Shown here one piece after another: positions 1 through 64,000 of a DNA stretch of 64,000 nt. Origin of the DNA: Buchnera aphidicola (Mindarus abietinus) (lineage in GTDB: Bacteria > Pseudomonadota > Gammaproteobacteria > Enterobacterales > Enterobacteriaceae); assembly GCF_964059085.1 (NCBI RefSeq), contig NZ_OZ060398.1, positions 299,171-363,170 of the forward strand. The letters run 5' to 3'. The notes below the pieces were generated by a model. That model searched no databases. It was not told where the DNA came from and worked only from the letters and a program-made list of their open reading frames with translations. Positions within the stretch are counted from its first letter, which is position 1. The number at the start of each line of letters is the position of its first letter. Made by a program: the position numbers and the translations under genes.

Positions 1-18
1 TCTCATTCTTTTTAACAT
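1..18 (-). CDS. pykA: pyruvate kinase, 5' end only (partial)
   Basis: Only the first six codons lie in the window: an ATG on the minus strand at 18-16 followed by codons for MLKRMR, with a GGA ribosome-binding element eight bases upstream. Pyruvate kinase II of enterobacteria begins MSRRLRRTKIV, and pykA lies divergently beside zwf in E. coli, apart from hexR. The call rests on that short resemblance and on gene order, so it is tentative. The enzyme would convert phosphoenolpyruvate and ADP to pyruvate and ATP. Confidence 0.45.
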
Positions 19-357
19 TATTTTTTCCAATTCTATTATTGTTTTAACTTTAAATTAATATATAACTATTTATAGTTAAATAAAAACTTATAAAAAATAG
101 ATATATTTTTAAAAGATAAATTACAGTGTATAGTATACATTAAACAACTTAATATCTATATCTTTTATATTTACATATGTTTTTTAAAAATAAATTTTGA
201 ATACATGCTTTTTACAGTTTTTTTTAACTAAACTAAAATTTTTTTAAAAATAATTAATTTTATTAAAAAATATTTGTTCATTTAAAAAATTCAAGATAAT
301 ATTTTAAATATTTTTAAAATTAAAAAAATCAATTTTTTTTTAATATAAGGTTAAAAC
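19..357. other. divergent intergenic region pykA/zwf
   Basis: About 340 bases of nearly pure A/T between two divergent starts. It should hold both promoters, but A/T content is so high that -10-like hexamers occur everywhere and I cannot single one out. A weak ribosome-binding element (AAGG, 347-350) precedes the zwf ATG. I see no ORF or RNA gene in it, and no trace of hexR, which sits between zwf and pykA in E. coli. Confidence 0.5.
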
Positions 358-1827
358 ATGTTCATAAATAACACAACTCAATCATATGATTTAGTAATTT
401 TTGGAGCAAAAGGAGATCTAACTAAAAGAAAATTATTACCAGCTTTATACAAACTAGAAAAAAATAAAAAAATTTTTAAAAATACTAGAATTATAGGTAT
501 AGGTAGAGCGAATTGGAATAATTCAGAATATTGTAAAATTGTTAAAAAAAATTTAATAAATTTTTTAAATATTCCTTTAGAACAAAAAATTTGGAAATTA
601 TTTAAATCTAAATTATTTTTTTATAATTTAGATATAAATAATATTTCTTGTTTTAAAAAATTAGAAAAAATTTTAAATACTAATAACAATATTACTATTT
701 ACTATTTTGCAATGCCGCCTAATACTTTTGAAATAATTTGTCAAGGATTAGGAAAATCTTACTTAAATAATAAAAATACTAGGATAGTCATAGAAAAGCC
801 TATAGGAAACTGTTTTAAAAGTGCTCAGATTATTAATAAAAAAATTAGTAAATACTTTAAGGAATCACAAATATTTAGAATCGATCATTATTTAGGAAAA
901 GAGACAACATTAAATTTATTATCTTTACGATTTGCTAATAATATATTTTTTAATAATTGGAATAACAAAATCATTGATCATATCCAAATAACTGTTTCAG
1001 AAAAAGTTGGAATTGAAGGAAGATGGAAGTATTTTGAAAAAACCGGTCAAATGAAAGATATGGTTCAAAATCATTTATTACAATTACTAACAATAATTGC
1101 TATGTCTCCACCTAATGATTTAACAGAAAATAGTATAAGAGATGAAAAAGTCAAAGTTTTAAATTCTTTACGTTTAATAAATAATGATAATGTTAATATT
1201 AATACAGTACGAGGACAATATTCTTCTGGTATTATCGACGGGAAGAAAGTTGTATCTTATTTAAATGAAGATGGAATTAAAGAAAATAGTAAAACAGAAA
1301 CTTTTGTTTCAATTCGAGTAAATATTGATAATAATAGATGGAAAGGTGTACCTTTTTATTTACGAACTGGTAAAAGATTACCTAAAAAATGTTCAAAAAT
1401 AGTAATTTTTTTTAAAAAAATTCCTATAAATCTATTTAATAATGCTTTTATAGATATTCCACAAAATAAATTAACTATCCGTTTAGAACCTCATGAAGGA
1501 ATAGATTTACAAATAGTTAATAAAGTTCCAGATTTACAATCTGAATATTTATTGGAAAAAGTTAAACTAAATTTTGATTATATTAATACTTTTCCAAAAA
1601 ATTCTTTATCAGATGCTTATGAAAGATTATTATTAGAAAGTATATTGGGAAATCAATCGTTATTTGTTCGACATGATGAAGTAGAAGCATCTTGGAAATG
1701 GATTGATTCAATAACAAACGCTTGGGAATCTACAAATCTAATTCCTATTTTATACAAATCAGGAACATGGGGACCAAAAGAAATTTCAGATCAAATAATT
1801 AATCAAGATAAAAGATATTGGAGCTAA
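358..1827 (+). CDS. zwf: glucose-6-phosphate 1-dehydrogenase
   Basis: Oxidises glucose 6-phosphate to 6-phosphogluconolactone with NADP, the first and NADPH-producing step of the oxidative pentose phosphate pathway in the cytosol. The 489-residue product matches the normal length of the family. The N-terminal dinucleotide fingerprint GAKGDLTKRKL is at about residues 16-26, and the active-site signature RIDHYLGKE, with the substrate-binding lysine and catalytic histidine region, is at about 174-182. The C-terminal domain motif FYLRTGKRLP is also present. The start is the first ATG, preceded by AAGG. It is followed by about 190 bases without a gene and then htpX. Nothing looks degraded. Confidence 0.97.
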   Translation: MFINNTTQSYDLVIFGAKGDLTKRKLLPALYKLEKNKKIFKNTRIIGIGRANWNNSEYCKIVKKNLINFLNIPLEQKIWKLFKSKLFFYNLDINNISCFKKLEKILNTNNNITIYYFAMPPNTFEIICQGLGKSYLNNKNTRIVIEKPIGNCFKSAQIINKKISKYFKESQIFRIDHYLGKETTLNLLSLRFANNIFFNNWNNKIIDHIQITVSEKVGIEGRWKYFEKTGQMKDMVQNHLLQLLTIIAMSPPNDLTENSIRDEKVKVLNSLRLINNDNVNINTVRGQYSSGIIDGKKVVSYLNEDGIKENSKTETFVSIRVNIDNNRWKGVPFYLRTGKRLPKKCSKIVIFFKKIPINLFNNAFIDIPQNKLTIRLEPHEGIDLQIVNKVPDLQSEYLLEKVKLNFDYINTFPKNSLSDAYERLLLESILGNQSLFVRHDEVEASWKWIDSITNAWESTNLIPILYKSGTWGPKEISDQIINQDKRYWS

Positions 1828-2015
1828 TCTTTTAAATTGATTCGTTAAATAAATAATTGAATTAATTTATTTTAAAAATTTAAAATTTATGAAGTTAAAT
1901 ATTTTTTTAAACTAAATACAATTAATTAACAAAAATTAAAAGAATATTAATTCTGTATAAATATTAAAAAATAATATAATTATTTTCTAAAACAAGGAAA
2001 AATATATAAAAAATT

Positions 2016-2888
2016 ATGATAAGAGTTATTCTTTTTTTATTTACTAATTTGGCTATAATGATAGTATTCGGAATTTTTTTAACATTTTTTGGAATCAAAA
2101 CAAATAGCTTATATTCATTATTGATTATGTCCGCTATATTTGGTTTTAGTGGATCCATATTATCACTACTAATGTCAAAATGGATTGCTTTAAATGCTGT
2201 TAATGGAAGATTAGTGAAAATTCCTACAAATGATCAAGAAAAATGGTTAGTTACAATTATCAAAAAACAATCTTCTTTTTTAAATTTAAAAACACCAAAA
2301 ATAGCGATATATCCTTCTTTAGACATAAACGCATTTGCTACAGGACCAAATAGAAATTCATCATTAATTGCTGTTTCATCTGGCTTATTAAAAAATATGA
2401 ATGAACAAGAAATAGAAGCTGTCATAGCTCATGAAATGACGCATATCAAAAATGGAGATATGATCACCATGACATTAATACAAGGAATAGTAAATACTTT
2501 TGTAATTTTTATTTCTCGAATTATTGCACGAATTATTACTAATATTTTTAATAATAAAGAAGAAAATAACACTAATTATAATTCTATGATTTATGTCTTT
2601 ATTTCTTTAGTTCTAGAAATAATATTTGGTAGTATAGCTACTATAATTACTATGTGGTTTTCAAGATATAGAGAATTTTATGCTGACGCAGGATCTGCAA
2701 AATTAGTAGGTCGAAAAAAAATGATTTCTGCTTTAAAAAAAATAAAAACAAGCTATGAACCTACAGAAGATAATAGTATTATTGCTTTTTGTATTAATGG
2801 AAAATCTAAGACTATTCTTAATTTATTTATGTCACACCCCCCTATAGATCAACGTATCATGGCATTACATAATAAAAAATATATGTAA
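2016..2888 (+). CDS. htpX: membrane zinc metalloprotease HtpX
   Basis: An inner-membrane protease of the M48 family that removes misfolded membrane proteins, acting alongside FtsH, which is also encoded in this window. The 290-residue length is typical. Two hydrophobic segments lie at about 5-25 and 32-52; the zinc motif HEMTH is at about 139-143; a second hydrophobic pair follows at about 155-215; and the third zinc ligand region is FYADAGSAKLVG. The C-terminal SHPPIDQRI motif is present. It is a single gene with its own downstream hairpin. In E. coli htpX responds to envelope stress; no regulatory site can be recognised here. Confidence 0.95.
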   Translation: MIRVILFLFTNLAIMIVFGIFLTFFGIKTNSLYSLLIMSAIFGFSGSILSLLMSKWIALNAVNGRLVKIPTNDQEKWLVTIIKKQSSFLNLKTPKIAIYPSLDINAFATGPNRNSSLIAVSSGLLKNMNEQEIEAVIAHEMTHIKNGDMITMTLIQGIVNTFVIFISRIIARIITNIFNNKEENNTNYNSMIYVFISLVLEIIFGSIATIITMWFSRYREFYADAGSAKLVGRKKMISALKKIKTSYEPTEDNSIIAFCINGKSKTILNLFMSHPPIDQRIMALHNKKYM

Positions 2889-2894
2889 TTAAAA

Positions 2895-2945
2895 AAAATA
2901 AAAGAGAATATTAATTCTACATAAAAAAATTCTCTTTTATTTTTA
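2895..2945 (+). terminator. intrinsic terminator of htpX
   Basis: An inverted repeat with left arm AATAAAAGAGAAT (2897-2909) and right arm ATTCTCTTTTATT (2929-2941) forms a 13 bp stem, followed directly by more T residues. It begins a few bases after the htpX stop codon and has the stem-plus-U-tract layout of a Rho-independent terminator. Confidence 0.75.
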
Positions 2946-3140
2946 AAAAAATTGTTATTTTAAAATAAAAATAATAATTTTTATTAATATTTTAAAAACA
3001 TCCTTAAAAAAATTATTTAAATAAATAATATAATATTCATATAAAAAATATATATTTATTTAGCACCTAATTGTTAAGTTAATTCTTAATTAATAAGATA
3101 AACTTATATTTTAATACATAACTTTCTTATGGAGTTTATA

Positions 3141-4721
3141 ATGGAGTTTTTTTTAGACCCATCTACATGGATAGGTCTACTTACTTTAATTACATTAGAA
3201 GTAGTGCTTGGAATTGATAATTTAATTTTTATTGCTATTCTAACTAAAAAATTACCCCCATCACATCGTGATAAAGCAAGAACAATAGGATTAAGCTTAG
3301 CGTTATTAATGCGATTAAACTTATTATTACTAATATCTTGGATAGTTACTTTAACTACTCCTATTATACAAAATAAATATTTCGTTCTATCAGGAAGAGA
3401 TTTAATTTTACTTTCTGGAGGATTATTTCTAATTTTTAAAGCAACAATTGAATTACATGAAAGATTAGAAAATTATCCAGAAAATAATACTAATAGTAAA
3501 AATTATGCTAGTCTATGGGCCGTTGTTATACAAATTATAGTATTAGATGCTGTTTTTTCATTAGATGCAATTATTACAGCTGTTGGTATAGTTAATAATT
3601 TACCTATTATGATGACAGCAGTAATTATTTCAATGACTATTATGTCATTTGCATCTAAATTTTTAACTAATTATATTAATAATCATCAAACAGTAATAGT
3701 TCTTTGTCTTAGTTTTTTATTGATGATAGGGTTTAATTTAGTAGCTGGAGCTTTTCAAGTGCATATTCCTAAAGGATACTTATACACTACAATAGGATTT
3801 TCAATAATGATTGAATTATTTAATCAAATTTCTTATAATAATTTTATTAAAAATCAATCTAGAAGATCGATGCGTCAAAGAACTGCAGAAGCTATTCTTA
3901 GACTAATGGTTAAAAAAAATCCAGAAAAAAAGAATGAACAACAAAAAAAAATAGATAGAAACAATTCTAAACCAAATTTTTCACATACATATATATCTGA
4001 AACATTTAAAGAAGAAGAAAGGTATATGATGAATGGAGTTTTAACATTAGCCATGAGATCTATTAAAAGTATGATGACTCCTAGAGGAGAAATTTCATGG
4101 GTAAATATAGAAAATAATATAGATGTAATTAGATCTCAATTATTAGCTACTCCTCATAGTTTATTTCCTATATGTAAAGGCGAGTTAGATGAAATAGTAG
4201 GAGTAGTAAGAGCAAAAGAATTATTATTTGAAATAGAAAAAAACGTGAATTTAACTGAATTTTCTTCTAAAAACCCACCGATTATTATTCCTGATACACT
4301 TGATCCAATTAATTTATTAAAAATATTAAGAAAATCTAAAGGAAAATTAGCTGTTATTACAAACGAATTTGGCGTTGTGCAAGGATTAATTACTCCTTTA
4401 GATATTTTAGAAGCCATTGCAGGAGAATTTCCTGATGAAGACGAAACTCCGGACATCATTTCTGAAAATGATAGCTGGCTTGTTAAGGGAGGAACTGATC
4501 TTCATTCTTTACAACAATTACTAAATACTAAAACCTTAATAAAAAAAGAAGAAAATCATGCTTCATTAGCAGGACTGCTAATATCTCAAAAAGGACAACT
4601 TCCTCTTCCTGGAGAAATTATTTATATACCTCCTTTTTATTTTCATATTGTTGAAGCAACAGAATATCGAATTAATTTAGTTCGAATTAAAAAAAATATA
4701 ACTTTTAAAAAAAATAATTAA
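3141..4721 (+). CDS. yoaE: TerC-family membrane protein with CBS and CorC domains
   Basis: Resembles E. coli YoaE: an N-terminal TerC-type membrane domain (about residues 1-235, seven hydrophobic segments, with the acidic intramembrane motifs EVVLGIDN and DAVFSLDA), then two CBS repeats (about 300-420), then a CorC/HlyC-type C-terminal domain (about 440-520). TerC proteins are linked to metal ion handling, possibly manganese export, but the substrate of YoaE is not known to me. An ATG exists twelve bases upstream (3129), but the start at 3141 gives [10 protein letters not shown], matching MEFLMDPSIW of E. coli, and has GGAG eight bases upstream. Length is about 526 residues, normal for the family. 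Confidence 0.9.
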
Positions 4722-4829
4722 GCAAGTAAAATCAAAATAATTAACTCTTTATATTGTTTAAAAAATTTATATTTAGTATATTTACTATATTTTGTATATA
4801 TAAACTATAAAAATATCTTAAAATAAAAA

Positions 4830-5498
4830 ATGAATAAAATAATATTATCTATTGATGCTTCATGTTCTAATTGTTCAACATCGTTATTTTATAATAAAAA
4901 AATTGATTCTATTACTGAAAAATATAAAATAAATCAAACGAAAGAAATTTTAATAATGATTAATAAACTTTTAAAAAATAGAAAAATATCTTTAAAATTA
5001 TTAGATGCAATTTCGTTTACTACAGGACCTGGAAAGTTTACTGGTATTCGTACTGTGATAAATATAGCACAAAGTTTGGCTCTTGGAACAAGAATTAAAT
5101 TATTTCCAATTTCTACACTGTTGACTATTGCAGAAAGGGCATGGAGAAAAAAAAATATAAAAAAAATTGTAGTGACACTTAATGCAAACCATCATCAAGC
5201 ATATTGGGCAAAATATATTAGAAACAATAATGGAGTTTGGAAAACAATAAAAAAAGATAGTTTAATTACAATTTTAGAACTAAACAAAAAAATTAATTTA
5301 TTAAGTGATAATTGGACTGTTATTGGAAATGTTTACAAGAAACTTACTATTAATCCTAAAATTTTAATAAATAAAGAAATTTTTTTTCCTCATGCTAAAG
5401 ATATCATTCCATTTACTTTATTATACTTAAATAAAAATACAAAAAATAAAATCAAAAAAGTTTTTCCTAATTATTTAAACACATTAGGACTTAACTAA
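4830..5498 (+). CDS. tsaB: tRNA t6A-synthesis accessory protein TsaB
   Basis: Partner of TsaD, TsaE and TsaC in making N6-threonylcarbamoyladenosine at position 37 of tRNAs reading ANN codons. It has an ASKHA fold and dimerises with TsaD but is not itself catalytic. The 222-residue product starts ILSIDASCSNCSTSL and has the conserved FTTGPGKFTGIRT segment (about 65-77) and IAERAWRK (about 103-110), as in E. coli TsaB (YeaZ, 231 residues). Ribosome-binding sequence is poor. Its 3' end overlaps the 3' end of the convergent minE by 15 bases. Confidence 0.9.
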   Translation: MNKIILSIDASCSNCSTSLFYNKKIDSITEKYKINQTKEILIMINKLLKNRKISLKLLDAISFTTGPGKFTGIRTVINIAQSLALGTRIKLFPISTLLTIAERAWRKKNIKKIVVTLNANHHQAYWAKYIRNNNGVWKTIKKDSLITILELNKKINLLSDNWTVIGNVYKKLTINPKILINKEIFFPHAKDIIPFTLLYLNKNTKNKIKKVFPNYLNTLGLN

Positions 5499-5762
5499 AT
5501 CAATGTATTTTTTATTTAAAAAAAATATTCTTAATTCTAATACTGAAATATTTCTATCTTTAGAATTCATTTTTATTTGTACTATTTCAGGTTTTATCTG
5601 AACATATTTAAAAATAACTTTTATTATTTCTTTTTTTAATTTTGGAAAATAATCAGGAAAATGATTAATTATTTTTTGTTCAGATATCATACTTTTTAAT
5701 CTTTCTTTAGCAATATGGGCAGTATTTTTTTTTTTAGATATAAAAAAATCTAATATTGTCAT
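5484..5762 (-). CDS. minE: cell division topological specificity factor MinE
   Basis: Stimulates MinD ATPase at the membrane and drives pole-to-pole movement of MinCD, so that FtsZ rings form only at mid-cell. The 92-residue product begins MTILDFFISKKKNTAHIAKERLKSMI, matching the N-terminal membrane-targeting and anti-MinCD segment of E. coli MinE (88 residues); the C-terminal topological specificity domain follows. It is last in the leftward minC-minD-minE operon, three bases after minD. A tail-to-tail overlap of 15 bases with tsaB includes the stop codons. Confidence 0.95.
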   Translation of the reverse strand: MTILDFFISKKKNTAHIAKERLKSMISEQKIINHFPDYFPKLKKEIIKVIFKYVQIKPEIVQIKMNSKDRNISVLELRIFFLNKKYIDLVKS

Positions 5763-5765
5763 ATT

Positions 5766-6578
5766 TTATCTCCTAAATAAACGTCTAAAAAAGCTTTTTT
5801 TTTCTTCTTTAATAAATCGAAATGGTACTTTATTTCCTAATAACCTATTTACAGTATCAAAATAAGCTTTTCCTGCTATTGATTTTAAATCAAGAATAAT
5901 AGGTCTTCCTTGATTAGAAGCTCTTAAAACAGATAAATCTTCGGGAATTACGCCTATTAATTTTATTTTAAGAATATCTAAAACGTCATCCATACTTAGC
6001 ATCTCTCCTTGATTTACTCTAGAAATATTATATCGAGTTAATAACAAATATTCTTTTATTGGTGTTTGATTAATTTTAGCTCTATATGATTTAGAAGAAA
6101 TTATTCCTAATATCCTATCTGAATCTCGTACTGAAGAAACTTCTGGATTTGTTACAACTATAGCTTCATCAGCAAAATAAATAGCGAGTAAAGCTCCTGT
6201 TTCTATTCCAGCTGGAGAATCACATATTATAAATTCAAAATTCATTTGGATTAAACTTTGTAGAACTTTAAAAACCCCATCATAAGTAAGAGAGTTCTTA
6301 TCTCTTGTTTGAGAAGCTGGTAGAATATATAAATTTTTAGTATTCTTATCTCTTATTAAGGCTTGATTTAATCCTATATTATCATTTATGACATTTATAA
6401 AATCATAAACTACTCTTCTTTCGCATCCCATAATTAAATCAAGATTTCTAAGGCCAATATCAAAATCAATAACTACGGTTTTTTTTCCTCTATTTGCTAA
6501 TCCTGTAGCTATTGCAGCACTTGAAGTAGTTTTTCCTACACCTCCTTTTCCGGATGTAACAACAATAATACGAGACAT
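5766..6578 (-). CDS. minD: septum-site determining ATPase MinD
   Basis: Membrane-cycling ATPase that recruits MinC and is released by MinE. The deviant Walker A motif GKGGVGKTT is at about residues 10-18, the switch region CDSPAGIE at about 118-125, and the C-terminal amphipathic membrane anchor FFRRLFRR closes the protein. Length 270 equals that of E. coli MinD. It sits between the frame-broken minC and intact minE in one leftward operon. Fully conserved MinD and MinE argue that the broken minC is still used. Confidence 0.97.
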   Translation of the reverse strand: MSRIIVVTSGKGGVGKTTSSAAIATGLANRGKKTVVIDFDIGLRNLDLIMGCERRVVYDFINVINDNIGLNQALIRDKNTKNLYILPASQTRDKNSLTYDGVFKVLQSLIQMNFEFIICDSPAGIETGALLAIYFADEAIVVTNPEVSSVRDSDRILGIISSKSYRAKINQTPIKEYLLLTRYNISRVNQGEMLSMDDVLDILKIKLIGVIPEDLSVLRASNQGRPIILDLKSIAGKAYFDTVNRLLGNKVPFRFIKEEKKSFFRRLFRR

Positions 6579-6605
6579 ATTTCATACCTTTAAAAAATAA
6601 GTTTA

Positions 6606-7303
6606 TTATATTTTATTTATTTTTAAAATTCCATCTTTTAAAAAAATATCTACAGTTTTTCCTATAAATATTTTTGGTATTTTATCCTTAACAAAATATT
6701 CTCCAGCAATAGAAATTAATTCTGATGACAAATTTAGACAAAAAATATGACTTGAAAGATCTCCTCTTGCACCTGCTAAAGCTCTTCCGTTTATTTTTCC
6801 ATATACATGAATATTTCCACTTGCTATAACTTCTCCTCCTGCATTAACATTATTGATAACTATTAAATCTCCATCAGGAACATAAATTTTTTGACCTGAT
6901 CGAATTGGAAAATTAATAATCTTAGAATTTTTAACATTTTTTTTTGCAAAAATATTTTTTTTTTATGTATTTTTTTTAAAAATAAATTAAATATTTTTTT
7001 TTCTTCTAAAAAAATAGGAATATTTTTTTTTTCTGTTTCTAATGCAACCCATTCTTTAGTACAATTAACTATTCCAATTATTAATAATCCTAAAGAAGAT
7101 AAGTTATTTTTTAATTTTTCTAAATTAATTTCTTTTTTTAAAAAAGATAAATTTATTATTAAAGGAGTTTTATAAAAAAAAATAGAAAATTTTTTTATTT
7201 TTTTTTCTAATTCTTCTTGAACTTTATCTATATTATGACTGAGTAAAAAAAGAACTAATATAGTAAAAGAATTACTTGTTAATTTAATAAAATTTTTTTT
7301 CAT
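6606..7303 (-). CDS. minC: septum inhibitor MinC, frame interrupted at an A10 tract
   Basis: Inhibits FtsZ polymerisation away from mid-cell when bound to MinD. The N-terminal domain is read from the ATG at 7303 (KLTSNSFTILVLFL, then LGLLIIGIVNCTKEW as in E. coli LRVIGVSGCKD). The C-terminal MinD-binding domain continues in another frame from the tract to a stop at 6606-6608, and contains PIRSGQKIYVPDGDL, NIHVYGKINGRALAGA and SIAGEYFVKDKIP. The break lies at a run of ten A residues on the coding strand (T's at 6955-6964); one extra A would restore a protein of about 232 residues, normal length. No other stop is seen in either part. It could be rescued by slippage, be a recent pseudogene, or be a sequencing error. 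Confidence 0.85.
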
Positions 7304-7478
7304 ATCTTATAATTTTTTATATAATATTTAATTAAAATAATTTAGTATAGTTATACATAAATTTTTATATAAAATATAGATTTTTTATTTATTTAATTTT
7401 TTTTTAAATCAATAAAAAAATTAAAAAAGATTTTAAATAGAAAACTATGAAAAATACATTTATGAAATTTCTGAAAAT

Positions 7479-8495
7479 ATGAATAAGATAAAAATATCTA
7501 ATACTACCGCTTTGTTAGTTAAAAATAAAAATATTTTTTTTAATAAAAAAATATTTTTTTCAGGTTTAAGTAATATTGAAGTTTTTAATAAATTAAATTT
7601 AAAATTTATTAGAGTTCATACATATAAATACAATATTTGGAAAGAACTAAAAAAAAAAAATATTTATGTCACTTACAAGCTACTAGCTAATAAAAGTTCT
7701 ATTGAAAATAGCGAAATATTGATTTTTTACTGGAAAAAAAATGTGTTGGAAAATATTTTTCAATTAGTCAATTTAATTTCTTTATTTCCTATCCGATCTA
7801 ATATCTATATAATAGGAAAAAATAAAAGTGGAATTAAAAGTAGTATAGGTAAGTTAAAAAAATGGATTATTTGTGAAAAAATAGATTTTTTGAGAAAATG
7901 TTCCCTAATCCATGGAACAATTCAAAAAAAAATAATATTTTTAAAAGAAGAGTTTATTAAAGTATTCTTTTGGGAAAACTTAAATATATATTTTTTTCCT
8001 GGAGTTTTTAGCTATAATAAAATAGATGAAGGAAGTAAATTACTGCTATCTACTTTTACAAAAAAAATTGAAGGAGAAGTTTTAGATATTGGTTGTGGAA
8101 ATGGAATTTTATCTGCTTATTTATTAAGCAAAAAAATAAATAAAATAAAAATAACGCTTTCTGATATTCATTTAGCAGCAATCGAATCAAGTAAATTAAC
8201 TTTTAAAAAAAATAAATTAAAAGGAAATATTTTATCAAGCGATGTATATTCGAATATTAAGAAAAAATTTAATCTAATTATTTCTAATATTCCTATTCAT
8301 CAAGATTTAAATATTGAATTAAAAACTGGTATTTCTATTATTAAAAAATCTATTAATTATCTAAAAGATAAAGGAGAATTAAGAATTGTCATAAACTCTT
8401 TTATAAATATTTCAAAAATTTTTAAAAAAAATTTTAAAAATTATAGAATTTTAAAAAAAACAAAAAAGTTTATTGTTTTTCAAGGTTTTAAATAA
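7479..8495 (+). CDS. rsmC: 16S rRNA m2G1207 methyltransferase RsmC (degenerate motif)
   Basis: Homologue of RsmC, which methylates N2 of G1207 in 16S rRNA using S-adenosylmethionine. It has 338 residues (E. coli 343). The weak N-terminal pseudo-methyltransferase half is followed by a C-terminal Rossmann domain with the SAM-binding motif VLDIGCGNGILSAYL (about 202-216). The expected catalytic NPPFH motif after LIIS is changed to NIPIH (about 269-273), then GELRIVIN matches GELRIVAN of E. coli. The frame is intact although it contains an A12 tract near 7649. The altered motif makes activity doubtful. It lies just upstream of the oppositely oriented tRNA-Leu. Confidence 0.85.
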   Translation: MNKIKISNTTALLVKNKNIFFNKKIFFSGLSNIEVFNKLNLKFIRVHTYKYNIWKELKKKNIYVTYKLLANKSSIENSEILIFYWKKNVLENIFQLVNLISLFPIRSNIYIIGKNKSGIKSSIGKLKKWIICEKIDFLRKCSLIHGTIQKKIIFLKEEFIKVFFWENLNIYFFPGVFSYNKIDEGSKLLLSTFTKKIEGEVLDIGCGNGILSAYLLSKKINKIKITLSDIHLAAIESSKLTFKKNKLKGNILSSDVYSNIKKKFNLIISNIPIHQDLNIELKTGISIIKKSINYLKDKGELRIVINSFINISKIFKKNFKNYRILKKTKKFIVFQGFK

Positions 8496-8513
8496 ACATA
8501 TGTATAAGATACA

Positions 8514-8598
8514 TACCCGGAGCGGGATTTGAACCCGCAAAGCTATTAAAGCCGAGGGATTTTAAGTCCCTTGTGTCTACCAATTTCACCATCCGGGC
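8514..8598 (-). tRNA. leuZ: tRNA-Leu (UAA)
   Basis: 85 nt cloverleaf with acceptor GCCCGGA paired to TCCGGGT, long class II variable arm, GGTTCAAATCC T-arm and anticodon TAA in the loop CTTAAAA, giving UUA/UUG decoding. CCA is not encoded. Neighbouring tRNA-Cys upstream in the same orientation matches the cysT-leuZ order of E. coli. Confidence 0.95.
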
Positions 8599-8611
8599 AA
8601 AATATTTTTTT

Positions 8612-8682
8612 AGGCGCATCCCGGAATTGAACCGAGTTATACGGATTTGCAGTCCGCCGCATCACCAATCTGCCAACGCGCC
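8612..8682 (-). tRNA. cysT: tRNA-Cys (GCA)
   Basis: 71 nt cloverleaf with acceptor GGCGCGT paired to ATGCGCC, T-arm GGTTCAATTCC, anticodon GCA, and U73 as discriminator, the identity base of tRNA-Cys. It lies 13 bases upstream of tRNA-Leu(UAA) and is probably cotranscribed with it. Confidence 0.95.
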
Positions 8683-8825
8683 AAATGATACTGATTTTAA
8701 TCTTCATTATATCAATAATTTTAAAATCAAACAACTGAATTCTTTTAAAAAAGAAATTTTTTTTAAAATAATTTAAAGACTAAACTTTACAGTTTAAGCA
8801 TTCCAGTTTATAATTTAATTTGATA

Positions 8826-8910
8826 GGAGGGGTGGCCGAGTGGTTGAAGGCAGCGGTCTTGAAAACCGCCGATGAGAAATTATCCGAGAGTTCGAATCTC
8901 TCTCCCTCCG
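8826..8910 (+). tRNA. serT: tRNA-Ser (UGA)
   Basis: 85 nt class II tRNA with GGAGGGG acceptor, extended variable arm (GATGAGAAATTATC), TTCGAATCT T-loop region, anticodon TGA in the loop CTTGAAA, and discriminator G. Decodes UCA and, by wobble, other UCN codons. Confidence 0.95.
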
Positions 8911-9457
8911 AAAAATATATGTTTAAAAAATAATTTTTAAATTTACTTATTAAGTAATAGTACTTTTTTTAAAAAAATTTAAAAAATAAAATATATTTAA
9001 TAAATATTTTCAAAAAAAATATTTATATTTTTCTAGTTAGAATTTATAAAATAAATAAAAAATTTTTATTTTTGATAAAAATTAACTAAATAAAAAAAAT
9101 TAACTAATTTTTCTATGCAAGAAATCTATTCTTTATTAAAAGAAATAATAAAAAAAATGATGTTTAATCTTATTAAAAAATAAAAGATAGATCAATCTAT
9201 CTTTAATATAGATAGATCGTATCTAAAAAAAAATAATATTAAGATTATAAAAAATAAAATATCTATATCTATAACTATAAAAAATCTATATTTCTATATG
9301 CAATAAATTTATTCTAATTTTCGATTACTAGATTATATAAAAGTTATATTAGTAATAAATACTACTAGTTTTAAAAAAAAACTAATTAAAAATTTTTTTT
9401 TAATAAAAAAAATATTTTTTAAACATTATATATAAATTTACTTATATTTTTTTTAAA
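8911..9457. other. gene-free spacer where flagellar genes upstream of flgH would lie
   Basis: About 550 bases of A/T-rich sequence. Flagellar operons of enterobacteria carry flgB to flgG immediately before flgH, and none is recognisable here. A 22-codon ATG ORF at 9115-9183 has no recognisable similarity. An inverted repeat is described separately. The remainder looks like decayed DNA plus the flgHI promoter. Confidence 0.5.
9183..9204. repeat. short inverted repeat with nearby partial copies
   Basis: AAAGATAGAT (9183-9192) and ATCTATCTTT (9195-9204) are perfect inverted arms around CA. A further GATAGATC lies at 9211-9218. It is the most G/C-containing structure in the spacer. It could be a transcript end for tRNA-Ser, a protein-binding site, or chance. 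Confidence 0.4.
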
Positions 9458-10161
9458 ATGAAAAAAAAAACAATATTTAAAGTTTTTCCCATAATATTTT
9501 TTATACTCTGTATAAACAATTTTTTTTTATTAAAAAAATTTAGTAAAAAAAAGAAATGTATTTCTACTAATAATTTAATTTGTATTGTTGATATCAATAA
9601 AAAAAAAAAATTTATTTAGCAAAATATATTCATATTTTAAAAAAAAAACATTATTTAATTTTTGAAAAATATCAACCTAATTATTCGATTGGAGATACAT
9701 TGATTATGATCATGCAAGAAAATATTGTAATTGGAAAGCATGCTAATTTAAATTTTTCAGAAAATAAAACTATTAATACTAAATTAGGATTTACAGGTTT
9801 AAACTATTTTTTTAAAAAAATATTTCAAAAAAATAAAATTAATTTATATCGGTATAAAAAAGATAAAATTTCAACAAAAAAAAATTTTTTTAAAAATAGT
9901 TCATTTACAAGTATGATAACAGTTACTATAAATAAAATTAAATCTAATGGAAATTTAAATTTTATCGGAAAGAAAAAGATTATGATTAATGATCATAAAG
10001 AAGTTTTGTATGTTTCAGGAACAATAGATCCTAAAAATATAAGTAAAAAAAAATTAATTAATTCTATTCAAGTAGCTAATTTAAATATTAAATATTTTGA
10101 AAGCAAAAAAAATAACTCAAAAAAAATTAATTGGTTTAAAAATTTTTTTTCTTTTTTTTAA
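9458..10161 (+). CDS. flgH: flagellar L-ring protein FlgH, frame interrupted at an A12 tract
   Basis: Outer-membrane L-ring component of the flagellar basal body. Residues from IGDTLIMIMQEN through VTINKIKSNGNLNFIGKKKIMIN and ending NWFKNFFSFF match E. coli FlgH (IGDTLTIVLQEN, GNLHVVGEKQIAIN, WLQRFF). The N-terminal part starts at ATG 9458 with a basic, hydrophobic leader (KVFPIIFFILCINNFFLL) in a different frame. The two frames meet at twelve A residues (9599-9610); thirteen would join them into about 234 residues, close to normal. The upstream frame otherwise stops at 9617. No lipobox cysteine is obvious at the usual place. Only flgI follows; the rest of the flagellar operon is missing here. 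Confidence 0.8.
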
Positions 10162-10243
10162 AAAATAAAAATATATTTCATACTTAATGAAAATTTAAAA
10201 CTTTAAAAAAATTTTTTTAGAAAAAATTTCTAAGGAAATATTT

Positions 10244-11304
10244 ATGATATTAATTAAATTAATTTATATTTGTATTATTATAACTTTAAGCAAAATATCA
10301 ATTTGTCAAGCAGAAAAAATTCAAAATTTAACTGATATTAAGGGAATTCAAGAAAATCAACTTATCGGATATGGACTGGTTGCAGGATTAAAGGGTACAG
10401 GAGATTCTTATTCCCCAATAGCATTTAGTAATCATATTATTCATAATATGTTATCTCAATTAGGTATTAAAATACCGGTTAATAGAAATACTTCTTTAAA
10501 TAATGTAGCTTCAGTTATAGTTACAGCTAACTTACCATATTTTAGTTCATTAGGGGGAACTATCGACGTTAATGTAGCTTCAATAGGAGATGCAAAAAAT
10601 TTAGAAGGAGGAACTCTTTTATTAACTCCATTAAAAAATGTAGATAATAAAATCTATGCTTTTGCTCAAGGTCTAATCCTTAAAAAAAAAATAAAATTTC
10701 AAAATATTTCAAAAAAATCTAATTTTTATACGATTAATTATTATTCTGTTAAAAATGGAGCAATCATAAGAAAAGAAATAAAAAACGATCTATTTGATAA
10801 AAAAAGTTTTAAATTACAACTAAAAAAAGAAAATTTTTTATTATCTAAAAAAATTAGCGATTGTATTAATTTACATTATCCAAATATATCTGTCCCGATA
10901 AACTCAAAAACTATTAAAATAAAAAATTTTTTTAAAAAAAAAAATTAATAGAAATTATTTCTAATATTCAAAAAATAGATATAAAAACTCCTAAAAAAAA
11001 TTCAAATATTATTTTTAATTTTCATACTAATTCTATCATTTTAAATTCAAAAGTTAAGTTACATTCATGTATTATAATAAATAAAAAATTTTTATTAATT
11101 ATTAATCATAAAAAAAAGTATCCTATTAACTTTACTTTATTAAAAAAAATTAAAAAAAATCAAAAAATAAAAAAGAAAAAATTAAATTTATTTAATATTA
11201 TTCAAATTTTAAATTATTATAAAATACAATATTTTGATATTTTTAAAATATTGAAAACTATGCATTATGCTGGTTGTTTCCCAAATAAGGTAAAGGAAAA
11301 ATAG
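10244..11304 (+). CDS. flgI: flagellar P-ring protein FlgI, frame interrupted at an A11 tract
   Basis: Periplasmic P-ring component, normally exported with a signal peptide (here LIKLIYICIIITLSKISICQA). The first 229 residues match FlgI: ENQLIGYGLVAGLKGTGDS, LSQLGIKIP, ASVIVTANLPYFSSLGGTIDVNVASIGDAKNLEGGTL-like sequence. After eleven A's at 10934-10944 the frame ends at TAA 10946-10948. The rest continues in another frame to TAG 11302-11304 and contains IILNSKVKLHSC and, at the end, MHYAGCFPNKVKE, matching MQSAGCLRAKLEI of E. coli. One extra A restores about 353 residues. A good ribosome-binding site (AAGGA) precedes the ATG, and a strong terminator follows. Confidence 0.82.
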
Positions 11305-11364
11305 AAAATTTTTTTAGGGAAAATAAAATTTATTTTAAAAAATATTAACTACTTTTTATGGAAA

Positions 11365-11407
11365 AATTAATATAAAACTTATGAAATAGTTTTATATTAA
11401 TTTTTTC
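11365..11407 (+). terminator. intrinsic terminator downstream of flgI
   Basis: Arms AATTAATATAAAACT (11365-11379) and AGTTTTATATTAATT (11388-11402) make a perfect 15 bp stem with an 8 nt loop, followed by TTTTC and more T's. It lies between the convergent flgI and rne and has its U-tract on the flgI side. Confidence 0.75.
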
Positions 11408-11413
11408 TTTATA

Positions 11414-14287
11414 TTAATTTTTAATAGGCTTACTAGTAGTAAAACTAGAAATATTTACTGCTGCATGAACACCAGCTGCTTTATTTTTTTTATATATTTT
11501 AAGTATATTTTTATTTTTATTTTTTAAAAAAAAATCAGTATCCTTAAATAATAAAGATGCTTTTGTAACTGGAGAATTTGCATAATTTTTTTGAAATACA
11601 ATATTTTTATTCTTTTCAGGAAAACATAAATTATTTTTTAAACAACAAATTTTTTTTTGTTTTTCAATTAATTTGAAATTAAAAAAAATATTTTTCTTAT
11701 AAAAAATATTTTTTTTATATAAATGTTTGATTATTTTTTTTATATATTTAACTTGTTTATTTATAATTAATTTTGAAAAATAAAAACTTTTAATGTTTAA
11801 GAAATTTAAGTTTATTTTTATTTTTTTTTCATGTTTAAGTTTAAACGAAATATTATACATTTTAAGAAATACATTATTTGTTGAAAATAAAGAAATAAAA
11901 GTTTTTCTTTTTATTATTTTAAAAAAATTATTTTCGTTCAAAAATATTTTTGTTATGTTTATATATTGAGTAAAAAAATTTATAAAATTTTTATTTTTAT
12001 TATTTTTATTTAACAAAAAAAAATATTTATAAAAAAAACAAATAGGGAAATTATAGTAAAAAAAATATGAATCATAAAAAGTATTATATAACTGCAAATA
12101 AAAGAATATTTTTGAAATCTTATTATATTCTTGAAAATTATTTAATTTATATTTCTTAAACATATACATGTCTTCTTTTTTAAAGAAAATAAAGTTACAA
12201 TATTTTTGTAAAAAAAAAGAATTTTTATAGAAAAAAAAACTTTTCTTTATATTTATTTTAAACAAAATTTTTTTCTCTACTTTTTTTAAAAAATTTATAG
12301 TAATTTTTTTAGAAAAAAATTCTTTTTCATATTTTTTATAAATCTTATTCTTTAAACTAATCAATTCTTGTATTATAAAAGGAATGGAATTATTTTTTTT
12401 GTAATTTTTATCGATTTTAATTACATTTTCTTTATTAAAAAAAATATTTTTTTTTAGATAAAATCTATCTTTTTTCTTTTGATAACTACAAATCGGAGCA
12501 ATTTCTTTTTTAATTTTTTTTCTTGTTAAAATACATTTAGATGCCTTACTGATAATATCATTTGACTTAATGATAGATAAACTAACATAAGAAAATAAAT
12601 TTTTTTCTATTTTATTTTTTAAATTTATATTTTTTTTATCTTTTTTAAGAAAATTAAAATAATTATTTTCTGTATTATTTTTTAATAATAAAGATTTTTT
12701 AAAACTTGAATATTCATTTTGTTTTTTTTCAATATTTCCTGTTTTAAAATCAGTTAAAAAATTACTACGATAAAATTTTGGTAAATGATAACTAATTGAC
12801 TGTATTTTTTCCCCTTTTCTTATTCTTAAAACCGAATAATTAGGAGTTTTCATTTGATTATTAGGAATAATAATTATTTTTCCTGAAAATTGACGTTTTT
12901 CTATTGAATTAACAGCTTCTCTTTTTTCATTCAATAAATAACAAGCAATTTCTATTGGAACAATAGCATGAATTTCACATGTATTTTCTTTTAATGATTC
13001 TTCCTCTATAATGCGTAAAATAGATAATGATAAAGATTCATTATCTCTAATAGTGCCTGTTCCTGTACACCTTGGACAAATATGATAACTAGATTCACGA
13101 AGTGAAGAACTAATACGCTGGCGAGACATCTCTAATAGTCCAAATTTAGATATAGATCCTATCTGAACTCGTGCTTTATCATGATAAACTACTTCTTTTA
13201 ATTTATTTTCAATTTTTTTTTGACTTTCTAAAACCAACATATCAATAAAATCAATAACAATTAACCCCCCCAAATCTCTTAATCTTAATTGTCTAGCTAT
13301 CTCATCTACTGCTTCTACATTAGTATTAAACGCTGTTTCTTCAATATCTATTCCCTTTGTAGAACGAGAAGAATTAATATCAATTGCTGTTAATGCTTCA
13401 GTAGTATCAATAACTATTGATCCTCCTGAAGGTAATCTTACCTCTCTTTGAAAAGCAGAACTAATTTGTGATTCTATCTGGTAATAACTAAATAAAGGAA
13501 TATCTCCTGTATATAATTTAATTTTGTTCCTAAAATCAGGTCTTCCTAAAAAACTAATATGCTGTTTGGCTGTTTTAACTATATCAGGATTATCAATTAA
13601 AATTTCTCCTATATCTTGACATAAATAATCCCTAAATGCTCTTACAATAATGTTACTTTCTTGATGAATTAAAAAAGGAGCCGATTTATTTTTTGAAGAT
13701 TTAATAATTGCATCCCAATGTTTCATTCTAATGTCAAGATCCCATTGCAATAACTCTAAAGATTTTCCAAGCCCGGCAGTTCTAATAATTAATCCCATAT
13801 TTTTAGGTAAATTTAGTAAAGATATTAATTCTTTTATCTCTGCTCTATTTGAACCTTCTATTCTTCTAGAAATTCCAGTAATTTTTGGATTATTTGGCAT
13901 TAATACTAAATAACTACCTGCTAAGCTAATAAAAGTGGTTAAAGCAGCTCCTTTATTACCTCTTTCTTCTTTAGATACTTGAACAATTATTTCCTGTCCT
14001 TCTCTCAATACATTTTTAATATGAGTATTAGAAGAGAAAGAAACATTAGAAAGAAAATAATCCTTAGAAACCTCTTTAAAAGGCAAAAATCCATGTTTTT
14101 CTGAACCGTAATCTATAAAAATAGCTTCTAAGCTAGGTTCTATTCTAGTGATTTTACCTTTATAAATACTAGATTTCTTTTGTTCATATCCAAAATGTTC
14201 TATATCTAAATCATATAATCGTTGTCCATCAACAAGAGCAACTCTTAATTCTTCTTGTTGAGTAGCGTTAATTAACATTCTTTTCAT
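11414..14287 (-). CDS. rne: ribonuclease E
   Basis: Endoribonuclease initiating mRNA decay and processing tRNA and rRNA precursors. The N-terminal catalytic half (about residues 1-510) is well conserved: S1 domain ([29 protein letters not shown] split around 36-75), 5'-sensor region, DNase I-like catalytic site with [10 protein letters not shown] and [11 protein letters not shown] carrying the metal-binding aspartates, and the zinc link CPRCTGTGT. The C-terminal half (about 511-900) is low-complexity Lys/Asn/Phe sequence with no clear helicase or enolase site, but the last residues (NSPVTKAS, then [13 protein letters not shown]) resemble the PNPase-binding tail of E. coli RNase E. Length 957 versus 1061. 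The frame is open throughout despite many A tracts, so the tail is probably selected. Confidence 0.95.
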
Positions 14288-14834
14288 TAAAAAATCTCTT
14301 ATTTTTATATAAAATTAAAATTTATTTAAATTATATTAAAATCAAATAAAAAGTGTAAAAAATATTCATAAAAAATACTTTTCATTTTTTATAAAAAGTT
14401 AAAAAATAAAAATTTTTAAAATTTTTGGTTTAACTATTTTTTTTAGAAATTAAATAAAAAAATATTTTTTTTCCATTAATATCAAATGTAACAAAATTAT
14501 TTTTTATGTTATAAATATATAAATAATTAATGCATAAGAAAAGCTTAGAATATATTAATAAAAATTATTAGTGACTAAAAAAAATATATCGGAAATATTC
14601 AATTATTAAATATAATTAATTTATTATTTAAAATAAAAATATTTGAAAAAATATTTTTTATAAAAATATTAGAATGTTTTTTACACTTATTCTTTATAAA
14701 AATACAAAAAATTAATTTAATTTTTTTAAATTAATATATTTATATTTTATTAAATAATAAATATTATATTAAAAATTTTATAAACTATTTCAGTTTTTTT
14801 TAATATAAATAGAAATATTTTGAGAAAATAATAA
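14288..14834. other. divergent intergenic region rne/rluC
   Basis: About 550 bases with no ORF or RNA gene I can recognise. In E. coli this interval holds the long rne leader whose hairpins let RNase E limit its own mRNA. The size here is similar, but I see only A/T-rich sequence and no convincing counterpart of those hairpins. Confidence 0.5.
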
Positions 14835-15785
14835 ATGAAAAAAAACATTCTACCTTTACAAATGATATATGTTTCAAAAGATATGATTGATCAAAGAATT
14901 GATAACTTCTTAATAAAAAAAATTAAAAAATTTCCCAAAAGTGTAATTTATAAAATGATACGAAAAGGAAAAATAAAAATTAATAAAAAAAGAATTCCCC
15001 CTAAATATAAATTAAAAATTGGAGATTCAATAAAAATTCCTTCAATTAGAATTGAAAAAAAAAATAATAATTTTATATCAAATTTTGATGCAAAAAAAAA
15101 TTTTACTTTAGATGGAAAAATTTTATATGAAGATAAATTTTTACTAATTATTAACAAACCATCTGGAATAGCTGTACACGGTGGAACAGGATTGCGTTTT
15201 GGTATTATAGAAAACCTTCGTGCTTTGTATCCCTTATATTCTTATCTAGAACTCATTCATCGAATTGATAGAAATACTTCTGGAATTTTAATGCTAGCTA
15301 AAAAAAAATCAACCCTTCGTGATCTACACAAACAAATAAGAGAAAAAAAAATAAAGAAACAATATTTAGCATTAGTACACGGACATTGGCCAAAATCTAA
15401 ATTAATTATATCTGTTCCTTTGATAAAGAAAAAAAATAAAAATGTGAAAAATCCAGTTTTTGCAAATGAAAAAGGGAAACTTTCAGAAACAAAATTTCAA
15501 GTAAAAAAATATTATCAAAATTGTTCATTGATGTTAATAACACCAAAAACAGGAAGGACACACCAAATTAGAGTTCATTCTGCGTATGCTGGACATCCCA
15601 TTATCTTTGATAAATGTTATGGAAAATCTGAACTAGATAAAAATTTTACATTCTTAAATAAAAAAAAAAACTTACTTCTTCATGCTAAGACAATTAACTT
15701 CTTTCATCCTAATATAAATAAAAAAATTTATATTACAGCTCCGATCGAAAAAAATTTTCAATTAAGTTTATCAAAATTAAATTAA
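14835..15785 (+). CDS. rluC: 23S rRNA pseudouridine synthase RluC
   Basis: Makes pseudouridine at positions 955, 2504 and 2580 of 23S rRNA. It has an N-terminal S4 RNA-binding domain (about 15-75; QRIDNFLIKKIKKFPKSVIYKMIRKGK), then the RluA-type catalytic domain with KPSGIAVHGGTG and HRIDRNTSGILMLAKK, the aspartate of RIDR being the catalytic residue, and TPKTGRTHQIRVH. Length 316, E. coli 319. Divergent from rne as in E. coli. An A11 tract near 15660 is in frame. The second family member in this window, rluD, differs by HRLDKDTTG. Confidence 0.95.
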   Translation: MKKNILPLQMIYVSKDMIDQRIDNFLIKKIKKFPKSVIYKMIRKGKIKINKKRIPPKYKLKIGDSIKIPSIRIEKKNNNFISNFDAKKNFTLDGKILYEDKFLLIINKPSGIAVHGGTGLRFGIIENLRALYPLYSYLELIHRIDRNTSGILMLAKKKSTLRDLHKQIREKKIKKQYLALVHGHWPKSKLIISVPLIKKKNKNVKNPVFANEKGKLSETKFQVKKYYQNCSLMLITPKTGRTHQIRVHSAYAGHPIIFDKCYGKSELDKNFTFLNKKKNLLLHAKTINFFHPNINKKIYITAPIEKNFQLSLSKLN

Positions 15786-15986
15786 ATATTTTTCTAAAAT
15801 ATATAAAAATATTTTTATTAAAAATAATACGTTAAATTAATTCTTAATTAAAAAAAAATATATAAAAAATGTTTGCGTGAATATAAAAATGTATTTTATC
15901 ATATAAGAATAAAAAAATAGCTATTTAGAAAAAAATATTTTATGATAAACATCAAATATTTATATATTATATAAAAGGAAAAAAAT

Positions 15987-16166
15987 ATGGCAGTTCAAAA
16001 AAATAAACCTTCCAGATCAAAAAGAGGTATGAGAAGATCTCATGATTCATTAAGAGAAAATACTATCTCTATAGATAAAATCTCAGGAGAGCATCATTTG
16101 CGACATAACATAACAAAAAAAGGTTTTTATAAAGGTAAAAAAGTACTTATTAATAAAAATAAATAA
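15987..16166 (+). CDS. rpmF: 50S ribosomal protein L32
   Basis: 59 codons from an ATG preceded by AAGGA. The product starts [20 protein letters not shown] and continues [21 protein letters not shown], nearly the same as E. coli L32 (57 residues) through most of its length. L32 sits near the peptidyl transferase region of the large subunit. It opens the rpmF-fabD-fabG-acpP block; plsX and fabH, which separate rpmF and fabD in E. coli, are absent. Confidence 0.97.
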
Positions 16167-16330
16167 TTATTTATACAAAAAATTTTATTACTAAATTTTT
16201 TATAAAGATTTATTTTTAATTAAGATATTGATCTCTACAAATAATTCATATTAAAAAGCATAAAAAATACTTTATGCAATATAAATCATATTTTTTTGAA
16301 AAAATTTTTAATTAATTCAAAGGATTCAAA

Positions 16331-17261
16331 ATGAAAGAATATGCTATGATTTTTTCTGGACAAGGTTTTTATTCTTCTTATATACCAGAAATTTTTAAAA
16401 AAAATATACCGATAATTAAAAAAACTTTTGATTTAGCTTCTTCTTGTATTGAATATAATTTATGGAATGGTTTAAAAAAAAATGAAATATCAAATCAAAA
16501 AAACAAAGAATATCTTCAACCTTTATTATTAACAATTTCAGTTGCTTTATTTAAACTATGGATAAAAAAAAAATTTTCCTATTATTGCTGCTGGGCATAG
16601 TTTAGGAGAATATTCTGCATTAGTTTGTTCTAGAGTAATAAAATTTACTCAAGCTATTAAATTAATTAAGTTAAGATCTGGTCTTATGCATACTATAACT
16701 AAAAAATATCCAGGATCAACTCAAGTAATTATAGGACTAGAAAAGGAAATTATAAAAAATCTTTGTTTTAAACTTTCTAAAAGAGGAGTGGTATCACCAG
16801 CAGCATTCAATTCAAAAAATCAAATCCTAATTTCTGGAGATAAAAATACAGTAGAAAAAATGATTTTTTTATGTAAAAAATTGGGTGCTAAAAAAATAAT
16901 TAATTTAAATATTAATACTCCTGTACATTGTATCTTTATGAAAGAAATTTCAAAAAAAATGTTTTTAGCATTAGAAAAAATAACTTTTCATCCTCCTATT
17001 TTTCCAATTATCAATAATGTAGACGTAAAATGTGAATTTTGTTCAAAAAAAATTAAAGATGCTTTAATACGTCAATTGTATAACCCTGTAAGATGGGATG
17101 AAACTATTAATGTAATTGTTTCTTATAATATACATTCAATAATAGAGGTTGGTCCTAGTAAAGTACTAAGTAATTTAAATAAAAAAATAGGAAATATTTT
17201 ATCAATTTCTTTATATAAAAATAAAAATTTTTTACTAAATATAGGAGAAAAAAATGAATAA
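16331..17261 (+). CDS. fabD: malonyl-CoA:ACP transacylase FabD, frame interrupted at an A10 tract
   Basis: Transfers malonyl from CoA to acyl carrier protein for fatty acid synthesis. The first part, from ATG 16331 with AAGGA upstream, has FSGQGFYSSY and LLLTISVALFKLWIKK. After ten A's (16564-16573) the frame runs into a stop at 16598-16600, but another frame continues at once as FPIIAAGHSLGEYSALVCSRVI, which holds the catalytic serine, then SPAAFNSKNQILISG and NNVDVKCE and LVRQLYNPVRWDE-like sequence to 17261. One fewer A restores about 309 residues, the usual length. Its stop overlaps the fabG start by eight bases. Loss of this enzyme should be lethal, so rescue or a sequence error is likely. 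Confidence 0.88.
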
Positions 17262-17979
17262 AAAAATTGTTTTAATTACTGGAGCAACTCAAGGAATAGG
17301 AAGATCAATTGCCGAAGGTTTTATAAAAAAAAAAAATTAGTAATAGGGATGTGTTCTTCTAATAAAAACAAAATAATAATAGAAAAATATCTGAAAAAAA
17401 ATGGAATAGGAATGGTATGTAACATTCAAGATTCATTTTCAGTAAGAGAGTGTATTAATTATATAAATATAAATTTTGGTTCAATTGACATATTGATAAA
17501 CAATGCAGGGATAGCTAAAAACAAACTATTATTTAATACAACTTTATCAGAATGGAATGAATCTTTGTTAACTAATTTAACATCTGTATTTCTTTTATCT
17601 AAATTAGTATTAAGAAACATGATAAAAAAAAAATGGTAGAATTATTACCATTGGCTCTATCATAGGGCAGATAGGTAATATTGGTCAAACTAGTTATGCT
17701 GCTTCTAAATCAGCATTAATTGGATTTAATAAATCTTTAGCCTTAGAAGTTGCTAGATTTGGAATTACTGTAAATTTAGTATTTCCTGGATTTATTAAAA
17801 CAAAGATGACTGATAATCTGAATCAATCTCTAATAAAAAAATATTTATCTAAAATACCTACCCGAAAATTTGGAACTCCTTCAGATGTTTCTAATGCTGT
17901 TCTATTTTTAGCTTCTGAAAAAGCATCGTATATAACTGGACAAACTCTCCATGTAAATGGAGGAATGTATATGATATAA
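17254..17979 (+). CDS. fabG: 3-oxoacyl-ACP reductase FabG, two A-tract frameshifts
   Basis: NADPH-dependent reduction of 3-oxoacyl-ACP in fatty acid elongation; short-chain dehydrogenase family. Three segments in succession match the family: MNKKIVLITGATQGIGRSIAEG (nucleotide site) in one frame; IDILINNAGIAKNKLL and LTSVFLLSKL in a second; RIITIGS, QTSYAASKSALIGF with the catalytic Tyr and Lys, and YITGQTLHVNGGMYMI in the first frame again. The breaks are at A12 (17325-17336, needs one more A) and A10 (17624-17633, needs one fewer). The two shifts cancel, so the whole gene has correct overall length (about 242 residues) but a mis-framed middle third. It starts inside the end of fabD and is followed by acpP. 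Confidence 0.88.
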
Positions 17980-18014
17980 TCAGATTTAATTTATTTTAAA
18001 ATAAAAGTAATTTT

Positions 18015-18266
18015 ATGATTAATATTGAAAAGAAAATTAAAAAAGTTATATCTCGACAGTTTGATAAAAAAATAGAAAAATTAAATAATTCCACTAAATT
18101 AATAGATGATCTTAAAGCTGATTCTTTGGATATAATTGAATTTTTTATGTCTTTAGAGGAAGAATTTAATATAAGTATTCCTGATGAAGAAATGGAAAAA
18201 ATTATTGATATTCAATCTGCTATAATATATGTACATAAAAAAATAAAAAAAATATCTGATCCATAG
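18015..18266 (+). CDS. acpP: acyl carrier protein
   Basis: Carries growing acyl chains on a 4'-phosphopantetheine attached to the serine of DSLD (about residue 41). The 83-residue acidic product aligns with E. coli ACP (78 residues) through LIDDLKADSLDIIEFFMSLEEEF and IPDEEMEKI. The C terminus is slightly longer and more basic than usual. It follows fabG by 35 bases. fabF, next in E. coli, is absent here; tmk follows instead. Confidence 0.95.
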   Translation: MINIEKKIKKVISRQFDKKIEKLNNSTKLIDDLKADSLDIIEFFMSLEEEFNISIPDEEMEKIIDIQSAIIYVHKKIKKISDP

Positions 18267-18338
18267 ATCTTAAAAATTAATATTATTTTAATTCTATACT
18301 TTTTTCAAACAAATCCATTTTTGATTATTAGGAAAATT

Positions 18339-18971
18339 ATGATAAAAGGAAAATTTATTGTTCTAGAAGGAATAGAAGGATCCGGAAAAACCGTAGCATG
18401 TAAAACAATATTAAAAACATTACATCAATATAATATTAAAAACGTTAAATTAGTTAAAGAACCTGGAAGTACGTATTTAGGAGAAAAAATTAGAAAAATA
18501 ATAAAAAATTATAAGGATAATCAGGAATTGCATAATAATGCTGAACTGCTACTATTTTATGCTGCGAGAATACAACTTGTAGAAAGTATTATAAAACCAT
18601 CTTTGGAAAAAGGGATTTGGATAGTAAGCGATAGATACCAATTATCTTCTTTTGCATATCAGGGAGGCGGTTACAATCTTTCATTAAATATGATAAAAAA
18701 CTTAAAAAATATGTTTTTAAAAAAAATCAATCCCGATATTACTTTTTATCTTGATGTTCTTCCTGAAATTGGATTAAAAAGAGCATTTAAAAGAAATAAA
18801 CCAGATAGAATAGAAAAAAAATCAATAAATTTTTTTGAAAAAGTTCGTAATACTTATTTAAGTATCATTTCTAAAGAAAAAAAAATAATAAAAATAAATG
18901 CTAATCAAAAAAAAAATCTGGTTAAAAACTCTATAAAAAATAAACTTTATATTTGGTTGAAAAATAATTAA
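18339..18971 (+). CDS. tmk: thymidylate kinase
   Basis: Phosphorylates dTMP to dTDP for DNA synthesis. P-loop GIEGSGKT (about 10-17), the DR(Y/H) motif in VSDRYQLSSFAYQGGG (about 89-104) and the LID region with RIEKKS are present. An in-frame ATG at 18321 exists, but the start at 18339 (MIKGKFIVLEG) has AGGA at the right spacing and matches MRSKYIVIEG of E. coli. Length is about 210 residues (E. coli 213). One base separates it from holB, as expected for a coupled pair. Confidence 0.94.
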   Translation: MIKGKFIVLEGIEGSGKTVACKTILKTLHQYNIKNVKLVKEPGSTYLGEKIRKIIKNYKDNQELHNNAELLLFYAARIQLVESIIKPSLEKGIWIVSDRYQLSSFAYQGGGYNLSLNMIKNLKNMFLKKINPDITFYLDVLPEIGLKRAFKRNKPDRIEKKSINFFEKVRNTYLSIISKEKKIIKINANQKKNLVKNSIKNKLYIWLKNN

Positions 18972-18972
18972 T

Positions 18973-19968
18973 ATGATCCTGTATCCTTGGTTAATACCTG
19001 CTTATAAAAAGCTTGTTTTTCAATATACTAATAATAAATTGCATCATACTATTTTAGTGAACACCATTAAAGGAATAGGAATATTTAATTTAATATGGAA
19101 ATTTAGTAAATGGCTATTATGTTTAAATAAAAAAAATGAAGAAAATTGTGAAATATGTTATGGATGCAATTTAATGAAATCTTTAAATCATCCTGATTGG
19201 TATTTTTTAAAACCAAAAAAAGATAAAAAAACTATAGATGTTGAAACATTAAGAATACTAAATGAAAAATTTTTTAAATCTGCTCAACAAGGAAAAATTA
19301 AAATTATTTGTTTTTCAAACACAGAATTTTTAAATGAATACGGAATTAATGTTTTATTAAAAATATTAGAAGAACCTCCTAAGAACACTTTTTTTTTATT
19401 AATTAATTTTAATTTTTTTAAAATTCCTTTAACTTTAAAAAGTAGATGTTTTTTATTAAATATATATGCTCCTTCAGAAAAAGATTCTTTAATTTGGTTT
19501 AAAGAAAAAAACTTTGTTATTAATGAGACACATTTTTTAACTTCTCTTAAAATATCAGAAAATGCTCCTTTAATGGCTATTAAATTAATTACAAGCAAAT
19601 TATGGACAGAAAGAATAAATTTCTATGAAAAATTAATGTATTTTATTGAAAAAAAAAAAATAATTTCGCTACTTCCTTACTTAGTTGGAAAAAATATTTT
19701 CTTTAAAATAAATTGGATTTGTTTAATTTTATTAGATGCCATGAAATGGAAATTTCATATTACAGAAAGTATATCGAATTTAGATATGATTAATATTATA
19801 AAAATAATTTCCTCTAAATATTCTTATTATACTTTAGATAAAAGCCTTCGTTTATGGATAAAATCTAGATTTTACCTACTTAATATTTTAAATATCAATC
19901 AAGAATTATTAATTTCTAAAAAATTATTAAATTGGCAATTTTTTTTAAATACTAATAAATTTAAATAA
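18973..19968 (+). CDS. holB: DNA polymerase III delta' subunit
   Basis: Clamp-loader subunit that, with delta and the DnaX subunits, opens the beta clamp. 331 residues (E. coli 334). The zinc module CEICYGCNLMKSLNHPDWY (about 56-74) matches CGHCRGCQLMQAGTHPDYY, and KILEEPPKNTFFLL (about 132-145) and LKSRC match the sensor 1 and SRC regions of clamp loaders. As in other delta' proteins there is no good Walker A motif. A run of twelve A's near 19649-19660 is in frame. Preceded by tmk and followed by tatD in the conserved order. Confidence 0.93.
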   Translation: MILYPWLIPAYKKLVFQYTNNKLHHTILVNTIKGIGIFNLIWKFSKWLLCLNKKNEENCEICYGCNLMKSLNHPDWYFLKPKKDKKTIDVETLRILNEKFFKSAQQGKIKIICFSNTEFLNEYGINVLLKILEEPPKNTFFLLINFNFFKIPLTLKSRCFLLNIYAPSEKDSLIWFKEKNFVINETHFLTSLKISENAPLMAIKLITSKLWTERINFYEKLMYFIEKKKIISLLPYLVGKNIFFKINWICLILLDAMKWKFHITESISNLDMINIIKIISSKYSYYTLDKSLRLWIKSRFYLLNILNINQELLISKKLLNWQFFLNTNKFK

Positions 19969-19980
19969 GAGAAAAAGAAT

Positions 19981-20766
19981 ATGTTTTTAATAGATTCTCA
20001 TTGTCATCTTCATAATCTAAAATTCAGAAACATAAAACATGGAATAAAAGATACTATTGAAAAAGCACAAAAAAATAATGTTAAAATGATTTTAGTAGTA
20101 TCAACTTCAATTAAAGATTATTTTTTTTCTAAAAAACATATAGGAGAACAACCTAATATTTTATATTCTTGTGGAATTCATCCAAATAATATAAAAAATA
20201 GTAAAAATAATATTAAAAAATTAGAAAATATTGTTATTAATGAAAAAATAATCGCTATAGGAGAAACTGGTCTAGATTATTTCTATCATAAAAATAATCA
20301 TTTTGAGCAAAAATTATTATTTCGTCAACACATAAAAATAGCAAAAAAATTTAAAAAACCACTTATAATTCATTGCAGAAAAGCAATACATGATATATTT
20401 GAAATATTAGAAGAAGAAAATAGTCAACCCTGTAAAGGAGTTCTACATTCTTTTACAGAAAATTATAATTCAGCTAAAAAACTAATAGATTTAGGTTTTT
20501 ATATATCATTTTCTGGAATTATTACATTTAAAAATTCTTTTTTATTAAGAGAAATTGCTAAAATTATTCCAATAGAAAAAATATTAATTGAAACTGATTC
20601 TCCTTATTTATCTCCTGAACCTTATCGAGGTAAAGAAAACCAACCTGCTTATTTATATGAAATAGCAAAATTATTAGCTAAATTAAAAAATATTGATATA
20701 GAAACATTTTCTAAACAAATAAAAAAAAATTTTTTTAAATTGTTTAATTTACCAAATGAAAAATAA
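19981..20766 (+). CDS. ycfH: TatD-family metal-dependent deoxyribonuclease (YcfH)
   Basis: A TIM-barrel metallohydrolase of the TatD family. 261 residues (E. coli YcfH 265). Metal-binding motifs are visible: DSHCHLHNL at the N terminus, GETGLDYFYH (about 93-102), IHCRKA (about 128-133), HSFTEN and IETDSPYLSPEPYRG (about 203-217). The exact substrate of YcfH is unsettled; family members degrade 3' ends of DNA and some D-aminoacyl ends. Position between holB and ptsG is as in E. coli. Confidence 0.92.
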   Translation: MFLIDSHCHLHNLKFRNIKHGIKDTIEKAQKNNVKMILVVSTSIKDYFFSKKHIGEQPNILYSCGIHPNNIKNSKNNIKKLENIVINEKIIAIGETGLDYFYHKNNHFEQKLLFRQHIKIAKKFKKPLIIHCRKAIHDIFEILEEENSQPCKGVLHSFTENYNSAKKLIDLGFYISFSGIITFKNSFLLREIAKIIPIEKILIETDSPYLSPEPYRGKENQPAYLYEIAKLLAKLKNIDIETFSKQIKKNFFKLFNLPNEK

Positions 20767-20917
20767 AAAATATAAAGATTTTGTTTTAATTAACCCAAGT
20801 TATTTCATATTTAAATAAATAATTTTATTTATTAATTATAAAAATATTTTTTATTAAAAATATTATTAATAATAACTTATCTTAAAAAATCCTGATAATA
20901 TTTAGGAGTTTTAGAAT

Positions 20918-22351
20918 ATGTTAAAAAATGCATTTGCAAATATGCAAAAAATAGGAAAATCATTAATGTTACCTGTTTCTGTGCTTCCAATTGCAGGTAT
21001 ATTGTTAGGCATAGGATCGGCTCATTTTAGTATTATTCCAAACGCAATATCTAATATTATGGCAGAAGCAGGAGGATCTGTTTTCTCTAATATGCCTTTA
21101 ATTTTTGCAATTGGAGTTGCACTAGGATTTACTAAAAATGACGGAGTAGCTGCTTTAGCAGCTGTAATAGCCTATGGAATAATGATAAAAACATTATCCG
21201 TAGCAATACCTATTTTTTCAGTTATGAAAATAATTAAAATTTCCCAAGAAAATCTTATAGATACAGGAATATTTGGAGGTATTATCGCAGGTTCAATTGC
21301 CGCTTCCATGTTTAATTTATTTTACCAAATTCAACTTCCAGAATATTTAGGTTTCTTTGCAGGAAAAAGATTTGTTCCTATTATTTCTGGATTAATATCA
21401 ATTTTTGTTGGATTGTTACTATCTTTAATTTGGCCACCTATTGGCAATACTATACAGAATTTTTCTGAATGGGCAGCTTATCAAAATCCTATATTTGCAT
21501 TTGGAATGTATGGATTTGTTGAAAGAATTCTAGTACCAATTGGATTACACCATATCTGGAATGTACCATTCCAAATGCAAATAGGAGAATATACCAATTC
21601 AATTGGACAAACTTTTCATGGAGATGTTGCAAGATATATGGCAGGAGATAACTCTGCTGGAAAACTTTCGGGAGGATTCTTATTTAAAATGTATGGTTTA
21701 CCAGGAGCAGCTTTAGCTATTTGGAATACTGCTAAAGCAGAAAATAAAATCAAAATAGGAAGTATAATGCTATCTGGTATGTTAACAGCTTTTTTAACTG
21801 GTATAACTGAACCTATAGAATTTTCATTTTTATTAACAGCTCCTATATTATATATAATACATTCCGTATTAGCGGGATTATCATTTCCAATATGTATTTT
21901 ACTAGATATGAGAGCAGGAAACAGTTTTTCTCATGGATTAATAGATTTTATTATCTTAAGTGGACACGGAAATAATATTTGGATGTTTCCATTAATAGGT
22001 TTATTATATGGTTTATTATATTATTGTATTTTTTACATTTTAATTAAAAAATTAAATTTAAAAACACCTGGAAGAGAAAAATCTGAAAATATATTAAATA
22101 ATCTCAGTAATTCTGAACTGGCTCCGTACTTAGTCAAAGCATTAGGTGGGAAAAAAAATATAACGAATTTAGATGCTTGTATTACTCGTCTTCGTATTTC
22201 TGTTTTAAATACGTCAAATGTAGACGTATCTCAATTAAAAAAGATTGGCGCTGTTGGAGTATTTGTTTCAGGATTAGGTGTACAAGCAGTTTTTGGAACG
22301 AAGTCGGACAACTTAAAAACTGAAATGGAAAATTATATTAAAAAAAATTAA
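20918..22351 (+). CDS. ptsG: PTS glucose transporter IIBC component
   Basis: Inner-membrane permease that imports and phosphorylates glucose, taking phosphate from EIIA-Glc (crr, not in this window). 477 residues, same as E. coli. The IIC domain has about eight to ten hydrophobic segments (about 1-380), including [12 protein letters not shown], the sugar-binding GITEPIE signature. The IIB domain follows with the phosphorylated cysteine in [12 protein letters not shown] (about 421) and ends [18 protein letters not shown] good ribosome-binding site (TTAGGAG) precedes the ATG. The IIA domain is absent, as normal for PtsG. Confidence 0.97.
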
Positions 22352-22360
22352 TTTTTTACT

Positions 22361-22396
22361 AAATTAAGGAGAGTGAAATTCAACTCTTCTTAATTT
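22361..22396 (+). terminator. hairpin between ptsG and hinT
   Basis: Arms AAATTAAGGAGAGT (22361-22374) and ACTCTTCTTAATTT (22383-22396) pair over 14 positions with one G-U, enclosing an 8 nt loop, ten bases past the ptsG stop. No clear U-tract follows, so it may only partly end transcription before hinT or stabilise the ptsG mRNA. Confidence 0.55.
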
Positions 22397-22429
22397 AAAA
22401 TCAAAAATTAAAAATTTGGGAAAAAATAT

Positions 22430-22771
22430 ATGAAAGAAAATAATATTTTTCAAAAAATTATAAATAAAAAAATACCAGCGGATATTTTATATCAAGATGA
22501 AAAAGTTACTGTTTTTTCGGATATCAATCCAAAAGCACCAGTACATTTTCTTGTTATTCCAAATAAAATTATTACTTCTTTAAATAAAATAGAAAAAAAA
22601 GATAAAAATTTAGTTTTTCATATGTTAAATATAGCAATATTAATTGCAAAGAAAAAAAAAATTTATAATACAGGTTACAGATTAATTATTAATTGTAATA
22701 ATCATGCAGGTCAAGAAATAAATCATTTACATATTCATGTATTAGGTGGTAAAAGATTAAAATCTATCTAA
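22430..22771 (+). CDS. hinT: HIT-family purine nucleoside phosphoramidase HinT
   Basis: Hydrolyses adenosine phosphoramidates and acyl-AMPs. 113 residues (E. coli 119). Begins MKENNIFQKIINKKIPADILYQDEK split over the conserved N-terminus, and ends with the histidine triad HLHIHVLGG (about 99-107), preceded by NHAGQEI. The C-terminal tail beyond GGKRL is short. It converges on asnS. Confidence 0.95.
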   Translation: MKENNIFQKIINKKIPADILYQDEKVTVFSDINPKAPVHFLVIPNKIITSLNKIEKKDKNLVFHMLNIAILIAKKKKIYNTGYRLIINCNNHAGQEINHLHIHVLGGKRLKSI

Positions 22772-22896
22772 AAATTATTAATTTAATAAAATTATTTTGT
22801 TTCTACTCTTGATCTTGTCCATATATAAATTTTTAATATTAATATAAAAAATATTTTTTATAATTAATAAAATTTTAAAATTTGATTTTTTTTTAA

Positions 22897-24294
22897 TTAA
22901 AAATCACTGTTTCGAACAGTTCTAGGAAAAGGGATAACGTCTCTGATGTTATCTATTCCTGTAATATATTGTAATAAACGTTCAAATCCTAATCCAAAAC
23001 CAGAGTGAGGAACTGTTCCATACCGTCGTAAATCTCTATACCACCAGTAATTTTCTTTTTTTAATTTTAATTCTGCTAATCGATTATCCAATATAAATAA
23101 TCGTTCTTCTCTTTGAGATCCACCAATAATTTCCCCGATTCCTGGAACTAACATATCCATGCTAGCAACAGTTTTATTATCATTATTTAATCGCATATAA
23201 AAAGCTTTTATTTCTTTAGGAAAATTTTTTATCATGACAGGAGAATTAAAATATTTATCTACTATATATTTTTCATGTTCTATACTTAGATCTAATCCAA
23301 AAAAAATAGGCTGAGAAAAATTATTTTCAATTTTTTTAAGAATATCGATAATTTCCGAATATTCAACTTCAATAATTTTTTCATTTAAATTTTTTTCTAA
23401 TTTTTCAATTATTTTTAATTTATATTTTTTTTCAAAAAAAATAATTTCCGGTAAGCAATTTTTTAAAACTTGATTTATTGAAAATTTAAAAATTTCTTCT
23501 ATTAATTTAGATAAATCAAAAAGATTAGAAAATGATGTTTCAACTTCTAACATCCAAAATTCTGATACATGACGTTTAGTATTAGAATTTTCAGCACGAA
23601 AAGTAGGACCAAAAGTATATACTTTTGACATAGCACAAGCATAAGTTTCTGCTGTTAACTGTCCTGAAACGGTTAGAAAAGTTTCTTTTCCAAAAAAATC
23701 TTTAGAAAAATCAACTTCCCCTAATTTTTTTTTAGGAATTTTTTGAAAATCAAAAGTAGATACTCTAAACATAGAACCTGCTCCTTCTGCATTTATAGCA
23801 GTAATAATTGGAGTAGGAACCCAATAATATTTTTTTTTATTTAAAAAAGTATGTAAAGCGTGAAATAAACAATTTCTAATTTTATTTATGGCTGTAAAAA
23901 AATTACTTCTTGTTCTTAAATGAGGTATGGATCGAAGATATTCATTAGTATGTTTTTTTAAAGATAAAGGATAAGTTTCAGGGTTTTCAATCCATCCTAT
24001 AACTTTTATATCATCAGCATATATTTCATTTTCTTGTTTTTTTCCATAAGAACTAACTAATTTTCCTTTTACAATAATTGAACATCCGGTAGTTAAACTT
24101 AATATTTCTTTTTTATAATTAGATAATCTTTTTTCTGCAATTATTTGAATCGGAGATAAATGAGAACCATCGTATAAATGAATAAAAGAAATTCCTATTT
24201 TTGAACTTCGTTTGCTTCGAACCCAACCCTTAATAGTAATACTGCTATTAAGTTTTATTTTTTTTTGATAGATATCCGATACAGAAACTAACAT
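22897..24294 (-). CDS. asnS: asparaginyl-tRNA synthetase
   Basis: Class IIb synthetase charging tRNA-Asn. 465 residues (E. coli 466). OB-fold anticodon-binding domain at about 15-100 (VRSKRSSKIGISFIHLYDGS), class II motif 2 around FRAENSNTKRHVSEFWMLEVE split near 220-240, motif 3 GFGLGFERLLQYITGI (about 430-445), and the closing PFPRTVRN. Downstream of, and convergent with, hinT. Alone in its transcription unit as far as I can see. Confidence 0.97.
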   Translation of the reverse strand: MLVSVSDIYQKKIKLNSSITIKGWVRSKRSSKIGISFIHLYDGSHLSPIQIIAEKRLSNYKKEILSLTTGCSIIVKGKLVSSYGKKQENEIYADDIKVIGWIENPETYPLSLKKHTNEYLRSIPHLRTRSNFFTAINKIRNCLFHALHTFLNKKKYYWVPTPIITAINAEGAGSMFRVSTFDFQKIPKKKLGEVDFSKDFFGKETFLTVSGQLTAETYACAMSKVYTFGPTFRAENSNTKRHVSEFWMLEVETSFSNLFDLSKLIEEIFKFSINQVLKNCLPEIIFFEKKYKLKIIEKLEKNLNEKIIEVEYSEIIDILKKIENNFSQPIFFGLDLSIEHEKYIVDKYFNSPVMIKNFPKEIKAFYMRLNNDNKTVASMDMLVPGIGEIIGGSQREERLFILDNRLAELKLKKENYWWYRDLRRYGTVPHSGFGLGFERLLQYITGIDNIRDVIPFPRTVRNSDF

Positions 24295-24425
24295 TTTTAA
24301 TTATTTCCTATTAAAATAAATTAAATTTATTTATTAAATAAATCTTTTCTCTAAAACATACAGTTTTTTAACACTATTTTTTTAAATTAAAAATCAATAA
24401 ATTAATTTTTAATTCAACAATAATA

Positions 24426-25367
24426 TTAAATTCCTATTTTTCTTTTACATGTTAAAGAACAACAATTATTAAATTTTTTCAAACAATCTGAACATTGAAG
24501 CATTAGCATATGACAAGAATTATTTTGACAATTTGTATATGAATCACATAAAGCATGACAATTTTTACAATTTGATAAAACATCTTTTGTGATTCTTTCC
24601 CCCATTCTTAAATCAAAAACAAAATTTTTTCCTTTGAAAAGTATAGGTAAATTATTCAATTTAGCATCTTTAACATATCCTATAATCCCATTTTTAATTT
24701 GATACACATTATTAAAACCATTATAGCTTAACCAAGCTGCTACTTTTTCGCAACGAATACCGCCTGTGCAATATAAAATTATATTTTTTTTCTTAAAAGA
24801 ACATAAATAATTTGTTATTAATTTTATTTGTTCTCTAAAAGTACTTCCAGGTAATTTAATTGCATTTTCAAAATAACCAATTTTATGTTCATAATTGTTT
24901 CTTACATCTACTAATAAAGTATTTTTTTTTTTGAACATTTCATTTACTTCTGTAGCATTTAAATATTTCTTAAAAGAATTTATAAAAAAATTTTTATTTG
25001 AAATACCATCAGATACAATTTTTTTTCTTATCTTAACTGTTAAAACCCAGAAAGATTTTCTTTCATTAAAAATACTCTTATTAAGGTATATATTTCTAAA
25101 ATTTTGATCTATTTTTTTTAAAAATCTTTTTATTGTATGAAAATAAAAAATAGGGACATTAATTTGTGCATTAATTCCTTCATTAGAAATATAAATTCTT
25201 CCAAAAATTTTTAGTTTATTAAAATTAACATAAATTAAATTTCTAAAATTAATGAGATCTTTAATAAAAAAATATTTATAAAAGGAAAGTGTAACTCGTT
25301 TAACATCGTCAGCTAACATTTTTTTTCTTAATGTTTTTCTAGATTCAACATTATATAAATTAGGCAT
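24426..25367 (-). CDS. trhO: tRNA uridine 34 hydroxylase, rhodanese-like (TrhO)
   Basis: Oxygen-dependent formation of 5-hydroxyuridine at wobble U34 of tRNA (YceA family). 313 residues (E. coli 350). The N-terminal ferredoxin-like region has GRIYISNEGINAQI (about 56-69). The rhodanese domain carries the active cysteine in LYCTGGIRCEKVAAWL (about 198-213) and a C-terminal set of about ten cysteines (CKNCHALCDSYTNC and later pairs), typical of this family. The N-terminal segment is shortened relative to E. coli. It lies between asnS and valS on the same strand, each with its own spacer. Confidence 0.92.
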   Translation of the reverse strand: MPNLYNVESRKTLRKKMLADDVKRVTLSFYKYFFIKDLINFRNLIYVNFNKLKIFGRIYISNEGINAQINVPIFYFHTIKRFLKKIDQNFRNIYLNKSIFNERKSFWVLTVKIRKKIVSDGISNKNFFINSFKKYLNATEVNEMFKKKNTLLVDVRNNYEHKIGYFENAIKLPGSTFREQIKLITNYLCSFKKKNIILYCTGGIRCEKVAAWLSYNGFNNVYQIKNGIIGYVKDAKLNNLPILFKGKNFVFDLRMGERITKDVLSNCKNCHALCDSYTNCQNNSCHMLMLQCSDCLKKFNNCCSLTCKRKIGI

Positions 25368-25525
25368 AATAAAAAATTATCCTTATAATCAATTAAATTT
25401 AATTTTAATAATTTTTTTATGAAAAAACTATATTTTAAATATCCTATTCAAACAATAAATAATTAATAATTAATAATAAGTTGTAAATAATTAAATTTAT
25501 GAAAAATATTAATTAAATCTATATT

Positions 25526-28381
25526 TTAAATTTTTAAAACTAATTTTTTATAATTTAATAAATCATTTCTTTCTATTTTTAATAAAGAAAGTATTTTTTT
25601 ATTCTTTTTTACAATTATTAAAGGAGCGTATAAAAGAAAATTTTTATTTTTTAACTGAGATTTTATTTTTTCAATTTTTAATTCTATTTTTTTTAATTTA
25701 ATTTTAGTTGCTGATAATTCTAAATTTTTATCAATTAACCCTGTAATTGGAATTATTATTTCTGTATTATCAATATTTTTTTTAATAGAAATAGGAATAT
25801 TTTTATTTGAAAATAAAATTTTTATGCTTTTTATTCCTAACATATTAAATATATAATTTTTATGTTCTTTAATAATTGATTTAATACAATCATTAGGATT
25901 ATAAAACATTACAGAAATTAAAACATTTTTAGATAATTTCATAGAAAAACGAACTTTTCTAATGATAGATATAATTTTTTTTATATATGAAACATACAAA
26001 GTGGATTTCTCATCTATTTTAATAGAATTAAATTTAGGGAAATTAGATATCATAATAGAACGGGGACTTAATTTGAGAATTTTTTTTACTTTTATCCAAA
26101 TGCTTTCAGTAATAAAAGGAATAATTGGGTGAGAAAGTCTTAGAATAGATTCTAAAACTTTAATTAAAGTCTGAAAGTTACCTATTTTATCTTCTTTAGA
26201 ACCATATTTTATAGTTATTTTAGAAAATTCTAGATACCAATCACAAAATTGATTCCAAATAAAATCATATATTAAATTTGCAGCAATATCAAAACGATAT
26301 GTTTTTAATGCCTGGGTAAATAACTTAACAGTTGTATAAAATTCTGAAATTATCCATTTATCTATAACAGATAAAAAATTTTTTTTATCATAATTATTTT
26401 CTAAATTTTTAATATGAAAAAAAATAAATTTACTTGCGTTCCATAATTTATTACAAAAATTTTTATAACCGTAAAGACGATTCATATCCCAATTAATTTC
26501 TCTATTCATAGATGCTAGTGCCGTACAGGTAAATCGTAAAGCATCAGTTCCAACACCTTTTATTCCATAAGGAAATTCTTTTTTAGTGAGTTCTGTTATT
26601 TTTTCTAATAAGTTAGATTTAAGTAATTTTTTTGTTCTTTTAATAATTAAGTCATTCAAGGAGATACCATCTATCATATCTATTGGATCAATGACATTTC
26701 CTTTAGATTTAGACATTTTTTCTCCTGATTCATCTCTTATTAATCCTGTTATATATACTTTTTTAAAAGGAACCTGGGGAACATTTTCTTTATTTTTAAT
26801 AAAATACATTGTTAACATGATCATTCTAGCAATCCAAAAAAAAATAATATCAAAACCACTGACTAAAACATTTGTCGGATGAAAATTATCTAATTCTGCG
26901 GATGAATTAGGCCATCCCAATGAAGCGAAACTCCATAAAGCTGAGGAAAACCAAGTATCTAGTACATCTTTATCCTGAAATAAATATAATTTATTTGAAA
27001 GATTATACTTTTCTCTTACATCTTTTTCATTATATCCTGTATAAATATTATTTTTTTTATCATACCAAATTGGTATTCTATGTCCCCACCACAACTGACG
27101 AGAAATACACCAATCTTTAATATTATTCATCCAAGAAAAGTACAATTTTTTGTATTGAGAAGGTATAAACTGAATTTTTTCTTTTTTAACAGCATCTATC
27201 GCTATCTTTGATAATTTATCAGTTTTTAAATACCACTGATTAGTTAAAATAGGCTCTATTATAACATTGCTTCTATCTCCTACTGGAACAGTATATTCAT
27301 AATATTTTATGTCTTCTAATAAATTATTCTTTTGAATTTCTATAATTATTTTTTTTCGAGCTAAATTTTTATCTAAATTTCTAAATTTTTCAGGTATATA
27401 CGAATTACTTACTTTTATTTTTTTCCCTTTTACATCATATACATTCGCTATATTACATGTTCTTCCTTCAAGTGTAAAAATATTGATTAATGGTAAATTA
27501 TGAGAAACTGCTATTTCATAATCCATAAAGTCATGAGCAGGAGTAATTTTCACACATCCCGTGCCCTTTTTAATATCAATTCTTTTATCTGAAATTATAG
27601 AAATTACTCTTTTAGTCAATGGAATAAAAACTTTTTTTCCTACGTATTTTTTATATCTTTTATCATCTGGATTAACAGCTATTGCTGTATCTCCAAACAA
27701 TGTCTCTGGCCTTGTTGTTGCAACAACTAAATATTTTTTTTTTAATATTTGCTTCTCTTCAGGAACAAAAAAATACTTTAAATACCACATTTTTCCTTTA
27801 ATAGATTTATTATTAATTTCTAAATCAGAGATAACTGTTTTTAATTTTGAATCCCAATTAGATAAGCATTTTTTTTTATAAATTAATTTTCTTTCATAAA
27901 GAAAAATAAATGATTTTCTTACAGCAATCTTCATGCCTTTATCTAAACTAAACCTTTCACTCGACCAATCTACTGAGCTTCCTAAACGACGTATTTGACT
28001 AGAAATTTGATCATGTGATTGCTTCTTCCATTTCCAAATCTCATTAACAAAACTCTTTCTTCCTAAATACTGACGTGTTATTTTTGAATCCTTAGAATAT
28101 AATTCACGTTCTACTATTGTTTGTGTAGCGATACCAGCATGATCAGTTCCTATTTTCCATAATGTATTCTTTCCTCTCATTCGATTATATCGAATTAAAA
28201 TATCCATTATAGTTTGTTGAAAAGCATGTCCTAAATGTAAACTTCCTGTTATATTAGGTGGAGGCATAATTATACAAAAATTTTTTTTATTTTTATCATT
28301 AGTTGGTTTAAAAAAATTATTTTTCTCCCAAAAGCAGTATATTTCTTTTTCAATACTTTTAGGATCATATTGTTTATTCAT
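25526..28381 (-). CDS. valS: valyl-tRNA synthetase
   Basis: Class I synthetase charging tRNA-Val. 951 residues, same as E. coli. HIGH motif in PPPNITGSLHLGHAF (about 41-55), editing (CP1) domain including TTRPETLFGDTAIAVNP and KITPAHDFMDYE, KMSKS motif in GEKMSKSKGNVIDP (about 554-567), alpha-helical anticodon domain (about 680-800) and a C-terminal lysine-rich coiled coil (about 880-950) that contacts tRNA. The first of a leftward pair with no gene overlap; pepA lies upstream, as in E. coli pepA-holC-valS but with holC absent. Confidence 0.97.
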   Translation of the reverse strand: MNKQYDPKSIEKEIYCFWEKNNFFKPTNDKNKKNFCIIMPPPNITGSLHLGHAFQQTIMDILIRYNRMRGKNTLWKIGTDHAGIATQTIVERELYSKDSKITRQYLGRKSFVNEIWKWKKQSHDQISSQIRRLGSSVDWSSERFSLDKGMKIAVRKSFIFLYERKLIYKKKCLSNWDSKLKTVISDLEINNKSIKGKMWYLKYFFVPEEKQILKKKYLVVATTRPETLFGDTAIAVNPDDKRYKKYVGKKVFIPLTKRVISIISDKRIDIKKGTGCVKITPAHDFMDYEIAVSHNLPLINIFTLEGRTCNIANVYDVKGKKIKVSNSYIPEKFRNLDKNLARKKIIIEIQKNNLLEDIKYYEYTVPVGDRSNVIIEPILTNQWYLKTDKLSKIAIDAVKKEKIQFIPSQYKKLYFSWMNNIKDWCISRQLWWGHRIPIWYDKKNNIYTGYNEKDVREKYNLSNKLYLFQDKDVLDTWFSSALWSFASLGWPNSSAELDNFHPTNVLVSGFDIIFFWIARMIMLTMYFIKNKENVPQVPFKKVYITGLIRDESGEKMSKSKGNVIDPIDMIDGISLNDLIIKRTKKLLKSNLLEKITELTKKEFPYGIKGVGTDALRFTCTALASMNREINWDMNRLYGYKNFCNKLWNASKFIFFHIKNLENNYDKKNFLSVIDKWIISEFYTTVKLFTQALKTYRFDIAANLIYDFIWNQFCDWYLEFSKITIKYGSKEDKIGNFQTLIKVLESILRLSHPIIPFITESIWIKVKKILKLSPRSIMISNFPKFNSIKIDEKSTLYVSYIKKIISIIRKVRFSMKLSKNVLISVMFYNPNDCIKSIIKEHKNYIFNMLGIKSIKILFSNKNIPISIKKNIDNTEIIIPITGLIDKNLELSATKIKLKKIELKIEKIKSQLKNKNFLLYAPLIIVKKNKKILSLLKIERNDLLNYKKLVLKI

Positions 28382-28482
28382 GTTAAAAACCTTTAACTTT
28401 TATTAAAATTTTTTTATAAAAACTAAAAAAAATTATAAAAAAATAATAATATTAAATTTAAGTAATTAATTTATTTTGATTT

Positions 28483-29985
28483 TTAAATAGTAAAGTTAGA
28501 TTTATTTAATAAAAATTGACATAACAAAGAAACAGGGCGACCAGTTGATTCTTTCTTTTTACTGTTTGTCCAAGCAGTACCTGCAATATCTAAATGCGCC
28601 CATTTATATTTTTCAGTAAAAAAAGACAAAAATAAAGCAGCACTTATAGCGCTTGCTTGTCTACCTCCTACATTAGAAAAATCTGCTATATCAGAAGTTA
28701 ATAATTTTTTATATTCTGAATATAATGGCAATTCCCATATTTTATCTCCAGTTAATTTTCCTGATTGAATTAAATCATTAACTAAATTTTTATTATTAGA
28801 CATTACTCCACTTGCTATATTTCCTAATGCAACAACACAAGCTCCTGTTAAAGTTGCAATATCAATTACAATATCAGGATTAAATTGTTCCACATAAGTT
28901 AATACGTCACATAGAATTAATCTTCCTTCTGCATCTGTATCTAATATTTCAACTGTCTTTCCAGATAATGTCTTTAAGACATCTCCTGGACGGAAAGAAT
29001 TTCCATCCGGCATATTCTCAGAAGCCGCTATGATTCCCATGATATTTAAAGGTAAGTTTAATTCAGCTGCAAATAAAATAGCACCATATACCGCTGCTGC
29101 TCCTGACATGTCATATTTCATTTCATCCATATTTTTTGAAGGTTTAATAGAAATTCCCCCAGAATCAAAAGTTACCCCTTTTCCGATTAAAACTATTAAT
29201 TTTTCATGTGATTTAAGATTTTTTTGATAATTTATAATTGACATGTAAGAAGAGTTATTAGAACCTTTTCCTACTGAAAAATAAGCATTCATTCCCAATT
29301 CTTTAATCTGATTAGCATTAAATATTTTTGTAGTAATAGTACTTTTATATTTTTCTGATAATAATTTAGATTTTTCTGCTAGATATAAGGGAGTGCATAC
29401 ATTGGATGGAGTATTTGATAAGTCCTTAGCAATATTTTTTCCCTTTAAAATTGATAAAGAATGTTTTAAAGAAATTTCTGCTTCTTTTAAATTATGTTTT
29501 TCATTAATATAAAAATTAATTTTTTTTATTTTAAAAATGTTTGTTTTATTTGTTTTAAACATATTAAAGAAATATAATCTATCTCCAATAATTTCTAATA
29601 TTATTCTAATTTTCCAATATATATTTAAATTTTTCACTGGTAGTTCTGTTAAAAACCAACAAGAATTTTGTATTCTATTTTTATATAAAAAATTTATAAC
29701 TTTAGAAATTATTCTAATAAATTCTTTTTTATTTAACTCTTTATTTTTTCCGCAACCAACTAATAAAATTAAGTTTGAAATAATATTGGGTATATCGTAC
29801 AATAATGTTATTTTTCCTATCTCCCATATAATATTTCTTTTTAAAATAATATCATTAATATAATTTAATGTTTTTTTATTAAAAATATTAAATTTTTCAG
29901 AAAATTTGTTTATTTTGGAAATTCCTAAAACAGTACATGGTGAAGAAATTTTTTTTAAATTTGTATTTTTTATTCTAAATTTCAT
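28483..29985 (-). CDS. pepA: leucyl aminopeptidase PepA
   Basis: Hexameric two-metal aminopeptidase. 500 residues (E. coli 503). Metal and active-site motifs: GKGVTFDSGGISIKPS (about 263-278), MKYDMSGAAAVYGAI (about 282-296) and DTDAEGRLILCDVLTY (about 343-358). In E. coli PepA also binds DNA as a cofactor in Xer recombination and as a carAB repressor; whether that role persists cannot be told. holC, which separates pepA from valS in E. coli, is missing. Upstream, divergent argI. Confidence 0.96.
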   Translation of the reverse strand: MKFRIKNTNLKKISSPCTVLGISKINKFSEKFNIFNKKTLNYINDIILKRNIIWEIGKITLLYDIPNIISNLILLVGCGKNKELNKKEFIRIISKVINFLYKNRIQNSCWFLTELPVKNLNIYWKIRIILEIIGDRLYFFNMFKTNKTNIFKIKKINFYINEKHNLKEAEISLKHSLSILKGKNIAKDLSNTPSNVCTPLYLAEKSKLLSEKYKSTITTKIFNANQIKELGMNAYFSVGKGSNNSSYMSIINYQKNLKSHEKLIVLIGKGVTFDSGGISIKPSKNMDEMKYDMSGAAAVYGAILFAAELNLPLNIMGIIAASENMPDGNSFRPGDVLKTLSGKTVEILDTDAEGRLILCDVLTYVEQFNPDIVIDIATLTGACVVALGNIASGVMSNNKNLVNDLIQSGKLTGDKIWELPLYSEYKKLLTSDIADFSNVGGRQASAISAALFLSFFTEKYKWAHLDIAGTAWTNSKKKESTGRPVSLLCQFLLNKSNFTI

Positions 29986-30240
29986 AAAAATCTTAACTTT
30001 TAAATAAAAACATTAATATTAAGTTATTTATTTATACTTTTTTAAAATAATAATTATTAAAATCATAAGCATAAAAAAATAACAGTGGACGTAATTAAAA
30101 TAAACTAATAACATTATAATATCAATTTAATTATTTTTAAATTAAATTTATTTTCAAAAATATTTTTTTATAAAAAATATACTTTTCTTTATTAGAAAAT
30201 TAAAAAAAACTTTTAATTAAAATGATTATAGGAATAAAAA

Positions 30241-31263
30241 ATGTCTAATTTATATCAACGTCATTGCACCAGATTATTTGATTTTTCTGATATTGAAATA
30301 AAAAAAATAATTAATTTAGCAGCTGATTTAAAAAAAATAAAATCAAAAAAAAGAGAAATTGGATATTTAAAAAATAAGAAAATCGCTTTAATTTTTGAAA
30401 AAGAATCAACAAGAACAAGATGTGCTTTTGAAGTAGCTGCTTTTGATCAACATGCAAATGTTACTTATTTAGGACCTGGTTCAACACATTTAGGATATAA
30501 AGAATCATTACAGGATACAGCGGAAATTTTATCTTCTTTATATGATGGAATTCAATATCGCGGTGGAAAACATGAAAATATTATGATATTATCAAAATAT
30601 TCAAAAGTTCCAGTATGGAATGGTTTAACCGATCGCTTTCATCCTACTCAATTATTATCTGACTTATTAACAATGCAAGAACTTTCAACCGAAAAAAATC
30701 TCAAAAGAAAAAAAATTGTTTATATCGGAGATGCTCAAAATAATATCGCAAATACTATATTAGAAGCATCTGTATTAACTAATTTTAATCTTAGTATAAT
30801 TGCTCCAAAAGAATATTGGCCTGAAAAAAAAATATTTAACTGCTGTCAATCAATAGCTAAAGAGAAAAAAATTAAAATAGAATGTACTGATTCGATTTCC
30901 GACGGAATTAAAAACGCAGATTTTATCTATACCGATGTGTGGATATCTATGGGAGAATCTAAAGAAACATGGGAGAATAAAATTAAAATTTTATTACCTT
31001 ATCAAGTTAATAAAAAACTAATTGAATTAAGTAATAATAAAAATATAGAAGTTTTACATTGTTTACCTGCTATGCATAATAAAGAAACAGTTATGGGAGA
31101 AATGTTACTAAAAAAATTAGGATTAAAAAACGGTTTAGAAATTACCAAAGAAATTTTTCAAACTTATAGAAAAACTATTTTTAGACAAGCAGAAAATAGA
31201 ATTCACACTATTAAAGCTTTAATGATTGCAACACTTTTGAAAGAAAGTACATATAAAAAATAA
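30241..31263 (+). CDS. argI: ornithine carbamoyltransferase
   Basis: Joins carbamoyl phosphate and ornithine to give citrulline in arginine synthesis, an essential amino acid the symbiont would supply to its host. 340 residues (E. coli 334). Carbamoyl phosphate motif ESTRTRCAFEV (about 56-66), HPTQLLSDLLTM (about 137-148), ornithine region with DVWISMGE (about 236-243) and the catalytic HCLPAMH (about 276-282). AGGA precedes the ATG. No operator for ArgR is recognisable upstream. argI or argF would be equally fair names. Confidence 0.96.
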   Translation: MSNLYQRHCTRLFDFSDIEIKKIINLAADLKKIKSKKREIGYLKNKKIALIFEKESTRTRCAFEVAAFDQHANVTYLGPGSTHLGYKESLQDTAEILSSLYDGIQYRGGKHENIMILSKYSKVPVWNGLTDRFHPTQLLSDLLTMQELSTEKNLKRKKIVYIGDAQNNIANTILEASVLTNFNLSIIAPKEYWPEKKIFNCCQSIAKEKKIKIECTDSISDGIKNADFIYTDVWISMGESKETWENKIKILLPYQVNKKLIELSNNKNIEVLHCLPAMHNKETVMGEMLLKKLGLKNGLEITKEIFQTYRKTIFRQAENRIHTIKALMIATLLKESTYKK

Positions 31264-31325
31264 TTTTTTTAAAAAAAATTATATCTTAAATCCAATTTAA
31301 TTATTTTTAATTAAGAAAAAAATAT

Positions 31326-31724
31326 ATGAAATTTAAACAAATAGTTTCTGAAAAAGCTCCTGAAGCAATTGGTCCTTATTCTCAAGGAGTAGTATTTAAA
31401 AATATTTTATTTACTTCTGGACAAATTCCAATTAATAAAAAACTACAAATAATACCTATTGATATTTTCGAACAAACAAAAATTTGTTTACAAAATATTG
31501 GGTTTATCTTAGAAAAATCTAATTTTCAAATAAATGAAATTATTAAAATAGTTATATACACAACTAAATTAGAAAAGATAGATTTAATTAATAATTCATA
31601 TAAAAAATTTTTTGAGTCCTACCAAATGATACTACCAGCAAGAACGTGTATTGGTGTTTCAAAATTACCTAAAAATGTTGATATTGAAATAGAAGCTATT
31701 GCTTTAAAGTCAAAAAAAGAATAG
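31326..31724 (+). CDS. ridA: 2-iminobutanoate/2-iminopropanoate deaminase RidA
   Basis: Hydrolyses reactive enamine/imine products of PLP enzymes such as threonine dehydratase, protecting other enzymes. 132 residues (E. coli 128). Conserved APEAIGPYSQGV at about 11-22, FTSGQIPIN at about 31-39, and PARTCIGVSKLPKNVDIEIEAIA near the C terminus, where the arginine binds substrate carboxylate. Lies 62 bases after argI and is probably cotranscribed with it; the stop codon overlaps the terminator stem. Confidence 0.95.
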   Translation: MKFKQIVSEKAPEAIGPYSQGVVFKNILFTSGQIPINKKLQIIPIDIFEQTKICLQNIGFILEKSNFQINEIIKIVIYTTKLEKIDLINNSYKKFFESYQMILPARTCIGVSKLPKNVDIEIEAIALKSKKE

Positions 31725-31757
31725 AAAGAGGAAAGTACGATCCTCTTTCTTTTTTTT
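31723..31757 (+). terminator. intrinsic terminator of argI-ridA
   Basis: Arms AGAAAGAGGA (31723-31732) and TCCTCTTTCT (31741-31750) form a perfect 10 bp stem with an 8 nt loop, followed by seven T's. The left arm begins within the ridA stop codon. This is the clearest Rho-independent terminator in the window. Confidence 0.88.
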
Positions 31758-31857
31758 AAAAAAATTATTTTAATTATATTAAATATTTTTTTTAAAGTGT
31801 GAATCAGTGATTACTTAAATAATATTAATTTTTTATATAAAAGTTAATTTTTTCGAG

Positions 31858-33660
31858 TTAAATATTTTTATCACGAGAAAAAAAAGATGAAGAAATAAAC
31901 TTTTTATTACTTTTAAATTTATTTTTTCGTTCTTGTGTAAAATTTAATTTTTTGTTTTTTTCGTAAACAGAAACTGGTTTAAATGTTGTTTTTTTTGTAT
32001 AAAAGTTATTTTTCTTAAATAATCGAATATTTATTGATTTATTTAATATTCTAGTACGAGAAAATCTAATTAAGATTTCTTTAGACAATTCTTTTGGTAA
32101 TTCAATAACTGAATATTTAGAAAATAATTTAATATTACCAATTTTTTTACTGCTAATATCTCCTTCATTTGCAATTGCTCCTACTATATGTCTAGCTTCC
32201 ACTCCATCATCTCTTCCAACTTCAATTTTATATAAATCCATATTTTTTATTTCTTTTCTATCTCGGACAAATCTTTTATTTTTAAAATTTTCATATTTAC
32301 TAGTTCTTCTAAATACAGAGTTTTGAATATTTTTCTTATAAATATCAGGTTTAACAATTAAGGGACGTTCTCCTTGAGCCATTTTTAATAGTGCAGCTGC
32401 TAATGTTTCAAGATCAAAATTTTCTTCAGAAAATAATTTTGGTAATAATAAACGATATTCTTTTAAATCTTTACTTTTTATTTGCTTTTTAATTTTTTCA
32501 GAAAATTTTTCAATACGACGTTTACTTAATAATTCTCGATTAGGTAAATTAACTTCTGGAATATTTAATTTTACTATTCTTTCTATATTTCTAAGTAACC
32601 TACGTTCTCTATTTTCGACAAATAATAAAGCTTTTCCCGCTCTTCCCGCTCTCCCTGTTCTTCCTATTCTATGAACATAAGACTCGGCATCCATAGGAAT
32701 ATCATAGTTTATTACTAAACTGATTCGATCAACATCTAATCCCCTTGCTGCGACATCAGTAGCAATTAAGATATCTAAACGACCATTTTTTAATCTTTCC
32801 AAAGTTTGTTCTCTAACAGATTGATTCATATCTCCATTTAATGCAGCACTATTATATCCATTTCTTTCTAACGCCTCTGAGACTTCCAATGTTGCATTCT
32901 TTGTACGTACAAAAATAATAGTTGCTGAAAAATCTTCTACTTCTAAAAATCGAATCAATGCATCCGTTTTTTTTCCGTATACAATCCAATGACTTTGAGA
33001 AATATCTGGACGTGTTGTTATATTAGATTTTATTCTAATTTCTTTTGGATTATTCATAAATCTTTTAGAAATTCTTCGAATAATTTCCGGCATAGTTGCA
33101 GAAAATAGAGCTGTCTGATGATTTTTAGGAATTTCAGCCATAATATTTTCTACATCTTCTATAAAACCCATCCTTAACATTTCATCAGCTTCATCTAATA
33201 CTAATCCTTGTAAATGAGATAAATTTAAAGTTCCTCTCTTTAAATGATCTAAAAGTCTTCCAGGTGTACCTACTACAATTTGAGGACCTTGTCTTAACGC
33301 TCTTAATTGTAATTCATATCTTTGCCCTCCATATAAAGGTAAAACTTGAATTTCTTTAATAAATTTTGAAAAATTAGAAAATGCTTCTGCGACTTGTACT
33401 GCCAATTCTCTTGTTGGAGCTAAAACTAAAATTTGAGGAACTTTTAAACTTTTATTTATATTATGTAATAATGGTAAAGCAAAAGCTGCTGTTTTACCGC
33501 TCCCCGTTTGTGCCATACCTAAAACATCTCGACCTGATAATAGTAAAGGTATACAAGTTAATTGTATTGGTGAGGGTTTTATATATCCCATTTTATCCAA
33601 TGATTGAATAATCTGAGGATTTAAACCAAAAGTGGAAAAATTTATTTCTTTATGAGTCAT
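31858..33660 (-). CDS. deaD: DEAD-box RNA helicase DeaD (CsdA)
   Basis: ATP-dependent RNA helicase in ribosome assembly and cold-active mRNA decay. 600 residues (E. coli 629). Q-motif and motif I ([13 protein letters not shown], about 49-61), [13 protein letters not shown] box [12 protein letters not shown] (about 155-166), SATMP, and [18 protein letters not shown] (about 335-352). A DbpA-like RNA-binding domain follows ([19 protein letters not shown], about 485-505), with a basic Lys/Arg/Phe tail. Directly preceded by a conserved mini-ORF, yrbN; the ribosome-binding sequence GAGG of deaD overlaps the end of that ORF. Near pnp and in the same window as rne, its possible degradosome partners. 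Confidence 0.97.
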
Positions 33661-33676
33661 GCAGTGGATGTGCCTC

Positions 33677-33736
33677 TTAAGTTACATCAGCCAGTCTACA
33701 TAACTCATCGTAAAAAATAATTAATTTTATTCTCAT
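33677..33736 (-). CDS. yrbN: YrbN-like leader mini-protein upstream of deaD
   Basis: A 19-codon ORF (ATG at 33736-33734, TAA at 33679-33677) encoding [19 protein letters not shown]. The segment FYDELCRLA is very like FHDELCRLA, which I recall from the 26-residue YrbN of E. coli, encoded at the same place just before deaD. The stretch also has higher G/C content than the surrounding spacer. After the stop come GAGG and then the deaD ATG, 16 bases on, so deaD translation is probably coupled to it. The N-terminal residues and the tail are unlike E. coli. The function of the peptide itself is not known to me. Confidence 0.72.
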
Positions 33737-34080
33737 TGAAAAGTATGAACCGGCTTAAATTATATGATTAATTAAAAAAATAATTAATATTAAGTTTATT
33801 TTTTTTAAAAATAATTAATTTATATATAAATTTTTTTTACTTATATATTTTAATTAAATTAAAAATTTTTACTAAGTTGCTTTAAATAAAAAAATATTTT
33901 TTTAAAAAAATATTTTTTTGATATTTATGTGGTAAATCAAAATTTATTTTTTCCTTTTTTTAAAATAAAATAATTAATAGTGTACCTTAATATAAAGAAA
34001 ACAACAAAAATATAAATTAAATTGATAAACATTTATTATATAATAAATGTTTATTAAAAAAAATGAATTTAACTTTCTAA
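33737..34080. other. spacer between pnp and yrbN-deaD with a 30-nt palindrome
   Basis: About 340 bases. nlpI, which lies between pnp and deaD in E. coli, is absent. A perfect 30-base palindrome at 34025-34054 (half-site ATAAACATTTATTAT) lies 27 bases after the pnp stop and probably folds as the 3' end of the pnp mRNA, though no U-tract follows. The rest, which must include the deaD promoter and leader, is uninterpretable A/T-rich DNA. Confidence 0.55.
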
Positions 34081-36201
34081 CTAAATATTTAAATTGAATA
34101 TCTCTTTTTTTGATAAAATTTTTTTTACTTCTTTAATACTTAATCTAATTCGACCTTGTCGATCGACTTCTAATACTTTTACTGGCATAGTCTGATCAAT
34201 TCGAAGGTGATCTGTAACTTTTTCAACACGTTTTTCAGAAATTTGCGAAATATGAACTAATCCTTCCTTTCCGATTCCAATTGAAACAAATGCCCCAAAA
34301 TCAACTATTCTTGTTACTTTTCCAATATAAACTCTTCCTACTTTAATTTCAGCTGTAATTGCTTCTATACGACGAATTGCATTTTTAGCTTTTTCTTGAA
34401 GATTAGCTGAAATCTTAATTATTCCATTATCTTCAATTTCAATTGTAGTGCCTGTTTCTTCAGTAAGCATTCTTATAACTGATCCTCCTTTTCCTATTAC
34501 ATCTTTAATTTTTTCAGGATTAATTTTAATAGTATGAATTCTTGGAGCAAGTTCAGATATTTCATTTCTTGCAGAAGATAGGGCGCGATTCATAATTTTA
34601 AGTATATGCAATCTAGCACTTTTTGCTTGATAAAGAGAAAATTTAATAATTTCTTTAGTTATTCCCTCAATTTTCATATCCATTTGTAAAGCAGTAATTC
34701 CTTCTGATGTTCCTGCTACCTTAAAATCCATGTCCCCAAGATGATCTTCATCACCCAATATATCTGATAATATAACATATTTTTTTACATCTTTAATTAA
34801 ACCCATTGATATTCCAGCAACAGCAGATTTTATTGGTACTCCTGCATCCATTAAAGCTAAAGAAGCAGCGCATACTGAAGCCATTGATGAAGATCCATTA
34901 GATTCGGTAATTTCAGAAACAACTCTTATAGTATAAGGAAAATCTTCTATCTTAGGCATAACTGCTAATAAACTTCGTTTTGCTAATCTTCCATGTCCGA
35001 TTTCTCTTCTTTTTGGAGATCCAACCATTCCTACTTCACCAACTGAATAAGGTGGAAAATTATAATGAAATAGAAAATTTTCTGTTCTATCTCCTAAAAG
35101 TTCATCTAAATTTTGAGCGTCTCTTGCTGTTCCTAAAGTTGTTGCGACTAATGATTGGGTTTCACCACGAGTAAATAATGCGGACCCATGAGTTCTAGGT
35201 AATATTCCTGTACGTATATCTAAAGCTCGAATCATATCTTTTTCTCTTCCATCAATACGTAGTTTTCCATTTAGAATTCTATTTCTAACAATTTTTTTTT
35301 CAATAGATTGAAAAATATTTTCAACTTCATAATCATCTAAATTTGAATATTCATTTGCTAATTCTTCTATAATTTCCATCTTAATGGAATTTAGCTCTTC
35401 ATGTCTTTTTTGTTTATCTTTAATACAATAAGCCGAAAAAATCTTAGATTCTGATAAAATTGAAATTTTAGAAGATAAAATTCTATTAACAGGAGGAATA
35501 TAAAATTCAAAGGGTAATTTATTTACATCGTTTTGTAACCTACATATATTTTCAATAACAACTTGTTGTTCTTGATGCCCAAAAGTTATAGCATCTATAA
35601 CTTTTTCTTCACTTAAAACTTTAGCTTCAGCTTCTACCATAAGCACAGCATTTTTAGTTCCTGAAACAACCAAATCTAAAGTGCTAAATTTCATCTCTTC
35701 CATAGTGGGATTTAAAATATATTTTCCATTAATATACCCTATTCTAGCTGCACTTAAAGGTCCCTGAAAAGGAATTCCTGATAAGCTTAGAGCTGCTGAG
35801 GCTCCTATGATTGAAATAATATCAGGATTAATTTTTGGATTCACTGAAACAACAGTTGCTATTACTTGTACTTCATGTAAAAAACCCGTAACAAAAAGCG
35901 GTCTAATAGGTCTATCTATTAATCTAGCTATCAATATTTCGTTTTCAGTCGATCTGCCTTCACGACGAAAAAAACCTCCTGGAATTTTTCCTGCTGCATA
36001 TGTTCGCTCTTGATAGTTAACAGTTAATGGAAAAAATTTTTGTCCAGATTGAACTTTTTTTTGGACAACTACAGTTACAAAAACAGCTGTATCATCCATA
36101 CTAGCCATAACAGCTGCTGTAGCCTGACGTGCCATTACTCCTGTTTCTAGAGTTACAGTATGCTTTCCATATTGAAATTTACGTACGATAGGGTTTAACA
36201 A
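34081..36201 (-). CDS. pnp: polynucleotide phosphorylase
   Basis: 3'-5' phosphorolytic exoribonuclease, trimeric, a component of the RNA degradosome. 706 residues (E. coli 711). Two RNase PH-like domains (about 1-210 and 310-545, with [14 protein letters not shown] and [14 protein letters not shown]), the active-site region [18 protein letters not shown] (about 490-507), a KH domain with [12 protein letters not shown] (about 565-576) and an S1 domain (about 620-690, [21 protein letters not shown]). Follows rpsO as in E. coli, where the pair is cotranscribed and the pnp leader is cut by RNase III. RNase E in this window appears to keep a PNPase-binding tail. Confidence 0.97.
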
Positions 36202-36383
36202 AATAATATCCTTAAGAAAACAATCAAATTATGTATATAAATAACTTTATTAGTTATAAAAATTTAAAAAATAATCATATTAATTAATGCTATCGTTATA
36301 GCAATTATATTATCGAATACAAACTATCTTGAATATATAATGCTTAATTATTCAAAATAAAAAATTATTAAAATATTTTTTTA

Positions 36384-36411
36384 AAGGGCCTTTATAAGCC
36401 CTTCCGCTTAT
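36384..36411 (-). promoter_or_regulatory. overlapping alternative hairpins between rpsO and pnp
   Basis: Two stems compete for the same bases. One pairs AAGGGC (36384-36389) with GCCCTT (36398-36403). The other pairs ATAAGC (36394-36399) with GCTTAT (36406-36411) around a six-base loop. Both are perfect and far richer in G/C than their surroundings. In E. coli this interval holds the rpsO terminator, where RNase E cuts, and the start of the pnp leader, so a processing or termination element is likely. No U-tract follows on the transcribed strand. Confidence 0.55.
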
Positions 36412-36448
36412 CTTTTTTTAAAAAAATGAGTTTTTTATATAAAAAATA

Positions 36449-36718
36449 CTATCTACGTAAATTTAACTTTTTAATTAAATTAGAATATTTTAAAGAACTT
36501 TTAAACTTTAAATAATCTAATAATTTTCTGCGTTTAGAAACCATTTTTAAAAGACCTCTACGACTACTATGATCTTTAATATGTAAAGAAAAATGATTTT
36601 GTAAATCATTAATTGTATGAGTTAACAATGCTATTTGAACTTCTGTATTTCCGCAATTTTTACTATTAGATCCATATTGTAAAATTATTTTTTGTTTATT
36701 AACTTTATCTAGAGACAT
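36449..36718 (-). CDS. rpsO: 30S ribosomal protein S15
   Basis: Binds the central domain of 16S rRNA and bridges the subunits. 89 residues, the normal length. Conserved FGSN-like [20 protein letters not shown], then [32 protein letters not shown] split over the second half. The third helix carries the rRNA-binding HDSSRR-type motif (KDHSSRRG). Lies between truB and pnp in the conserved order. Confidence 0.97.
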
Positions 36719-36808
36719 ATTAAGAATCCTTTTTTGATTTAATTAATTTAGTAGTTATAATAAAGATAACTTAAATAAAATGTTTTTTATTATATTAATT
36801 ATAATTTT

Positions 36809-37735
36809 TTAAGAATTACAGGTTGACATTAAACGAACAGGAAATAAATTGCCTAAATCATCATTTTTTCCAATGCCTATAAAAATTTTATTTTTTCCTT
36901 CTGTAATTCTTACTATTCCAGAATGATAAATAGAAGAAAAAATTTTTTGTCCTAATTTTAATAAATATGATTTTCTTGTAGAAATATTAATGACTGGAAA
37001 ATTAGTAAGAGCACTATCTATCGAAATTAACAATTTATTTAATTGATAGTTTGAAACAAATTTATTTTTATTTTTCTTATAAAAATATAAAGTATTAAAA
37101 TTAACTAATTGTGATTTTACAAAAGAACCTACTCTTAATCTTTTTAAATATGTTATATGAGCTCCACATCCTAAACGTTCTCCTAAATCATCAATTAATG
37201 TTCTAATATATGTTCCTTTAGAACATACAACTTCTAATTGTAATATTTTTGTATTATGAAATATATATTTCAATTCATATATAGAAATTTTTCTCTTTTT
37301 TCTATCTATTTTAATTCCTTTTCGAGCATATTTATATAATGCTAATCCTTTATATTTTATTGCAGAGTACATTGGTGGAATTTGAAAAATATCTCCAATA
37401 AATTCTTTTAATACTTTTTTTAAATTATCAGAAGAAATGTTTACTGAACGAATTTGTATAATTTCTCCTGTAGAATCTAAAGTAGAAGTTTTTTCTCCAA
37501 ACTTGGCAATGACTCGATAATGTTTATTAGAATTTAATAAATACATTGAAAACTTAGTTGCTTCTCCAAAACAAATTGGCAACATCCCGGTTGCCAAAGG
37601 ATCTAGAGATCCTATATGCCCTGCTTTTTTAGCTTTAAAAATTTTTTTTACCTTTTGTAAGGCATAATTTGAAGAAAATCCTTTTGGTTTATCTAATAAT
37701 AAAATACCATTTTTTTTTAATTTTAAAAAAGACAT
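36809..37735 (-). CDS. truB: tRNA pseudouridine 55 synthase TruB
   Basis: Forms pseudouridine at position 55 in the T-arm of nearly all tRNAs. 308 residues (E. coli 314). The catalytic aspartate is in GSLDPLATGMLPICFGEATK (about 42-61); KPKGFSSNYAL lies at about 18-28; the conserved CSKGTYIRTLIDDLGE (about 166-181) follows. C-terminal PUA-like region is present. Twenty bases downstream of rbfA in the infB operon. Confidence 0.96.
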   Translation of the reverse strand: MSFLKLKKNGILLLDKPKGFSSNYALQKVKKIFKAKKAGHIGSLDPLATGMLPICFGEATKFSMYLLNSNKHYRVIAKFGEKTSTLDSTGEIIQIRSVNISSDNLKKVLKEFIGDIFQIPPMYSAIKYKGLALYKYARKGIKIDRKKRKISIYELKYIFHNTKILQLEVVCSKGTYIRTLIDDLGERLGCGAHITYLKRLRVGSFVKSQLVNFNTLYFYKKNKNKFVSNYQLNKLLISIDSALTNFPVINISTRKSYLLKLGQKIFSSIYHSGIVRITEGKNKIFIGIGKNDDLGNLFPVRLMSTCNS

Positions 37736-37755
37736 TTCCTACCTTTTTTATATTT

Positions 37756-38127
37756 TTATTTTTTCTTTTTTACTTGAATAAGATTATTAATAATTTTGTT
37801 CATTTTTATTCCTGTTTGTAACGAGTTGTCATAAAAAAATAAGATTAATGGTGTTTTCCTTAAAAAAATACTTTTAGATAATAATTTTCTAATATATTTA
37901 GAAGTAGATTGCAAAATTTTAATATATTCTTTAATTTTCTTAGAAGAATTCTCTCCTAAAAAACTTATAAATACTTTTGCTATATTTAGATCTTTGGACA
38001 CTTTGACTTCAGATATAGTAAAAATTTTATTAATTCTACAATCGTCTATATAAAATTGTAAAATAAATGTTATTTTTTTCATTAACTCTTTTTCTATTCG
38101 ATGTAATCGGTTAAACTGATAAAACAT
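37756..38127 (-). CDS. rbfA: ribosome-binding factor A
   Basis: Small KH-like protein that helps mature the 5' end of 16S rRNA and is needed in the cold. 123 residues (E. coli 133). FNRLHRIEKELMKKI at the N terminus corresponds to RPQRVAQEMQKEIA; then EVKVSKDLNIAKVFISFLG (about 46-64) and the LRKTPLILFFYDNSLQTGIKMN segment that ends the KH fold. The C-terminal tail is shorter than in E. coli. Between infB and truB. Confidence 0.93.
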   Translation of the reverse strand: MFYQFNRLHRIEKELMKKITFILQFYIDDCRINKIFTISEVKVSKDLNIAKVFISFLGENSSKKIKEYIKILQSTSKYIRKLLSKSIFLRKTPLILFFYDNSLQTGIKMNKIINNLIQVKKKK

Positions 38128-38181
38128 AATTAATTTTCTCTTAATTATTTTTTTTATTTCTGAATATTAAAATTAATATTT

Positions 38182-40737
38182 TTAATTATTATCAACTTCG
38201 GTTTTTTTAAATATCTCTATCTTATCTCCTATACAAATATCATTATAATTTTTAATTCCAATACCACATTCCATACCATTTCTAACTTCATTAACATTAT
38301 TTTTAAATCTTTTTAAAGAATCTAGTTCTCCATTATATATAACTTTTTCATTTCGAAAGATTCGAACAAAATTATTTTTTTTAATAATACCATCTATAAC
38401 CATACATCCTGCAATTGTTCCAAATTTAGGAGAATTAAACGTATTCCTAACCTCTGCTAAACCAATAACTTCATTTTTATATTCCGGAGATGATTTTCCT
38501 TTTATCATATCTTTGATATCATTAATTAATTTATAAATAACTGAATAATATCGAAAAGATATATTTTCTGATTCAATCATTTTTTTTGCCGATATATCTG
38601 GTTTAACATTAAATCCTAATACTATTGAATTAGATGCTGTCGCTAAAGAAATATCAGTTTCTGTAATTCCACCAACACCTGAACTAATAAGTTTTAACTT
38701 AATTTCGTTATTTTCACTTAATTCAAGTAATACATTTTTAATTGCTTCTAATGAACCTTGTACATCTGATTTTAAAATAATATTTAATTCAGAATTAGAA
38801 TTTTTTTTAATAGCTTCAAACATCTTTTCAATTTTAAATTTATTTTTTTTAGTTAATTTCAATTTTCTATGTTGTAATTTTCTATGTAAAGCAAGTTCTT
38901 TTGCCTTTTTTTCTTCTAAAACTACTGAAATTTTTTCACCTACTACTGGCATACCTGATAGTCCTAAAACTTCTACAGGTAAAGAGGGTCCAGCAAATAA
39001 AATTTTCTGACCTTTTTCATTTTTTATTGCTCGAACCCTTCCATATTCTAAACCACAAATAATGGCATCTCCTATGTTTAAAGTTCCTTCTTTTATTAAA
39101 ACACTAGCTACCGGGCCAGTTCCTTTATCTAATCTTGATTCAATGACTATTCCATTAGCTAACCCTTTAGTAGCAGCTTTTAACTCTAAAATTTCTGCTT
39201 GTAGTAAAATTGAATCTAATAAATTTGAAATTCCTTCTCCTGATTTAGAAGAAAATTTTATAAATATATTTTCTCCACCCCATGTTTCAGGAACCACATT
39301 GTACTCATTTAGTTCTTTAGTAATTTTTTCAATATTTTCAGTTGTTTTATCAATTTTACTAATAGCTACAATAATGGGAACATTAGCAGCTTTTGCATGA
39401 TGAATAGCTTCTATAGTTTGTGGTTTAACTCCATCATCTGCAGCAACTACTAAAATTACTATATCTGTTATCTGAACCCCACGAATTCTCATAGAAGTAA
39501 AAGCAGCATGTCCAGGGGTATCTATAAAAGTAATAATTCCTTTTTTAGTATGAACCTGATAAGCTCCGATGTGTTGAGTAATTCCTCCAGCTTCTTTTGA
39601 TGCAACTTGAGTAGATTTTATATAATCTAATAAAGAAGTTTTTCCGTGATCTACATGTCCTACAACTGTTACAATTGGTGCTCTGACCTTTAATTTTTTT
39701 TGACTATTATAACTATCTTGAAGAATTAATTTTTCTAATAAATCTTCTTGTTGAACATAAACTTTATGTCCCATTTCTTCTGCTATTAATTGACTAGTTT
39801 CTGCATCTAAAATATTGTTATTAGTAACTGTTATTCCCATTTGATTTAATTTTTTTATTACTAATTCACTTTTTACTGCCATTTTATTAGCTAAATCTGA
39901 AACAGAAATACTTTCACTAATAAATACATCTTTATTTACTATTCCAATAGGTTTTCTAAATAATTGTTGTAATAAACTTTTTTTCTGATTATTAGCTTTA
40001 TAACCACTATTATTTTTTTTAATTGACTGAATATTTTCTTTATTTAATTGAGACGAAAAAATTTTTCTTTTTTTATTATTTTTAATAAATTTATTTTTCT
40101 TTTCATTTATTCTAACGTTTTCTTTTCTTTTATTATCATATGTTGTAAATTTTTTAAAAATAGTATCTTTCTTTCTTTTTTTATTAATATTTTGATCAAC
40201 AGGATTGTTAATATTTTTTGTTATTTTTAATAAGTTTTTAGATTTTAAAGGATTTAAATTATTTTTTTTGTTTAATTGGAGTATAGTTTTTTTTTGAACA
40301 AATTGTTTATTATGTTTTTTTAAATTATTTTCATTATTATCAGTAGAATTTTTATTTATTTTTTTTTTATTAAAAATATTTTTTTCTTTTAGATTATTAT
40401 CTTTTTTTAAAGAAATGACTTTTTTAGTATTAAACTTATCATTTTCATTTAAATGTTTAAAATAAGTTTTAGTTTCTCTTACTTCAATAGGAATAGATTT
40501 TTTTTTTCCATAAATATTCGAAATATTAATAGTACTTCTTTTTTTTCTTCTTAAGACCATTTTTTCTAATTTAAAATTTTTTTTTTGATCTAAAAAATCT
40601 AATAAATTTTTTTTTTCTTTATTGGTAATTAACATCTCTTCCGTCTTTTTAATTCCTAAATTGGAAAAATATTCCAATATTTTTATTACGGATATTTTTA
40701 ATTCATTTGCTAACATTTTTAAAGTTATATTGTTCAT
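38182..40737 (-). CDS. infB: translation initiation factor IF-2
   Basis: GTPase that brings fMet-tRNA to the 30S subunit and promotes subunit joining. 851 residues (E. coli 890). Short N-terminal IF2N segment ([24 protein letters not shown] split), a low-complexity Lys/Asn linker (about 50-260), then the G domain with [14 protein letters not shown] (about 357), [12 protein letters not shown] and SKID, followed by domains II and IV. In E. coli internal starts produce shorter forms; internal ATG codons exist here but cannot be judged. Operon neighbours nusA upstream (12 bases) and rbfA downstream. Confidence 0.97.
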
Positions 40738-40749
40738 TATTCGTCCTTA

Positions 40750-42237
40750 CTATTCCACTTTAGTATTAAACCAGCAAATATTTCGAGCAGCCATAATTAA
40801 TTTTCCGGCTGTATTAATATCTAATTCTGAAATATCTATTAAATCATTAACACTTTGATCTGCTAAATTTTCTAAAGTATATATTTTTTTTTCAGCTAAT
40901 TTTTCTGCTAAATTAAAATTCATTCCTTTTAAATTTAAAAGATCTTTTGCAACATAAGAAGACAATTTTTTCTTCTTATTTAATTCTTTTTTTTCTAAAA
41001 TTTTTATTGCTTGTTTTCGAATAGAAGTAACTGTTAAATTATCTAAACCTGAAATTTTTAGTAGTTCTTCAAAAGGTATATAAGCTATTTCTTCTATTGA
41101 AGAAAAACCTCTATTTATCAATAAATTAGCTAATTTATCATTAATTAACAAATTTTTTTTAAATAAAGAAATAATATTTTTTTCTTCTTTTTCATATTTT
41201 TTATTTAAATCATCTACTGTCATCACATTTAATTCCCAACTTGTTAATTGTGACGCTAATCTAATATTTTGCCCATTTCGACCAATTGCTTTTGCTAAAT
41301 TTTCTGATTCAACGGCAATATCCATAGTATGATTTTCTTTATTTACTATAATTGATGATACTTCAGATGGAGCCATAGCATTAATTACAAATTGGGCTGG
41401 ATTTTCATGCCATAAAATAATGTCTATTTTTTCACCACATAGTTCATTTGAAATAGCTTGCACTCTTGCTCCTCTCATTCCTACGCAAGCACCAATAGGA
41501 TCTATCCTTTTATCATTTGTTTTAACTGCTATTTTTGAACGTAACCCAGGATCTCTAGCTGCGGCCTTTATTTCTATAATTTTTTCTCCGATTTCTGGTA
41601 CTTCAATTTTAAATAATTCAACTAACATTTCAGGTTTTGATCTAGTAATAAATAACTGAATTCCTTTTTGTTCAGGATTCACTAAATACAATACTCCTCT
41701 GATACGATCACCTAATCTAAAGTTTTCTCTTGGTAACATATGCTCCTTAGTAATAATTCCTTCAGCGTTATTTCCTAAATCTAAAACAACATTATCCCTA
41801 TTATTTTTTTTAACTATTCCAATAACAATTTCTCCTATATATTGAGTAAATTGATTTAAAATCATAAATCGTTCGGCTTCCCTTACTTTCTGTACTATCA
41901 CCTGTTTAGCAGTTTGTGTTGTAATTCTATCAAAAGTTACAGAATTAATTTGATCTTCTACATATTCATTAACTTTAATATTAATATTGTCAAGTTTTGC
42001 AGCATCTAGTGTTATTTCTTTTGTTGGATAAGTTACTTTATGTACTACCATCCATCTTCGAAATGTATGGAAATCTCCATTCTTTCGATTAATTTGTACT
42101 CGAACATCAATTTCTTGTTCGTGTTTTTTCTTAGTCGCTGTAGCTAATGCGGTTTCTAACGCTTCAAAAATTTTTTCTCTTGGTAAAGCTTTTTCATTAG
42201 AAACAGCTTCCACAACAGCTAAAATTTCTTTGTTCAT
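40750..42237 (-). CDS. nusA: transcription termination/antitermination factor NusA
   Basis: Binds RNA polymerase and controls pausing and termination. The start at 42237 gives [23 protein letters not shown] (split), the same as E. coli, with GAGG upstream; an earlier ATG at 42261 would add eight residues and is less likely. About 495 residues, equal to E. coli. N-terminal RNAP-binding domain, S1 domain (about 135-200), two KH domains ([15 protein letters not shown] and [13 protein letters not shown]) and two C-terminal helix-hairpin-helix AR repeats. rimP, its upstream operon partner in E. coli, is missing; tRNA-Leu(GAG) lies upstream. Confidence 0.96.
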
Positions 42238-42521
42238 TTTATTTAGCCTCAATTTATACATTTTTAAATGTATAATTAAATTTAATTTTTTAAATCTTTT
42301 TAAAAATAAAAGCTTTATTAATAACGTACGATATATTATTATATTTAACTAGGATATTAATCCTAAATTTATTCAAAAGTTAAAAACTTAATTGCTTTTA
42401 TTTTTCAAATAAAAAATAAAAAAATATTATTTTAAAAAATAAACTACCTACATAATTTAATTAATTAAATTATCTAGGAAAAACAATTAAATATTTTAAA
42501 AAAATTAATCTATTTTTTTTA

Positions 42522-42607
42522 TACCGAGGACGGGACTTGAACCCGTAAACCCAATTAAGAGTACTACCCCCTCAAGATAGCGTGTCTACCAATTTCACCA
42601 CCTCGGC
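42522..42607 (-). tRNA. leuU: tRNA-Leu (GAG)
   Basis: 86 nt class II tRNA with acceptor GCCGAGG paired to CCTCGGT, long variable arm, T-arm GGTTCAAGTCC, and anticodon GAG in the loop TTGAGGG. It decodes CUC/CUU. Located between secG and nusA, exactly as leuU in E. coli. Confidence 0.95.
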
Positions 42608-42668
42608 TCAAAAATTTTATTTCTATCTTCTATCATCTACATTTTCATAAAATTATTTAATTTTTACA

Positions 42669-42908
42669 TTATAAATAAATACTGCTAATATTTGATAATA
42701 TTAAACTAAATAAAAAAAATAAAACAGCTATAAAACTTGTTATGGAAATAAGAAAATTATTTTCAAAATTTATAGATAAAAATTTTTTTTCATAATTATT
42801 ATTTATTGAACTAATTGTTTCAGAATTATTTTCTGATTGAATTAGAATTAAAAAAATTAAAACAAAAGATAAAAGAATAAAAGAAATTAAACAAACTGTG
42901 AGCATCAA
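42669..42908 (-). CDS. secG: protein-export membrane protein SecG
   Basis: Small subunit of the SecYEG translocon. 79 residues (E. coli 110), with two hydrophobic segments (about 3-23 and 52-75) separated by a polar loop holding IQSENNSETISS, in the place of the IQQGKGADMGASF loop. The C-terminal tail after the second membrane segment is missing, which is common in reduced SecG proteins. Position beside leuU and upstream ftsH supports the call. Between it and ftsH, glmM and folP of E. coli are absent. Confidence 0.88.
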   Translation of the reverse strand: MMLTVCLISFILLSFVLIFLILIQSENNSETISSINNNYEKKFLSINFENNFLISITSFIAVLFFLFSLILSNISSIYL

Positions 42909-43067
42909 AATATTCCTTATTTTTTTAAAAAAAATTGAATAATTTAAATTTTTTAATAAAATTAAAACATGTTTATTTTTATAAATTTAAAATTTATAAA
43001 ACTAAAAAATATATATCGAATAATTTAAATATTTCAAAAAAAAATTTAGCTTTAATAAACATTATTA

Positions 43068-43099
43068 TTACCAGGAATTATTACAATAAATCCTGGTAA
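43068..43099 (-). terminator. hairpin downstream of ftsH
   Basis: TTACCAGGA (43068-43076) pairs with TCCTGGTAA (43091-43099), a perfect 9 bp stem with a 14 nt loop, 99 bases past the ftsH stop and upstream of secG. It is G/C-rich for this region and likely ends or protects the ftsH transcript. No U-tract is visible. Confidence 0.5.
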
Positions 43100-43197
43100 C
43101 AAGAATATACTTTATATAGTACAGTAATCATTAAAATTATAAACAAATAAAATTTTTTATTTTTAATAATTAAATATTTTTAACATTAAATTTGCTT

Positions 43198-45009
43198 TTA
43201 TTTTTCTATATTTTTTAGTTTTTTTCTATTCATTAAATCATTTATTTGTATTGAATTAAGTGTTTCATATTCAATTAGAGCATCTTTCATAGCATGTAAA
43301 ATATCCAAGTTATCATAAAGTATTTTTTTTGCTCTATTATAATTTTTTTCAATCAAAGCTTTTACTTCTTCATCAACAATTCTTGCTGTTTCATCTGAAA
43401 TATGTTTAGATTTAGAAACAGTGCGTCCTAAAAAGATCTCTTCCTCTTCTTCTGCATATAATAACGGACCTAATTTTTTTGAAAAACCCCATTGAGTTAC
43501 CATATTCCTTGCTAAATTTGTGGCAACTTTAATATCATTTTGTGCACCAGTTGATACTGAGTCTTCTCCATAAATCATTTCTTCTGCTAATCTTCCTCCA
43601 TATAACGTAGAAATCTGACTTTCTAATTTTTTTCTGCTTAAACTTAAACAATCTTCTTCTGGCAAAAAAAATGTAACGCCCAATGCTCTTCCCCTAGGAA
43701 TAATCGTTACTTTATGAGCTGGATCATGTTCTGGAACTAATCTACCGACAATCACGTGTCCAGCTTCATGGAAAGCTGTACTTTCTTTTTGTAAATTACT
43801 CATTACCATAGATTTTCTTTCTGATCCTAAAATCATTTTATCTTTAGCTAATTCAAATTGTTTCATAGAAACTACTTTAAAATTAAATCTAGCTGCAAAC
43901 AATGCTGCTTCATTAACTAAGTTAGCTAAATCAGCTCCTGAAAACCCTGGAGTTCCTCGAGCTATAATTTTAGAATCGACATCATCATTAACCGGTACTT
44001 TTTTAATATGAACATTTAAAATTGCCTCTCTTCCTTTTATATCGGGAAGTGCCACTATTACCTGGCGATCAAAACGACCGGGTCTCAATAATGCTGGATC
44101 TAAAACATCAGGACGATTAGTTGCTGCTATTAATATAATTCCTTCATTTCCATCAAATCCATCCATTTCCACTAACATCTGATTTAAAGTTTGTTCTCTT
44201 TCATCATGACCTCCTCCCAATCCAGCTCCTCTTTGACGTCCGACCGCATCAATCTCATCTATAAAAATTATACATGGTGCTACTTTTCTAGCATGTTCAA
44301 ACATGTCTCGAACTCGAGACGCCCCTACTCCTACAAACATTTCTACAAAATCAGAACCTGAAATTGTAAAAAATGGAACTTTAGCTTCTCCAGCTATAGC
44401 TTTAGCTAATAATGTTTTTCCAGTTCCAGGTGGACCTACCATTAAAATACCTTTTGGAATTTTTCCTCCTAATTTTTGAAATCGAATTGGCTCTTTAAGA
44501 TATTCAACTAGCTCGCTAACTTCTTCTTTTGCTTCATCGCATCCTGCAACATCTGCAAAAGTTGTTTTTATTTGATTTTCGGTAAGCATTCTAGCTTTAC
44601 TTTTTCCAAAAGACATTGCTCCCTTGCCTCCTCCAAGTTGCATTTGTCTCATAAAAAAAATCCAAATTCCAATTAATAAAAAAGTAGGAAACCAAGAAAT
44701 CAGAACGGACATAATTATTCCTGGTTCATTAGGACCATTTCCAACTACTCTAACGTTTTTTACTAAAAGCGTATCTAATAATCTTGGATCATTTATTGGA
44801 ATGTAAGTGATGTATCGATCATTATCTTTCCTAATAACATTTATTTCTCTACCATTAATACGTGCCTCTCTAACTTGATCTCGATTAACTTCAGATAAAA
44901 ATGTTGAATATTCAATTTTTCTATTATTTAAATTATTTGTAGTAAAATTTTGAAAAATAAACATTATTATAACTGCAACTACTAACCAAAGAATCAAGTT
45001 TTTAGTCAT
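43198..45009 (-). CDS. ftsH: ATP-dependent zinc metalloprotease FtsH
   Basis: Hexameric membrane AAA+ protease that degrades LpxC, sigma-32 and damaged membrane proteins in E. coli. Two membrane segments (about 2-20 and 96-118), Walker [15 protein letters not shown] (about 190-203), Walker [18 protein letters not shown], second region of homology with [10 protein letters not shown], and zinc site HEAGH (about 411-415). An in-frame TTG lies nine bases earlier (45018), but the ATG at 45009 gives [10 protein letters not shown], matching [10 protein letters not shown]. About 603 residues (E. coli 644); the C-terminal tail is shorter. Cotranscribed with rlmE upstream. Confidence 0.97.
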
Positions 45010-45063
45010 ATCACTCAAGATACTACCTCACATTACAACTAAGTTAACAAAAGGCATAGACTA

Positions 45064-45680
45064 CTATATTTTTCGTCCGACTGCTACAATGAAAACTTCT
45101 CTAGAAGAAGACCGAGAAGAATTTGGTTTATAAATATTTACTTTTAAAAAAAGTAAACGTAATTTTTGAATATATTCAGAAAATCCAGTTCCTTGAAATA
45201 ACTTGATTAAAAAAACTCCCTTTTCTACTAAAATTTCTTTAGTTAAATCTAAAGCTAATTCAGATAATTGAAACATTTTAACTATATCGATAGTGGAATA
45301 ACCAGATATATTTGGAGCCATATCTGACATAACTAAATTAACTTTTTTATTATTTTCTAAAAAAAACTTAAAATTTTTTTTTTATTAATATTTTCTTGAA
45401 AAAATAAAACACCTGGAATTGGTTTCATAGGTCGAATATCATAAGCAGCTATCCAACCTTTTTTACCAATTATTTTAATAGCATATTCAGACCAACTACC
45501 AGGAGCAGATCCTAAATCAACTATTGACATTCCTTTTTTTAAAATTTTAAATTTTTCTTGAATTTCCTTTAATTTGAACCATGCTCTAGAACGATAATTT
45601 AATCTATTTCGTTCCTTAACAAAAAAGTCTTGAAAATATTTTTTTAACCATTTCTTTTTTTTACATTTTTTTTTTAACAT
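45064..45680 (-). CDS. rlmE: 23S rRNA 2'-O-methyltransferase RlmE, frame interrupted at an A10 tract
   Basis: Methylates the ribose of U2552 in the A-site loop of 23S rRNA; loss in E. coli slows 50S maturation. N-terminal part: YRSRAWFKLKEIQEKF with catalytic Lys38 equivalent, SAM motif VDLGSAPGSWSEYA (about 49-62), and YDIRPMKPIPGV. After ten A's on the coding strand (T's at 45374-45383) the frame stops in a few codons; the next frame continues FFLENNKKVNLVMSDMAPNISG with the catalytic aspartate, LIKLFQGTGF with a second catalytic lysine, and SSRSSSREVFIVAVGRKI. One extra A restores about 205 residues (E. coli 209). Confidence 0.87.
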
Positions 45681-45720
45681 AATTAATTAATACCATATTT
45701 TAAAAAAAATTAAAAAAATT

Positions 45721-45756
45721 AAAAGGGAATAAAATTATTTTTTTTTATTCCCTTTT
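45721..45756 (-). terminator. intrinsic terminator of greA
   Basis: AAAAGGGAATAAAA (45721-45734) and TTTTATTCCCTTTT (45743-45756) make a perfect 14 bp stem with an 8 nt loop. On the minus strand it follows the greA stop by about 40 bases and is followed by AATTTTTTT. It separates greA from rlmE-ftsH. Confidence 0.82.
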
Positions 45757-45798
45757 TATTACCTTGCAACGTAAATATTAAATATTTTTTAAAAAAAA

Positions 45799-46278
45799 TT
45801 AAATATATTCTACTTTTAATATTTTATAACTTACAATACCGAGAGGAGTTGCAACATCAACAATATCGGTATTGTATTTTCCTATCAAACTTCTTGCAAC
45901 TGGAGAATTAATCGAAATTAAATTTTTTTTAAAATCGGCTTCATCATCTCCAACAATTCTATATGTAAATGTCTCAGATTTTTTAATATTTATTAAAGTC
46001 ACAGTTGAACCAAAAATTACTCTTCCTGTATTTTTTATTTTTGTCACATCTATAATTTGAGCAATAGACAATTTAGTTTCAATATCTTGAATTCTTCCCT
46101 CACAAAATCCTTGCTCCTCTCTAGCTGCATGATATTCAGCATTTTCTTTTAAATCACCATGTTCTCTGGCATTAGCAATGGAAGCAATAATTTGAGGACG
46201 TTTTATTTTTTTTAATTTTTCAAGCTCTCGTTTAAGTTTTTTAACGCCTTTTACGGTCATTGGAACATGATTTATCAT
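45799..46278 (-). CDS. greA: transcription elongation factor GreA
   Basis: Stimulates RNA cleavage by backtracked RNA polymerase. 159 residues (E. coli 158). N-terminal coiled-coil finger with the acidic tip in [26 protein letters not shown] (split; about 38-62), where the two acidic residues coordinate the second metal, and C-terminal FKBP-like domain with [29 protein letters not shown] (split). Its cleavage activity bears on polymerase behaviour at homopolymers, which matters here given the frameshifted A tracts. Confidence 0.96.
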
Positions 46279-46620
46279 ATAAATACCTCACAGTAATTTA
46301 TGATAGGACTATATCTCCTATATAACTTTTAGTATAGTTATAATTATTATTTTTTTAAAATTTAAAAATATATTTTTTAAAAAAAAATTTAATAATTAAA
46401 AAAATATTATTTTTTAAGTGCTAATTATTCAAAAAAAAATAATTTTTATACTGAATAAAAAAAAGTTTTTTTATACAAATTTATTTATCTAACTTGTATT
46501 AGTTTTTTATTAAAAAAATCAAATTAATTATTAATTTCTTTTATAAAGAAATATTTTTTTTAAAAAAATTTTTTTTTTGTTGTATAATTAAGTTATTAAA
46601 TTAAAATATTGATTTTTAAT
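46279..46620. other. divergent spacer greA/ibaG
   Basis: About 340 bases almost entirely A and T, with no ORF, RNA gene or clear hairpin. It should carry the greA and ibaG promoters. Confidence 0.5.
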
Positions 46621-46872
46621 ATGAAAAAAATAATAAAATCTTTGCTACTGAAAGCAATACCATTAAAAAAAGTTTATATTAAGGGAGATGATTATCACTT
46701 AATAATAATAGCAATTGGAAAAATATTTATTAATAAGAATGAAAGGGAAAGACAACAAAAAATATATTCTCCTTTAAAAACATTAATTTTAAGTAACAAA
46801 ATACACGCTCTCACAATCGAGACTTACTCTCCTAAAGAATGGGAGGAATATGAGAAAAAAAATAAAATTTAA
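46621..46872 (+). CDS. ibaG: BolA-family protein IbaG (YrbA)
   Basis: Small class II KH-fold protein of the BolA family, thought to work with monothiol glutaredoxins in iron-sulfur and acid stress responses. The start at 46621 gives 83 residues beginning MKKIIKSLLLKAIPLKKVYIKGDD; a TTG at 46609 is in frame but unlikely. VYIKGDDYHLIIIAIG, RQQKIYSPLKTLI and IHALTIETYSPKEWEEYEK match E. coli VHVSGDGSHFQVIAVG, KQQTVYGPLMEYI and IHAVSIKAYTPAEW. The histidine of SHF and the conserved Cys/His ligand near the C terminus can be compared: TIETYSP has no cysteine, as in IbaG. In E. coli murA follows directly; here it does not. Confidence 0.9.
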   Translation: MKKIIKSLLLKAIPLKKVYIKGDDYHLIIIAIGKIFINKNERERQQKIYSPLKTLILSNKIHALTIETYSPKEWEEYEKKNKI

Positions 46873-47845
46873 TATTTTTAAAATAAATATTTTTAAAACA
46901 AAAAAATTTATATTTTTTTATTAAAAAATAAATAAAAATAAAGAAAATATAAAATAAACTATTGATTAAATACTAGTATTTAATTAAATCTAAAAAAATT
47001 CATTTAAAAATTTCAAAAATATTAAAACAAAATATTTTTTATATTAGTAAAATAAAAAAAAAAGATCTTTAATCTTCATTTAAAATTCATGCTTTTTAGA
47101 AATATATATAAAAATTTTAAATAAAAATTTAATAACAGAATATTAATTAATATTTTTAAAAAGAATTAACTATTATTAAAAATAAAAGCGACTTGTTTTT
47201 TAAAAAATAAGAAAAAAATATTTTTTTTTCCTAATTAATAACTTTTTATTTTTATTTAAAGATAATATTTAACATATTAAGTTTAATTAGAGTTTAAATA
47301 AACTATTCAAAAAAAAAAAGAATTTCACTAAATATAAATTTAAATTTTTTTTAAAATATTAAGATTTTTAAATAATATATTAAAAATATTTTAAAAAAAT
47401 TTAAGTATTTCTTAACTAAAAATTAAAAGCATAACTTATTAGAAAAAAATATTTTTTACTAAATAAATGTTAAAACTATAAATAATAGTAAATTAAATTT
47501 ATTACATATATTTGTATTAATTATTAATTTTTATTATTTATATTGTTATAATATTAATAATATTAACTATATAACAATATATTGAAATATATAAATGTTA
47601 TCATTATTCAATAATAAGTTATTAACTATAATAATTTCTTTAATAATTCCTTTTTTTTACTTTTAAATAAATAAAAATAATATTATTTAACCCATTAAAT
47701 TTATTAAATCAAAATAAAGTTTTAATATTTTAATTATTTTAATTATTATATAATTAATTATTAAATATTTTTTAGATTTTTTTTACATATATTAAAAAAA
47801 ATAAATATATGTCTAAAAGATTTTTCGATAAAAATGGAGTAAAAT
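46873..47845. other. 973-bp gene-free spacer between ibaG and rplU (site of lost murA)
   Basis: The longest gap in the window. In E. coli murA follows ibaG, and then ispB lies divergent from rplU. I found no frame of useful length and no murA motif on either strand. The sequence is almost only A/T, with runs of T and A and several short palindromes (for example ATATTAATAATATTAACTAT near 47550). It is presumably erased murA plus the rplU-rpmA promoter. Confidence 0.6.
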
Positions 47846-48184
47846 ATGCATGCGGTTTTTCAAAGTGGTGGAAAACAATACAAGGTAAATATAGGACAGA
47901 TAGTTCGTTTAGAAAAATTAAATTTTTCTGTTGGGGAAAACATTATATTCAATAATATTTTACTTATTTCTAACTCATCTTATGTAGAAATAGGATCTCC
48001 TAATATTTTAGGAAGTGAGATTAAAGCTAATATATTACGTCATGGAAAATGCAAAAAAATTAATATTATTAAATTTAATCGTAGAAAACATTACAAAAAA
48101 AAACAAGGACATCGGCAATTATTTACTGATGTAAAAATTTTAGATATTAATTATTTAAATAGAGATATCAAAAATGGCACATAA
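47846..48184 (+). CDS. rplU: 50S ribosomal protein L21
   Basis: Large-subunit protein binding domains of 23S rRNA with L20. 112 residues (E. coli 103). [25 protein letters not shown] (split) and [23 protein letters not shown] match the family; the extra residues are at the C terminus. Its last 11 bases overlap the start of rpmA, so the pair is translationally coupled. Confidence 0.97.
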
Positions 48185-48428
48185 AAAAGCAGGTGGTTCT
48201 ACTAGAAATGGGAGAGATTCTCACTCCCAGAGATTAGGTATAAAATGTTTCGGAGGACAATTTATACCGGCAGGTAGTATTATAGTACGTCAAAGAGGAA
48301 CTAAATTTCATCCCGGAAAAAATGCTTCTTGTGGAAAAGATCACACTATTTTTGCAACTAAAAGTGGTAAAGTTAAATTTGAAATTAAAGGCTTAAAAAA
48401 AAGAAAGTATGTAAGCATCACTAATTAA
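48174..48428 (+). CDS. rpmA: 50S ribosomal protein L27
   Basis: Large-subunit protein whose N-terminal tail reaches the peptidyl transferase centre. 84 residues (E. coli 85). [20 protein letters not shown] and [27 protein letters not shown] (split) are nearly identical to E. coli. It starts in the end of rplU and is followed by a long hairpin. yhbE, next in E. coli before obgE, is missing. Confidence 0.98.
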
Positions 48429-48465
48429 TAATTAATAACTTATTATTATAAATAAATATATTTTT

Positions 48466-48517
48466 ATTCAACTTAATAAAAAAATAATTTTAAAATTATT
48501 TTTTTTTTAAGTTGAAT
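48466..48517 (+). terminator. 52-nt near-perfect palindrome, terminator of rplU-rpmA
   Basis: Left half begins ATTCAACTTAATAAAAAAAT and right half ends TTAAGTTGAAT; the 26-base halves are inverted copies with one mismatch and no spacer. The right half includes a run of T's. It starts 38 bases after rpmA, so it probably terminates the rplU-rpmA transcript and separates it from obgE. Confidence 0.7.
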
Positions 48518-48546
48518 TTAAAAATTCAAATAATTAATTTATTTAA

Positions 48547-49608
<1,062 letters not shown>

Positions 49609-49660
49609 ATTTATTTATATAAATATTTTAAATTTTTTAATACAATATTAAAAACGTTAT

Positions 49661-49696
49661 TTTAATAATCTAATCTATTGTGATTAGATTATTAAA
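49661..49696. terminator. bidirectional hairpin between obgE and rpsI
   Basis: TTTAATAATCTAATC (49661-49675) pairs perfectly with GATTAGATTATTAAA (49682-49696), a 15 bp stem and 6 nt loop centred between two convergent genes. The right arm is followed by AAAAA on the plus strand, and the left arm is preceded by T's, so it may serve both transcripts. Confidence 0.65.
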
Positions 49697-49705
49697 AAAT
49701 TATAT

Positions 49706-50098
49706 TTATCGTTTAGAAAATTGAGGACGTTTTCTTGATTTTCGAAACCCTACTTTTTTTCGTTCAACTTTTCGAGAATCTCTAGTTACAAAACCAGCTT
49801 TTCTTAATTCTTTTCTAAATGAATTATCATAAGATATTAAGGCTTTAGTAACACCTTGTCGAATAGCTCCTGCCTGTCCAGAGATTCCTCCTCCTTTAAC
49901 TGTAATATATAAATCAAATTTTTTTAACATATTAATTAATTGTAAAGGTTGTAAAACAACCATGCATGATGTTTTTCTACCGAAATATTTTTCTAATGAA
50001 AAGTTATTAACCGTTATATTTCCAATGCCTTTTTTTAAAAAAACTCTAGCCGAAGAACTTTTTCTACGACCTGTTCCATAATTTTTTTCTTCATTCAT
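49706..50098 (-). CDS. rpsI: 30S ribosomal protein S9
   Basis: Small-subunit protein whose basic tail touches P-site tRNA. 130 residues, same as E. coli. [18 protein letters not shown] at the N terminus, [23 protein letters not shown] in the middle, and the tail [22 protein letters not shown] (split) ending in the invariant SKR. Thirteen bases after rplM. Confidence 0.98.
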
Positions 50099-50111
50099 TT
50101 TCTTGCCTTAA

Positions 50112-50540
50112 TTAAATTATTATTTTTTTTGGATTTTGAGCCATATGGTTATGTTGATTTTCATCATAAATTTTTAATTTTTTTAACATTGATTGTCCTA
50201 AAATTCCTTTTGGTAACATTCCTTTAATGGCATTTTTTAATATTTTAGAAGGATTAGTAGTAATTAAATCTTTAAAACTTTTTTTCTTTATTCCCCCGAC
50301 ATAACCTGTATGATGATAATAAATTTTATTTTTATATTTATTTCCCGTAACCATAATTTTTTTTGCATTTAATATAATAACGTAATCTCCAGTATCTAGA
50401 TGAGGAGTATATATTTCTTTGTGCTTTCCTCGAAGTAATTTAGCAATTTGACTAGCAAAACGTCCTAAAATTTTGCCTGAAGCATCGATAACATACCAAT
50501 CAGGAAAAAAATTTTGTTTTTTAACCAAATAAGTTTTCAT
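50112..50540 (-). CDS. rplM: 50S ribosomal protein L13
   Basis: Early-assembling large-subunit protein. 142 residues, same as E. coli. WYVIDASGKILGRFASQIAKLLRGKHK (split), DTGDYVIILNAKKIMVTGNK, and MLPKGILGQSMLKKLKIY match. First gene of the rplM-rpsI pair. In E. coli L13 or S9 is not a known autoregulator; no leader structure is seen. Confidence 0.98.
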   Translation of the reverse strand: MKTYLVKKQNFFPDWYVIDASGKILGRFASQIAKLLRGKHKEIYTPHLDTGDYVIILNAKKIMVTGNKYKNKIYYHHTGYVGGIKKKSFKDLITTNPSKILKNAIKGMLPKGILGQSMLKKLKIYDENQHNHMAQNPKKIII

Positions 50541-50868
50541 AATATACCTAAATATTAATAAGATTGATAAAAGTGTAAATAATATTTTTTTTCATTATAT
50601 AATAATTAATGTTCATAAAAATATATCATAAACTATTTCTATATATATATGTATCTTTTAAAATTATGCCGAATAAAAAAAAATTATTTATTTTTTGATA
50701 ATTTTTGTTATTAAAAAACTATATAAATATATAAAATTTTTAAAAAAATTAAATATAATTATATAATTAAAAAGTTTTTGTAAAAAAATAAAAAATATAA
50801 ATATAGATTTTTTATTTTCTTAAAAATAAACTCTATATTTTAAACTAAAATACTAAGAGTAATAAAAT
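50541..50868. other. divergent spacer rplM/pheA with a hairpin before pheA
   Basis: About 330 bases without an ORF. Near pheA an interrupted stem is formed by AAATATAGA (50799-50807) with TCTATATTT (50832-50840), and inside it TTTATTTT with AAAATAAA. The start codon follows 28 bases later. No phenylalanine-rich leader peptide like pheL of E. coli and no following U-tract were seen, so attenuation is not supported. Confidence 0.5.
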
Positions 50869-51996
50869 ATGAATACAAATAATCCATTACTAACATTAAG
50901 AGAAAAAATTAATTTAATAAATAAAAAAATAATATCTCTTTTATCAAAACGACAATTATTAACTATAGAAATAGCAAAAACAAAATTAATGATTAATCAT
51001 TCAATAAGAGATGAAAATAGGGAAAAAAAAATGTTTGAATCGTTAGTTAATATAGGAGAAAAATATGGAATCGAAAAAAAATATATTTTAGATATTTTTA
51101 ATATTATAATTGATCAATCTATATCCATACAAAAAAAATTTATAGAAAAGAAGAAAAATATTTCTAAAAAGAATGTTTCAATATCTTTTTTAGGACCTAA
51201 AGGATCATACTCTTATTATGCATCCTGTGAATACGCAATAAAAAAGAATAAAAAAATATTTAAGAAAAATTGTTCTTCTTTTGAAGAAGTATTTAAAAAT
51301 ATAGAAAACAATTCATCAAATATTGGAATACTTCCTATAGAAAATAGTTGCACAGGATCTATTTTTGAAATTTATAATTTATTAAGCCAATATAGAGTAT
51401 TTATAATTGAAAAATTTAAGATTCCAATTAAACATTGTTTATTAGGAATAACTAATGCTAATTTTAATACAATTAAAACAATTTATAGTCATACTCAACC
51501 ATTTCAACAATGTGAAAAGTTTATCAAACTATTTCCTAATTGGAAAATAAAAAATGTAGAAAGTACCGCTGCTGCCATGAAAAAAATTGCTTTTTTACAA
51601 TCTGTAAATATCGCTGCAATAGGTAGCCCAATAGGTGCTAAACTCTATAACTTAAAAATTATACAAAAAAATATTTCTAATAAAACTAATAATTTCACTA
51701 AATTTATTGCTATTTCTAAAAAAAAATTTTTAGATTTAAATGATTTTTCTAAAAAAATAATGATGACATTTACTATTAAAAATGAATCAAAAAACTTTAT
51801 ATCCTTATTTTTATTATTTAATAAATACAATATTTCTATTAATAAATTTGAATTATTAAATATATCTAGTTTAAAAAATGAAAAAAAAATATTATTAGAA
51901 ATAAAAAATAATTTTAAATCTTTTAAAATAGAAGACTTTTTAGAAAAAATTAAAACTTTTTCGAATCATTTTAAAATTATTGGTTTATATAAATAA
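50869..51996 (+). CDS. pheA: bifunctional chorismate mutase / prephenate dehydratase
   Basis: Converts chorismate to prephenate and prephenate to phenylpyruvate, the committed steps to phenylalanine, an essential amino acid for the insect host. 375 residues (E. coli 386). Chorismate mutase domain about 1-90 (TLREKINLINKKIISLL). Dehydratase domain about 105-285 (FLGPKGSYSYYA, ENSCTGSIFEIYNLL, STAAAMKKIA, NNFTKF in place of NFTRF). The C-terminal ACT domain is poorly conserved: the GALV motif aligns with KNFI and ESRP with ELLN, both of which bind phenylalanine in E. coli. Feedback inhibition is therefore probably weak or absent. tyrA, its divergent neighbour in E. coli, is missing. Confidence 0.95.
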   Translation: MNTNNPLLTLREKINLINKKIISLLSKRQLLTIEIAKTKLMINHSIRDENREKKMFESLVNIGEKYGIEKKYILDIFNIIIDQSISIQKKFIEKKKNISKKNVSISFLGPKGSYSYYASCEYAIKKNKKIFKKNCSSFEEVFKNIENNSSNIGILPIENSCTGSIFEIYNLLSQYRVFIIEKFKIPIKHCLLGITNANFNTIKTIYSHTQPFQQCEKFIKLFPNWKIKNVESTAAAMKKIAFLQSVNIAAIGSPIGAKLYNLKIIQKNISNKTNNFTKFIAISKKKFLDLNDFSKKIMMTFTIKNESKNFISLFLLFNKYNISINKFELLNISSLKNEKKILLEIKNNFKSFKIEDFLEKIKTFSNHFKIIGLYK

Positions 51997-52116
51997 ATAT
52001 AAATATATTTATTAAAAAAAAAATTTATAAAAAACATTTTTATATTAATTATTTTTTAAAATATAAAGTTTAAATAAATAATATTAATTATAAAAAATTT
52101 TGGAGAGAAATAAAAA

Positions 52117-53466
52117 ATGTTTGAAAATTTAAGTAAAAAATTATCTTTTATTTTAAATAAAATTAAAAATCAAGGAAGATTAACAGAAAAAAACATTACT
52201 GATTCATTAAGAGAAATTAGAAGAACTTTATTGGAAGCAGATGTTTCTTTACCTATTATTAAAATTTTTATTAATGAAGTTTCGAAAAAATCTATAGGTA
52301 AAGAAATTAATAATAATTTAACACCTGGACAAGAGTTTATTAAAATAATTAAAAATGAACTAATTAAAATTATGGGAGAAAAAAATAATAAATTAAATTT
52401 TTCAGTTCAGCCTCCAGCAATAATTTTATTAGTTGGATTACAAGGAGCGGGAAAAACCACTACTATAGGGAAATTAGCAAAATTTATTAAGGAAAATTAT
52501 AAAAAGAAAATACTTATAACTTCTTTAGATATATACCGCCCTGCAGCCATAGAACAATTAAATATTTTATCAAAAAAAATAAAAATTGATTTTTTTTTCA
52601 CTTCTTTAACAGAAAAACCTATAAATATAGCTCAATCAGCAAAACAATATGCCGAAAATAATTTTTATGAAATACTTTTAATCGATACTGCTGGAAGATT
52701 ACATATAGATCAAAAAATGATGAAAGAAATTATTAATATTAAAAAATCCATATCTCCTATTGAAACATTATTAATAATAGATTCTATGACAGGACAAGAT
52801 GGAATGAACATTTCTAAAACATTTAATGAATTATTATCTATATCAGGAATCATTATAACTAAAATTGATGGTGATTCTAGGGGAGGAGTGGCTTTATCAG
52901 CTCGATATACGACTAAAAAACCTATTAAGTTTATAGGAACTGGAGAAAAATTAAGTGATTTAAAACCTTTTTGTCCTAAAGAAATAGCGGAAAGAATCTT
53001 AGGTATGAAAAATATTCTTTCATTTATAAAAAATATTGAAAAAAAGATTTCCTATCCTAACACAACATTTTTTAACAAAGATTTAACAAAGAAGAACAAA
53101 TTTAATTTAAATGATTTTTACAAGCAAATTAATAAAATTCAAAAAATAAAGGGAGTTACATCTTTTATTAGAAATTTTCCAAATAAAACAAATATACCTA
53201 ATGTTGGAAACATACAAGAAATAAATAAAAAAACGTTATTTAAAATGAAATATATTATTAATTCTATGACAAAACAAGAAAAGTTAAAACCTAATATCAT
53301 TAAAGGATCCAGAAAAAAAAGAATTTCTATCGGTTCAGGTACAACAGTACAGGATGTTAATAAGCTACTAAAACAATTTGAAATAATGAAGAGATTGATT
53401 AAAAAAATTAAAAAAAACGGAATTCGTAATATTTGGAAAAACATAAAAAGTTATTTAACTTATTAA
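52117..53466 (+). CDS. ffh: signal recognition particle protein Ffh
   Basis: GTPase that binds 4.5S RNA and signal sequences to target inner-membrane proteins. 449 residues (E. coli 453). N domain, then G domain with GLQGAGKTTTIGKLA (about 107-121), DIYRPAA, DTAGRLHID and TKIDGDSRGG. The M domain keeps the RNA-binding GSRKKRISIGSGTTVQDVNKLLKQF but has only about four methionines, the usual Met positions being Ile, Phe or Asn. A good GGAG ribosome-binding site precedes the ATG. Followed by rpsP as in E. coli. Confidence 0.96.
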   Translation: MFENLSKKLSFILNKIKNQGRLTEKNITDSLREIRRTLLEADVSLPIIKIFINEVSKKSIGKEINNNLTPGQEFIKIIKNELIKIMGEKNNKLNFSVQPPAIILLVGLQGAGKTTTIGKLAKFIKENYKKKILITSLDIYRPAAIEQLNILSKKIKIDFFFTSLTEKPINIAQSAKQYAENNFYEILLIDTAGRLHIDQKMMKEIINIKKSISPIETLLIIDSMTGQDGMNISKTFNELLSISGIIITKIDGDSRGGVALSARYTTKKPIKFIGTGEKLSDLKPFCPKEIAERILGMKNILSFIKNIEKKISYPNTTFFNKDLTKKNKFNLNDFYKQINKIQKIKGVTSFIRNFPNKTNIPNVGNIQEINKKTLFKMKYIINSMTKQEKLKPNIIKGSRKKRISIGSGTTVQDVNKLLKQFEIMKRLIKKIKKNGIRNIWKNIKSYLTY

Positions 53467-53569
53467 AAATATTCGAAATTAATGTTTTTTTACTTTATAA
53501 AATGAATAATTTATTCTGTTGAAAAGGTATGATATAATTATTTTTTCAAAAAAAAATAGGAAAAAAATT

Positions 53570-53812
53570 ATGGTTAAAATTAGATTAACTAGAAATGGAG
53601 TTAAAAAAAAGCCATTTTATCAAATTATAGTTACTGATAGTAGAAAATCAAGAAATGGAAAATTTATTGAAAAAATTGGATTTTTTACTCCTTTTAAAAA
53701 TAAAAAAGAAAAACATACTCGAGTTAATTTAGAAAGAATCATTTATTGGCAACAAAAAGGAGCACAATTATCAGAAAAAGTAAAACAGATAATTAAAAAA
53801 AATAAAATTTAA
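53570..53812 (+). CDS. rpsP: 30S ribosomal protein S16
   Basis: Small-subunit assembly protein. 80 residues from ATG 53570 (E. coli 82): [21 protein letters not shown] matches [21 protein letters not shown] (both shown to 21 or fewer residues of similarity), then [14 protein letters not shown]. An upstream in-frame ATG at 53519 is unlikely because AGGA lies just before 53570. First of the rpsP-rimM-trmD-rplS operon; four bases separate it from rimM. Confidence 0.96.
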
Positions 53813-53816
53813 AAAA

Positions 53817-54361
53817 ATGAAATTTAATCAAAAAAAAAATATTGAATCTTTTATAATTATAGGAAAAATTGGATCACCATACGGAATAAAAGGATTTATT
53901 AAAATTTTTTCTTATACTGAAAAAAAAGAAAATATTTTTAATTATCTTCCTTGGTTTATCAAAAAAAAAAATTTGAAAAAATTTTAATAACTTGTTGGAA
54001 GAAAACAAAAAAATATTTTTTAGTAAAAATTAAAGATTTTTTAGATCGAGAACAATTGAAAATATTTACTAATGAAAATATTTGGATCAATAAAAATCAA
54101 TTACCTATTTTAAAAAAAAATGAATATTATTGGAATCAAATAATTGGTTTATCAGTTTTAAATATGAAAAGAAAAAAAATAGGTGTTATAGTCGATCTGA
54201 TAGATAATAATAGTTTTTATGATATTTTAATCATTAAAAATGTCTTGACTATTTCTAGCAATTTTTTTTATATTCCTTTTATTGAAAAAGAAATAGTTAA
54301 GGAAATTAATATTCAAAAAAATTATATTTTGATAGATTGGGAAAATTATGTCAAAAAATGA
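53817..54361 (+). CDS. rimM: 16S rRNA processing factor RimM, frame interrupted at an A11 tract
   Basis: Binds S19 and helps mature the 30S head. From ATG 53817 the first frame reads [36 protein letters not shown] (split), matching VLGKMGSTYGIRGWLRVFS and FDYQPWF of E. coli. At eleven A's (53961-53971) the frame ends within a few codons, and the next frame continues [45 protein letters not shown] and [12 protein letters not shown] to TGA 54359-54361. The PRC-barrel half is thus in the second frame. One extra A restores about 182 residues, the normal size. The stop overlaps the presumed trmD start. Confidence 0.86.
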
Positions 54362-55129
54362 TACTTTAAAAAAAAAGTTTGGTTCGGAATAATAAGCATT
54401 TTTCCAGAAATGTTTGCTTCCATTATTAATTTTGGAATAACCAGCCAAGCTATTAAAAAAAATATATTAAAAATAAATTTTTGGAACCCAAGAGATTATA
54501 GCACAAAAAAAAATAGATCTATAGATGATTACCCGTATGGCGGAGGAGTCGGGATGATTATGAAAATAGAACCTATTTATCTTGCTATTCAAGCCGCTAA
54601 GTTATTTATTAAAAAAAAAACTAAAGTTATTTATCTATCTCCTCAAGGAAAAAAAATTAATCAAGAAAACATTCTAAATTTATCTTTAAATGAAAATTTG
54701 ATTTTAATATGTGGAAGATATAAAGGTATTGATGAGAGAATAATTACAAACTACGTAGATGAAGAATGGTCGATAGGAGATTATATTCTTAGCGGTGGAG
54801 AATTGCCTGCAATGGTTCTAATAGATTGCTTAGTTCGATTAATTCCTGGTGCTATAGGTAAAATTCAATCAGCTTTTGAAGATTCATTTAATAATGGTTT
54901 ATTAGACCATTCCCAATTTACTCGACCAAAAAAATTTTTAATTCATAATGTACCTAAAATTTTACTATCCGGAAATCATTTAAAAATAAAACAATGGAAA
55001 TTGAAAAATTCACTTGAAAAAACATGGAAAAAAAGACCTGATTTATTAAAAAAAATAAAATTAACAAAAAAAGAAAGAAATATTCTTATAGAATATAAAA
55101 ATAAACATAAAAAAAATAATCAAAAATAA
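54358..55129 (+). CDS. trmD: tRNA (m1G37) methyltransferase TrmD with defective start
   Basis: Methylates G37 of tRNAs reading CNN, preventing +1 frameshifting; essential in E. coli. The open frame includes VWFGIISIFPEMFASIINF, YGGGVGMIMKIEPIY, the knot region VIYLSPQGKKINQ and CGRYKGIDERI, and EEWSIGDYILSGGELPAM. Homology begins at about 54377, but that frame has no start codon after the rimM stop until the ATG at 54410, which would drop the first strand. The natural start, ATG 54358-54360 overlapping the rimM TGA, reads ATG ATA CTT TAA; removing one T would give MILKKKVWFGII. About 250 residues when restored. Confidence 0.85.
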
Positions 55130-55174
55130 TAAAATTGTTGTAAACTACAATTATAAAATTAATTTTAAAAAAAA

Positions 55175-55522
55175 ATGCATAAAATCATTCAAAAAATAGA
55201 AAGTTCGCAACTTAAAAAAAATATACCTAACTTTAGAACTGGAGATACTCTAAAAATAGACGTCTGGGTTGTAGAAGGATCTAAAAAAAGATTGCAATCT
55301 TTTGAAGGAATAGTTATAGCTATTCGAAATAGAAGTTTAAATTCTAGTTTTACAGTTCGTAAAATATCTAATAATGAAGGAATTGAAAGAGTATTTCAAA
55401 CTCATTCACCTATTATTAATAAAATTAGCATTCAAAGAAATGGTTCTGTAAAGAAATCTAAATTATATTTTTTACGAAATAGAATAGGAAAATCTGCTCG
55501 TATAAAAGAAAGAATAAGTTAA
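55175..55522 (+). CDS. rplS: 50S ribosomal protein L19
   Basis: Large-subunit protein at the subunit interface. 115 residues, same as E. coli. Conserved [30 protein letters not shown] (split), [20 protein letters not shown] and [15 protein letters not shown]. Last gene of the rpsP operon, with a hairpin downstream. Confidence 0.98.
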
Positions 55523-55556
55523 TTTTATTTATTAAAAAAGTTATATGTGAAAATAT

Positions 55557-55592
55557 TGAAAGCATGTTTGTTGTATAAATAACATGCTTTCA
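55557..55592. terminator. hairpin between convergent rplS and tldD
   Basis: TGAAAGCATGTT (55557-55568) pairs with AACATGCTTTCA (55581-55592), a perfect 12 bp stem with a 12 nt loop. It lies 35 bases after rplS and 25 bases from the end of tldD. Neither side has a strong U-tract. Confidence 0.65.
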
Positions 55593-55616
55593 GATTTAAA
55601 AAAAATTACTAAAAAA

Positions 55617-57062
55617 TTAGTTTATACCACCAACTGTTAATTTATCTATTTTAATTGTAGGTAAGCCTACACCTACCGGAATATTTTGTCCGTCTTTCGA
55701 ACAAGTACCTGTGCCTGAATCCATACGTAAGTCATTTCCTACCATTGAAATACTTTTCATTACTTCAATACCAGATCCAATTATCATAGCTCCTTTAAGA
55801 GCTTCTTTTATTTTTCCTTTCTTAATTAAATAAGCTTCTGAAATAGAAAAAACAAACTTTCCAGAAGTAATATCCACCTGTCCTCCTGAAAAATTTTTTG
55901 CATAAATTCCGTAATCAACAGTACTTAGAATATCTTTAGGAGTAGAATTTCCTGGTAACATATAAGTATTTGTCATTCTTGGCATTGGTAAATGAGCATA
56001 AGATTCTCTTCTTCCGTTCCCTGTACTCTTTGTACCCATTAAATGAGCATTAAATTTGTCTTGTATATATTTTTTTAATATTCCATTTTTTATTAAAATA
56101 TTACGTTTCCCAGCAACACCCTCATCATCTATCGATAAAGAACCCCTTAAATTAGGTAAAGTAGCGTCATCTATAACTGTACATAATTCTGAAGCTACTT
56201 TTAAATTTATTTTTTTAGAAAAAACAGAAGTTTTTTTTCGATTAAAATCTCCTTCTAATCCGTGTCCAACAGCTTCATGTAGCAAAACACCTGGCCAACC
56301 TGAACCTAAAACTACTGTTAACAACCCTGCAGGAGCTGATTGAGCTGAAAGATTAATTAACGCTGATTGAACAGCTTCATTTATCCAATTAAATATCCTA
56401 TTATTTCCTGACAAATCTTTTTCTAAAAAAAAATCATAATTTCCGCGACACCCTCCACCACTATATCCTTTTTCTATTTTCCCTTTTTCTTCAACTAATA
56501 CACTAATAGAAAGATGTACTAATGGTCGTATATCAGCAACTAAATTTCCGTCTGAAGACGTAACTAAGACTTCTTCGTACATTCCTGTTAATGAAGCATT
56601 AACTTTAATTACTCTAGAATCAATTTTTCTAGCTGTACAATCAATAAAATTCAATATTTCAATTTTTTGATTAATATTCATTTTATTAATAGGATTTTGA
56701 TTTGAGTATCTCTTTAATGGTTGTTCTGAAAAAAAATTACCTATTTTTTTATCAGTTGAATTATTTAAAATACTTTTAACTATATCTGCACTTTTTTTTA
56801 ATCCACTTAAAGTAATAGTATCAGTATAAGAAAGAGAAACACTATTTTTCTTAATGGTACGTATTCCAATACCTTGATCACATGAATACATTCCATTTTT
56901 TATCATTCCCTCTTCTAATATCCAAGCTTCTTTTAACTTAGATTGAAAATATAAATCAACATAATTAATTTTTTTTGTATAAATGTTACTCAATACATTA
57001 AACAAATCTTGATGATTAATATTATTTTTAATTAATAAATTTTCAGAAACAATATTTAACAT
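55617..57062 (-). CDS. tldD: metalloprotease TldD
   Basis: Subunit of the TldD/TldE (PmbA) zinc protease that in E. coli matures microcin B17 and degrades CcdA; its housekeeping substrate is unclear. 481 residues, same as E. coli. Zinc motif HEAVGHGLEGD (about 265-275), GGCRGNYDFF, and C-terminal TGKFVFSISEAYLIKKGK and GTGTCSKDGQNIPVGVGLPTI (split). TldE would be needed as partner and is not in the window. Confidence 0.95.
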   Translation of the reverse strand: MLNIVSENLLIKNNINHQDLFNVLSNIYTKKINYVDLYFQSKLKEAWILEEGMIKNGMYSCDQGIGIRTIKKNSVSLSYTDTITLSGLKKSADIVKSILNNSTDKKIGNFFSEQPLKRYSNQNPINKMNINQKIEILNFIDCTARKIDSRVIKVNASLTGMYEEVLVTSSDGNLVADIRPLVHLSISVLVEEKGKIEKGYSGGGCRGNYDFFLEKDLSGNNRIFNWINEAVQSALINLSAQSAPAGLLTVVLGSGWPGVLLHEAVGHGLEGDFNRKKTSVFSKKINLKVASELCTVIDDATLPNLRGSLSIDDEGVAGKRNILIKNGILKKYIQDKFNAHLMGTKSTGNGRRESYAHLPMPRMTNTYMLPGNSTPKDILSTVDYGIYAKNFSGGQVDITSGKFVFSISEAYLIKKGKIKEALKGAMIIGSGIEVMKSISMVGNDLRMDSGTGTCSKDGQNIPVGVGLPTIKIDKLTVGGIN

Positions 57063-57278
57063 ATTTTCTCACTTATTATATTATTTAAACTAGAAAATTA
57101 TTTTCTATATGTTTAAAATGCTTACAAATAATATTTGTATATATTTTTTATACAAACATATATATAAAAAAAAAAAAATAAAGTATATTTATTTTAAAAA
57201 AAATTTTATACAATATGATTAATATATTATTTTATTTAAATAAATTTAATTTTTTAAATTTTAAAATTTCGGAAAAAA

Positions 57279-57740
57279 ATGAACAAAAAACTTAATATTT
57301 TAATGCTAAATGGACCTAATTTAAATTTATTAGGAACTAGAGAAAAAAATACTTATGGAACAACAACTTTGAAAGAATTAATTATTCTATTAAATAAGAA
57401 AGCTTTATCTTTAAAAATAAATATTTATCACTATCAATCTAATGCTGAACATGAAATTATTGAAAAAATACATGAATCAAAAAAAAAAATTGATTATATT
57501 ATTATTAATCCAGCAGCGTTTACACATACAAGCATTGCTATTAGAGATGCTTTTTTAGCGGTAAATATTCCATTTATAGAAATTCATATTTCAAATATTT
57601 ATGCTAGGGAAAATTTTAGATCTAATTCATGGTTATCAGATATTTCCCAGGGAGTAATTACTGGTTTCGGATTAGATGGATATTTTTGGGCGTTAGAAAC
57701 AGCAGTAAAACGATTATTAAATCCTCTTAATAAAAATTAA
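57279..57740 (+). CDS. aroQ: 3-dehydroquinate dehydratase, type II
   Basis: Third step of the shikimate pathway: 3-dehydroquinate to 3-dehydroshikimate, feeding chorismate and thus PheA. 153 residues, typical for type II enzymes. [20 protein letters not shown] (about 7-26) has the active-site tyrosine and arginine; [16 protein letters not shown] has the conserved glutamate; [17 protein letters not shown] and [15 protein letters not shown] carry the catalytic histidine region. GGA lies upstream. E. coli uses type I AroD instead; type II enzymes are usual in Buchnera and many gammaproteobacteria. Confidence 0.96.
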
Positions 57741-57770
57741 TTTTTAAAAAATATTAAAATTATTTAAAAT

Positions 57771-58736
57771 TTATATATTTTTTTTATTAAAAAGTTTTAA
57801 ATTCTGAACTAAATTATTAATATCTTTAGGGGATTTCACATACCAACTCATTAATATATTTTTAATAGGATGTATAAAAGATAACTTTCTAGCATGTAAT
57901 GCTTGTCTTGGAAATTCCTTTATTATTTTTGATAAAATAGGATTTAAATCTTTTATAAAAAAATTTTTTTTTCCATAAATATGATCACCGATTAAGGGAT
58001 ATTTAATATACGACATATGAACTCTAATTTGATGAGTTCTACCAGAATTCAAAATGACTTTAATATGAGTAAAATTAGCAAACCGTTGAATTATTTTATA
58101 ATAAGTTGTAGCTGGTTTACCGTTTTTATTTATACTCATTTTTGTTCTTTTATAAATATTTCTTGAAATAGCAGCTTTGACAGTACCTCCTGAAATCATA
58201 GTTCCTTGAACAATTGCTTCATATTCACGATAAATATTTCTTAATTTAAGTAATTTTTTTAATTTATAATAAACCATTATAGTTTTAGCTATTACCATTA
58301 AACCAGTAGTATCTTTATCTAATCGATGAACTATTCCAGCACGAGGAATAGTTTCAAAAATTTGGTTTTTATGTAATAAAGCATTAAGTATGGTTCCATT
58401 TTTATTTCCTGCTCCAGGATGAACTACCATATTTGATTGTTTATTTAAAATAAGAAAATATTCATCTTCATATATAATATCCAAAAAAATATTTTTGTCT
58501 TTAAATTCATTTTTTTCAAATTCTAAAAAATTTATGGTAATTAAATCTCCAAAATGTATTTTTTTATCCGGAAAATTAATTATTAAGTTATTAACCAAAA
58601 CTTGATTAGACAAAATGCACTTTTTTAAATAATTTCGAGAATACAATTTACAAAAATTTTTTATAGCTTTATCTAATCTGATATTAAAAAAACACATAAA
58701 AGAAATTTTTTTTTCTAATTTTAGAAACTTATTCAT
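57771..58736 (-). CDS. rluD: 23S rRNA pseudouridine synthase RluD
   Basis: Makes pseudouridines 1911, 1915 and 1917 in helix 69 of 23S rRNA, at the decoding interface. 321 residues (E. coli 326). S4 domain about 15-75 (RLDKAIKNFCKLYSRNYLKKCI), catalytic region with NKQSNMVVHPGAGNKNGTI, GIVHRLDKDTTGLMVIAKT (catalytic Asp) and LNSGRTHQIRVHMSYI. HRLDKDTTG and VVHPGAGN favour RluD over RluC. Convergent with aroQ; alaS lies divergently upstream. Confidence 0.94.
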   Translation of the reverse strand: MNKFLKLEKKISFMCFFNIRLDKAIKNFCKLYSRNYLKKCILSNQVLVNNLIINFPDKKIHFGDLITINFLEFEKNEFKDKNIFLDIIYEDEYFLILNKQSNMVVHPGAGNKNGTILNALLHKNQIFETIPRAGIVHRLDKDTTGLMVIAKTIMVYYKLKKLLKLRNIYREYEAIVQGTMISGGTVKAAISRNIYKRTKMSINKNGKPATTYYKIIQRFANFTHIKVILNSGRTHQIRVHMSYIKYPLIGDHIYGKKNFFIKDLNPILSKIIKEFPRQALHARKLSFIHPIKNILMSWYVKSPKDINNLVQNLKLFNKKNI

Positions 58737-58960
58737 AATTTTATTTATAAAGATTTAACTACTATAGTTAATAGTATATAACATATTTATAAATTATTTT
58801 TTTTAAATAAAATAAAATTAGTTAAAGTTAAGTACATCATTTATAAATTTAATATTCAATAAATAAAAATAAAAAAGATTTTGAAAAGTTTATTAGTTTT
58901 TAATGAAAATTTTTTGAAAATTAAAAACTAAATCTATTCAAAAAAAAAAGTAGGAAAAAT

Positions 58961-61597
58961 ATGAAAAAAAGTATTAACGAGGTACGAAAAATATTTTTAG
59001 AATTTTTTAAAACAAAAGATCATAAAATTATTTCTGGAAGTTCAATTATTCCAAAAAATGATTCTTCTTTATTATTTACTAATGCTGGAATGAATCAATT
59101 TAAAGATATTTTTTTAGGAAAAAAAACGCCTAACTTTAAAAGAGTAGCAACTTCTCAAAACTGTTTAAGAACAGGGGGGAAGCATAATGATCTTAATAAT
59201 GTTGGATATACTTCATATCATAACACTTTTTTTGAAATGCTTGGAAATTTTAGTTTTAGAGATTATTTTAAAGAAAAAGCAATTATATATGCTTGGGAAC
59301 TTTTGACTTCTTCAAAATGGTTTAATTTACCGGAAAATAAGCTATTAGTTACTATACATAGTTCAGATAAAGAAACTTATAATATTTGGAAAAAAATTAT
59401 TGGTTTATCCGATAATCAAATTATCTGTATAAAAAAAGAAAAAAAAATATTTTTATCAGAAAATTTTTGGAAAATGGGTAGCTCTGGACCCTGTGGACCT
59501 TGTACTGAAATTTTTTTTAATAATAATCCAAATGAACAACAACAAAATAAAGAAAATTTTTTTAAAAATAATAAATATGTAGAAATTTGGAATATTGTCT
59601 TTATTCAGTTTAATCTTCTTTTAAATGGATCTTTAACTGATTTACCTTACAAATCAGTTGATACCGGAATGGGATTAGAAAGAATTACATCTATTTTACA
59701 AAAAAAAAACTCAAATTATAAAATTGATATATTTCAAAAATTAATTTTTTATATAGCCAATACTTATTGTATAAAAAATTTAGAAAATCAATCTTTATAT
59801 ATAATAGCTGATCATATAAGAACATGCATATATATTATTTCTGCTGGTGTTTTACCCGCTAATGAAGGAAGAGGTTATATTCTTCGAAGATTAATTAGAC
59901 GGGCTTTAAGACATGGTTTAAAAATTGGAATAAAAGATAAATTTTTATATAAAATAGTGCCATATACAATTAAATTAATAAAAAAATTTTCTAATGGGAT
60001 TACAAAAAAAGAAGAAGAAATAAAAAGAATATTAAAACTAGAAGAAAGTCAATTTCTAAAAATATTAAAAAAAGGAATAATTTTATTACATAATAATATC
60101 AAAAAAATAAACAATAATATCCTTCCTGGAAAAATAGTTTTTAGTTTACATGATACTTTTGGTTTTCCAATTGATTTAATTGAAGAAATTTGTAAAGAAA
60201 AAAAAATAATAATAGATTACCAAAATTTCAATCAGTTAATGGAAAGACAAAGGGAGAAATCAAAGAAATCTAAAAAATTTTTCTTTGAAAATAATTATCA
60301 AACTTTTAAAATAAAACCAACCATATTTTTAGGTTATAAAGAAGAAAAAATTCAATCTACTATAATTAGTATATTTTTAAACGAAAACCCCGTCAAAGAA
60401 ATTAATGTTCCAAGTGAAAAAATAGTTTTAGTTTTAAAAGAAACTCCTTTTTATGCTGAATCTGGAGGACAAATCGGAGATACTGGAAAAATATATAATA
60501 AAGATTTTTCTTTTTTGGTTCAAGATACTAAAAAAAATGGATCAGTAATTATTCATTTTGGAAAATTAATCTCAGGAAAAATAAAAATCAATACTATTAT
60601 TACAGCTGAAATTAATTTAAAAAAAAGAAAGTTAATAGCTATAAATCATTCGGCAACTCACTTATTACATTCCGCATTAAAAATTGTTTTAAATCAAGAC
60701 ATTTTACAAAAAGGATCATTAATAACAGATAAATACTTACGTTTTGACTTTTTGTATTCAAAATCTATTTCTGAAGAAAGTATTAAAAAAATTGAACAAA
60801 TAGTAAATTACAAAATTTGGGAAAATTTAAATATTAACTGTGAAATAACTTCTTTTGAAAAAGCAAAAAAAAGAAACGCTATTTTTTTAGAAAATAAAAA
60901 TTATGCTAAAAAAGTAAGATTATTATCTATTGATAACTTTTCTTACGAATTATGTGCTGGAACACACGCAAAAAAAACCAGAGAAATTGGAATATTTAAA
61001 ATTATTTCTAATAATAGTATAGCTGCTAATATATTTCGAATAGAAGCATTCACAAAAAAAGAAGCTTTTTTATCGATTCAAAAAAAAGAAACTATCTTTA
61101 ATCAAGTAAAAATTCTTTTAAAAGAAGAAGAAAAAAAAATTATCAAAAAAATTAATTTTTTATTGGATAAAAATTTATATTTAAGATCAATATATAAAAA
61201 ATATGAAAAATATAAAATAAAAGAAATAACTAAGAAAATGCTTAAAGAAGCAATTCTAATCAAAAAAATTAGCATAATAATCCATTACTTAAAAGAAAAA
61301 AAATCTAATTTTTTAAGTTGTTTAATTAACTATTTAAAAAATCATTTAAATTCATTTATAATAATTTTAGTTAATGAAACTAACGAAAAAATTTCTGTTT
61401 TAGTTAGCGTTGCTAAAAAATTAATTAAAAAAATTACAGCTATAGAGATAATAAATATTATCATTAAAGAAATTAATGGAAAAGGAGGTGGAAATAAAGA
61501 AAATGCCCAAGGTGGTGGAAAAAAACCAAAAAATAATAGTCATTTTATAAAAAAAAGTAAAAACCAAATTTTATCTATTTTAAAAAAAGAAAATTAA
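58961..61597 (+). CDS. alaS: alanyl-tRNA synthetase
   Basis: Charges tRNA-Ala and edits Ser/Gly mischarging. 878 residues (E. coli 876). Class II core with FTNAGMNQFKDIFLG (about 34-48), NCLRTGGKHNDL, and SSGPCGPCTEIFF; editing domain with NHSATHLLHSAL (HxxxH zinc ligands, about 566-577) and CAGTHAKKT (about 666); C-Ala domain with GKGGGNKENAQGGG near the end. The linker and C-Ala are Lys/Ile-rich. An A10 tract near 59700 is in frame. AGGA precedes the ATG. Followed by csrA as in many gammaproteobacteria. Confidence 0.97.
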   Translation: MKKSINEVRKIFLEFFKTKDHKIISGSSIIPKNDSSLLFTNAGMNQFKDIFLGKKTPNFKRVATSQNCLRTGGKHNDLNNVGYTSYHNTFFEMLGNFSFRDYFKEKAIIYAWELLTSSKWFNLPENKLLVTIHSSDKETYNIWKKIIGLSDNQIICIKKEKKIFLSENFWKMGSSGPCGPCTEIFFNNNPNEQQQNKENFFKNNKYVEIWNIVFIQFNLLLNGSLTDLPYKSVDTGMGLERITSILQKKNSNYKIDIFQKLIFYIANTYCIKNLENQSLYIIADHIRTCIYIISAGVLPANEGRGYILRRLIRRALRHGLKIGIKDKFLYKIVPYTIKLIKKFSNGITKKEEEIKRILKLEESQFLKILKKGIILLHNNIKKINNNILPGKIVFSLHDTFGFPIDLIEEICKEKKIIIDYQNFNQLMERQREKSKKSKKFFFENNYQTFKIKPTIFLGYKEEKIQSTIISIFLNENPVKEINVPSEKIVLVLKETPFYAESGGQIGDTGKIYNKDFSFLVQDTKKNGSVIIHFGKLISGKIKINTIITAEINLKKRKLIAINHSATHLLHSALKIVLNQDILQKGSLITDKYLRFDFLYSKSISEESIKKIEQIVNYKIWENLNINCEITSFEKAKKRNAIFLENKNYAKKVRLLSIDNFSYELCAGTHAKKTREIGIFKIISNNSIAANIFRIEAFTKKEAFLSIQKKETIFNQVKILLKEEEKKIIKKINFLLDKNLYLRSIYKKYEKYKIKEITKKMLKEAILIKKISIIIHYLKEKKSNFLSCLINYLKNHLNSFIIILVNETNEKISVLVSVAKKLIKKITAIEIINIIIKEINGKGGGNKENAQGGGKKPKNNSHFIKKSKNQILSILKKEN

Positions 61598-61807
61598 AAA
61601 GCATAAATAAACATAATAAATTTTTATATAACAATATATTAATATATAATTAAGTATTACATTAACTGAAATATCTTTTCTTATTTAAAGAGAAAATAAA
61701 ATAAAATTTAAATATATCATTGCATGAATTTAATATAAACAATTTTATTTTAAATAAATAAATAAGGTTAGATAGACATACCATTTTAATTTTTTTAGGA
61801 GCATAGA

Positions 61808-61993
61808 ATGTTAATTCTAACTCGTAGAGTTGGGGAATCGTTAATTATTGGAGATGAAGTTACTGTTACCGTATTAGGAGTTAAAGGAAATCAAGTTAGA
61901 ATTGGTGTCAATGCTCCGAAAAAAGTTTCTGTTCACAGAGAAGAAATTTATCAAAGAATTCAATCAGAAAAAACTCAAACATCTTCTTACTAA
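61808..61993 (+). CDS. csrA: carbon storage regulator CsrA
   Basis: RNA-binding dimer that blocks or activates translation by binding GGA motifs near ribosome-binding sites. 61 residues, as in E. coli, and the first 50 are almost identical: [49 protein letters not shown]. Conserved Arg44 equivalent is present. TAGGAG lies upstream. Retention in so small a genome is notable; no CsrB/CsrC sponge RNA is visible in this window. Confidence 0.98.
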
Positions 61994-61998
61994 TAAAG

Positions 61999-62036
61999 AT
62001 TGCGCCTTGCTATAAATTAATTATACTAGGCGCAAT
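61999..62036 (+). terminator. intrinsic terminator of csrA
   Basis: ATTGCGCCT (61999-62007) pairs with AGGCGCAAT (62028-62036), a 9 bp stem unusually rich in G/C, with a 20 nt loop, five bases after the csrA stop, followed by a loose A/T-rich tract ending ATTTTT. Confidence 0.72.
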
Positions 62037-62174
62037 TTAATTAAATTTTTAAAAGAAAAAAACAATCTTCTACACCATTAAAAAATGTTTGACTTATGAT
62101 ATAAAAAAAGTAAGATGAAAGTTATTAATAAAAATATTTAATTTAAAATTATAAATTAATTTTTTAATATTTTT

Positions 62175-62264
62175 GGAGAGATGGCCGAGAGGCTTAAGGC
62201 GCTCCCCTGCTAAGGGAGTATGTATACTAATATTACATCGAGGGTTCGAATCCCTCTCTCTCCG
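62175..62264 (+). tRNA. serV: tRNA-Ser (GCU)
   Basis: 90 nt class II tRNA with GGAGAGA acceptor paired to TCTCTCC, long variable arm, GGTTCGAATCC T-arm, anticodon GCT in loop CTGCTAA and discriminator G. Decodes AGC/AGU. In the same order as serV-argV of E. coli between csrA and gshA. Confidence 0.95.
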
Positions 62265-62281
62265 TATTTTCTTATATATAT

Positions 62282-62355
62282 GCATCCGTAGCTCAGTTGG
62301 ATAGAGTACTCGGCTACGAACCGAGCGGTCGGAGGTTCGAATCCTTCCGGATGCA
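62282..62355 (+). tRNA. argV: tRNA-Arg (ACG)
   Basis: 74 nt tRNA with GCATCCG acceptor paired to CGGATGC, GAGGTTCGAATCC T-arm, and anticodon ACG, read as ICG after deamination by TadA, covering CGU, CGC and CGA. Discriminator A. Seventeen bases after tRNA-Ser(GCU), probably cotranscribed. Confidence 0.95.
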
Positions 62356-62434
62356 AAAAATTAATTTTTTAAAAAAAATCATTTAATAAAAAATATTTCC
62401 TCTCATTTTAGAAAATAATTCATAAAAGGAATAA

Positions 62435-64000
62435 ATGTTCATTTCAAATATTTCTAAAAAATTAAATTGGTTAAATGAAAATAAAGACCTATTAAAAAAA
62501 ATTTGCAGAGGAATTGAAAGAGAAACTATTAGAATTAAAGAAAATGGAGATCTTTCTAATTCTGTACATCCAAAAAATATGGGAAGTGCTTTAACTCATC
62601 CTATAATTACTACTGATTTTTCTGAAAATTTATTAGAATTAATTACACCTAAGTGCTCTGATATCAATCAATTATTTTCTGTATTAGAAGATATACATTG
62701 TTATGTTTCTCAAAATATAGCTGATGAATATATGTGGCCATTGAGCATGCCTTGTTTAAAAGAAAAAAAAGACCACATTCAATTAGCTCAATATGGAAAT
62801 TCAAATCTTGGAAAGATAAAGACCCTATATAGAAAAGGTCTGCAAACTCGATATGGATTAGGAATGAACTTAGTTTCGGGAATACATTATAATTTTTCTA
62901 TTCCAAAATTATTTTGGAAAAAATGGATAGGAAAAAAAAATAATAAAGAAGAAAAAAAAATAATTTCAAACAAATATTTACATATAATTAGAAATTTTTA
63001 CCAATTTGGATGGATAATTCCTTATTTTTTTGGTGCTTCTCCAGCTATATATAAAAATTTTTTATCTAATGAAAAAATAAATTTTTTGTTAAATACTAAA
63101 AATAGTAAAGATATAGAATATTTGCCATGGGCTACATCATTAAGATTAAGTAAATTAGGTCATTCTAATAATTCAATTAAAAATCTTCACTTAACATTTA
63201 ATAATTTAAATGAATATTTAAATAGTTTAAAATATGGAATTAATACTTCATTCAAAAAATTTGAACAAATGAATTTGTTTAATCAAAAAGGGGAATTACA
63301 GCAAGTTAATACAAATATTTTACAAATGGAAAATGAATTATATACGTATATAAGACCAAAATGTAGCATAAAAAAAAATAAACCGTTTATAAAGTCTTTA
63401 AAAGAAAATGGAATTGAATATATCGAAATACGAGCTATTGATATAAATCCATTTTCTTCTATTGGAATTAATAAAACTCAAATATTTTTTTTAGATATAT
63501 TTTTATGTTGGTGTTTATTAAATAAATCCCCTAATTTAACAAATTCAGAATTAATCGAATTAAATAAAAATTGGGAAAGAATTACTTTAGAAGGAAGAAA
63601 ACCAAATCAAAAAATAAAATTACTAAATTCAGACAAAAAAGTTTGTTTTAAAAAAATAGCTTCTGTTTTATTTAAAGATTTTAAAAAAATAGCAAAGATT
63701 TTTGATTCTAATTTTTTAAATAATCCCTATCAAAAAAGTTGTAACACTTTACTAAAGCATTTAAAAAATCCAAATTTGACTTATTCTTCTAAAATTTTAG
63801 ATTTTATTCTTCAAAAAGGATTTAAAAAAACCGGAGTTTTTTTAGCTAAAAAACATACTGCTCGATTAAAAAGAAGAAAATTAAAATTTTTTGATAAAAA
63901 TTTTTTTTTGAGAGAAAAAATAAAATCAAAAAAAAAGCAAGAAAAAATTGAAAATAGTGATTCTATTAGCTTTAGAGAATATTTAAATAAAAAATCAAAC
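62435..64000 (+). CDS. gshA: glutamate-cysteine ligase (3' end beyond window)
   Basis: First step of glutathione synthesis: ATP-dependent joining of glutamate and cysteine. The frame is open from ATG 62435 (AAGGA upstream) to the last base, 522 codons, with the stop outside the window; E. coli GshA has 518 residues, so it is almost complete. CRGIERETIRIKENGDL, SALTHPIITTDFSENLLELITP (split), WPLSMPC, QLAQYGNSNLGKIKTLYRKGL (split), SGIHYNFSI, FGWIIPYFFGASPA and IEYIEIRAIDINPFS all match. The C-terminal FREYLNKK aligns with the FAVWLEKHA end of E. coli. Follows the two tRNAs in the conserved order. Confidence 0.95.
   Translation, partial: MFISNISKKLNWLNENKDLLKKICRGIERETIRIKENGDLSNSVHPKNMGSALTHPIITTDFSENLLELITPKCSDINQLFSVLEDIHCYVSQNIADEYMWPLSMPCLKEKKDHIQLAQYGNSNLGKIKTLYRKGLQTRYGLGMNLVSGIHYNFSIPKLFWKKWIGKKNNKEEKKIISNKYLHIIRNFYQFGWIIPYFFGASPAIYKNFLSNEKINFLLNTKNSKDIEYLPWATSLRLSKLGHSNNSIKNLHLTFNNLNEYLNSLKYGINTSFKKFEQMNLFNQKGELQQVNTNILQMENELYTYIRPKCSIKKNKPFIKSLKENGIEYIEIRAIDINPFSSIGINKTQIFFLDIFLCWCLLNKSPNLTNSELIELNKNWERITLEGRKPNQKIKLLNSDKKVCFKKIASVLFKDFKKIAKIFDSNFLNNPYQKSCNTLLKHLKNPNLTYSSKILDFILQKGFKKTGVFLAKKHTARLKRRKLKFFDKNFFLREKIKSKKKQEKIENSDSISFREYLNKKSN

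Follow-up and report, generated by a model that had tools for sequence, protein, structure and literature searches.

Frame breaks in the window

The window, a stretch of 64,000 nt from the chromosome of Buchnera aphidicola of Mindarus abietinus, contains minC, flgH, flgI, fabD, fabG, rlmE, and rimM, each open apart from a change of reading frame confined to a long homopolymer, with two such changes in fabG (Table 1). All the runs named in the initial annotation are present, and the downstream frame is offset as it had claimed at eight of eight sites: by 2 (mod 3) at six, and by 1 at fabD and the second fabG site. Its statement that every break lies in an A tract holds less well. Confinement to homopolymers stands, but the minC break cannot be placed exactly within a 41-nt linker that contains both an A10 and an A9, and a T8 is the likeliest site of the rlmE break. 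Because the upstream frame of rlmE still matches a congener beyond the coding A10 (45374-45383), the break is not in that run; the frame changes at the next T8. In minC, flgI, rlmE, rimM, and fabG, the sequences before and after the break match a single Pfam family. For flgH, the downstream part was scanned and gave a Pfam score, and in fabD only the downstream part scores.

Table 1. Coordinates in the window of interrupted genes and their tracts. G000, symbiont of M. abietinus; G001 and G002, congeners matched to the symbionts of M. japonicus and M. keteleerifoliae.
Feature	Position	Strand	Description
minC	6606..7303	-	MinC_N and MinC_C in different frames; offset 2 (mod 3) in G000, G001, G002
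minC linker with break	6937..6964	-	coding A10 6955-6964 (T10 on +), A9 6937-6945
flgH	9458..10161	+	frame change at A12 9599-9610
flgI	10244..11304	+	frame change at A11 10934-10944; in frame in G001
fabD (malonyl-CoA:ACP transacylase)	16331..17261	+	two frames; same offset in three species
fabD A10 tract	16564-16573	+	A10T4, identical in three species
fabG (3-ketoacyl-ACP reductase)	17254..17979	+	three frames; adh_short in three pieces
fabG first tract	17325-17336	+	A12TT G000, A10TTTT G001, A11TTT G002
fabG second tract	17624-17633	+	A10 G000, A10 G001, A11 G002
rlmE (ftsJ)	45064..45683	-	FtsJ 1-79/85-180 in two frames; broken in G000 only
rlmE coding-strand T8	45359-45366	-	best break placement; T9 in G001
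rimM	53817..54361	+	RimM N/PRC; A11 53961-53971; broken in G000 only

That the breaks fall in A tracts is largely a matter of composition, because the 264 kb surveyed hold 79 coding A runs of at least ten and 4 coding T runs. Off-frame sites at long runs are more than chance would give: none of 203 A9 runs is off-frame, against 3 of 56 at A10, 3 of 9 at A11, and 2 of 10 at A12, with minC entered at its A10. Tracts with a flank identity below 55% were left out of the run-length and retention counts. In the frame scans, antisense and rRNA matches were removed on visual inspection; where the frame changed from one ORF to the next with no A or T run, the ORFs were taken as neighbouring genes without individual check. 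Two further candidates from an 80-kb sample were set aside: the tail of a gene that we take from its translation to be queA, a change of the C-terminal tail, and the start region of another gene, an upstream difference. A related-locus search with FabD as query gave no match; one with FtsH gave 80 loci, none of which enters the results.

Breaks shared by three species

Two Mindarus-symbiont genomes were compared with the window, G001 (chromosome 541,202; matched to CP135030) and G002 (chromosome 542,511; matched to CP135027). Both are collinear with it, at a DNA identity of 86% and 80%, respectively. The eight breaks had been presented as one set, but they form two groups, four common to the three species (minC, fabD, and fabG twice) and four not. 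Outside the window, prmC and ung are also broken in all three species, with the same offset.

The fabD tract is closely followed by GHSLG, which we take to be the active-site motif of the product. The part of the gene upstream of the tract matches FabD-type ORFs of other genera (tblastn). The open frame is full length in 55 of 57 genomes of other genera, the exceptions being one of 201 aa in a 49%-complete genome and one without a match, and reaches 229-231 aa in three genomes of the same genus. In fabG, three motifs with presumed functional roles are spread over the three pieces, TGATQGIG in the first, NNAG in the second, and YAASK in the third. At its first tract the total length and the offset are equal in the three species despite the differing pure A run. 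Its second site is off-frame in all three, with an offset in G002 that differs from that in G000 and G001. That the two fabG breaks cancel each other was considered and rejected, since their offsets add up to zero only in G000 and G001, and G002 departs from this. Both fabG and prmC are open at full length in 12 of 12 non-Mindarus genomes (best match in each). For ung, 11 of 12 genomes of other genera match, with open frames of 203-273 aa, in which the position of the tract near the start leaves frame integrity there unreadable. Upstream of its tract, ung has a short match in both congeners (E about 0.03), yet one that immediately precedes the tract.

Errors are frequent in long A runs, and faulty sequencing or assembly of homopolymers could in principle create such breaks. 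The off-frame lengths, however, recur in two congeners matched to published assemblies, for which an excerpt of PMC11193766 gives Illumina NovaSeq as the platform. Moreover, at the first fabG site and at ung the off-frame total is kept while the pure run differs (A12/A10/A11 and A13/A10G/A13 in G000/G001/G002), and the intact A9 runs speak against a general error. We regard this explanation as very improbable and, for the shared sites, reject it; it may still apply to breaks seen in G000 only. Being shared by all three species, the four window breaks are older than the split of these species and not sequencing errors.

The other four breaks differ in this respect. The flgI, rlmE, and rimM breaks are not retained across the three species; a search of the whole G002 genome returned no match for flgI. 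The flgH gene is probably in frame in G001, where its upstream match is weak (E 0.034). These breaks are younger, confined to the M. abietinus symbiont, or lie in decaying flagellar genes. Either the same rescue or early decay may apply, and recent damage is equally possible. The proposal that all eight sites lie in transcript-corrected genes thus fares unevenly: by comparison with the congeners, fabD, fabG (both sites), and minC look still in use, but for flgH, flgI, rlmE, and rimM rescue and recent damage are inseparable.

Selection beyond the breaks and retention of the runs

In minC, fabD, fabG (both sites), prmC, and ung, the break is kept across the three species without decay downstream. 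The dN/dS values beyond the shared breaks are 0.26/0.29 for minC, 0.26/0.34 for fabD, 0.15/0.28 and 0.09/0.12 for the second and third pieces of fabG, 0.22/0.27 for prmC, and 0.22/0.26 for ung. This range, 0.09-0.34, compares with a median of 0.18/0.25 and a range of 0.07-0.46 among 25 chosen intact genes. If the observed substitutions were scattered randomly, 2.3-9.8 stops would be expected per piece; there are none in the pieces beyond the shared breaks in any of the three species. The signs of a pseudogene, loosened constraint and additional lesions, are absent from fabD, fabG, prmC, and ung. The exception is minC upstream of its break, where dN/dS values of 1.22 and 0.93 give no sign of constraint.

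These values bear on the possibility that the genes are plain early pseudogenes, in which the first lesion struck a homopolymer, the fastest-mutating sequence, and decay has yet to follow. The rise of the broken fraction with run length is what replication slippage alone predicts, and the species-specific flgI, rlmE, and rimM breaks and the missing flgI match in G002 fit such a history. But the fabD, fabG, prmC, and ung breaks are common to species 14-20% apart in DNA and are followed by sequence with the dN/dS of intact genes and without stops. For the set as a whole, we find early decay quite unlikely.

The runs themselves are retained. Both congeners still have a run of at least A10 at 5 of 5 shared tracts, compared with 13 of 64 in-frame runs (one-sided Fisher p = 0.0008), in a test designed after the data were seen and based on five sites with shared ancestry. 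With minC added the figure is 5 of 6 (p = 0.0035), and for runs of at least 11 it is 3 of 3 versus 6 of 15 (p = 0.10). Tract length is unchanged at 5 of 5 shared tracts versus 18 of 65 noncoding runs in G001 (p = 0.003), and at 4 of 5 versus 17 of 57 in G002 (p = 0.04); among runs of at least ten, p is 0.007 and 0.08, respectively.

Buchnera is polyploid, with many chromosome copies per cell. A minority of copies with in-frame runs might therefore be the source of the protein even though the consensus is off-frame, and the run length at the second fabG site does vary between species. However, the three species have the same off-frame consensus at four of the five tracts and are off-frame at the fifth, while about 70% of noncoding runs have changed length (47 of 65 and 40 of 57). 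A mixture at the DNA level is hardly credible.

How the frame may be restored

Re-initiation of the downstream part was rejected for fabD, the third fabG piece, and minC. The first ATG, GTG, or TTG of the downstream open frame is at codon 40 in fabD, past GHSLG, at codon 60 in the third fabG piece, past YAASK, and at codon 77 in minC; a separate fragment would lack those parts. The downstream open frame of prmC, ung, and rimM has a TTG among its first 8 codons, and the downstream parts of these genes may be re-initiated.

It is also conceivable that the A run causes the ribosome, and not RNA polymerase, to shift, whether or not a stimulator assists. Slippery sites occur in every phase within A runs of at least ten, and a -1 shift would bridge the offset at minC, the first fabG site, prmC, and ung, as well as at the second fabG site in G002. 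Both offsets occur among the sites, though, and the opposite one, at fabD and at the second fabG site of G000 and G001, is not bridged by the commoner -1 shift; at the latter site the offset even varies between species. We folded the sequence beyond the fabD, second fabG, ung, and prmC tracts in three species, and beyond the first fabG tract and minC in G000. A stem of about 9 bp is predicted directly beyond the fabD tract in all three species, but it sits in protein-constrained sequence, and the stems predicted past the second fabG, ung, and prmC tracts are not conserved. With a stem retained at one of four tracts, RNA stems as general stimulators were rejected. We consider a ribosomal origin of the shift unlikely.

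Taken together, the results suggest, with a probability of roughly 65%, that the Buchnera of Mindarus carry a set of genes that are off-frame but functional through long-lived recoding, most likely by slippage of RNA polymerase. Indels would have arisen in the ancestor of the three species within A runs of about ten or more, in fabD, fabG (twice), minC, prmC, and ung. RNA polymerase would slip on the same run, so that some transcripts gain or lose a base and yield some full-length protein. Selection would then preserve both the coding sequence past the break and the long unbroken run, because slippage yields that protein, and there would be little pressure for a return to frame. By analogy, we infer that the slippage occurs during RNA synthesis and not on the ribosome, and that the cell obtains full-length protein.

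Comparison with known systems

Slippage on poly(A) tracts has reportedly been described in Buchnera and Blochmannia, in work by Tamas et al. 2008 PNAS and Wernegreen et al. 2010 MBE. The Mindarus genes resemble those cases in that the bacterium is an AT-rich insect endosymbiont, a single indel lies in a long A run of an otherwise intact gene, and some frameshifts are common to several species. They differ in the host lineage (Mindarus), in the apparently different genes (fabD, fabG, minC, prmC, and ung), and in the two off-frame tracts of fabG, and they are known here from DNA alone.

Programmed ribosomal frameshifting of the dnaX or prfB type also uses a slippery A run from which the protein continues in another frame. 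Among the sites folded here, in contrast, a stimulator is retained only at fabD; both offsets occur, and the products look like simple full-length enzymes rather than alternative forms.

An excerpt of PMC3017870 gives poly-A/T frameshifts in eight genes of Blochmannia vafer, of which four are exclusive to that species, and a dnaX frameshifted also in B. floridanus. In the 264 kb surveyed here, three species have six off-frame sites in common, spread over five genes. The literature, as far as the excerpts go, disagrees on transcription slippage in Buchnera. PMC5009743 gives 12-50% corrected transcripts in aphid and ant endosymbionts, whereas PMC5574713 states that no transcription error restoring frame was found in Buchnera. 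Our literature search on fabD found no paper joining Buchnera, fabD, and frameshift, and the main text of PMC11193766 mentions neither frameshift, pseudogenes, fabD, fabG, nor homopolymer.

Implications

A full FabG would require two corrections per transcript. More tentatively, the A runs may be required recoding elements held by selection, in a lineage where unusually slippery transcription is tolerated or has evolved and each fabG message is corrected twice; we think this possible, but rather doubtful. If it were true, a run could switch between wrong frames harmlessly, as at the second fabG site of G002, with slippage supplying all frames.

What might have been put down to assembly errors would become a testable, long-lived off-frame set that includes two fatty-acid enzymes, a release-factor methylase, and a repair enzyme. 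Run length, offset, and retention can be compared naturally across the three species, which helps to judge whether core functions can depend on transcription slippage over the long term. Marking such genes as lost would mislead the reconstruction of pathways in these symbionts.

Frame breaks in three Mindarus symbionts

The frame breaks form a real set. Gene parts before and after each break were searched separately in G000 (the genome of the window) and in two Buchnera congeners from Mindarus aphids, collinear with the window at 86% (G001) and 80% (G002) DNA identity. This comparison, with inspection of the sequence, recovered all eight runs and offsets named in the initial annotation, which had treated them as one set; all are real, but they split into an old shared group and a young group. 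Breaks occur in all three species at four of the eight sites (minC, fabD and both fabG sites), where the offset is nonzero in each. At fabG site 1 the run reads A12TT in G000, A10TTTT in G001 and A11TTT in G002; its edges are substituted between species and its total length, hence the offset, is constant. The rlmE break had been wrongly placed at an A10 run, beyond which the congener continues to match in the upstream frame. The upstream part of flgH was matched weakly in G001 and unmatched in G002, and flgI had no match anywhere in the whole G002 genome. Both genes appear to be decaying across the genus, and the G002 flgH region has its own 1-nt gap.

Our survey comprised the window and two further stretches of its chromosome (80 kb and 120 kb), 264 kb in total, with the matching congener stretches. 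It contains two further breaks common to the three species, in prmC and ung, each at an A run; the match to the upstream part of ung is short. The 120-kb sample held no additional clear break common to all three. The other breaks in that sample were seen in one or two genomes each, including two additional candidates in G002 besides holA.

Positions and frame offsets of breaks and related features (bare positions, window; L147, L156, L157 and L158, surveyed stretches beyond it; C1, chromosome contig of G000)
Feature	Position	Offset (mod 3), G000/G001/G002	Remark
minC, upstream (MinC_N) part	6971-7303		
minC, downstream part		2/2/2	
flgH and flgI	9458-11304		flgH: 2 in G000; flgI: 2 in G000, 0 in G001
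fabD		1/1/1	
fabG site 1		2/2/2	
fabG site 2		1/1/2	
acpP	18015-18266		intact
rlmE	45360	2/0/0	frame switch in coding-strand T8
rimM		2/0/0	
prmC	L147:5248-5258 = G000:C1:165247-165257		off-frame; A11 identical in three species; constrained past break
ung	L147:19070-19082 = G000:C1:179069-179081		off-frame near N-terminus; A13/A10G/A13, equal totals
dnaX, lysine-rich tail	L158:5101-5114		frame change at A14 in G000 and G001; tail unmatched in G002
recB	L156:13839-13852		private to G000, off-frame at A14; G001 and G002 in frame
queC	L157:19136-19888		private to G001
holA	L156:2291-3304		private to G002

The G000 assembly has 551,523 bases in four contigs, the window being segment 299171-363170 of C1 at 22% GC; the congener chromosomes have 541,202 (G001) and 542,511 (G002) bases. 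The 30 window ORFs scanned include zwf, htpX, tsaB, minD, rsmC, flgI, rne, rluC, holB, ptsG, asnS, argF, a DEAD-box helicase, pnp, truB, nusA, greA, obgE, pheA, ffh, tldD and rluD; acpP, infB, alaS and ftsH are also present, a content and order that are those of Buchnera. A 6.4-kb contig is a leucine plasmid, nearest to those from Buchnera of Mindarus japonicus (87.9%) and M. keteleerifoliae (82%); the window itself comes from the symbiont of a third Mindarus-type aphid. The M. japonicus and M. keteleerifoliae symbiont genomes (CP135030 and CP135027) were sequenced by Illumina NovaSeq (PMC11193766).

Age and constraint of the shared breaks

The fabD open frame spans 229-231 aa in the three Mindarus symbionts, while the open frames of best hits in 57 other genomes exceed 300 aa in 55, with one of 201 aa and one genome unmatched. 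Best hits to the third fabG piece (in a frame of 117-125 aa in the three species) lie in frames of 236-259 aa in 12/12 other genomes, and prmC (frame of 227 aa) corresponds to frames of 262-307 aa in 12/12. For ung, 11/12 match with frames of 203-273 aa, which is uninformative on whether the frame is whole there. Since the fabD, fabG and prmC frames are longer in other genera, the shared breaks other than ung and minC, the latter searched within the genus only, originated on the stem lineage of this genus.

Nei-Gojobori dN/dS past the break, for G000 against G001/G002, was 0.26/0.34 in fabD, 0.15/0.28 and 0.09/0.12 in fabG pieces 2 and 3, 0.22/0.27 in prmC, 0.22/0.26 in ung and 0.26/0.29 in the MinC_C part of minC. 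Medians for 25 hand-chosen intact genes were 0.18/0.25 (ranges 0.07-0.33/0.08-0.46). Observed substitutions scattered at random would give 2.3-9.8 stops per piece; the matched parts of the post-break pieces are free of stops in all three species. The sole alignment gap lies in the upstream part of prmC. In contrast to MinC_C, the MinC_N part gave 1.22/0.93, and constraint is not evident there.

As first proposed, catalytic motifs lie past the break in both fab genes. GHSLG directly adjoins the fabD tract downstream, and TGATQGIG, NNAG and YAASK of fabG fall in three separate pieces with a frame change between each neighbouring pair; we take all of these to be active-site motifs. Given this layout, no single fabD or fabG piece would be expected to work alone. 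One ketoacyl synthase remains and acpP is intact, so the fatty-acid pathway may be in use.

Retention and length of the runs

Every A or T run of at least 9 in the 264 kb was compared with the congeners. Of the in-frame coding A runs of at least 10, 13/64 remained A10 or longer in both congeners, against 5/5 shared off-frame tracts outside minC (one-sided Fisher p 0.0008), 5/6 with minC added (p 0.0035) and, among runs of at least 11, 3/3 against 6/15 (p 0.10). Mean DNA identity over the run plus 12 bases on each side was 0.93 (G001) and 0.89 (G002) for shared tracts versus 0.86 and 0.80 around coding runs that are in frame (p 0.02 and 0.009 by permutation); these retention and identity tests, and the length comparison below, cover few, phylogenetically tied sites and were devised after the sites were known. 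Length was unchanged (G001, G002) in 5/5 and 4/5 shared tracts, 249/272 and 232/261 in-frame coding A runs, and 18/65 and 17/57 noncoding runs of at least 9.

Off-frame sites first appear at A10: A9 0/203, A10 3/56, A11 3/9, A12 2/10, A13 1/2, A14 1/3 and A15 0/1, a tally in which rlmE and two tail cases are not scored as broken and minC is scored at A10, with A9 also possible. Coding A runs outnumber coding T runs by 282 to 49 at lengths of at least 9 and by 79 to 4 at lengths of at least 10.

Decoding of the off-frame genes

If function is kept despite off-frame DNA, decoding would have to restore the frame at least some of the time. Slippage by RNA polymerase within A runs has the best precedent and is the most likely mechanism. 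A review puts the share of corrected transcripts at 12-50% in endosymbionts of aphids and ants (PMC5009743). In a study of Buchnera transcription, 151 of 157 insertions fell in homopolymer runs, with rates climbing exponentially with run length; it also states that no frame-restoring transcription error was detected, which counts against slippage, though the host aphid and the genes it covered may differ from those here (PMC5574713). Slippage could give both offsets, and would thus fit fabD versus fabG site 1 as well as the switch of offset that G002 shows at fabG site 2. A shift by the ribosome on the A runs could act instead. A stem is predicted past the fabD tract in all three species; past the tracts of fabG site 2, ung and prmC no predicted stem is common to the three.

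The young breaks may equally be read as rescue or as damage. The old shared breaks look functionally bypassed. Poly-A frame rescue in endosymbionts is already known as a kind, and the comparative case presented here is stronger than that of the initial annotation.
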